A stretch of 64,000 nt of DNA from Halichondria panicea (lineage: Eukaryota; Porifera; Demospongiae; Suberitida; Halichondriidae): contig NC_087384.1 of assembly GCF_963675165.1 (NCBI RefSeq), forward strand, positions 86,001 through 150,000, in the 5' to 3' direction. A program made the translations under genes and the position numbers. The notes beneath the pieces were generated by a model. It searched no databases. It saw only the letters and a program-made list of their open reading frames with translations, and was not told the DNA's origin. Position 1 is the first letter of the stretch. Each line of letters opens with the position of its first letter. This document shows, piece after piece, positions 1 through 64,000 of the stretch.

Positions 1-2772
1 CCGTGTCCCACTTCGTATCGTACTGCCCTCTCTCACTATGTGGACATCACCTCTTGTCCTCGTACCAACGTACTCAGGGAACTGGCCGACTTTGCATCTG
101 ACTCCACCCACAAGGACTTTCTGTTACGCATCACCTCTCCCACAGACGAAGGAAAGGTGAGGGTTCGGAGTGGGCGGAGTGCTGTGTGTGGCTTTACTTG
201 CAGTCAGTGATGTGCCAGCATGTATTACACTGTGTTTGTAGAATGGCTGATTATTTTCCCTCCCCTCACCCCCTCCCCCCATCCTCTAGCGTGAGTACAG
301 TGAATGGATAGTGAAGGACAAGAGGACTATAGTGTCTGTGCTGGAGGACCTGCCTTCCTTCAAGCCACCATTAGACTACCTCCTGGAGCTACTGCCTAAA
401 CTACAGGCCAGGTACTACTCCATCTCTTCATCACCCAAGGTGAGTGTGTGTGTGTGTCCAATGCAAGGTCAGGTGAGTAGTGGGTACATGTACAGTACAT
501 GCTGGCTGGGTTTAGAGCTTGAACTTCACTGTGTGGTTGATAACTTTTGGATAATTCTCTTGTGTTTAGCATTTCTCCTTTATGTACTAAGGCAGTATAG
601 TGGTGCATGGTGTCATCAGTGCCCCCCCCCCTCTCCTAGGGCAGTATAGTGGTGCATGGTATCATCAGTGCCCCCCCCTCTCCTAGGGCAGTATAGTGGT
701 GCATGGTATCATCAGTGCCCCCCCCCCTCTCCTAGGGCAGTATAGTGGTGCATGGTGTCATCAGTGCCCCCCCCCCTTCTCCTAGGGCAGTATAGTGGTG
801 CATGGTGTCATCAGTGCCCCCCCCTCTCCTAGGGCAGTATAGTGGTGCATGGTGTCATCAGTTCCCCCCCCTCTCCTAGGGCAGTATAGTGGTGCATGGT
901 GTCATCAGTGCCCCCCCCCCTCTCCTAGGGCAGTATAGTGGTGCATGGTGTCATCAGTGCCCCCCCCCTCTCCTAGGGCAGTATAGTGGTGCATGGTGTC
1001 ATCAGTGCCCCCCCCCCTCTCCTAGGGCAGTATAGTGGTGCATGGTGTCATCAGTGCCCCCCCCCCTCTCCTAGGGCAGTATAGTGGTGCATGGTGTCAT
1101 CAGTGCCCCCCCCCTCTCCTAGGGAAGTATAGTGGTGCATGGTGTCATCAGTGCCCCCCCCCCTCTCCTAGGGCAGTATAGTGGTGCATGGTGTCATCAG
1201 TGCCCCCCCCCCTCTCCTAGGGCAGTATAGTGGTGCATGGTGTCATCAGTGCCCCCCCCCTCTCCTAGGGAAGTATAGTGGTGCATGGTGTCATCAGTGC
1301 CCCCCCCCCTCTCCTAGGGCAGTATAGTGGTGCATGGTGTCATCAGTGCCCCCCCCCTCTCCTAGGGCAGTATAGTGGTGCATGGTGTCATCAGTGCCCC
1401 CCCCTTCTCCTCAGGTGCACTCCACATCCATCCACATAACAGCAGTACTGGTGGAGTATATCACTAGGACTGGCCGCACCAACAGAGGAGTCACCACCTC
1501 ATGGCTCAAGAGACTACAGACACAGCGAGAGAATGGTGGGTGGCTTCATGACGAGTCTAGCTTCCTAGAGACTCAACTGTTGAAGGAGTAATCCAATGCT
1601 TAGAAAGTACACCTACACTTGTCAATGCAATGATTATAAGTACATGTTTGGTGGCAACTAGGCCTCACATTGGCTCACATTATATTCCTTATCGTATTAC
1701 TAGTGATAATCTACTTGTGTGTTGTATGTATCTACTGTGTTGGATGCAGGTGGTCCAGAGGTGGTGAGGATCCCTATATTTGTCCGTCACTCTAGTCTAC
1801 GCCTCCCGTATCGAGCTATCTGCCCAGTGATGATGGTGGGGCCGGGTACTGGGGTGGCTCCATTCAGAGGGTTCATTCAAGAGAGGAGCGTCATCAAGAG
1901 CAATGGTGTGTTTATATGAAAGCCTACAAATACTGTGTAACAGGTATATAGTACATACTGCTGTGTGTACACTGGTTGCCCCCACATCCTTGCCACAATT
2001 ACCTGGAAGCCTTCTTCCTCAACCACAAACCTAGCTTCTACACTTCATTATATATAACAATGTGCCTATTGTGGACTCTCCCCTCAGGCAAGCAACTGGG
2101 TCAGACTGTGCTCTACTTTGGTTGTCGTAGTAGCACGGAGGACTATATATACAGGGATGAGTTAGAGGGATACAGAGACTCTGGTGTGTTGAGTGACCTC
2201 CAGGTGGCCTACTCCAGGGACACACCTCAGAAGGTGTATGTGCAACACAAGCTCATGGAGACTGGGGCAGCTGTGTGGAGTCTGCTGGAAAAGCAAGGCT
2301 ACTTCTATGTGTGTGGGTAAGTATCTGTATAATAGCTAGTGGTGTTCCAGTATGGCCGGATAGCCTGAACTATGTGAGATTATTGTTGGCACGTAAAGAT
2401 ATGATCTGTATTTGATATCTATATTGAGTGTTTTTGGTTTCCATGGCATTGAATTGATTACTTACTATAACAAAGGCAATTCCTTGTTGCTGCTGTCTAC
2501 TCTATACTGACAGTTTGCAATTCCTAAGTCATCAGATTGTTAGTGATACTATAACAAAACAAGCCCAACAGTTTGCTCAATAGTGCCTGTCTTTGAACTC
2601 ATTGTCGCATGTCTTTGTCACATGCAGTGATGCTCGTAACATGGCCAGAGATGTACAGAACACACTCATCCAGATAGTGGCAGTACATGGACAAATGGAC
2701 ACTTCAGCTGCTACAGAATATGTCAAGAAACTGCAAAAGAGAGGACGCTATATTCAAGACGTCTGGTCTTGA
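1..2772 (+). CDS. POR: NADPH-cytochrome P450 reductase, C-terminal part (5' end outside window)
   Basis: Six exons: 1-156, 290-439, 1415-1535, 1750-1905, 2088-2316, 2628-2772 (stop), all GT-AG with matching phases; 318 residues are in the window. The enzyme passes electrons from NADPH through FAD and FMN to microsomal P450s. This part covers the connecting, FAD and NADPH domains. Visible motifs in order: PCPTSYRTAL, the FAD-binding RYYSISSSP, GRTNRGVTTSWL, the nucleotide-binding MVGPGTGVAPFRGFIQER, FGCRSSTEDYIYRDEL, KVYVQHKL, YVCGDARNMARDV, and a C-terminal DVWS whose aromatic residue stacks on FAD in this family. The protein aligns almost without gaps to vertebrate POR from memory. The FMN domain and membrane anchor must lie left of the window. 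The intron before exon 3 is mostly a minisatellite made of acceptor-like units. The gene is convergent with the AdipoR gene. Confidence 0.95.
590..1411 (+). repeat. Minisatellite of about 17 units, each ending like a splice acceptor
   Basis: About 17 head-to-tail copies of a 47-50 bp unit, nearly identical apart from C-run length. Each unit reads GGCAGTATAGTGGTGCATGG, then a TGTCATCAGTG stretch, then a run of 7-10 C, then TCTCCTAG. The last unit flows straight into the true acceptor of POR exon 3 (TTCTCCTCAG ending at 1414), so the array looks like amplification of that acceptor. Confidence 0.95.
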
Positions 2773-3090
2773 TTGAAACTGTTTATTATTAGGGGAACTT
2801 TGAGTTTTATTTATATAATTATAGTATGTGTGCGTGTATATAGTGTATATAGTGGAGAACTGTTCCTGGTTTTAAATTGAACAGAGTTTGTATAATTTAT
2901 TGAAGGTATAATTATTATTTTCTTGCTCTACATGTATTTCATGATCAATTGCTATGGCAACTAGTAATGCGGCCCTGATTAAGTGTTATAAACTGGCATA
3001 CTCTAATCTTTATTTAAAATTAATAATAATTATCACAATTCATGATTTGTGTATGATATAATTATGCAGCAAAATAAGAAATAATAATAA

Positions 3091-4182
3091 TTATATAGCA
3101 AGCATATCAAATGGAAGACTCTCAATGCAACTACCAACGTTGAGACGGTATGTGATCATGTTCAACAGTGCATTGTAGTGAACCAATGCAGCCGTGACCA
3201 CACACACATGAAACAGTTGGTGACTGCTGGCCCAGATATCGAATTTACCCGGAAAGAATCGCTCAGGAATCCTCATAACGTATAGAGAAGCTCCAAATAT
3301 GTACACAGCCCCCATCAATACAAAGCCCCACAACGAGTATGCATGAGTCGACACTGTGTAGCCATCCCTGAGGAATATGTGCATGAAAGGAATTGCAGCG
3401 TACAGTCCAAACAGCACAAAGACAGTGAATCGAAGTGCTCGAAATCTAGGAGTTGCAAACTTGTTCCACATGCTGACACACACACACAGAGTGCAGAGAC
3501 ACAGAGAGACGACTATGTAGGCATACTTGGCATAGGTGGTGCAGTAGAAGCCATAGTAGTAGGCAGGTACCGAGGAGCCGGTTATGAGGAATGATATACC
3601 AGTATAGTCAAGTCTGCTCAGAACACCGTACACTCCCTTCGAATGGTTAGAAAACGTGTGAAATATCGCAGAACAGGCCAAGCACAATACAGCACCACCG
3701 AAGAAGCACAACAGAGTGGCCTGCTCCTGCCACGGTAAATCGTGTATCTGGATGTCCTCGAAAAGAAACGTTATGTAATCTCCAAAGATGTACACACCAG
3801 CGACTAGCATGATGAAGAATAGGGCACCAAGGAGATGGGTCCAGATATTGAATGTTTCTGTGTGAAGACGAAACATGCTTTTAGCACATCCACGGAATGA
3901 GTACATTGGAGGACGGTGGTTGTGTTGGAGGAACTCGTTGTCTCTCAGCCAATCAGGAAGGGAGTCAAATGGAATAGAATGCCATGCCCAGCTCACAATC
4001 TTGTTGATTTTCGAGCTAATCTTCTTTTCCAGGTCTGGTATTGAGATGGTAGGAAACAAAGAAGGGGAAGATGAACGGTTCTCGATCTCCTGTGTTGTTG
4101 GTAGCTTGGACTGACTCTCAGGACTTGGGGTTTTCTTTGAGGACTTCGAGTGCTGTCTTCGTCTTCCTTTGGAGGCAGGCAT
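3091..4182 (-). CDS. ADIPOR: Adiponectin receptor-like PAQR protein (intronless)
   Basis: A single 363-codon ORF starting at an ATG (4180-4182). AdipoR proteins are seven-pass membrane proteins with an internal N-terminus and zinc-dependent ceramidase-type activity. The first 100 residues are polar and basic (PASKGRRRQHSKSSKK). The PAQR core follows, from about residue 95 (SFRGCAKSMFRLHTETFNIWTH). Metal-site histidines sit in SAIFHTFSNHS and in SHQLFHV. RIPERFFPGKFDIW is a signature of the AdipoR1/R2 branch rather than the progestin-receptor branch. Length is close to human AdipoR1 (375 aa). It is head-to-head with ARPC3 (345 bp between start codons) and tail-to-tail with POR. The complete lack of introns contrasts with POR and ARPC3 on either side and may reflect a retrocopy or ancestral intronlessness. 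Confidence 0.93.
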   Translation of the reverse strand: MPASKGRRRQHSKSSKKTPSPESQSKLPTTQEIENRSSSPSLFPTISIPDLEKKISSKINKIVSWAWHSIPFDSLPDWLRDNEFLQHNHRPPMYSFRGCAKSMFRLHTETFNIWTHLLGALFFIMLVAGVYIFGDYITFLFEDIQIHDLPWQEQATLLCFFGGAVLCLACSAIFHTFSNHSKGVYGVLSRLDYTGISFLITGSSVPAYYYGFYCTTYAKYAYIVVSLCLCTLCVCVSMWNKFATPRFRALRFTVFVLFGLYAAIPFMHIFLRDGYTVSTHAYSLWGFVLMGAVYIFGASLYVMRIPERFFPGKFDIWASSHQLFHVCVVTAALVHYNALLNMITYRLNVGSCIESLPFDMLAI

Positions 4183-4527
4183 TGCAATGGGTCAATCAGA
4201 GATGTCAGATCTTGAGGTTCTACGAGATATTATAGCTTTCTGATGGCTTTCTCATGCGCATATGCCTTCTAGTTCTAGCTTCTGCATCGAATGATCGATC
4301 CCATGATGGCGTGTTGCCACGCCCATGCATTTTTTGTTTACGAGCCACACCTTCTTTCGTTGTTAACTTTCTCCCGTATTTTCTCTATGACAAGGCTTGA
4401 GAGACTACCCTCTTTTCTGCACGTGAGTCTCAAGCCCAAACTTGGTCATCTGAGCTCAGTGTTCAACAACAGTTAATTGTGGAAGAAATATAACTTTGAC
4501 TGGGATTGGAAGAAGTGGACATTGACA
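4183..4527. promoter_or_regulatory. Divergent promoter between AdipoR and ARPC3
   Basis: 345 bp separate the two start codons. No TATA box or long ORF is evident. Both 5'UTRs and both promoters must fit here. Inferred from geometry only. Confidence 0.5.
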
Positions 4528-6297
<1,770 letters not shown>

Positions 6298-6874
6298 ACA
6301 TACTCACAAACATTTTATTTTATTTGTGTAGTTGGTTTTGAGTAGCTGAATTTTGAACTACAATAATTATATTATAGTGTAGCAAATTAAGTTATAATTA
6401 GCCTCCTTCCCAGGCCCATGGTTGTGCAGTTCTGATTGTATTTCTGGTTATAAACCACACCCACATACAATTATACCCACATACAAGCTGTTCGAGGGCG
6501 GTCTGGAATCGAGACTTGCTATGATTTAGTGGGAGTGTCAGTTGTGTTTACTTCCGGAGTTGATTTGTTATCTATAAACATCCATCCATGCAGAGTTGAG
6601 TCAATGGTGAATGAAGCACATATCAAAGCTCGTCTGAACTAGCTATTGTGATCAAGAGAAGATTCTCGTGGTGTTCCTGATAGCCTTGGTGAGTGTGTGT
6701 ATGTGTTAATATACTCTTAGTGGTCCTACACACTTTACACTGTGTCTTGTATAATGCACAAAACACTCATTGATAAATGAGTATGGCAGTTTGCAGTGTA
6801 CTATGTTCTAGCTCTGGCCTGTTATAAGTATTGTAGCTACTCCAATGGCATTCATGTACCAAGCAATTAGCATG

Positions 6875-7094
6875 CAGCTCAATGAAGGCTAGTAGGCATT
6901 CTCTTACTGCCAGCTCAATGAAGGCTAGTAGGCATTCTCTTACTGCCAGCTCAATGAAGGCTAGTAGGGCATTCTCTTACTGCCAGCTCAATGAAGGCTA
7001 GTAGGGCATTCTCTTACTGCCAGCTCAATGAAGGCTAGTAGGGTATTCTCTTACTGCCAGCTCAATGAAGGCTAGTAGGGCATTCTCTTACTGC
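6875..7094 (+). repeat. 36-37 bp tandem repeat, six copies
   Basis: Six copies of a unit starting CAGCTCAATGAAGGCTAGTA and ending CTCTTACTGC, differing mainly by one G. Confidence 0.95.
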
Positions 7095-8149
7095 TTTTGA
7101 TATCTGAACAATTGAAGTGTCTAATAGTTTTGCTATTAAACTAACTGTGCTATCTATCATGCTGTGAGGAGGTACTTGCACTGGCTGTGTGTGTGCATGG
7201 TCTAGTGTGTTGGCAGAGCCGTGGCTAGGTCATAAGACAGCTGTAGCTAGGGCCTTCCTGAATGTACTTATATGTCCCTGTGTTTGGCGCAACTGTGTAG
7301 TGCATTTGGGCTCACCTCTGAAGTCAGAGATTAGAGGAAGATCCCTCATGTGTTTATATTCCATGATACTGCAACGCTTTCACAAAATGATGTTTTAGGT
7401 ATTTATTTCCAAGGTGTGTGTTTGATCATGTCCCCTCAGTAGCTAATAGTAGCTGTGCCTAGATAAGAGCTGTTGGGTTGTCTCTGTGGTGATGGCCAGT
7501 GTGTGGTGAGAAGGGTGATTATGTTGTGTGTGCAAGTTATCCCCAAAACACCACACACTGCTGATAGGGTATGGGGACGGAACATGAGGGAACATTGTGA
7601 CCATGAGGGAACATTGTGACCATCAGAGCTTGTGCTGGTCATTATTACAATGCTCATGTCCTGTTGTTCATTAACTCAAATATCTCACAGTTTTTATGGG
7701 GCATTTACTAAACTGTCTTTGATGTACGTGCGAATATAAGGTACTGTGTTGTGACTGCCTAATGTGAACTTGAGTACTTGGTTGTCCATGTTTTTACATT
7801 CCATCATGCTCTGTGGGGGTTATCAATCTCTGTGGGGGTTCTCAGGTTGAGAACAGCTCCTATAGTGTCAGAAGACGTTAAGCGAAGGAATTTTCTCTGT
7901 AAAGTTATGCTTATAGAGATATTTCCCCGATGCTATCACTTATTTATTTAACAGTTAGACCTCCAGTTGGACTTGTTCATAGCATAAAGAAGTGACATAC
8001 AATAGCAATCACTGGTTGTGAGTGTGTGGTGATGTTGAAGATGGTAGTGATGAGGTGATCCTCACTATCTCTTTATCTCCTTTGTGCCATGATTTATTGT
8101 CAAAACTAACTTACTCTGATCTGTGGAATAACTTACTCTGTGGCTGTAA

Positions 8150-8440
8150 TGAAGAAGTGGCCTAGCACATGCTGTGGAGCTTGTATAGCCTGGCTGCATT
8201 ATAGAGGGTGGCCTATATTTACTAGCACATGCTGTGGAGCTTGTATAGCCTGGCTGCATTATAGAGGGTGGCCTATATATACTAGCACATGCTGTGGAGC
8301 TTGTATAGCCTGGCTGCATTATAGAGGGTGGCCTATATATACTAGCACGTACTGTGGAGCTTGTATAGCTAGCCTGGGAGGGTGGCCTATATATACTAGC
8401 ACGTGCTGTGGAGCTTGTATAGCTAGCCTGTGAGGGTGGC
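8150..8440 (+). repeat. About 60-bp tandem repeat, five copies, related to a dispersed family
   Basis: Units begin TAGCACATGCTGTGGAGCTT and contain GCATTATAGAGGGTGGCCTA. The TATAGAGGGTGGCCTA core reappears at 30867-30900 and, inverted, near 21645, so it belongs to a dispersed repeat. Confidence 0.9.
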
Positions 8441-9087
8441 CTGCTTATACGTAACCACATTAGACTAGAGTACCCAAAATATGCAATTGTTAGCATAAAC
8501 CATTTACTAGGTCCAATCTTGTTATGACTTTGCTTAGCATGGCTTGTTTGGAATTTAACTATCGCCATATGTGGGAAGAAGCCATTTGCCCGGTCCGCCA
8601 GTAGCCCTGTCGAGACATGTGTGTGGAGTGGGTGAGGGGTAGTGTGTGGAGTGGGGTGGTGTGTGGAGTGGGGTGGGTGGGTGTGGGGTAGTGTGATGTG
8701 TGTAGAGCGTCAGAGTTAGCTCTTTCTCGTATTGCGTGTCCAGTAAAATAGTGGACATAATTCATTGTCCATAAGCACATTCATTGTGTACTTTTGTGTC
8801 TATTGTACTGCACACAATATATTGTTGTTAATTAAATTCACAACTCCTAATAGATCAGTTGTATAGAGTCAGACTACAGGCTCGATGTTACCATAGTTAC
8901 CTACATGAATGCCATCTGTTACCATGGTTACCTACATGAATTCCATCGGCACTTACTAAAGTGCAATATAGTGTCGAGGTGACATGATGCCTCGAAAACA
9001 AAACGCCCAAACTAATGTATGTAAAAAAAAAGAGTTTAATATGAATAATTATGTTTCCTAGTACATGTACTGTCATTTTGTGGCAGC

Positions 9088-9190
9088 TATAGTCACGGTG
9101 ATGGCTGTAGTCACGGTAATGCTATAGTCACGGTGATGGCTATAGTCACGGTGATGGCTGTAGTCACGGTGATGCTATAGTCGCGGTGAT
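9088..9190 (+). repeat. 17-18 bp tandem repeat
   Basis: About six copies of a TAGTCACGGTGATGGC unit. Confidence 0.9.
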
Positions 9191-10082
9191 GACAGTGTGA
9201 CCATACACTTACGTGGAACTAGAGTAGGGATCGTGCTAATGGTTGAAACCTGAGGCCGTAACTTTGAAAGGTTTGCTTCTCAATCATCTCTCTGATTTGG
9301 ACCACAAGTTGATGGTCATGCAGAGACAGTGTCTGTGTATGGGCTCAGATAATTGAGAATCAAAGGATGACAGCTACACGAATGTGTTCACACTATGCGT
9401 GACTTAGAAACCTCTCAATCTCTTTGTGACACGACACTATGTGGTTATAAAGATACCCTCTTAGTTTAAGTGTGGGGCTATAGAAGAGCAGCTGGTCGTT
9501 CAACAGGAACACACAATATGTTATAATGAAAGTGCTGACACTGCATTCCTGTCTAATGACCACTTCACTGACTGCTGAATAGTTGCAAGACTTGTGTGGT
9601 CTATTTCAATGACCTCTGCACTTGCGATAATTATCATAACCTTAACATAACATCCCCTAGCTCTATATATACACACGTAGCAATCCACACACAGTTATAG
9701 CCACGTATCTGTGATAGTACTCTGTGTGTCTGTGTGTCTGTGTGTGGGTGTGTGGGTGTGGGTGTGTGTGTGTGTGGGTGTGGGTGTGCAGCTAGTACAT
9801 AACTTCTTATGGTTACTGTACATATACTTTGCCAGAAATGTCGCCTTTCAATTAGCGACCTTTCAATTAGTGACTTTTCAATTAGCGTTTACTCTCTGTA
9901 ATTTAAAGCAATTATAGTAGCTGCCATTAGCGCTATTGTCTCAGTGGTGTAGTGTGTGTATTGTGTGTATTGTGTGTATTGTGTGGCAGGTGGTGTTATT
10001 GTTGACTGTGTGTGAGAATGGTGCTGTTTGTACAGACTCACTTGTTTTGTAAACTTATACTGAAACTAAGTCTCTTGTACAG

Positions 10083-11798
10083 GACAGTGTATCAAAGTCT
10101 GGTCGTCATGGAGATTGCAGTCAGTCATCATCAGCCACTATTTTGTGGACCTGTACAGGTGAGCTTGGTGTGTGATGTGTGAGGTGTGAGGGGTGTGTGA
10201 TATGGATAGGTCAGAAGTGCTTGTACCTGGGCTGGCCTGCATGTTCTGGGAATGAACAATTGCAGTACCTAATAAACTGAACTAGCTATACATGTTGCCA
10301 AGAGTTCATTAACCCTAACCCTAATAAACGCTTGATGTTGCTATAGTGATGCATGCTAACTGCATGTGTGTTGTGTGACAGATATGATATCTTCTCTAGG
10401 ATAATTATAGGAAATTATGATTATTGCTTTTCAATGACACTGAGGTCATAGTTGTACACATGTGTGCACCTGTTTGGATGATCAACCAGTCCCTCTCAAT
10501 AGCTGTTGTGTGTATCTATGCAGGGCTATGCAGGGCTATTGTTTCTCATGTGTAGGCAGTTTATATTGTATGGACAGTGTATTGGATTACAGCCCTTGTG
10601 TCAGATATACTGCAATTGATGGCCTATTTGAATACAAGGTCATAATGGACACTAACTCTCAAAATTAAACGGAATATGTTCTTGAGAAGTGTAGGATCCT
10701 CACTATGGCCATCCTCTGCATAGTCTCATAACAAGGTCTAATGGACTGTTAATTACCTCAACATTTCAGAGTGTTCTTAGCTATTTGTACCTTCTACATT
10801 AAAGCACTTCCTTTATGAGCACAATATAGCAGTTGTGCAATCACACGCCTAGGTGACCTTGTAACTACCGGCCACAGTAATGGAGTGTGCCTCGACTGTC
10901 ATGTACATGCAGTCATGTGATATATACACACAGAGGGAGCCTGTGTAGAGTTTCAGGTTGAGCATTTTAGGAGTCCTTCTATCTGTACGTGTGAGAAGCT
11001 ACTATATTTCCTTGTATGTGGTATGTGATGTTTTGTACACGTAGGTTGACAAGAATACAATAATATGGTTGAAATAGCAAACACATGTACAGTGAGTGTA
11101 CTTCCCATGCTCTATAGGCGATAACATCATCTGTGTACTTGTGTAACACGCCCACACACACACACACACACGCCCACACAACAATATCTCAACACTTACA
11201 GTGGATTATGAGAACGTGCTAAGAATGTATTAATAGCTTCGATAATCATCTCAGGTTTATAGTCTTGGTATCGATTAGTCCGTCCTATATCATGTTGCTT
11301 TTCATATCTTCACGCTATTTAGTTTGCTGTATTTGTACATGCACACTGGAGATGAGAGTGCCTACACTTGTACACTGGAGATGAGAGTGCCTACACTTGT
11401 ACACTGGAGATGAGAGTGCCTACACTTGTACATGTATAATATATGTATAGCTATAGACAGAAGCCCCTGGACACTTGCATGGTTTCATCTCTCCCTGGCC
11501 ACTGTGGTGGAGATGTCTGGTGTCAGATAACATTTCCCTAACCTTGTGTGGTGCTGACTCAGCAGTAGCTAGAGTGGCGGACCATTAGCGGTGTGCATGA
11601 ATGGCTTCTACTGTGGCCACCTGGCTTTGTGTGGCCTTGGGGTTTCGTTGCAATAAAGATCAACCGTATTGCTCTGCCCTTGAGGTAAATGTGCGTTTTT
11701 CAAAATTAGATTTTTTAGTGCCGTAAAACCATGACCCATTATCATCTAGCTATGTACGATACAGTTGTCTATAGAGCTCTGTGTAGTTCTGACAGCTA

Positions 11799-11858
<60 letters not shown>

Positions 11859-14800
11859 CACCCGCTGTTACAAGGAGCAGTCATCTACCCTGGCAAGGGC
11901 AGTGCTTGGCAACCAGTAGTGACTGCCATTCCTGCCATGACAGAAGTGCCCAAGGAATCTATCATTGCCAACACAGACTTCACCATAACAAGTGGACTAG
12001 CAAAAAGGTGATCAACCGTGAATTCAAATAATCCATGTATTAAAAATCAATAAAGAAACAACTGCCAATAGTTTATACATGTATGGCTTCTCCTTCGGGC
12101 AGGAGATAAGATCTGCCCTAGCTATAGCTAATTGTAATCACGTAATTATGAAGGCAAGGGCTGTACAGATGTCCTCTCTGTAGCCTAGCTAAACATGGCG
12201 ATATCATTCATACATTCCTAGCAGTTGTGTGTACTCTCCTAGCAGCTATGTGCAGTACAGGGTGGTACAGGGCTAATGCTGAGTCAGCATACAGGGTAGC
12301 TAGAGGGCTAATGCTGAGTCAGTATACAGGGTAGAGGGCTAAATGCTGAGTCAGTGTCACTGTGTATTGTATAGATAGCTTCCTTACTTGGTATGATTCA
12401 CTAGTTTGTGGGCATTAGCTGTCTCCTAGAGTCATGGCTGCCAACCCTGTGTATTGTGTGGGCTGCCACCATCACTATTCCATGCATGTGCATGCTACTA
12501 GAGTGTTATTGTGCCCTCCCGCACATTTGTATTATCAATGGGGGTAAGTTCTATTGAGGGCTGAGATTTCCACACACCTTAACCATATCTCTATAGGCTG
12601 CATAAGCTTTCATATCATTCACCAGTCTTGTGTCTATACCATTAGCATTTAGTGCTTCTGTTTGTAGGTTTTCTATCTATCGGAATGTTGTCACTAATCA
12701 TGAGCATTAGTAGTCTAGCCTTGCATCTGCGTATCATGTGACCACCTGCGTATCATGTGACTGCCTGCCTGTGTATCGTGTGGCTGTTGTCGGATGATGG
12801 GAAACCTGATGCCAGATTCTCAAACCTTGCACTCAAATATTATGCTTTTAATCAGTTCTTGTGATGAGGTTACTGTGTGTACTGAAGTCAGGAAGCTATA
12901 GAATACGTAGTTCACATGAAGCCAAATGTTTTACTGGCGTAGGTTTTTAAATGGTTTTTGGTCAAGGGGAGTCCTATGGCTGAGCTGGTAGAGTATCATA
13001 TTATTTTGTGTAATTGTCCTTGAAATCTCATTCTTATCATTACGATGTAACCAGAGTTCTGATAATCCAAATTCAATGATTTTTTATTTTTTGGCAGTTT
13101 AAAAGTAGCCCGTTCAGATGGTATGCTCAGCCATAATTTCCCATTTTCAGGAAAAAACCATGGTATTTTGTCAAAAACAGGCCCAAAATAACTTTTGATT
13201 TTTTAACACATCATCTGAAAGGCTTCTCTCTAAGCTTTCATTGTATAACATTATTGGACCAACGGAACTAAAGTTATGGCCGTTCAAAGATACTCTTTAT
13301 AACGCTGTCCTCCCCCCCCTCCACACACACACACACACACACAGACGACTGTCTAGTAAGAAGCGTAAGAAGCAGCTTGAGGCACACAGACACAGTGGGT
13401 GTGGTGACTCCGCCCACTCTGATAGATCTCACAGTCCTAGTGACTCAGCGTACGGCAGCTGTCAGTCAGTGTCATCCCACCCACTCACCTCCCCACCACA
13501 CGACAGAACTACGTGAGTGCCACTAACATGTGTACTGTACGTAGGATAATTATTAGTATGTATGCGACTTTATTAGACCTATAGTTACAATGCACATCAA
13601 TGTGATATAATTATTGTTAGTGTTTGTACGTCATGAGCACATAACTTGAATTGCTTTTTTATTATTTTTTATTACTCACTCGCTTGATGACATTTTGCGA
13701 TCTGACTCGATTAATTATTGCTAAATTATTCCTTTGCCCAGTGTAACAGTATACCACACCATACTGACCTGACTAACTAGATCAAAGCATCTTTTAATTT
13801 ACTATGTATAGCTGCGTAGGCTCTAGACTTAAACGTGGGTACAGAATATCTAGCTTTAAGCACGAGGAATTTTTGTTGAAATTCATATAGTTAATAACAC
13901 ATTTGATATTGTTAGCTATGCTGTCACTAGGTGGGCCGGGTGCTGTTGGCGTAGTTTGGGTTCTCAATTCAATTGTCTTGACATGGGCAGTAGTATAAGC
14001 ACACACAGTACACCATGCAACTACAGGGCTAGGGCTTTGATGTGTATGATTGTCTGACTACTGTGTTTGTTGTTGACTGGCCCTATTTTGGCTTGTTGAA
14101 TGAATTATGGCATTTCTAAGAATGTTCTAGTGTCTCTGTCATGTATATATAGCTGGGTGTCACTGTTTCATACTCTTAAGTCATATCTGCAAAATGATAC
14201 GAATGATAGCTCCTAATTAAAGGCTAAGGCAGTATGTCAACTATACTAATTCCTTAATTTGAACTGACACTGTATTACATTTTTCCCACGCATGCAGTGA
14301 TACGGGACAGCAGTTAACCTCCACATCTCACACTCTCTCACGCTCCACCATCCTCTCCCATACTTCCTCCTCGTCCTTCCACCCGCCCACACACTCACAA
14401 CCCGCCCCCTCATCTCACACCACTGAGCTGAGGAACCCCGGCAACTGCCCACCACACGCAACCATGCCTGCCCTTGCTCAAAACCAGTACTCAAATCCAG
14501 GTAATAATAAAATGGGTAATTTAAAACTTTTGTTAGGCTCAATCAGCCCATATATGATCTTTAGTAGTCTATCATTGTAATTGCGGGGAACTTCGCTGGC
14601 CAAAACAAGTAGCAATAGCTATGCATGACTGAATGCCATCGTTCTGGGAAGTAGTCATAGGATATGAGTGTGTGAACGTCCTGTTGAGACTGTGTGGTGT
14701 GAGTGTTGACATACTTGTGTCTCTACCCTAGTAATGCTGAGTCAGCTGCAGCAGGAGCTCAACTATCGGTTCCTGTCAAATGGAGGGAAACCGCAACCAG

Positions 14801-15882
14801 AGCAAACCCTACCAGATCAGGTGCACTAACACAGCTCTGGCTTTATATACTTCATACAAGCTTGCTTATTAGGAGTGATACATTACTCTCTCTATTGTGG
14901 CCAGTATAGTCAGCCAGGTTAATGGGCCCCAAAGTCTCTCCATAGCATGTGTTTATAGACCTGTGCTAGCAGGCCACCTCTTTATTACAGCCACTGTTAG
15001 TCTGCCAGAGCTTCTATTATTGATAGGTTTGCCGGTTCACTATAATTATGTTATTATGTATTGATCATTCTCTGCTAGTAACTATTCCACACATCATTAC
15101 CTTGCTCAGGAGGCGTACAGTAGGAAGCCCATCAAGTGGTGCAATGCTCACGTCTCAGTGGCCAAGATGATCCAACAACACCAGCTAGAGGCTCAGATCC
15201 AGGTATGTGTGGGCGTGTGTGTGTTTTTATTAAATTCCTACGTGCAGTTCTTAGTTACAGTGTGAGTTGATTGGCCAGCCCTATGTGTTACTATTAGATA
15301 CAGCATCATGATGCATTCTCTGACTTGAGTGATTATAGACTACATAATGCTATGTACAAATGTTGTCCCCCCTCACACCACCCACTTCCCCTCACCACCC
15401 ACACCACCTCCTCACAGGCCCATCCCCAACCACAGAGCCTCCCCACGTCCATGGAGCACACCTCCTACAACACTACACAGACCGGGGCTACTCTATCAGC
15501 AGCACAGCAACAACAACTGGCTGTATTACAGATGTACGGAGTTCAGCCTGGTGGATACATGGCTCTACCATACTCAACCATGCATGAAGTGCCATTAGTT
15601 CAGTTTGCTACTCTGCCTCAAGTGAACACATCCAACAATGCAGCCATATTGAAACCTGGAGAACAAGCTATACTAGGCCTGCCCTCACACCCCATGCAGA
15701 TTGCAGCCTCAGGGGCTGGACATATGCAACACTATGCACCTGCCCAGATGGCAGTCAGCAATGCAGGGGGTCTGCTCATGCAAGGTGGGGGGTCTTGGAT
15801 GACTCCTGTGCCCATGGTTGGAGGGAATTGTGTTGTTAACCCTCTACAAGCTGGAATTCTGGCAGCTCCGTGGGTGAAATGA
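10083..15882 (+). CDS. Unrecognised Q/P/S-rich protein, probably nuclear (405 aa)
   Basis: Coding exons 10108-10158 (exon starts at 10083), 11859-12007, 13345-13512, 14298-14500, 14732-14820, 15110-15202, 15418-15882; all junctions are GT-AG and phases match. ATG at 10108 is the first in the exon; an upstream untranslated exon ending near 6689 is likely. The protein starts MEIAVSHHQPLFCGPVQ and has a basic RRLSSKKRKKQLEAHR segment that looks like a nuclear localisation signal. A Ser/His-rich stretch follows, then a conserved-looking block (LSQLQQELNYRFLSNG, then EAYSRKPIKWCNAHVSVAKM), then a Gln/Pro/Gly-rich tail of about 150 residues ending AAPWVK. The composition fits a transcription or chromatin cofactor, but I do not recognise the family. 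CA runs form the acceptors at 11858 and 13344. Confidence 0.7.
10159..11858 (+). other. Intron of the unrecognised nuclear protein gene, no coding signal
   Basis: It holds a three-copy 29-bp repeat at 11341-11429 (unit GTACACTGGAGATGAGAGTG plus CCTACACTT) and ends in a (CA)n run at about 11807-11858. Nothing else is recognisable. Confidence 0.6.
12008..13344 (+). other. Intron carrying a MITE-like copy
   Basis: No conserved coding. It contains an imperfect three-copy repeat around 12255-12350 (GCTAATGCTGAGTCAG) and a MITE-like palindromic element at about 13040-13290, and ends in a CA run used as acceptor. Confidence 0.6.
13040..13290. mobile_element. Palindromic MITE-like element, divergent copy
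   Basis: The right end reads TTGGACCAACGGAACTAAAG then TTATGGCCGTTCAAAGATAC, the same terminal motif as other copies. The left arm (ATCCAAATTCAATGATTTTT, AAAGTAGCCCGTTCAGATGG) is a diverged inverted match. Confidence 0.65.
14905..15010. repeat. Dispersed repeat family 2 (copy)
   Basis: About 90 bp beginning AGTCAGCCAGGTTAATGGGC and running to CACCTCTTTATTACAGCCAC is nearly identical to 21661-21747, which lies in a MYO18 intron. Confidence 0.85.
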
Positions 15883-16444
15883 ACAATTGATTCCTGACTC
15901 AGTGTAATAGACGATGCAACGATGCAACTGTTCAAGACAAATCGCATAATTATACTAACTTGTGTTGTGTTTGTGAAATTATTTTTCTATTGTAGAAGAC
16001 GTTGTATAATCACATGCCGTGTGCTTTAGAGTTACTGAAATCATTGTAGTTCAGTTTTATGTACCCCAACTCATCGTATGTCACTGCAATATTGTACCAC
16101 TGAAGTACACACATTTTTAAATGAAGATCATTATTTTTTTCGGGTATATAATTATATTCAAATTTAAGGTTCAATTAAATAGAGCATAGTTACATACAAT
16201 TGTAGTATCGTACACCGCCCCACCCCCCGGCCCGTGGCCTTCGTATCAAAGGCTATGGCCTATATCAATCTGTTAATGTGCAAGTAAACTCCGGCCATGC
16301 ATGACTGGATCTCGTAATTAGTAAAACCTTGACAAATTAATTATTAATAGTGCATGAAAATCACTAATTTATTGTAACAAAATTTACACACAGCCTGTAA
16401 CACAAGTACGAGTAAAGATAGTTTGTGTGGCTTGCTAGCTATAG

Positions 16445-33262
<16,818 letters not shown>

Positions 33263-33531
33263 TTTTGATCAAGCTATCAAGCTTTAGACATCAATTAAAC
33301 AGCAAAAAAGCTAGCTAGCTACAAAGGCCAATAATTATTATGATGGGCGTGGCTGTATATCACTGATAGAGTGGGAGGGGCTGCAGGATATAGTATTGGG
33401 TACGAATCGTTCCTAGGCAGTTGTTCTAGATGGGCGTGGCCCCTCCACTAAAAGAAGCCCACTGCACTGCACTGAGAAAAGCTCAGAAGTCCACTTCTGT
33501 ATAGTGTCATGGTGCTGGTGGATTATCTACA
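33263..33531. promoter_or_regulatory. Divergent promoter between MYO18 and the ZMAT5-like gene
   Basis: 269 bp between start codons with two GC-box-like motifs (GATGGGCGTGGC twice, GGGAGGGGC once). The region must hold both transcription starts. Confidence 0.5.
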
Positions 33532-33948
33532 ATGCCTAAGAGATACTTCTGTGATTACTGCAACAAGTCCTTCCAAGACAACCGCAGGAACAGGTCGAAA
33601 CACATGAGAGGATTTTATCACTTGAGGAACAAGGAAATGCACTTCAACAATGGTAGAGCGCGCATGTATGATGAGTACTGTTGTATAGTGTATGAGTCTT
33701 GTCCTGCAGTGCAGAGGTCACCCCCGACCCCTGAGGAGCAGCAGAGACTGATGGTGTTTCATACCTCATACAGTGGAGAGGAGTTATTCCAGCAATGGCT
33801 GAAACATCACCCTGCAGTAGTGAAGAGATACGAGGGACTCAGATCATCACCTAGCCCTGGCCCTAAGAGCACTGTCAAGGAGGAACAGGCTGTAGATAGC
33901 ATGCATGATCAGAACTCAACAACTGCCATTGACTCTCAACTATCATAG
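33532..33948 (+). CDS. ZMAT5-like U11/U12 snRNP zinc-finger protein lacking the CCCH finger
   Basis: Intronless, 138 codons, ATG at 33532. The N-terminus MPKRYFCDYCNKSFQDNRRNRSKHMRGFYH is a U1C/matrin-type C2H2 finger (Cys7, Cys10, His24, His30) and is very close to the start of human ZMAT5, the 20-kDa subunit of the U11/U12 di-snRNP of the minor spliceosome. ZMAT5 then has a CCCH finger; here the corresponding region (MYDEYCCIVYESCPAVQRS) has no CX7-8CX5CX3H pattern. A segment EELFQQWLKHHPAVVKRYEG and a Ser/Pro-rich tail follow. The minor-spliceosome role is inferred from the finger only; another U1C-like protein is possible. A polyadenylation signal AATAAA lies at 34009. Confidence 0.75.
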   Translation: MPKRYFCDYCNKSFQDNRRNRSKHMRGFYHLRNKEMHFNNGRARMYDEYCCIVYESCPAVQRSPPTPEEQQRLMVFHTSYSGEELFQQWLKHHPAVVKRYEGLRSSPSPGPKSTVKEEQAVDSMHDQNSTTAIDSQLS

Positions 33949-34008
33949 CATGTTAATACACTTCTTTGTCATCATAATATTATTATCAGCATCATATGTG
34001 TATCAGCA

Positions 34009-34014
34009 AATAAA
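34009..34014 (+). terminator. Polyadenylation signal of the ZMAT5-like gene
   Basis: AATAAA 61 bp after the stop codon, the only canonical signal before the convergent NAA35 gene. Confidence 0.6.
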
Positions 34015-34202
34015 AAGGTTCAAAATCACTTTATCGAAATATCAATGAAGTCTGAATAACTATACTATACTATATTGAACAATATATAATCATATATCTG
34101 TATAAAAACACAAACACGAGCTTACGTAAGACCAATTACAATAAAATAAAAAGACATTATTAAGAGCAAAACGGACAAATTACTCGGTACTCTAGGCATA
34201 CA

Positions 34203-36370
34203 TTAGTTCATTCTAATAATAGGAAAATGTTTATGTACAGAAAAGTCGAAGGTTGGCGGTACAGTGGAATCTCTCTTGTGCCCTTTGGCTGCCAAATTCA
34301 TGATGACCAAATTTGTCTTAACAACTTTCAGCAATGATTCCAGCTCCTCATTTCGATACGATATTCCTTCAATCGCCATCTTGGCTGCAGTGAGATGCTT
34401 GGCAGATGAATCGTACAGATTGATGGTCTTCCCTCTATAGTTCTCAACACTAGCCAGGCGCATATAATCAGAGAAGGCCAATGGTTGGGGGGTAGAGATG
34501 ACGCCAAACGTGAGGAATCGATGATGGAAAATATTCTGTGGGCCTCCAAATTCGTACGACGGTTGTGGGATTTTGTCGTCCAATAACAGAGCTTCGAGTG
34601 CACGCATGACACCGAGACAGAGCAGCCTCTTGGAGTGCATGATGGCCGCCTCCTTTTCCCTCTCTCTAACAGACACGTTCTTTGTCGCTTTTTTTCCAGC
34701 TTTTCTCTTTCCTTTAGTCATAGGGGGTGGCTCAGAAGATATCAAACGATCGGCAGACTTCTTAGTTGTAAAGTACCACCCGTAGACATACTCCAAATAC
34801 CAGTACACATAGTGGAGCTCAAAGGGACTGTACAGATTGTACTCAAATCCGATATTAATGAACTCCATCATGAGGTGTGTAATGTAGTACAGTGTCCAGG
34901 CCATGAAGCATGCTAAGTGCTGTCGCTGGGGATCAATCTTCAAACACAGAGAGTGTAGAACAAGGTCAACTCTCTCGGCTTCTTGTTGCAGCTCCCCCAT
35001 CATATCCAGACAGCGTATGATGCTTTGCTTCTGTTGAGCTCTGTGCTGGCAAAATGTACGCAAGAAGTCGGTCATGATCATCACTACACGCCCAAAAAAT
35101 CGATCAATGCCTTCTTTCGCTTGAGGGGAGGAGAAAACTGGAGAACGAGGTATTAAAGATGGAGCAGCTACCATATGTCTAGCGTCATCTTTGAGTAGGT
35201 CTCCTATAGACGGGGTACCAAACAACTGACTGCGATCACCTTGCAAGATAATGAGGATTATCAACGATCTGACAAGCACATTCGGACTGTCGGGCATACA
35301 GCAGAAATCTTTGATGACTAAATACAGCTCCCGAAACGTATCAATCTTTCCAAATCCAAGAATGGTTTGAATATGAGCAATGATAGTGTGGAGAAACTTC
35401 ATGGAATCCAACCGTGAAACAATCCCATATGGTCTATAGCTGGGTGGCAGTAGATGCTGGTTGACAATAGGGTGGAAGCCTAGTGACATCGGATTATTGG
35501 GATCTAGTTGCGTTCCTTGGTCTAGGGTCTGCTTCATCAGTTCAAGAAGCTTGCCACATTGTGTTAACTTCAGTAGGCCTTCTTCAATACCCTTGGCAGT
35601 GTTCTTGCCAATCGAGACTACAAACGCAACAAGACTACGAGTGAATTTCAATCGAATACTCAACGCTTGCCATGCCTTCAAATTCTCCTCACTGAGGCCA
35701 TTCTCAATATCTGGGTTCTCCTCTGCACTAGAGTTGAGGGACGATGCCAGTTGCTTGCAAATTGAATTCAGCTTCTCTTCCGACTCCTTCAAAGAGGCAG
35801 AAACTGATGCTTCGGATAAATGGATGAGCATGTCGAACCCAAAACACACTCCTTGCTGATCATCCTCAGAAAATACCCTTCCCAGACAAATGCACGCCCG
35901 CATGTATTCCACCGTTTTGATGAGACCTAGTGCAAACGCTCGCAAATGAATGTTCTCAATTCGTTCTATGTCCAGGAGGTACATGCTGGTGAAGACGGTC
36001 TGTGCTAGGGTGTGGCCTTGCAGCCAGGTGGCAACACAGGCAAACACTTCATCAATGATTCCAACCAGTTCCTGAGGGGAGTGGTTGTCATACTTGAGTA
36101 TCCCTTTTGAGACGGCTTCTTCGAGAGATCGTGGGTAGTCGTTGAAAGAGGCCCATTGAACGGTGGGGTCCATTTGGGAATCCATAAGCTCAATTGCAGA
36201 CATAGCGTCAAACAGGTTAAACATACGGCCGTGAATTAATTCCCCGTGATCCAATTCTTGGGTAGCCGCTATGAACTCATTCGTGACATCTGTCCATTCA
36301 ATCTTGAGCGATTTTTTGAGCGGAGGTGAAGCAGACGCAATCTGATCGCACGTAGGTTTCGTTTCTGAAA

Positions 36371-36443
<73 letters not shown>

Positions 36444-36914
36444 GGAGGAGTTACATGTTGTACGCATTATGCGTGTGTGTGTATACATCTACACAGTGAC
36501 GTCTTATGCTACGGGTACCGGGTAGTAGGGACACAGTGACGTCTTATGCTACGGGTACCGGGTAGTAGGGACACAGTGACGTCTTATGCTACGGGTACCG
36601 GGTAGTAGGGACACTATATCAATTATAAGCTTTCATAAAACGTGTTCATAAAATCATAAGATCACCAGAATTCTAGTTACAGAGCCGACTCTAGTTGGAT
36701 ACTAGACCAAGTGTGCTTTAGATCTATAATTATTGTGATTCTTCCATGTATGTTTGATATGGAATTCAATTTTAATTTCAATTATCATACCTTCTTCATG
36801 TTGTGAGATGAGGAGAGACTCCAGGCCAGTGGCTACCAGGGCATCTTCTAGAGCTTGCTGGATTCTAGCGCTCGCATCAGTCGCCTCACTGGATGGCTCA
36901 TTATGCTCCTCCAT
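34203..36914 (-). CDS. NAA35: N-alpha-acetyltransferase 35, NatC auxiliary subunit
   Basis: Two exons, 36914-36791 and 36364-34203 (phase 1 junction), giving 761 residues; human NAA35 has 725. It is the large scaffold subunit of NatC, the cytosolic complex that acetylates N-termini starting Met-hydrophobic. Diagnostic sequence is EWTDVTNEFIAATQELDHGELIHGRMFNLFDAMSAIELMDSQMDP, the strongly conserved Mak10 core. Further conserved segments are LPPSYRPYGIVSRLDSMKFLHTI and the C-terminal block around HHRFLTFGVISTPQPLAFSDYMRLASVENYRGK. The start ATG at 36912-36914 opens an acidic N-terminus. The intron contains a (GT)n tract (about 36374-36441) and a three-copy 40-bp repeat. The second exon is very long for this locus. 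It is head-to-head with TIMM10, 194 bp between start codons. Confidence 0.97.
36490..36614. repeat. 40-bp tandem repeat, three copies, in the NAA35 intron
   Basis: The unit begins ACACAGTGACGTCTTATGCT and ends with TACCGGGTAGTAGGG. It is followed at about 36625-36700 by a half copy of the palindromic MITE family (AATTCTAGTTACAGAGCCGA). Confidence 0.9.
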
Positions 36915-37108
36915 GGTGGTGTCAGGAGAACAATAGCTGGCTAGTAGTACAGTAGAGGTAAAGCTTACCCACGTGTAGTGCTCTTCATATAAAGTTTGAA
37001 AACAGTCCCAGAGAAAGCTGAGAGTCTGTTATCCAGTGCAGTAAGTGTGTGTGTGCTGTGAATGAATCAATGTGCATGTGTGTGAGCCCTGTAATATGCA
37101 GATACAAA
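36915..37108. promoter_or_regulatory. Divergent promoter between NAA35 and TIMM10
   Basis: 194 bp between the two start codons, no TATA box seen. Inferred from geometry. Confidence 0.5.
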
Positions 37109-37608
37109 ATGAATGCTTCAAGTCAAAATCAAGATGCACTGTCACAACTGGAAATCGAAATGATGACGGATCTGTACAACAGGTTCGTATGTTTGGATAA
37201 TGGTTGAGTTTATAGACAAACGTGAGATGGCCACTCAAACTCCAACTGTGGCAATCCTTTGTAATGGCCTAAACCCTTGTGTGGGAAATCCCCTTAGCTC
37301 TTAGCTGAGCTGTAAAATCCCTAACTGGAACACCGTGTTTGTAGCTTTGCAACCTTGCATATGGTAAATGCTCCAGCTCATAGTTATGCATCTACCCATA
37401 CACACATATCCTCAGGTTATCCAAGTGCTGCCACAAGAAGTGCATCCCTCCCAAGTACCACGAGGCAGAGCTGAGCAAGGGAGAGGCAGTGTGCCTGGAC
37501 AGATGTGTCGCCAAGTTCCTTGATGTCCACGACAGAATAGGCAAGAAACTCACCTCGATGTATATGCAAGACGAAGCAGTTACAAAGCAAATGCAAGGAC
37601 AGAAATAG
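37109..37608 (+). CDS. TIMM10: Mitochondrial import inner membrane translocase subunit Tim10
   Basis: Two exons, 37109-37182 and 37416-37608, phase 2 junction, 88 residues. Small Tims form hexameric chaperones (Tim9-Tim10) in the intermembrane space that carry hydrophobic carrier proteins to TIM22. Both CX3C motifs are present (CHKKC and CLDRC) with Tim10-specific context: [11 protein letters not shown] before the first and [33 protein letters not shown] around the second. The ATG at 37109 gives the normal Tim10 length and no targeting presequence, as expected. An AATAAA lies at 37683. It is divergent from NAA35 and convergent with TSEN2. Confidence 0.97.
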
Positions 37609-37682
37609 TGACTGTGTAGATGCTCTAGGTGTGTGTACTTGTGTGTTCATCAAGTGCTGTCTCATGCAGTCACCATGCAATC

Positions 37683-37688
37683 AATAAA
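37683..37688 (+). terminator. Polyadenylation signal of TIMM10
   Basis: AATAAA, followed by a second overlapping AATAAA, 75 bp after the stop codon. Confidence 0.65.
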
Positions 37689-37923
37689 TAAATCATCATA
37701 AATAATATTGCACTGTGTGTTTAATCATTATTTCTTTCTTATATAATATATTTATACCCTAATTTCATTAATAGCAATACTTTCACTATAGTAACCGCTG
37801 CAACGGCTTCTTCCTATAGACTTCCAGTAAAAATTAACAATATAATAATACAATATAATTATTAGATTATTATACATACGACAACATGTACATGTGGAAC
37901 ATACAAACACATTGTAATTATGT

Positions 37924-39141
37924 TTATCTGTTCTTGTCAGGATCCCAACGTTTTACTAGCACTTCGACAATCTTGAGCTTTTCTAAACATTCTGGAAACA
38001 GTTTCTCTAGTTCTTGACCTTCTAAACTGTCGTCCATTATCACATGACACAGAATGAGATCTTTAGTCACTGACGAGCAGACGCGATCGAATGCTACCAC
38101 ATCTCGCCAAGTTAGAACATCCGTAGAGGAATCTTGAGAGCTGCTAGCATAACAAGGAGGTGGTCTCTTTGCTTCAGTCTCTGTCAGCAGTCTCACAATT
38201 ATGCCATATTTGGAATGGTACTCAACAGGCCCGTGCTTGTACAGGACAAAGTCCACACCATACTTGATTCCAGACTTGGGGACCCAGCCCTTCTGGCGGT
38301 AGTAGCGATAGGCAGCATATTTTCCAAGGAATTTCTTTATTTTGTAGAATTTCTCCCATAGTTCAATTGGACTCATCATGTTCCCCGTATTGTCAGTAAT
38401 AATGTTGAGTAAGTTCAACTCGTGGGAGAGGTACAGTGCTTCTTCACTGCTGAGCTGTAGGTACTCGTCCATTTTGTACTGGTCAGTTGTTTCAAGATGC
38501 TCCCACTTTTCTTGTAATTGTTTTTTGTGTTCAGTAAAGCTTGGATTGGCAACTTCAGAAGTTTTCTCTTGACCTGATGTTTTCTCTTCAGCTGAGCCAC
38601 TCTCAACGTCAACAGACATGGTACTACTTGATGCAGAGTCCACAGCTGATAATATGTTAGACTCTTTCTTCCACTTTTCGTGCAGAGCAACTCTTTTTTC
38701 TTTGCAATCCACACATTTAGAAATCTTCCTAACCATCTCCTGTTCACTTCTTGACAATCCTCGACTTGCATCAGCTGAAGAAGGATCGACTTTTGTTGTT
38801 CGCTCTCGTTTTGGAGGTAGTGAAAACGAGGGCATTAGACCATGACAAGGCACACTTCGAGAGAACACTCCTTTACCATAGCTACCCAGCTTAATGAGGG
38901 ACACAATGTCAGGTCTTGAGGTTACCATCACTCCCTCTCCTTGCAGTACACCAGTGCACTTGGAAATACTGAGGTCAGTGGCTTCTTCAGACAAGAACGT
39001 TTGATGCTCGCTGAATTTATGAGCTCCTGCCTTCTGCTGAAACTTTAGAGAGCTTGCAGGAGATGATACTTCTGTCTTCTTAGCTTGTTCAGCCATCAGG
39101 GGAAGGGAGAAGGACTTGAACTGATGCTTGTAGTGCCACAT
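37924..39141 (-). CDS. TSEN2: tRNA-splicing endonuclease catalytic subunit Sen2 (intronless)
   Basis: 405 residues from ATG at 39139-39141. TSEN2 cleaves the 5' exon-intron junction of intron-containing pre-tRNAs in the nuclear TSEN complex. The C-terminal nuclease fold is clear: KYAAYRYYRQKGWVPKSGIKYGVDFVLYKHGPVEYHSKYGI, with the catalytic Tyr in KYGVDF, the His in YHSKY and the Lys in SVTKDLI. The family's N-terminal block is represented by STLKFQ-like and VSLIKLGSYGKG sequence (residues about 80-95). The middle 150 residues are low-complexity, Ser/Glu/Lys-rich. ALYLSHELNLL is the family segment before the nuclease domain. Its start codon lies only 119 bp from that of ANAPC7. No intron breaks the frame, unlike ANAPC7 next door with 20 exons. 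Confidence 0.95.
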   Translation of the reverse strand: MWHYKHQFKSFSLPLMAEQAKKTEVSSPASSLKFQQKAGAHKFSEHQTFLSEEATDLSISKCTGVLQGEGVMVTSRPDIVSLIKLGSYGKGVFSRSVPCHGLMPSFSLPPKRERTTKVDPSSADASRGLSRSEQEMVRKISKCVDCKEKRVALHEKWKKESNILSAVDSASSSTMSVDVESGSAEEKTSGQEKTSEVANPSFTEHKKQLQEKWEHLETTDQYKMDEYLQLSSEEALYLSHELNLLNIITDNTGNMMSPIELWEKFYKIKKFLGKYAAYRYYRQKGWVPKSGIKYGVDFVLYKHGPVEYHSKYGIIVRLLTETEAKRPPPCYASSSQDSSTDVLTWRDVVAFDRVCSSVTKDLILCHVIMDDSLEGQELEKLFPECLEKLKIVEVLVKRWDPDKNR

Positions 39142-39260
39142 GGGTATGATTGGTATGAATCGTTACAATAAAATAATAGTAAAATGCATGCAAATAACTC
39201 ATCTGGTAAGGTATCATCCAAATGACATTTGCACTACAGTCTACATGTGTGAGATTGAAG
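39142..39260. promoter_or_regulatory. Very short divergent promoter between TSEN2 and ANAPC7
   Basis: Only 119 bp separate the ATG codons, including both 5'UTRs. No TATA box is evident. Confidence 0.55.
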
Positions 39261-42200
39261 ATGGCAGGTAAATCAGAGGACCTTGTGGGGAATGTGCTGC
39301 GTCATTTCTTCTCTCTGGAGCAAGAGGGACAGTGTGGGAGTGTCAGGATGTTGGTGAGGGACTGTGCGTTTGTGTATGATTACTTCTTCACGATTTTATA
39401 TTAAATCGCTGCTTACAGGGAGATCTCCTGATTGCAAACTCTCGGCCGCTTGAGCTATGTAGCCATGGAAACCAATTCTCCAAAGTCCTGCTATCCTATG
39501 CCGACTCCTTGTACTCTGACCTCCAGTTCAGAAGAGCTCTTGTCAGTTCTATACATTTTACTCAAATTTAATATTTATTTTTCTTGTGCAGCATTTCTAC
39601 AAGGAAGCTTTGCAGGTGGCACAGACAGGGCAAGATAACACAACTGAGGTATGTAGGTAGATGCTGAGGGTATTATGCAAACTATTGATTGCTTACAAGA
39701 ACGGTATTGCCCTTTGAAAGTCTTGTACATGTATGGTAGTACAATCATACAATGTATTGTGAACTGCCTTGCAGTGTGCTCCTCCTAGTGTGTGTGAGGT
39801 CAGGTGGAGAATGTACCAGTGCCACATGAAACTCAAGGAGAAACAGGAAGCACTAGATATGGTGAGGGAGGGGCGAGTGATAATGGCAGGCATTTATACA
39901 TTGGACAGTAAGTACCAGGAATACATAAAGATGCTTTATTTGGTAGTTAGTGAGCTGGTTTCCTAAACTCGAGCCACGTATACCTACCAAATGTTAGTCT
40001 ACACTGTGGTTGTCCTTCTCTTGACACAGCTGACCAGTATTCCCTTGAAGCAAAGGGACTCCAAGGTAGCACTGGGTCTGGGGAAACTCTACCACCACTT
40101 CAAAAATGAAAGGTGATTTTCAACATCCCACAACTCTACTAGACATCACCAAGATAAGAATTACCCTTGTCAAATAATGCACAAGTCACCTATCCCTACA
40201 TGTACATGTACGACACCTGAGTCTACATGTACGACACCTATCCCTACATGTACATGTACGACACCTGAGTCTACATGCATTTGGATCAATTTATATTTTT
40301 CTCTCACTGCAGCCGTGAAGCAAAGATTTGCTACAAGCAGGCTCTCAGGTATGGGGGTCACCTGATATATGGATATTTAGTCACAGTTGCTATGGGTATA
40401 TGTACATACATAGCATGTCTCCGCTGGCGTTGGAGGCAGCTATTGGTTTATTGAGTCTGGGTGTGGCTCTATCAGAGGTGGTGTTCATATCTCGCTCCCT
40501 ACACTGTGAGGAGGAGGGTGGTATACTCACACCTGGTACATGGTGAGTACAAGCATGCCCATCCTCCGTTATAGGCCGCCCTCGATTGCAATGATCTCTA
40601 AGTGATATGCCATATTGTCTTGCAGGCTTTACTCGTGGCTGGAGGTGCAAGCTTACATCGCCAGACATGAATACAGTGGTGTGTGTGTCCAGGGTAGCTT
40701 CATCACTCATACAGTATGACATGTATTATTAGTGAAAGCACATAATAATTATGTCATTGTCTAGTCACTGAATGTCTGAAACCCCAATTACCATAGAAAC
40801 CAACAATATTAAACTGTGTTCTGTCTGTGTGATGACTTTCAGCTTACCTAGACAATACTAGGTGTTTCCATGGCTGCCCTCATTCCCACACACAATCATT
40901 ATCAGGTGCAGTTTCCAAGATGAACTTTATTGCACAACAAGTGAGATTTGTCAATACACAGCTGACTAGTAATACCCTTACACATGTGTTGGGGTGTTCC
41001 CATGGTGACATGTGTTGGGGTGTTCCCATGGTGACGTTTAGATGGCTTGCAATATAACGTTTGTAGTTTCACAAAATGCTATTTTCTTTAATTTATTGTT
41101 TACGAATTGTCATGTTATCTGGTTCGTATTTCATGTATTGCTCGAGCTTCATCATGATTGATAAAGTGCGCTATAATTATAATTTGCTGCATATTTTATA
41201 GATCTAATTTAGAAACAATTTATCTTCAGTCACGTATTCATATGGTCAGTGTTAGATGATCACTGCAACTACTGCACATACTTGCATGTCTATAATGTTC
41301 ATACGTATAACATGTTTCATGTAAATGCTCTCTGACTTTTTGCAGGGTTTTTTAGCAAGTGCTGAGATGAATTGTCAGCTTGCGTGGTGTCTGACCAAGC
41401 TGGGACGCACGGACACTGCCAAGGATCTGTTTGCTTCTGTTAGTGAAGATTATGATTATTAAATATTGTACAACACCCACCCCTCACACTCACACACACA
41501 CACACACACAGGCTCACGCCCACGACCCGTACACTCTCACACACATGGACACATACTCCAGATTGCTTAACCACGCCTCCTTGCTTAAGTTAACCCCTCG
41601 CCTACTATACGCCAGCCCCGATCATCACCAGCCCTGGGTTGCCAAGGCCTGGGAAGCAACCAAAGAGGAACCCTTCAACACAAGGAACCGTGTCTTCCTG
41701 CACAAGGTTAAGCACGTACAAAGAATATAATATTATTGCTGATTCACGTAATACGATACTAAATTTGATGAAATGTTCAGCCTCAGGGTAGTAAGTGTTA
41801 GTCATGTTATGTGTTGATGTTGTATGGCTTAATTCCCACAGGCTAACTCGATTGAACCCAGGAATGCTGAGATGACCTTTCTACAAGGTCAGTTTCCATG
41901 ACTGCACAGCTCATAAAGGTGTTCCCACCATTGATGCTGTAATCATTATATCATACCGTCTTGTTAGAAGCAGAGAAGTGTTTGTCAGTATGTTATACAC
42001 ACCTAGTTCTTCTTTCAAATATAAGAGTATAAAATTATCGGCTTAGAAGATACTTTTGTTTTAGGAAAAGAGGTGATGCTATTATAGATAAGTAATCTCT
42101 CCTCGTGTGTATCCCCTCAGGCTTTATACTGAAGGCCAAACGCGAGTCAGGATGGCTTATGCATTTCAAGAAAACTATTCACCTTGACCCAACCTTTTTT

Positions 42201-44633
42201 GAAGCATTCGAAAGTAAGCACAGACTACAACGTATGTAATGACTACGTCCTGAGGCATATAATGACGTCTACACGTATGACCAATTAATGGCTTATAAGT
42301 ACTCCACCACTTGCATGTAGCTAGCTGGGGAGGGCTACTCTAGCCTCACTGTATCTATGGCCTGATTCCTGTGCAGGTGTGATAGAGATGTATAGGGACC
42401 AGTCACAGGAAAGAGTGGCGCTCACTCTCATCAGGACGTTGGCTAAGAAGCTACCACTATCTCGACAATACTACGTACGTGCGTACAATACACATACTAT
42501 CAAAATAATATGTTTCACATCTTTACAGCTGGAGGGACTAGCGCTATCAAAGCAGAATAAAACCAAGGTACTGTTGTAGAGACTATTGCATGGGGAAGTG
42601 TGCCATAACCCGAGTATAGATAGATGCAAGTTCTAAGAAACTTCTATTATGACTGTGACATCTTACATATTCATATCTGTGCAGGCTCGACTAGCTCTGG
42701 AGCGCTCCATCGAGTCAGAGGGACACTTTGAGAAGGCAGTTGTTGAGTTAGCAAAACTCTATATTTCAGAGAAGAACATCGCGAAGGCTATAGAAACGTG
42801 CGTGGGTATGATGTGCAATTGTATACTGAGCTCTGGTGATCCAATACTGAGCTCTGGTGATCCAAATTTAATGATTTTCTGATTTTCTGAAAGCTTAGAA
42901 ATAGCCCATTCAGATGTATTCTCAAATTTGGAACGGCCATAATTTCCCTTTTTCAGAAAAAGATCATGGGCTATTATTAGCCCACGATATTTGTCAACCA
43001 CAAAATAGACTTTGATTTTAAGACGCGAGCTCATTGTAAGCTTCCAAAAAATCGTAAAATTAACATTATTGGACGAACAGAACTAAAGTTATGGCCCTTC
43101 AAAGATACTTTATTTTGTTTTATTTAACACCTGCATGGTTTTAATTCCCCATACAATCAACTGAGGATAAACGGCCACAAATTGAATGTGTACACATCCA
43201 GTGCCTACACATGTCCCACGTACATTATCCCCCCCTACAGTTTAACGAGTCAGCTGGAGGTGCGGACAAGTGCCAACCTCCACTGTGAGCTAGGGGACTG
43301 TCTGGTCAAACTGAGCAGACTGCCTGAGGCAGAGGAGCAGTTCAGACTGGCTTTAGGGTTCGTTACACTGAAAACTATATTGGCTTCAGCTTTATTTTAT
43401 TTCTTTATCCTTAGACTGGAGAAAGACCACAAGAGAGCTCGAAAGAATCTTGATACAACAAACCAACTGGTTTCAGGGCATCCAGCATTTTCCAACTTCA
43501 GTGACGATGGAGAATATGTGAGTATAAGTGAGACTATACTATTGAACACTGTATGGAATATTTAGTCGTAGTATAGACCCATACATTGTATACCTCATGT
43601 AGGCATTTGTCCTAATGGTTTTAAAATATGGATTATTAAATAGTTGGTAAGTGTTTATTTGACTGCTGTATACAACATCAAACAGTACCATGTATTCAGA
43701 TGCTTATTTGTTTGTAATAAAACTGGCCAATCTAATTAATATATGAAATATAATATGGGAGCTATTTCTTACTGTACGGTCTTGCAATCTTCCAATAAGG
43801 AGAGAGGGTCAAGTGATTCTCCATTATTATATTGGAATTTATGTTGTATATACATTTACCGGGTGTTTGTTATATTAAGTACTGCCTGTGTACGTTTAGT
43901 GTGCCAGTTCTCGGAAGCACAATGTGAAAGGAAACATGCGCTGATATTTAGTAAACCCTAGCATATTTTATCCACTGGCGCTTGAGCTGTATATCAGAAA
44001 TAGGAATATAACTGTGGCCCTGAGGTGACGTTGTGATACTATGTACTTGTCTGGGATCCAATTGCTAACACTATAATTATTGTGTATGTCCTGTGTGTGT
44101 GTTATATATGTGTACATGTGTGACCCACTGCATGCTCTACTGCACAGGGTGGGGGGAGTGATGAGAGCATACCAGACCTGTCTGGGGAACACTACGACCA
44201 AGAGGTAACATTGCAGCCTAGCTTAGTGTGTGTGGACACTGTGTAAAGGGCTAAGCAGCCATTAAACCTTATAGAACATTTTTAAAACAGTAATTATGCA
44301 TTTTTTTATGGCAATGAAATTTTCTATAATGCCTTTTAGTTTTGACGTCAGTGTTGTTCTGACGAGTGCTTACACAATACGGTATTGCACTAATAAGGTG
44401 TTTTCAAACGTGCAGATGCTTGGATACTAGGCAATTAGCAATTTAATTGTTGTCTCTTTGAGCTTCAATCAGGTGATTTTCCCACACACACATGTATCAC
44501 CGTACAACAGGTGATTTTCCCACACACACATGTATCACCGTACAAGCTGTGTAACTGATGCATGCAATACTTGCTTGTGTGATTTTGATCACATGATTTC
44601 ATGCGTGTTCTATCATTTTTGCAGTGGATTTAA
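39261..44633 (+). CDS. ANAPC7: Anaphase-promoting complex subunit 7
   Basis: Twenty coding exons: 39261-39353, 39419-39541, 39592-39648, 39775-39861, 40030-40112, 40313-40348, 40414-40542, 40626-40678, 40906-40940, 41346-41438, 41512-41706, 41842-41887, 42121-42213, 42377-42474, 42529-42567, 42685-42797, 43241-43357, 43415-43517, 44148-44204, 44625-44633. All phases agree; 552 residues (human about 565-599). It is a TPR scaffold of the APC/C ubiquitin ligase in the arc lamp arm. The N-terminus (LLIANSRPLELCSHGNQFSKVLLSYADSLYSDLQFRRAL) and the TPR array match metazoan APC7. The 35-nt microexon at 40906 was found because the flanking phases clash without it; it supplies AVSKMNFIAQQ. The protein ends in an acidic segment and DQEWI, as expected for the family tail. 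The last coding exon has only two sense codons. AATAAA at 44909. Confidence 0.94.
42832..43110. mobile_element. Palindromic MITE-like element in an ANAPC7 intron
   Basis: It begins with CTGAGCTCTGGTGATCCAA twice, contains TTTTCTGAAAGCTTAGAAAT and ends ATTGGACGAACAGAACTAAA then GTTATGGCCCTTCAAAG. The centre has CATGGGCTATTATTAGCCCA. Same family as 21103-21405. Confidence 0.75.
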
Positions 44634-45453
44634 CGAACTGGACCTCCTGGCAATAGAACTGGAAACTAAACTAACTGTATAATTATCTGAACACACCAAA
44701 TAATACTCTCTATTTCAGTATGCCAGTATGCCTATTTCTACAATCATGTCAATCAATTCTGAGTTTTGTGTATCTGCTGTTTGAGCTGTATAATTAATTC
44801 TGATATGAACATCTGTGAATTGTGCATGTTATCAAGACAACGCTAAGAGTGTACAGGATTTCCTTGTTGGTTTCCCATTGTACAAAGTATTATACTGTAT
44901 ATGCACAGAATAAATAACCTGTAACTATTTTAAGCTGTTACGTGTTTCCATTGCGTACGTAGTTCCAGAAATATGCACGAATGTGATATCACAATACAAC
45001 CCCTTTTCCTTTCAGACTTCAATTTGCTCCCTGCCTGCATGACCTACGTCATTAGGCTGACATTAGTCTAGTACATGCATGTATGGGAAAATATTCTCAT
45101 TTCTAGGGTTATTGCATAATTTGAAGCCTTTGTTTATATGCGGTTGCTTCCTTGTGCTACTTTTTCAGCACATTCCTATCTATGCAGACCTATGTCCAAG
45201 CTAGCTTACATGATAATATTATGATCTAGCAACCTTATAAAGTTCATAAATCTAGCTGAAGCAGTCACACTATGCTTGTTTAGTTTCAGGCACTTTCAAG
45301 CCTATAGTCTATTCATTGATGCTTTCTATACCAGTCCTGCAGTTTCAATAAGCTAGCTATAAATTAGCTCAATTTAGAGCAGTTAGATACATTGTGCAAG
45401 AGGCAGCATAGATCAAAGAGTTGCGGTTTGTAGTGCGGTTTTAGCTGCGCAGT
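44634..45453. other. Intergenic stretch with nothing recognisable
   Basis: 820 bp between ANAPC7 and the next same-strand ORF. It holds the ANAPC7 polyadenylation signal (AATAAA at 44909) and AT-rich sequence; no RNA gene or conserved ORF seen. Confidence 0.6.
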
Positions 45454-47238
45454 ATGGAATTCGACCTCGGAGGAGGAGAAGTAACTTTGCTACAGTTCAC
45501 ACCATTGAATGATAGCTACTCGCAGAGCTATGGATACGGCCAACAACAGATGCCTACATGCACAACTGAAGATGTGGAACTGTATGGTGGAAGCATGCAC
45601 AGTGTCAGTGGTTTCTCTACAACTGGAACTGCAAACTCAATGGAGATGTCTGCAACACCTAGTCCCAACCCTCCACCTGCACCAACAGCTATGCAGCACC
45701 CTGAGTACTATTGCCAAACAGAACAATATGCAATGGAGACCAATTGCCAATCCCCATACAGTTACATGAATCAACAACCAACAACTCAAGGCTACAATGA
45801 CTACATACACTCCCCTCAAGTGGCTAGCCCTGCAGTAAGTGCTGCCACAAGTTATGACAGTCAATCAGTGGACCTAGACAGCCTTGACATGCTCCTAAAC
45901 GATCCAATGGGTGCAGATCTTGGTCCTCAACCAGTACGTCTACCACGCTTAGAAGAAGAGCCTCCACGAACTAAAGAATCTGCTTACTCGAGCTCCACCC
46001 TTTTTTTACCTCATCGAGGCTCCAGCAGAAGCAATCCCCACAGCCCAATTGATATCAGGGTTAAATCAGACACACTAAAATCCTCTAGACGTCACCGGGG
46101 TGTTGTTTCGACAGCCTCTCTGAAGTCATTATCCAAGAGAGTGAGTTCCCCCATCTTTCCTGACTACTCCACCCCCCTTTCCTCCGTCAGTCTCAGCCGA
46201 CATCCTTCAATTACTAGCCTCTGCTCCTCAACCAAATCCGACCCATTCAGTAATGTAACTCCCTCTGTTCGCTCCGATCCTGGACCATATCGAATCCATG
46301 CCAACAACAATGCAGATTCAGCTAGCGAATCACCTTCCGTAATGTCAGCACAAGACTCTCAGAGATTTTTATTCACAAGCTCTGCATCAAGCACAGAGAA
46401 CATTCCAGTCTCAAGTGAGAACTCGAGTCGATCATGCATGGAGATTGCCATGCCAATGAAGCTTGCTCGTAAAATTACTGACCTGGACAAGAAGATAATG
46501 AAATTACAAGCAGACCGATCAAAACTTCTTGAAAAGGCAAAGGTGACCGGACCATTTAATGAGGTTATGAACGTTGATACTCGAATGCTAACTGAGAGAT
46601 CTTCGGAAATAGGACGAATACATTTGTATATTGTGCCTCTAGGCATACACGCCCTGGACGAACCATTGTATGAAGACGCTAATGCAACACTCAGACAAGT
46701 TGGCGGATTGTATTTCGACTATCAATCAGCTGTTGATAGCCTGAGGAGTAATTGCTGCAAGGGCATGGTCCGTCTCCCAGATATAAGCACTTGCTTTGCG
46801 TACATTAAAAGCCTACTAAACGAAAACCAACGACTAAAACTGGGCAATTCCATAGCAGGCTTCTGCAGGATACAGCTGGATCTAGACACGGCCACAGCCT
46901 CAGGCTATGCTGATGGGTCTGTCCCTACAGAGTTTGTAGAATCACTGCGAGTGGCTAATCAAGTTATGCAGTGTGCTCAGCAAATCACTAAAGCATACCC
47001 AACAGTACAGATGCATCTACAGCAAGTAAGACAAACCGCAGCAGCCAAGGCTGACAAATGCGATACAATTTGTCAGAGTCTAGGCATTATTGATAGAGAA
47101 AGAAGGACACAAATAAAGTCTGTTCTGGAGGGCAACTGTACGATAATGAGCTCAGTGGAGAGAGTGTGGCCGCAATATTATCAAGTTGCCACGGAGACAA
47201 TTAAAACTATAACTGAATGTATTCACCCTCCCGCTTGA
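45454..47238 (+). CDS. Intronless orphan with Tyr/Gln-rich N-terminus (594 aa)
   Basis: One uninterrupted ORF from ATG at 45454; I do not recognise the family. Residues about 1-135 are rich in Tyr, Gln, Ser, Asn and Met (NDSYSQSYGYGQQQM, PEYYCQTEQYAM, YSYMNQQPTTQGYNDY), a composition typical of prion-like or transactivation domains. Residues about 150-330 are Ser/Arg-rich and look disordered. From about 330 a regular helical part begins: ARKITDLDKKIMKLQADRSKLLEKAK reads as a short heptad coiled coil, followed by about 220 residues of mixed helix with scattered Cys. No basic region precedes the coiled coil, so it is not a standard bZIP. A role in RNA or transcription regulation is a guess from composition. 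Confidence 0.8.
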   Translation: MEFDLGGGEVTLLQFTPLNDSYSQSYGYGQQQMPTCTTEDVELYGGSMHSVSGFSTTGTANSMEMSATPSPNPPPAPTAMQHPEYYCQTEQYAMETNCQSPYSYMNQQPTTQGYNDYIHSPQVASPAVSAATSYDSQSVDLDSLDMLLNDPMGADLGPQPVRLPRLEEEPPRTKESAYSSSTLFLPHRGSSRSNPHSPIDIRVKSDTLKSSRRHRGVVSTASLKSLSKRVSSPIFPDYSTPLSSVSLSRHPSITSLCSSTKSDPFSNVTPSVRSDPGPYRIHANNNADSASESPSVMSAQDSQRFLFTSSASSTENIPVSSENSSRSCMEIAMPMKLARKITDLDKKIMKLQADRSKLLEKAKVTGPFNEVMNVDTRMLTERSSEIGRIHLYIVPLGIHALDEPLYEDANATLRQVGGLYFDYQSAVDSLRSNCCKGMVRLPDISTCFAYIKSLLNENQRLKLGNSIAGFCRIQLDLDTATASGYADGSVPTEFVESLRVANQVMQCAQQITKAYPTVQMHLQQVRQTAAAKADKCDTICQSLGIIDRERRTQIKSVLEGNCTIMSSVERVWPQYYQVATETIKTITECIHPPA

Positions 47239-47787
47239 TTTATGTTTGTTTAGCTCCAGTTCATAATCAAACCATCTATTCGTTTCATTTTCATAATCAA
47301 ACCATCTATTCCACGTATTAATTTTGTTCATTTCCAACATTACTGCGAGTAATGTATATACACTTGTTATTATTTTTAACATACACAATACAGAACCCAA
47401 TGCAGTGAAGGATTGCAGTTAATAATGAAATGCTTCATTCATATATGCATGCTGTTTCCATGACAAAACACGTACACATGTTAAAGGAATGACCAGTTGT
47501 TAGTGTGTAATTCTTTCAACAGTGATAAACAACACGAGTCACCATACCCAGTAAAGGCATTCAACTATATGAATGAATTCTCTAGCTCAAATCAAACTAC
47601 TGCACTCTACGTAAGATATTTAAGATTCCATTGGAGGCAAATTGTTACTATTAGATGCATCCAGGCTAATTACTATAATACCAACAGTCAAACATCGAAT
47701 AGCACAGAGATCGTATCACCTTGGATGAGTATCTGCTATAGACCATTTGTTTGTAAACAAGCAGAGAAGGAATTGACTGCATGAACT
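47239..47787. other. Intergenic stretch between two orphan ORFs
   Basis: It contains one 22-bp direct duplication (TTCATAATCAAACCATCTAT) near 47261-47310 and an open but unconvincing frame at 47497-47784. Nothing else seen. Confidence 0.5.
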
Positions 47788-48375
47788 ATGTTTCGACGTA
47801 AGCAGAAGAAGGAGATAGAGCTGCTCAGCATAGCAAAGAGAACTGAGGCTGCAAAATCTGCACCCAAAACATCTAGTGAGCTCAAAGCCAGGCGCAGAGC
47901 CGTGCGATCAATGTCGTTTGATCACAACCCAGAGCAGCTACAACCGTTGGAAGAGAAGAAATTTAGTCGGAAGCTGAGTGAACCTCTCCTAGAGGATACG
48001 GACACCTCAATCACATACACACCCCCTTCTGTTCAGGAAGCATCAAGAGCGGATGCAAGGCTTAAACTAATCGATGCTGATTCTGCTCAAGACACTAAAA
48101 ACAAACCAAGCACTGAAGTACACACATCCAGTTACACGATGAAAATAGTGCCTAACGAAAGGACTAATGGTAGTAGGGTGAAGTATAGACACAGCACGTA
48201 CGCCACAAGAGGGGGTGTGCCTAATGCATACCTCGCCCTCTTCAAGAATAGTCACGAGAATTTGTGTGAAGAGGAAGAAGATCTTCAAAGGCTAAAATTT
48301 GATGATTTGCCAGAAGTACAGAGAGACAGAACAAGCACAGAGAACTCAATGTTTGATGTATCATATGAATTATAA
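47788..48375 (+). CDS. Small intronless basic orphan (195 aa)
   Basis: ATG at 47788; not recognised. It is Lys/Arg/Ser/Glu-rich and probably disordered. It starts MFRRKQKKEIELLSIAKRTE. Two stretches resemble kinase or 14-3-3 docking sites: RAVRSMSFDHNP and FSRKLSEPLLED (RxxSxP). No membrane segment, no Cys motif. It follows the 594-aa orphan on the same strand by 550 bp; whether the two share a transcript cannot be told. Coding status rests on ORF length and codon composition alone. Confidence 0.55.
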   Translation: MFRRKQKKEIELLSIAKRTEAAKSAPKTSSELKARRRAVRSMSFDHNPEQLQPLEEKKFSRKLSEPLLEDTDTSITYTPPSVQEASRADARLKLIDADSAQDTKNKPSTEVHTSSYTMKIVPNERTNGSRVKYRHSTYATRGGVPNAYLALFKNSHENLCEEEEDLQRLKFDDLPEVQRDRTSTENSMFDVSYEL

Positions 48376-48556
48376 GTACGTACATACTAACTTGTACACA
48401 CAATCAACCATGCATGTAGACAGTCAATTAAACTATTTTTGCCATTTTTTAGCCCATTTACAGTTCACTATTAATTTTGTGTACAAAATAATTATACCCA
48501 CAAATTCATTACACACGATGAAATTGCATGCTTACCATTAATCCACAAAAGATTGT

Positions 48557-51500
48557 CTAAAAATGTTGTTGGCTAAGTTTATTGTTCAAGTATTGTAATA
48601 TCTGATGCAGCGTGTCTTTGTTCTCTCCCTCCACCCACTCCAGCTCGACACACAGTCCTTTGTCCTCAACGTCAAACGAAGCAGCCTTCCCACCAGGGAC
48701 AATCTTATGGGCTTTATTTGGGCTCAGTTTTCTCTTCTTCTTTGGGGAGTGTTCCATTTCATGGCCGGAAACGAGAGAGCAGATGAATCGCACATGACAT
48801 GGAGTAGACAGAGCTTCCAATTCATACAGAGCTTTATGTTCGGAGTCTCGAATATTTTCATTGATTATAGGAGCCTCCTCATTTGTGCCACCATCAGCAG
48901 AAGAAATTATCACAGCTTCTGTGTGAGTAAAAATCAATGATCCCATTGTAGCTAGCAACATTAATTTGTATCCTCAGCAATCTATGTACAGTACAGGATC
49001 TAATAAATTAACATCACTAGCCAGAGCACGATTTTACTCGCTAAGCACATGCCTTTGTCTTCCTTCCTCTGTCTGTCCAGACACTCAATTAGTCTCCTTC
49101 TTTTCCGTTGATGAGACCAAGTGTTCTTGATACCATGACAACGCAGTCGTACAGTCGAGTCTAACCCTGCCTCCTCGGTAACCTTCATCTGAAGAGAAGT
49201 AATGACATAATATTGTGGACGCTTCCTGTCATACATTGTAACTACTAGTACGATATAAGCTAACATTTAATAGTAATTTCTGTTAGCTTCGTTTAATGAA
49301 CTTACTGCCAGCTCTTTCATTTGCTTCACTAGCCACTCCCTGATCAGCTGTGTTCTCTCTCCACGAGATTTGGATGTGAACAACCCATAGAGAGGTTGTC
49401 GTAAACACAATGGCTTCTCCCTTCTCTTTCTGTTGCTAGTGTTGAGGGCAGCCACCTAACAACATAAGCTCAATTAATCAGACATTGTCCATAATATAAA
49501 AGTACTATAATAATTATAGTACAACACTATAATATGGTATATCAGAGGAGGTCCGACAGGCGCGGTGCAGCTCAAGCAATTAGCCTCTGATTACTCTCAG
49601 CAAACGTACGATGTGGGCGGTGCGTGGGCAGATAATTATTGTTAATTGCCTGAGCTGCACCGCACCTGTCGTACCTCCTCTGATGGTATATGAAGCATTC
49701 TACAAATTTCATAAGAGGATTGCTCCTGTTTCCACGGTAACTATCAGTATACACATGGACATTCTGTGTAGACCTTTTCCTTGAGTGATGAATCAAAGGA
49801 CCAGCCCAGTCCCCACCGCCATGTCCTACCCTGTACGAACTCTGTGCTGGTTACCACGGGAACCTGTGCGTACAAGTAAACGCTTGTGAACAAATACACA
49901 GCTAATTAACATCAATTACTGAAACTCAAAGTCTGCAATTTCTAACATTTGTTGTTGTCTTGAGCGATAATTGGACAACATTGTAGAGGAATCTAGGAGA
50001 GCATACAAGTGCCACAGAGATACAGTTACAGTGCTACGCTGCAGTTCATTAGTCGATGATCAAGACATGTGATGGATTACAGAAGAATGGATGATCTACT
50101 GGAACCATATCTCACTCACGCTGTTCTGTTTGAGTTGTGCCAGTAATGGTTTCAAGCTGCTCTTCTTCCCCAACATGGTTGTATACCACCTACAGAAGCC
50201 GACAAACACAAGCAGACCCAATTACACACTGCAAAGGAACTCGTGTTATACTGACCCTTGTATGCACTTTACACCCAAACAGATACCAATCAATACATGT
50301 ACATGCATGCTGTGCTGCTAGTAGTTCAAGCTTCTCTTTTTGTTAGATCATGTAACATGATACGAACAGCATCTTAATTTTATTAAGTCTCAAAGCTGGG
50401 TTGTCAGAATGACAGTATATAGCAATAGTCTAGTAATGAGGCGAAGTCAAACATTGGAATTGGTAAGAAAAAGTACCCAAACTTCACATGACTCACCTTA
50501 CCCTGTTTTTGAGTTGCAGACTGTCTTGTATGATCCTCCGAGTGAATGCCACCTCACCTCCCTGTGTGATGGCCTCCCCTGGAGAAGCACGGCTGAACGT
50601 CTCTGCAGGGGGTCTACGCCCACTATGAGTGGCCACACCCACTAAACGCTCCTCTGTGTCCTTGAAGAAGGGAGGGTTGCACATACAGAAGGTGTACTGA
50701 GACACAGCTGGGTCCATTGCCTCCATTAGCACAACCTCAGGGGTCACCGCCACCACTGGGGGTAAGAAAGCAAGACAGGGGGTCACTGCACAGGGGTCAC
50801 CTTCACCACTGGGGGTCACTCTACTGTGCTATAACAAGTATTACATGAACATATAATTTTCGAAGCTGTTTTAGAGTGATCATTGTACCAGAATAGCTAG
50901 TACACATGGTTTTATGAAAAACTCGATCAATAGCAGCCTTACAAAGCTCATCACAATGACTATAACGTAAGTACCAAGGATACTGGATACTCTACGCCCG
51001 AATATAGGCAGGTGGTCCAGCGTGTTGTTGTGTACGCTCATAGCTATGGTAAGAATGCCCATCTCTTAGTGGAGGCCATAGACAACACACACTGACACAC
51101 ACACACCTTCAATGAGTGCGTGTATGTTGTCGGCTTTATCAGATTAAGCATTGATGATGATCGTATGACTGCAATAAGAACCAATTCATCTATGATAACA
51201 CATGCATACCACAGGCCTATGACTGGCTACCAGCATGGAGACTGTGAAGGCATGGGGTTTCAGGTATAGATCAGAGGAGGAAACAGGACGGCCATAGTTA
51301 TAACAGATCCAATAATTGGAAGGACTAAGACAGGCAGTCTACAATATAGATTAAGGTGTGTACCTATTAAATTGGACATAAAATAACATTTTTATCATGG
51401 AATTACAAACAGGATGCACTAGTACATTAGACGAAGGCTTCAGTTGTTGCAATGACAAGCGACCCACCTTTGACTTTATGTGTGAGCCCATTTCTAGCCA

Positions 51501-52442
51501 CATTCTCTGTAGCTATAGCCACTGAGTCTTGATCAATATCAGTAGCCAGGAAGCTCCACCCATTCAGCCTCGTACCCAGGAGGGGGTAGATACACGAGGC
51601 ACCTGTCCCTACAAGACACAAGTACATGAATAATATGAGAGTTGATTAGTACCACATGGCTCTACTAAAATATGTCTTATGTTAAATGTGGTGCCACAAG
51701 GACTTTAATTATCTGCGTGATGACAGTCTTCACAATGTTGAATGGCACAAAGTGAGTGGGGGGGGGATCGAGGCTACTTTGTAAACATCTTTGTAAACAG
51801 ATGTCAAAATAAACAAACAACTTTGTTTGTGTACAAAGAGATATGACTTCATCTGTTGCATGATGTGCTAATTTGCCACTTACCAATGTCAATTCCAATC
51901 ACATCAGTAGTGGAGGACGTCTCCACACCCTCACAGCTCATCTCCACGCCCACACCAATTGTCTCCACACTCTCACAGCTCATCTCCACGCCCACACCAT
52001 TTGTCTCCACACTCTCACAGCTCATCTCCACGCCCACACCACTTGTCTCCACACTCTCACAGCTCATCTTCACGCCCACACCACTTGTCTCCACGCCCCC
52101 ACACAGTCCCAACAGATCCTCCACCCAATGAATATAGTTAAGCCGCTGAGGAACAGCTGGTATTAATTTGTCAAGTGGAATATCCACATCCAGACTGAAG
52201 TCCCTGGCCAGGACGGCACATGTCAGCTCTCGGAGGGACGCTGGGTCACTGAAATCAAGCGTGTATGGGAATCTCTTCTCAGTGGGGGATTTCCCTGGGG
52301 GAATTCCCTTTAACGAGGGGGCGGGGTCATCAGCCGTGTGAGTGGACTTGGACTTGTGGATTAGGTAGGGTTTAAGGGAGGGACGGAATTCAGCAAGCTC
52401 TCCAAAATCTGGTTTCGTGTTGTAACGATTTCTTGGATGCAT
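48557..52442 (-). CDS. METTL16: RNA N6-adenosine methyltransferase METTL16
   Basis: Eight exons: 52442-51884, 51608-51468, 50755-50497, 50189-50120, 49863-49774, 49455-49306, 49188-49053, 48918-48557; phases agree, 588 residues (human 562). METTL16 methylates U6 snRNA and MAT2A hairpins using SAM. Visible: start MHPRNRYNTKPDFGELAEFRPSLK; LNYIHWVEDLLG; SAM-binding IDIGTGASCIYPLLG (split by an intron); catalytic CMCNPPFF; RIIQDSLQL; RWYTTMLGKKSSLKPL; STEFVQGRTWRWGLGWSF; the C-terminal RNA-binding region ending ELEWVEGENKDTLHQILQYL, as in vertebrates. Oddities: a four-unit in-frame 42-bp repeat lies just before motif I, and intron 7 uses a GC donor (AAAG before GCATGT). A 144-bp TIR element is in intron 5. 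Duplicated sequence near 50780-50820 copies the exon 3 acceptor. Confidence 0.95.
49541..49684. mobile_element. 144-bp MITE with 43-bp terminal inverted repeats and GGTAT target duplication
   Basis: The left end ATCAGAGGAGGTCCGACAGG and the right end CCTGTCGTACCTCCTCTGAT are inverted repeats continuing inward through GGTGCAGCTCA..GCAATTA. GGTAT flanks both sides (49536-49540, 49685-49689). It lies in METTL16 intron 5. No coding capacity. Confidence 0.9.
51919..52098 (-). repeat. In-frame 42-bp coding minisatellite in METTL16
   Basis: Four full 42-bp units (51919-52086) and a partial one. On the coding strand each encodes a 14-residue variant of MSCESVETSGVGVE. Units differ at single codons (S/N/I, K/E). 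The array lies between LNYIHWVEDLLG and GIDIGTG. Confidence 0.95.
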
Positions 52443-52715
52443 AGCTGCCTGAATAAAAAATATGGTAGTGATATTTATGGGTTATAGGTTTTGGGACAAC
52501 ATCAACGTTGCTACAGACAACCTACTTACCTGAATATTACTCTCTGTTGGCTGTGCTGTGCCTTGAAGGTGAAGAAACTCTTGCTACACTGGGGCCCACA
52601 TGGAGCTGGGGGAATTCCCTGTTAGTGTGCAAACAAGGGGGTGGGGCTAGTATAGTAGTGAAGCCAAGGTGCAAAGAAGCCTGCTCCAAGATCCAGTGGG
52701 ATCCTCTGCTTCACA
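52443..52715. promoter_or_regulatory. Divergent promoter between METTL16 and the 52.7-kb gene
   Basis: 273 bp between start codons. No TATA box identified. Inferred from geometry. Confidence 0.45.
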
Positions 52716-55700
52716 ATGCCCTCCAGCGCTAGCGGTGCAGCTGACAGTGATGTCAATGGCGACCAGCCTAACATGTTCGAGGTCCTCTGCGAGAATGTGC
52801 ACACCTCAATGCTCACACACAACGGCACACTAGAGCAGGTACTACCTCAGTGTTCAGGTTGTAGCTATGTTTGTGATACTTCCCTTCCATACAATCCAGT
52901 TCTTTGATTTCAAAGACGAGCTATTAAAGGTAAGGTGGTTAATGTGTGTCTATAGTTAAGTTATTAATAGACATAGTTATATCTATTTACTCGGACTCTT
53001 TCAGCTGCCATAACTTGAATTCTGTGGATCCAATGTCAAATTTTTTTATGATTTTCTGAAAGCTTAGAAAAATACCTTTCAAATGGTGTCATCAAAAATC
53101 ATATTTGAGAGATAAAAATATTTGTCAATTTGCCGATACCATGGATTATAGCCCATGGTCCAAGGCCGAAAAATGACAAATTAGGGCCCCGAAAAAATTT
53201 TGGATTGCAACACATCATTTGAAAGGTCTCTTTCTAAGCTTTCAGAAAATCCTAACATTTTTGACATTGGATCAATGATACTCAAGTTAAGGCTGTTGAA
53301 AGATATTCAACTACACTCTGTTCATTCAATAGTTTGGGGATTCTTTCGGCTGCCATAACTTGAATTCTGTGGATCCAATGTCAAATGTTTGGGAATTTTC
53401 TGAAAGCTTAGAAAAAAATAGTTCAAATGGTGTCATCAAAAATCATATTTGAAGTATTTGCCAATTTGGCGATACCATGGATTATATAGCCCATGGTCCA
53501 AGGCCGAAAAATGATAAATTAGGGCCCCAACGAAATTTTGGATTGAAACACATCATTTGAAAGATCTCTTTCTAAGCTTTCAGAAAATCATAACATTTTT
53601 TACATTGGATCAACGGTACTAAAGTTATGGCTGTTGAAAGATGTTCAACTACAACCCCTCCCCCCGTTTAATCAATGGTTCGGGATAGGTCAGTGCAGCT
53701 AGCTAATTTGCTTTCTCTTTAGCATGCACTGCCTCCTAAACTACTTGCAAACTTGACCTTACTCTCTTCAAAACTCTTCAGAAGGTACGTTTCATATCAC
53801 CTCCATCTCTGATCCTCTATTCCACTCACTGTGTATATTATATAGTTACTCTGAGTTCAGTTTACCAGTGAATGAGTTGACTAGGATGGTGAGACAACAC
53901 TCCACTCCTTGGGAGGAGAGGGCCGACAGTTTGAAGGGCATTCGCTCGGACTATGACAGTATGAGGACCAAGCTGAGCATTGCACTCAAGAGGATTGAAT
54001 TGATGTCAGCCGGGGTACGTATTGAATCAGTGATCATACGTATGTACATTTAGTGTAAGGTACATTGGCGTAACTGTGAATGTGGTGTGGGGGTGTTGAT
54101 GTATAATAGAAAAAATGTTTATAAGTCTGAATTTATGCTCAGGAGGAGAGGATAAAGAAGGAAAGGAGGTTGGGTAACTGGGAGAGACTGTTTGTTAAGA
54201 CCATGGAGTCTGAGAGCCACGGCAGACGATGGAAGTTCAGGATAGAACCTCTCAAGAGGAAGATGCAACAAGATGGGTATGTGCACTTGCAACGTTGTAA
54301 CCAGCCACAAAACATTACTTCTTGGGGATCTGGTAGCCTCTCCTCCAAAACTGCCTTAATTAGTTATACTGATTACCAGCTAGCCTGTGTTCGCACACTG
54401 GTTATACTGATTACCAGCTAGCCTGTGTTCACACACTGGTTATACTGATACCAGCTAGCCTGTGTTCACACACTGGTTATACTGATTACCAGCTAGCCTG
54501 TGTTCGCACACTGGTTATACTGATTACCAGCTAGCCTGTGTTCACACACTGGTTATACTGATTACCAGCTAGCCTGTGTTCGCACACTGGTTATACTGAT
54601 TACCAGCTAGCCTGTGTTCACACACTGGTTATACTGATACCAGCTAGCCTGTGTTCACACACTGGTTATACTGATTACCAGCTAGCCTGTGTTCGCACAC
54701 TGGTTATACTGATACCAGCTAGCCTGTGTTCACACACTGGCTATACTGATTACCAGCTAGCCTGTGTTCACACACTGGTTATACTGATTACCAGCTAGCC
54801 TGTGTTCACACACTGCAGGTTTAATCCGTATCTCTCTGACTCTTCCGGTGATGATTCTGACAAAGATGATAACCAGAAGAAATACTTGGTAACTGAAATC
54901 AGTGACATGATGACCCCCCATCATGCGCACCAACCCCCCACAGAGCACTGTAGAGAAGAGCGAGACTGAACTGAGTGAATCGGATGATGACACTGACAGA
55001 GAGAGCTCCAGCATGGTACACAGTAACTACCTACATATGTGCAGTGTTTTGACCTACGTGTAAATGCATATTGATACAGCATGAAGTGGAGCAGGTACAA
55101 GCCACACCCACCCCACCTCCTCCTCCGATAGAGACTGCCGAGTCAGCAGCATGTACCAAGGACCCAGACTATGACCAGTAAGTCCTGCACACTTAATCTC
55201 AACTACGTATGCACATATATCTGTACATGATATTACTTGTCTGACTACCTGCAGGTACTTGCTTGTTCAGCTGTACAGGCCAAATGGATTATTAAAAGGT
55301 ACATATGTATAAATATCCTTGCGTCCATTTTTAGGTATTTTCTATATAGGGAAGGATGTGTGCTGTACTCTAGCCTATGGACAGGAGTACTACACTACCG
55401 ATGTCTACCCTGGAAGGACAGATCCTGGCAGCGTGCTTACGTATGTCAGCCATACCAATACAAATTTTTGTTAATTCGTGTTCTAGCATTATCTAGCTAG
55501 TCCATCATGATTGTGTTATGTCCTGCCAGGCATCAGAGCTTCCACTTCAAGTTGAGTGATGACGCTGCTCGCACTCTGCCCCCTGAGAGGCAAGAGCCCT
55601 TGGACGCCATTGATGTCTCTAAGGTCACACTGACTGTCTACCCTGGGACCATTGCTCAGGACATGGCCGCCTATCTCTCCATTGTATTGAAGGAGCTGCA

Positions 55701-55722
55701 TATAACTGTGCGTGAGAGCTAG
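52716..55722 (+). CDS. Unrecognised 361-aa protein with coiled-coil/acidic regions
   Basis: Eleven exons: 52716-52838, 52900-52929, 53723-53784, 53846-54014, 54143-54276, 54819-54888, 54944-55015, 55080-55177, 55255-55298, 55350-55440, 55530-55722; all GT-AG with consistent phases. It begins MPSSASGAADSDVNGDQPNMFEVLCENVHTSML. Residues about 45-160 look helical and charged (NELTRMVRQHSTPWEERADSLKGIRSDYDSMRTKLSIALKRIELM). A short acidic Ser/Asp linker (SDSSGDDSDKDDNQKK, ELSESDDDTDRESSS) and a Pro run follow. The last 130 residues (YDQYLLVQLYRPNGLLKGKDVCCTLAYGQEYYTTDVYPG, then SFHFKLSDDAARTLPPERQEPLDAID) look like a compact beta domain. I cannot name the family. Intron 2 holds two MITE-like copies, intron 5 a 38-bp minisatellite touching the next acceptor, and the stop codon lies in the first unit of a 47-bp minisatellite. 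Confidence 0.75.
52997..53305. mobile_element. Palindromic MITE-like element, tandem copy 1
   Basis: The left arm starts CTTTCAGCTGCCATAACTTG, then TGTGGATCCAATGTC; the right arm is GACATTGGATCAATGATACT then CAAGTTAAGGCTGTTGAAAG. The centre contains ACCATGGATTATAGCCCATG and GGGCCCC. Confidence 0.88.
53342..53643. mobile_element. Palindromic MITE-like element, tandem copy 2
   Basis: It has the same structure as the copy at 52997 and is about 90 percent similar by eye, separated from it by a short spacer (CACTCTGTTCATTCAATAGT) that also occurs, inverted, at about 21078-21095 beside the MYO18-intron copy. Confidence 0.88.
54367..54815 (+). repeat. 38-bp minisatellite ending at a splice acceptor
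   Basis: About 12 copies of TACTGATTACCAGCTAGCCT plus GTGTTCACACACTGGTTA, with one-base deletions in some. The final copy changes from CACACTGGTTA to CACACTGCAG and becomes the acceptor of exon 54819. Each unit also carries TACCAG. Confidence 0.93.
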
Positions 55723-56035
55723 CACACTAGCTGGTGTATGTGTTGTATGCTACTGTGCGTGTGAGCTAGCACACCAGCTGGTGTATGTGTTGTATGCTAC
55801 TGTGCGTGTGAGCTAGCACACTAGCTGGTGTATGTGTTGTATGCTACTGTGCGTGTGAGCTAGCACACTAGCTGGTGTATGTGTTGTATGCTACTGTGCG
55901 TGTGAGCTAGCACACTAGCTGGTGTATGTGTTGTATGCTACTGTGCGTGTGAGCTAGCACACTAGCTGGTGTATGTGTTGTATGCTACTGTGCGTGTGAG
56001 CTAGCACACTAGCTGGTGTATGTGTTGTATGCTAC
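55707..56035 (+). repeat. 47-bp minisatellite that includes the stop codon of the 361-aa gene
   Basis: Seven units starting TGTGCGTGTGAGCTAGCACA and ending GTATGTGTTGTATGCTAC. The first unit contains the last codons (ACT GTG CGT GAG AGC) and TAG of the upstream gene; the rest form the 3' flank. Confidence 0.93.
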
Positions 56036-56328
56036 TCGCATCAGTACAGTACACTGTCTAAGTCTTTAATCGTACTTACCAACCAACTCGTAGGAATTTA
56101 TTATTACTAACTTTGAGTCGTCATAACTTGAGTTTTGATAGAGTACCAGCGTAATTATAAATGCATTTTGTAGCCCTTTATAATTTAAATCACTGATAGC
56201 CTAGATATAGAGAAAGTTCTATTCTCTGAGAAAAGCCATGCCGCTTGAAATGACACATTTTCAAGCGGCCATTATGCAGCTATGAAGAATGATAATGTGT
56301 GCAGTACTAACCATTCACTATTGCACAC
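56036..56328. other. Intergenic region before the 407-aa gene
   Basis: 293 bp, contains one small inverted pair (ATGCCGCTTGAAATG and CATTTTCAAGCGGCCAT near 56237-56272). No other feature seen. Confidence 0.45.
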
Positions 56329-58858
56329 ATGGCACAGGAGGAGTCCACAGTGATTGTACCACCACAGGACACAGCTGAGGAGAGGACGGAGCTCAACTGG
56401 GAGGAGATTGACTCAAAGGTGAAGGGATTTCCACAAGAGTATCTCTTGAAGATGCAAACTCAGCAAACAACTGATGAAGAAGAAGATGAACCGTCACTTC
56501 CACTGATACCAATGATCTGTCACAGGGTCAAAGTGCAGAGGTACGCTATACAGAGCAGCTTTATATTAACTAGGAGCCCAGGCAGCAGTTGAAAATGTGT
56601 AAATATGTACATGTGCAATAGCAGCATATACTTTGTACTAATTCTGGTGTAGATTTAAGAGGTTTTGTGTGATCTTTCTTTAGACATAAAACAATGCACA
56701 GTGGAACTGAGACCCTTCCCTGGGATGTGTGAGTTGACAGAGCTAGCTACAGAATCAGAGCATCATTGATACTTACCTGTGCAGACTAGTGGAGCATCTT
56801 GGCTACCGTCTTGTGCCTGACACTCAGTCTAGAGCTGTCTCCATGATCTGTTTCGAGGAGCCTCCATCAGAGGAGCCAGAGATGGAAGAGAAGGCAGAGG
56901 AGGTAGTATCCCAACAAGAATTGGCCGCTCTCTCACTGCAACATGCACAAGAGATCTGTAAATTGCAAGAAGAATTCGGGTAAGTTATTATTGAGATTTT
57001 TTAAGCATTTATTAATTGCATGTTTGCACAGGAAAAAGTTGAACTCTTTGACAGGCACACTAAGTCGAGTTAGAGCTGATAAAGCAAAGGAAATTGAACA
57101 GCTTGAGCAAGGTGACTGACTTAATGTTCTCTACATGGAAATCCAATAGGCTTATAGTTATGCATTGCGACAGTAAAGTTTCTGTAGCATTGGAGTTGTA
57201 CACTAACTGTTCTTGTGTGTGCATGTGTGTGTGTGTGCATTGTACAGCTTTAGTTGAGGCGGAGCAGAGGAGGGGTGGAAAAGGAAGGAGTGCCTCTGAT
57301 ATACGCAGTCTCATTGCACGAAAGAAGAAGCTGAATTCCAAGATCACTCACGGACTTCCTAACTGGGGGGAAGGCCTACCCCAAGATGTGAGGCTAACTA
57401 GAGCAAGCTTTTGTTGTTGGCAATGTTTATGTTGCAATTAAGCTTTGCATGCATCGAAGGCTCTTATATAGTAATTGTGTGATTATATCTGTCTCATTCT
57501 CATCAGTTCTTTGAGAGAATGGAGATGTTTGCTGAAGAGAGTTTGAGGAAACAAGAAGAGCTAACGGATAGAATCAAACGAGAGGTGAGATAGCTCAGAG
57601 ACTATAGCTGTGTCAGTACTAACCTCTCTCTGTCTAGGTGAGTGTGGCGTGTGAGAAGCAGCTGGCTACTCAACACAAACTGGCCCCAGGGATCACAAGA
57701 ACAGACATTGACACAATCACAGAAGGTATGTTAAGTAATGCGTGCTACATGTAGCTCTAGGTGTTATGCACTGCAGGAGCGCTGTACATATATAATTATA
57801 ATATGTAGATAGCTGCATCTGATTATACCCCTGGTTATTGTACATGCAGATGTGTCTTTACCTGCTCTCTTCATGCCGACACGTTGCACTAAGAACCTGG
57901 TGTTTACTCCACGTGCTCATCGCTACTTCCATCCCCCTGGCTCCTCCGAGGCTAGAGTCACTCAACCACCAGCAGTGTTCGCTCTACCCCCTCTCAGCTC
58001 AAATGTAAGACTGGCTTCAATTGTTGCTAATTTGATTCAGTATAGTGCACTTGCAACAGAGAATTGCCTAACAGCAAAACCACAATAATATTTATTACAT
58101 GTAGATAATAGCCTAAAACCCTAAACCTGTATCTGTATAATGAGGAGTATGGTTTAGTGGTTAGGGTGGTGGCTTCGTAGATCATATGATAGATAAGGCG
58201 TGGGTTCGATTTCCTCTTAGGGGACATTTCTTCATTTCTTTACAAATCAATAAGTAATTTCCCAAACTTTTGAATGCATCATACTCCTGTCAAGTACATA
58301 ATCAAGTTGGGGCGTCGCCCGGTTTCTGTGAAACTTCGTTTCGTTTCACAGAAACCAGGCGACGACCCAACTTACCCTTTTTGGTAGATTAGGTTCTGTC
58401 TTTTTTTCTTCTCAGATATGTGCTAGAATTAAATTGTGGGTTTGCTGTTTGCAATTCTCTGTTGCAAGTGCACTACAATCCACTGTAGCTGTTGTACAGT
58501 GGAGATGTTCTGCTTAATGTGTTGATTTTAAGCTTTCAAAAAGTCATGTTATAATTATTTATGGCTGTTTAAAAAAACGCTGGATATTTTATTTGAGTAC
58601 ATTCATCTGCCGTTTCATTCTCTACAGCAACTCAACACCCTCAACCTGTTTGAGCTGAGTCAGCAATACAGTCAGAGCAGCCCCCAGTGGCTACATGACC
58701 ACACCCACCAATCCCCTCGTTACACTCCAGCCCCGCCTTCTAGTGCCTGCGACCACTATCACATGGACCCACACACAGAGCACTATCACATGGACCCGCA
58801 CACAGCCAGCAGCAGCTCTCATGATAGCAGAGGCACTTATTATAATAGTGAACTGTAG
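56329..58858 (+). CDS. Unrecognised 407-aa coiled-coil protein
   Basis: Nine exons: 56329-56540, 56684-56728, 56785-56979, 57032-57111, 57248-57387, 57507-57584, 57638-57725, 57850-58004, 58628-58858; phases agree throughout. ATG at 56329 has no in-frame competitor in the exon. The N-terminal 75 residues are acidic (TAEERTELNWEEIDSKVKGFPQEYLLKMQTQ). EEPEMEEKAEEVVSQQELAALSLQHAQEICKLQEEFG and SRVRADKAKEIEQLEQALVEAEQRR then form a predicted coiled coil at about 120-190. A basic segment ARKKKLNSKITHGLPNWGEGLPQDFFERMEMFAEE follows. The block MPTRCTKNLVFTPRAHRYFHPPG looks conserved. The tail is His/Ser/Pro-rich with an internal duplication of DHYHMDPHTE. I cannot assign a family; a cytoskeletal or ciliary role is only suggested by the coiled coil. 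The last intron holds a TIR element with a tRNA-like segment. Confidence 0.75.
58143..58225 (+). other. tRNA-derived (SINE-like) segment
   Basis: An A-box-like TGGTTTAGTGG (58150-58160) and a B-box-like GGTTCGATTTC (58203-58213) are about 43 bp apart, as in a Pol III promoter. The acceptor and anticodon stems do not pair, so this is not a working tRNA. Confidence 0.6.
58304..58373. repeat. 31-bp arm perfect-like hairpin
   Basis: The left arm AAGTTGGGGCGTCGCCCGGT then TTCTGTGAAAC pairs with the right arm GTTTCACAGAAACCAGGCGA then CGACCCAACTT across an 8-nt loop TTCGTTTC, with three mismatches. It is inside the TIR element. Confidence 0.92.
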
Positions 58859-59040
58859 CATACTATTACACCTTATTTTATACATTGCACAGCACTCCTC
58901 ATAATTATTTACTTGCTAATTGCATTTTTGTGGTTATTTTTCACCGGATATAAACATTGAGAAGCAATCAATGTGTGTTAGGTACAAAGGTACCTATCTT
59001 TGATTAATTTCTGAGACGCAGTCATGAGAGAATAATAATA

Positions 59041-61739
59041 ATGAAGGTTAGAGTAGCCGTGTTTCCAGTATTGGTAGCAGCCCTGGTTCTGGGTACTAGG
59101 ACCATAGGTACAGGTGAGTGGTTGACTATAGCTAGCTAGATATAGTTCCCACCTTGTTGTGTCTAGTTGATGTGTAAGTTAAGTACCTCATGAATCTAGT
59201 GTGTGTACATGTAGCTAGTGCTACTATGAATTTGTGTTTAGCATAGTAATCTAGTTATAGAAGCAGTACCATCACCGCACACACGTACACACACACACAT
59301 CACACACCGCCCACTCTGAACGAAGATGCTTTTAGCGAGAACACTTGTCAGGTTGAAAAGCTCTACACATCGTCTCTACCAGCAGGTACGTGTCCCTATA
59401 GCTAGTCACCACTCGGTGTTGCGGTTCAGTGTGTTGTCATTGTATGGCTCTATTCTACCTGGAAAATGAACTTTTATATTATCGTAATGCATCAAGACCT
59501 GTGCTGTTGGTACTATGCATATTCTGAGAAGCTATTTTGAAAGCCATACCTCACTGCTCTCATATCCATGTCTTCCTTGAATTACTGGGTTAGGAAAGCG
59601 ACCAGGTGTAGCTAGGAATGTTTCTATGAAATAGGGAAAAGTTAGAGTTTAGAGCCTTTGGTAACAGTTCTCTGGAACACAATATAACAGTCCTTGGAGG
59701 CATCTCACTCCCCACCTTAGTCTGTAAGGGCCATTTGTTTCATTAGCACAAGTTTCCACCGCTTGTGCACTATAGTACACCCAACCAGCCACAAGGGCCA
59801 TATTGGTGTTTATATTATACGTGTCTGATTAGCTTTTCCATGTAGCAACTGTTTCACATCCAATTCTCTATTTCAATAAGGAAATGGCTAGTCCTAACTC
59901 ATCAGTATGCTTACACCACAAATGACCTGCTCCCATATCAACCCCCTCATCATAGGAGGCGCTGATACACCGCATATACAGATACTGGGTGATCAACTGA
60001 GTGCAGACAGGTGTCTGGCCAAATGCTGTTCCCTCGGCCCTGAGGCATGTCAGTACCTCTGGATCATTGATACCACCTGCATTGCCGTGGCCTGCGACAG
60101 TGATAAGATCAGCAATTGTGAACCTAAATCAGTTCCCATCAGTATTAGAAAAGGGTCTTCCTCTGTGTACGTTGCCTTGAAGCATTCGACACCGTCAGCA
60201 AATGAGCTAGAGAATGCATTGGATTTGATGAGTCGTTTCTCCTCGGATGGCAGCAAAGGAAAAGAAGACGTCTTGGGGGATTCCCCTCCGATTGCAGCCA
60301 CACTCACTGATGAGATTGTTATTACCTTGCCAACAAACGAAGTGAACATATTTGGTAACCATAGCAAAGACGATAAGGTGAGGTATACAATAGCGAGGCA
60401 ACTGAACACAACTGTTGTGCAGCTGTTTCTAAACTGTAAACGCACACACACACATGTACGTCAATGTATACTCTCTCACTCTATAGACACTGTTTACTTT
60501 TGTTACAGCGATAACTAAAGCTTTACTTTTTGTATAAACAGTGCACATGTAATTAGTACATACCTCATTCTTGACAGGGCATAGCCGCCTACTCATGGAA
60601 ATTGCTGAGTGAGCACTTTGTACAACCCCTCCTCGAGAATGCTGACCAGGCAATCCTTCACGCTGGAAACCTGCTTCCTGGCAACTATCAGTTCAGCCTG
60701 ACAGTGACGGACACTAGCGGCCAATCAAGCAGAACCACTGTACTGGTGCGGGTCAACAAAGGTATGCGTTGTTGAGTGGAGTAAGTGCTGGTAGTTAAAC
60801 TAGCTAATAAGTGTGGAATCTATTCTCCTGACTGTGTGCATAGCATTGTACTGGACATACAGTGCATGTGGTATATATAGATCAATGGAAGTATGTACTT
60901 ACTTGTCAATTAAAATTATAAGTCTTTTTGGGTTTTTTTGTTAGTTGGCTTTCTGATGGACTGTCCATTAAAACCATCCATTAGTTTAGAGGGAGTGTGT
61001 GTGGGGGAGGCCTCCACTAATAATAATGATGGTGGTGTTATAGTTAAGAATGCCTCACATTTAACTGAGCCATGACATTATCTATCTTCCACTCAGGTTC
61101 CACATTTACAGAGGTTTCCACGACAACAGGAAGCTTAGCAATGACCACAGGTATTGAACCATTAAAGTAATTATATAATATCGGGACTTTTAGAGAATCA
61201 TAATTCCCGAGACCATGTGTGGTAAATAATTATAGTTCAGTATACTTAGCTGTTATTGTTAATATTGCAGTCTCCGCCATGTTTCACCACTCTCTCCCAT
61301 ACAGTACCCATGGATAACAATAACCGCCCCCTCACAACCACATTGATCACACCCACTAACGAGATGGATCTTAACGACACTGCGGACATTGAGGATGAAG
61401 AGTTTGACTTCTACACAAAGAGACGAAACACTCTCAAGATCGTGGTTCCCTCACTAGTGTCCCTGGCCGTGTTGCTAGTGGCAACGGCAGCCATTACTAC
61501 GGCATGTGCTTGTTGCTGTCAGAGAAACAAAGAGTAAGTATTGCCATACAATAATGATGTATACTGGTGCTTCTCCAGGTTTAGGTTAATTATGATATGC
61601 ATCATTGGGCACTTGATTTGCTTAATAGCCTTCTTCTACCTAGTACATGTACTGTGTGCTGTGTATGTTTGCTGTTTGCTATAATTATAGTGAATAAACG
61701 CTTCAAAAGACTTCACCTACCCAGTTTGAATGTGGGTGC

Positions 61740-61773
<34 letters not shown>

Positions 61774-61872
61774 GTGCGTGTAGACTGGAGCTCATGTTCA
61801 TTTGTTTATTACAGTCGGATGAGGAGGTACTACAAATACAAGAAATTGCCAGAGACTATACAACAAACTTGA
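59041..61872 (+). CDS. KIAA0319-like type I membrane protein (MANSC + one PKD-type domain)
   Basis: Seven exons: 59041-59113, 59326-59385, 59956-60377, 60578-60761, 61097-61150, 61305-61533, 61815-61872; 359 residues. Signal peptide MKVRVAVFPVLVAALVLGTRTIG; a MANSC-type Cys domain (ENTCQVEKLY..DRCLAKCCSLGPEACQYLWIIDTTCIAVAC..NCEP); a linker; one PKD-type beta domain (EIVITLPTNEVNIFGNHSKDDKGIAAYSWKLL..LLPGNYQFSLTVTDTSGQSSRTTVLVRVNK); a Thr/Ser-rich acidic stalk; one TM helix (IVVPSLVSLAVLLVATAAITTACACCC); a short basic tail. The order matches KIAA0319/KIAA0319L, which have five PKD domains; this one has a single unit. Vertebrate members act in neuronal migration, and KIAA0319L also as the adeno-associated virus receptor. 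Exon 2 was chosen because it restores phase and the Cys spacing; its acceptor is weak. Confidence 0.8.
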
Positions 61873-62209
61873 GACGTTCATTACATCCTAGCTCTCATCT
61901 GAAGTACATGCATTGGTGTGTGTGTTTTGTATACATAGTGGATATTATTATGTTCAACGTGTTTCGTGTCTAAATCTCATACGTAGTTTGAAATTAGCAT
62001 GGCACACCAGCTGTGTATTGTTTAACTAGAGTTGGACTTTCCCTGGGACTTTTCTATAGTACAATACATCCTATACATACATACAGTCGTGTGTACAATG
62101 TCACTTAGTCTAATACACAAGCACACGACTGATGATAGCTATAGCATAACTTATAGTGAGTATTGTAACAACGTTCTATGCGTTGGTTCTTTGTGCTGAA
62201 GCAATAATA
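61873..62209. other. Intergenic region before the 264-aa orphan
   Basis: 337 bp with a short inverted pair (CATACAGTCGTGTG and CACACGACTGATG around 62081-62135). No coding seen. Confidence 0.45.
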
Positions 62210-63004
62210 ATGTCATTTTCAACTACTGAGCTACAATCAGCTCTACAATCAACTCTTGAAGTCACTAATGATGAGAAACATAAAGTGGATGATACTCATT
62301 CAGGCAAACAGCTTGTATTCGTCTGCTCAAAGCCGGAAGATTTTGAAGTTGATGATGACAACCGAGTGTACTCTTTGAAGTTGAATGATGAGTCAGCTGG
62401 TTTAGTGCGATTCAAAGTAAGCAAATGCTCGACAGTTTTCTTTGCTGCTGTGCACGTCTCAAAATACAATCTTCTTCACAGTGGACTTGTGATTGAGAAT
62501 GACTTTGAGGTGACTATGAATGGCAGTACTACTCCATATAAGGGAGGCCACCTCTTAGCTCATGCTATGTTTGTGAAGAGTGAATCAGGTCTCGATCTCG
62601 GTACAAAGCTTTTGGTGTGTATGTGCTCAACCAGAGATTCTGCATTTAATGAGATGGCTACTCTTATCAAGAATGCTGACTACTACACACGAGCAATGTC
62701 ACCTGGTTTTGTGTCCTCCACACCTTGTTGCCAGCTGGTTGAATTGCTTCGAAAGGAAATTAACAAACCATTCGATAAGCATTGGGCGACACGATTGAGT
62801 GAGTCTATGAAGGACTTGCCAGACGCGCCTAAGCTTGGTGGCAATGATACTAACTGTGCTATTTTTGCTGGACGCATCTTCTACACCCTTGCTCCCTCTG
62901 AAGATAAAGATGAGATAGCAATTGCAGGCATGCTAAAAGTGTTTAAGGAGCTCGGCTTTGAAGAGAGTAAAGTGAAACCTTATGTTTCAGCAATAACCAA
63001 ATGA
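62210..63004 (+). CDS. Intronless orphan protein (264 aa)
   Basis: The first ATG in frame is at 62210 (MSFSTTELQSALQ); the open frame reaches upstream to 62156 but without an ATG. Not recognised. No signal peptide, TM helix or zinc motif. The protein looks globular and mixed alpha/beta: KQLVFVCSKPEDFEVDDDNRVYSLKLNDESAGLVRFKVSK could be beta strands, and the second half (NEMATLIKNADYY, CQLVELLRKEINKPFDKHWATRLSESMKDL, MLKVFKELGFEESKVKPYVSAI) is helical. The composition is balanced and codon usage looks coding. It is convergent with the next gene, 156 bp between stops. Likely a lineage-restricted gene. Confidence 0.75.
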   Translation: MSFSTTELQSALQSTLEVTNDEKHKVDDTHSGKQLVFVCSKPEDFEVDDDNRVYSLKLNDESAGLVRFKVSKCSTVFFAAVHVSKYNLLHSGLVIENDFEVTMNGSTTPYKGGHLLAHAMFVKSESGLDLGTKLLVCMCSTRDSAFNEMATLIKNADYYTRAMSPGFVSSTPCCQLVELLRKEINKPFDKHWATRLSESMKDLPDAPKLGGNDTNCAIFAGRIFYTLAPSEDKDEIAIAGMLKVFKELGFEESKVKPYVSAITK

Positions 63005-63160
63005 ACTAAATGTACGTGTGTGCGTGGTAACATACTGAACTATTGTTATGGACGGACTCATGCTGCTTAGAACTTAATGTACATGTGTACATGTATCAAT
63101 TAAAGCAATTATAAGCAATTCAGAAAACTAACAAACTCACATAATGCACTGTTGGTATAG

Positions 63161-64000
63161 CTAACGATCAGTACCCTGGTGGTGGTGTAGTTCAGTCCAT
63201 TTATTGTCCTTGGTCTTATTCACCAACAGCACACCCTCCACTCCGTCTGGGATCACCTTCTCCTCCTTTGCTACCTCTATTGCCGTGTCCAGTCGAGCTT
63301 GGTTATAACACAGCACTCTCATTGGCCGCACAGGAGCACTACTCAGACCCTGGGCCTTGGACAGGATGAAATGTCGATGCTGTTTGCGAGTGGTTGTAGG
63401 TGGTGTAGACTGAAGGTCTGAGCTAGAGAGAGCAATCGCTTGGCTGGACACCGAGTCTATTTGTTCATTCAATTCAATAGGCGGGAGGACAGGAGGTGGT
63501 TGCTTTACACTCACATGGTCTTGCCTCTTACTGGATTCAATGATATCGCTGATCTCTGAGCGAACTATTTCACTAGCTTGCCTCCTAAAAGGATCCAGAG
63601 GTGTATTGTCACTCCTATACAGTGTTTTCACGGATTGTTTAGAGTGCCCACTCAGTGAAGTAGCTGAGCGACCTTGTTGCTGTCTCCTGAGAGGCTTGCT
63701 AGCTCGTCTCAACTGGTCAGGTGGTGACGAGGAATAAGATAGCGGCTTTGGGGATATGGGTGGAGTTGGCAGAGCACGTGTAGTGCCAGAGCTCTCAATA
63801 CTCGTCATGCTAGAGACTTCAAAAGGCGCAGGGGAGGAGTTAGTTCGTCGGAAATTCCTTCGTTGTGTCGTGGCTGGTGGTCTTCGTGAAATGCCCATTG
63901 GTGGTGGGTTTGGAGTGAGTCTTAGTCCTCTCAACTGGTGATACTGGGTTCTTTGTGCCTCATCAGTGTCTGAGATTACATCCGTTTCTTCGCTGCCCTG
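63161..64000 (-). CDS. C-terminal part of an unrecognised protein (5' end outside window)
   Basis: The frame is open from the window edge to a stop at 63161 (279 residues visible); no ATG start or acceptor is required within the window. The first 190 residues are Ser/Pro/Arg-rich and probably disordered (TTTRKQHRH, PTPPISPKPLSYSSSPPDQLRRASKPLRRQQQGRS). The last 60 residues look folded: HFILSKAQGLSSAPVRPMRVLCYNQARLDTAIEVAKEEKVIPDGVEGVLLVNKTKDNKWTELHHHQG. I do not recognise the family. It may continue as more exons to the right. Confidence 0.7.
   Translation of the reverse strand, partial: QGSEETDVISDTDEAQRTQYHQLRGLRLTPNPPPMGISRRPPATTQRRNFRRTNSSPAPFEVSSMTSIESSGTTRALPTPPISPKPLSYSSSPPDQLRRASKPLRRQQQGRSATSLSGHSKQSVKTLYRSDNTPLDPFRRQASEIVRSEISDIIESSKRQDHVSVKQPPPVLPPIELNEQIDSVSSQAIALSSSDLQSTPPTTTRKQHRHFILSKAQGLSSAPVRPMRVLCYNQARLDTAIEVAKEEKVIPDGVEGVLLVNKTKDNKWTELHHHQGTDR

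Follow-up and report, generated by a model that had tools for sequence, protein, structure and literature searches.

Tandem arrays at predicted exon edges of a sponge genome: boundary crossing at the neutral level and a smaller excess of arrays abutting splice sites, chiefly acceptors

Among 99 intron-touching tandem arrays in five stretches of the Halichondria panicea genome, 32 overlap or abut an exon-intron boundary, the boundaries being mostly predicted ones. The arrays that cross a boundary do so at the neutral level, for which chance suffices, since introns in this genome are short and arrays numerous. What is left is a smaller excess of arrays stopping at splice sites, chiefly acceptors; it has the composition of splice signals and recurs outside the window, as the whole stretch of 64,000 nucleotides (C8:86001-150000) is called here. 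The explanation that we favour, and regard as probable, is neutral placement in short introns combined with repeat-prone intron ends, C/CA-rich at the 3' end and G/GT-rich at the 5' end. An earlier note on the window had proposed that minisatellites repeatedly nucleate on exon edges; that observation is real but was over-read, and the proposal is partly supported.

The sampled genome comprises 131 Mb in 39 contigs, and the gene content of the window (POR, MYO18, METTL16 and others) is animal-like. Tandem Repeats Finder (TRF) returned 71 rows for the window, every array named in the note being among them, which were merged to 38 arrays of period at least 10; with head-to-tail units of at least 10 bp, they are minisatellites. 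Exon edges were predicted by a purpose-written hidden Markov gene finder, whose training set was the window plus a further 250 kb of this genome (C1, 100 kb; C2, 100 kb; C5, 50 kb), and a fifth stretch, 40 kb adjoining the window (C8b), was fetched once the counting rule had been fixed. The output consisted of 31 genes of at least 100 aa, with 516 introns of median length 208 nt. Most exon edges are predictions, homology support being confined to POR, parts of the MYO18 motor and POLB. Compared with solved homologues, the POR prediction can be aligned along 292 residues, the only gap, of 2 residues, lying elsewhere than at the join tested below, and DNA polymerase beta (C1) shows a gap of one residue and a single long insert that corresponds to a coding repeat. 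The MYO18 motor has several gaps and about 130 residues without a match between two aligned parts, and a GH16-like gene matches its solved homologue only partially. Errors of the gene finder included 16 microexons within the POR array, the fusion of neighbouring genes and the skipping of a piece of METTL16. Exons shorter than 45 nt inside an array were dropped by rule, which removed the POR-array microexons, and a MYO18 donor near 27948, 18 nt off by homology, was corrected by hand before the final count. Four doubtful crossing calls were retained, namely 5640-5679 in the window, C1 47843, C1 99113 and C5 44478, the last three being doubtful through weak gene models.

In the placement test, each array was reduced to one ancestral unit, which was placed uniformly over all intron positions of its own stretch (unconditional null, which lets units cross edges) or within its own intron (conditional null). 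Arrays lying over an edge were scored as crossing and those ending 0-6 nt inside the intron as abutting; arrays lying entirely in exons (9 in the window, C1, C2 and C5 taken together, 3 in C8b) and arrays beyond predicted genes fall outside the test. Crossing arrays numbered 13 of 99, against 15.0 expected under the unconditional and 16.9 under the conditional null, whereas 19 of 99 were abutting, against 3.8 and 4.7, with none of 50,000 draws as high. The earlier note had expected enrichment relative to random intron placement: this holds for the abutting arrays and fails for the crossing ones, which were its main class. Together, the 32 edge arrays compare with 18.8 (P 0.0007) and 21.5 (P 0.004) expected. 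Removal of low-complexity units (n=76) left 10 crossing arrays, against 12.0 and 11.8, and 12 abutting ones, against 2.9 and 3.0 (P <1e-4), for a combined count of 22 against 15.0 (P 0.03) and 14.8 (P 0.02).

When the window was left out (n=74), 8 arrays were crossing (9.7 and 11.7 expected) and 13 abutting (2.7 and 3.5 expected), giving a combined count of 21 against 12.4 (P 0.007) and 15.2 (P 0.05). With low-complexity units removed as well (n=57), the combined count was 14, against 9.8 and 9.9 (P 0.09). Among the 11 arrays of C8b, none was crossing (1.6 expected) and 3 were abutting (0.45 expected, P 0.008). The edge effect is uneven, as C2 and C5 are nearly without edge arrays: before correction of the MYO18 donor, the tallies were 12/25 in the window, 17/40 in C1, 0/14 in C2, 1/9 in C5 and 3/11 in C8b.

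Duplications were also simulated by copying local segments in array-free, hence shorter, introns and re-running TRF and the gene finder. The simulated arrays fell within 6 nt of an edge in 33, 23, 26 and 15% of cases in the four stretches, with 13-28 edge arrays per 70-80 in individual runs. The real arrays reached 30/88 (34%), against a simulated mean of 26% and a highest value of 28/77 in 20 runs, so that the combined edge excess over simulated duplications is modest. In a further control, real arrays were transplanted to random intron places and the gene finder was re-run, which gave 0.67 abutting arrays in sense and 0.75 in antisense orientation of about 81. Because transplanted arrays abut so seldom, the gene finder is an unlikely source of the abutting excess, with the reservations that the arrays were kept about 15-18 nt off true splice sites, that the control is blind to small edge shifts and that one array longer than 1,500 nt was excluded.

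In the window, 11 of the 25 intron-touching arrays cross or abut an edge, against 6.3-6.4 expected (P 0.02-0.03); the count was 12 before one donor was corrected, and it includes the doubtful 5640-5679 (forward strand), a weak two-copy 21-bp repeat (85% matches) tallied as crossing that lies over a predicted acceptor and is probably a coding coincidence, in an exon that we take to be ARPC3-like. An abutting case backed by TRF, the gene finder and homology is the POR array (587-1411, forward strand; 49 bp x 17), which ends 3 nt short of the acceptor CAG/GTGCAC (CAG/GTGCACTCC; the slash marks the splice site here and below) of an exon starting at 1415. The protein join across this exon start is ungapped relative to the solved NADPH-cytochrome P450 reductase, which bears out the note's reading of the POR exon 3 acceptor. 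The copies of this array contain the acceptor-like CCTCTCCTAG/G, with 16 in-array acceptors within 1 nat. A 38-bp x 12 array (54363-54815, forward strand) ends 3 nt short of the predicted acceptor CAG/GTTTAATCC. In the same gene, placed by the note at 52.7 kb, a 47-bp x 7.1 array (55705-56036, forward strand) lies at the 3' end of an exon that enters it; read-through hits a stop codon, while the gene finder favours a donor 3 nt inside the array. The abutted acceptor that the note described in this gene is present as a predicted site, and its stop codon may instead be a donor.

The other edge arrays of the window lie on the reverse strand, in MYO18 where the gene is named. Two of them carry splice sites inside their units, as the note had stated: the unit of a 42-bp x 7.8 array (24940-25273) contains the donor GAGCTAGCAG/GTGATC and a (TG)n tract, with 7 in-array donors within 1 nat, and that of a 32-bp x 9.5 array (26467-26770) contains the acceptor TATAG/ACGTACCTA, with 8 in-array acceptors within 1 nat. 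At the latter, the join SVK/TYLLEK is ungapped relative to myosin-11. The two-copy duplication of a predicted donor is likewise real, AAAGAG/GTGGGTG being present twice, although the 35-bp duplication spans 24064-24134 and not 24061-24127 as given before. Three arrays stop just short of MYO18 acceptors, namely a TG/CA-type array, in sense CTGCACACACA (17388-17545; 1 nt short of a predicted site), a CA/C-rich one in sense (24437-24541; 4 nt short of the predicted GCAG/AGGCGT) and a 62-bp x 1.9 duplication (27394-27512) that ends in the pyrimidine tract, 2 nt short of the acceptor of the exon encoding VIDMFRG. On the donor side, a GT-rich (sense) array (32192-32280) starts 6 nt past a predicted donor GTGAGT. 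Another (27874-27955) crosses a donor according to the gene finder, but homology favours the donor AGG/GTGAGT 18 nt upstream, which places the array about 10 nt inside the intron.

Of the 19 abutting arrays, 15 are at acceptors and 4 at donors (P 0.02). The distances from array end to acceptor, determined for 88 arrays, fall off abruptly, with 14 at 0-6 nt, 2 at 7-13 nt and 1 at 14-20 nt, compared with 2, 4 and 2 in the same bins for donors. Composition follows the same orientation: C exceeds G on the sense strand in 20/21 acceptor arrays, in 0/11 donor arrays and in 34/67 other arrays. Typical array ends are CACACACGCAG/AG, CCTTCTCCTCAG/G and CACACACACAG/G on the acceptor side and AG/GTGAGTGTGCGTGTG on the donor side. 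Introns show this polarity as well, as (CA)n runs are present in the last 20 nt of 43/489 and (GT)n runs of 4/489, while the first 20 nt hold (GT)n runs in 22/489 and (CA)n runs in 7/489. No AG is found in 10 of the 15 acceptor-abutting arrays, and in 14 of the 15 no acceptor inside the array comes within 1 nat of the one used, POR being the sole exception. The idea that arrays are tolerated because every copy carries a usable signal therefore applies to POR, to some crossing arrays (24940 and 26467) and to a few others, and not to most of the acceptor-abutting ones.

On the favoured explanation, a randomly placed unit of 30-50 nt would often overlap an edge, as introns are short and arrays numerous, and a duplication spanning a splice site would be tolerated since one intact site persists; random placement and tolerated duplication would together account fully for the crossing arrays. 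Intron ends would often be expansion-prone low-complexity tracts, C/CA-rich before the acceptor AG and G/GT-rich past the donor GT. Once expanded, such a tract would still be functional and usually AG-free, and the exon would halt the array, such that ends accumulate 0-6 nt short of it, mainly at acceptors. The neutral crossing count, the abutting excess, the acceptor bias and the match in composition are direct observations on arrays and predicted edges; we infer that splicing tolerates such arrays, and that the chief cause lies in the composition of the tracts and not in splicing as such. The likeliest source of the residual excess at splice sites is low-complexity functional tracts. CA-rich RNA is bound by hnRNP L, which could be one way in which CA-rich tracts act.

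How far composition goes was addressed with 30-nt windows: 16.6% of acceptor tracts are C/CA-rich, compared with 1.4-2.3% of the intron interior, in sense. By raw coverage, C/CA-rich windows lie in arrays in 16/76 cases at acceptors, 51/102 (sense) and 24/77 (antisense) in the interior and 10/38 in intergenic DNA, such that those at acceptors are less often in arrays than those of the intron interior (P 0.002) and about equal to intergenic ones. Likewise, the raw coverage 10 nt before the acceptor concerned 19/345 introns, against 19.3 at interior positions. Because long arrays inflate interior coverage, each array was also weighted as one unit, which gave in-array rates of 0.21 for C/CA-rich acceptor tracts, 0.19 for G-rich donor tracts and 0.07-0.09 for interior and intergenic ones. 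With this weighting, 26/459 acceptor windows were in arrays, against 10.4-10.8 expected from composition, and 21/459 donor windows, against 8.1. As the two schemes disagree, the verdict on composition depends on how arrays are counted, and the composition account is likely though incomplete; under one counting scheme it explains only part of the abutting excess.

The excess of about 2.5-fold that is left after composition under one-unit weighting leads to the first alternative, that splice sites are hotspots of minisatellite birth through some process linked to splicing, to transcription or to the edges of nucleosomes. We consider it unlikely: besides the abutting count itself (19/99 against 3.8-4.7), the one-unit density in the window and C1 reaches 7.1% (17/239) 10 nt before acceptors, compared with 0-1.6% at 60-100 nt and a mean of 2.5%. 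Yet a hotspot at the site should also raise the number of crossing arrays, which is neutral, and C2 and C5 show no effect. Nor are direct-repeat seeds clearly denser at edges: overall, 7-mer coverage near acceptors was 0.094-0.105, against about 0.10, although the window alone gave 0.118 against 0.093. Seeding by short direct repeats was rejected, the coverage near acceptors being about that of the interior. The shared process amplifying splice-site segments that the note had invoked is accordingly not needed; its observation that unit sequences differ between arrays is confirmed. The stronger form of the hotspot idea, in which 3' and to a lesser extent 5' splice sites are true minisatellite birthplaces in this lineage and expansion befalls the C/CA-rich stretch preceding the AG several times more often than equal tracts elsewhere, appears similarly improbable. 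If it were true, splice signals would seed intron growth and supply new AG-free pyrimidine tracts.

That nothing beyond short introns and many arrays is at work, with zero bias, is more doubtful still. It agrees with the crossing counts, with the 15-33% of arrays that simulated duplications alone place within 6 nt of an edge, depending on the stretch, and with the arrays outside the low-complexity class, 19/66 (29%) of which are at an edge in the first four stretches, against about 25% simulated. Pure chance is nevertheless already disfavoured by the abutting excess, which remains at 12/76 against 2.9-3.0 (P <1e-4) even without low-complexity arrays and persists without the window, and the match in composition is strong.

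Intron birth, in which an AGGT-bearing exon segment is tandemly duplicated and the arrays are its remnants, is very improbable. The model is a published one, and in potato RdRp a tandem duplication over an intron-exon boundary is summarized (PMC4974935); as here, the duplication crosses the boundary and copies splice signals, and some crossing units in the window do contain AG/GT (24940 and 24064). The potato gene, however, gained a new intron by that account, whereas intron birth requires repeats at both intron ends and no listed edge array lies within 6 nt of both; the intron at 26467-26770 retains 54 nt of non-array sequence on its donor side. Intron birth by tandem duplication was rejected on the both-ends requirement.

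Least credible of all is pairing between a GT-rich 5' end and a CA-rich 3' end of introns. In AC-GT introns, paired intron ends stand in for U2AF; such introns, with GT-rich 5' and AC-rich 3' ends, were reportedly described in fish by Lin et al. in Genome Research. The orientation of the tracts fits, GT at the 5' and CA at the 3' end, and the two occur together in 7/345 introns (odds ratio 3.5, P 0.015), that is in a minority, with none in C5. In 319 introns, however, ends of the same intron pair at -17.5 kcal/mol and those of different introns at -18.0, the permuted mean being at least as stable in 95% of 40 permutations. Pairing of intron ends was rejected, since own ends pair no better than permuted ones, which sets the introns studied here apart from those of fish.

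Arrays at exon-intron boundaries are already in print for human, potato and C. elegans. Internal tandem repeats at such boundaries have been reported in human genes within segmental duplications (PMC2812944), and, as summarized there, they resemble the present ones in having units of about 30 bp at boundaries and coding repeats in other exons. They were found through copy-number differences between paralogues and transcripts, whereas the present arrays come from sequence and predicted edges; relative to that summary, what is added here is that array ends accumulate at acceptors and have a matching composition. Among the matches listed (titles and abstract openings, with subscription journals thinly covered), none reported array ends piling up at acceptors. 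In C. elegans, the minisatellite CeRep25B is described from introns near alternative exons (PMC4039745), and it is likewise an intronic minisatellite tied to splicing; it is, however, a single repeat family by that description, whereas mostly dissimilar units abut predicted splice sites here. Short introns are also given for the draft genome of the sponge Amphimedon, with a median of 81 bp (PMC3412847). The present case illustrates that short introns readily make arrays look as if they sought splice sites. Arrays at splice sites alter intron length and can supply spare splice sites, from which new isoforms could arise, and array ends that stop at acceptors with the composition of splice signals offer a genome-wide test of whether pyrimidine tracts with a function are prone to mutation.

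The claim that arrays contain or abut exon boundaries, which stands for POR, MYO18 and the acceptor at 54818 on the strength of TRF and the gene map, had been extended to METTL16. The array in that gene (51919-52094, reverse strand) is an in-frame coding repeat, with units of 42 bp or 14 aa present 4.2 times; the closest predicted exon edge is 35 nt away, which puts the array outside the class of edge arrays.

A long array at a predicted exon edge lies outside the window, at L004:5129-9807, where a 42-bp unit is repeated about 111 times over 4.7 kb and the predicted acceptor of a PDZ-domain gene falls 3 nt past the end of the array. In the POR array of the window (587-1411), many GSIV pieces were called as exons by the gene finder. 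The succession TCTCCTAG/GGCAGTATAGTG/GTGCATGG, with a 12-nt in-frame microexon-like piece (GSIV), is also present in copies of this array; these pieces are probably an artefact.

The array units may in some cases stem from a dispersed repeat and would then not be unrelated, since TRF found ATTATAGAGGGTGGCC to be common to the units of two window arrays (8162-8423 and 30863-30899). A 338-bp tandem pair with the motif CATAACTTGAATT (52993-53653; TRF, 88% matches) looks like a dispersed element, and visual inspection showed pieces resembling it around 27585 and 56120.

Among introns of the window and of L002-L021, DNA outside it, (GT)n close to donors and (CA)n close to acceptors were several-fold more frequent than the reverse orientation; by the same tract count, such oriented tracts were absent from the introns of C5, a 50-kb stretch of the genome.

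Two repeats are coding and in frame. According to TRF and the gene map, METTL16 carries 4.2 copies of a 14-aa (42-bp) unit (51919-52094, minus strand), directly preceding the DVIGIDI piece of the methyltransferase fold. A DNA polymerase beta gene has 2.5 copies of a 17-aa (51-bp) unit (L007:5458-5585, outside the window), which constitutes an insert in the alignment to solved homologues.
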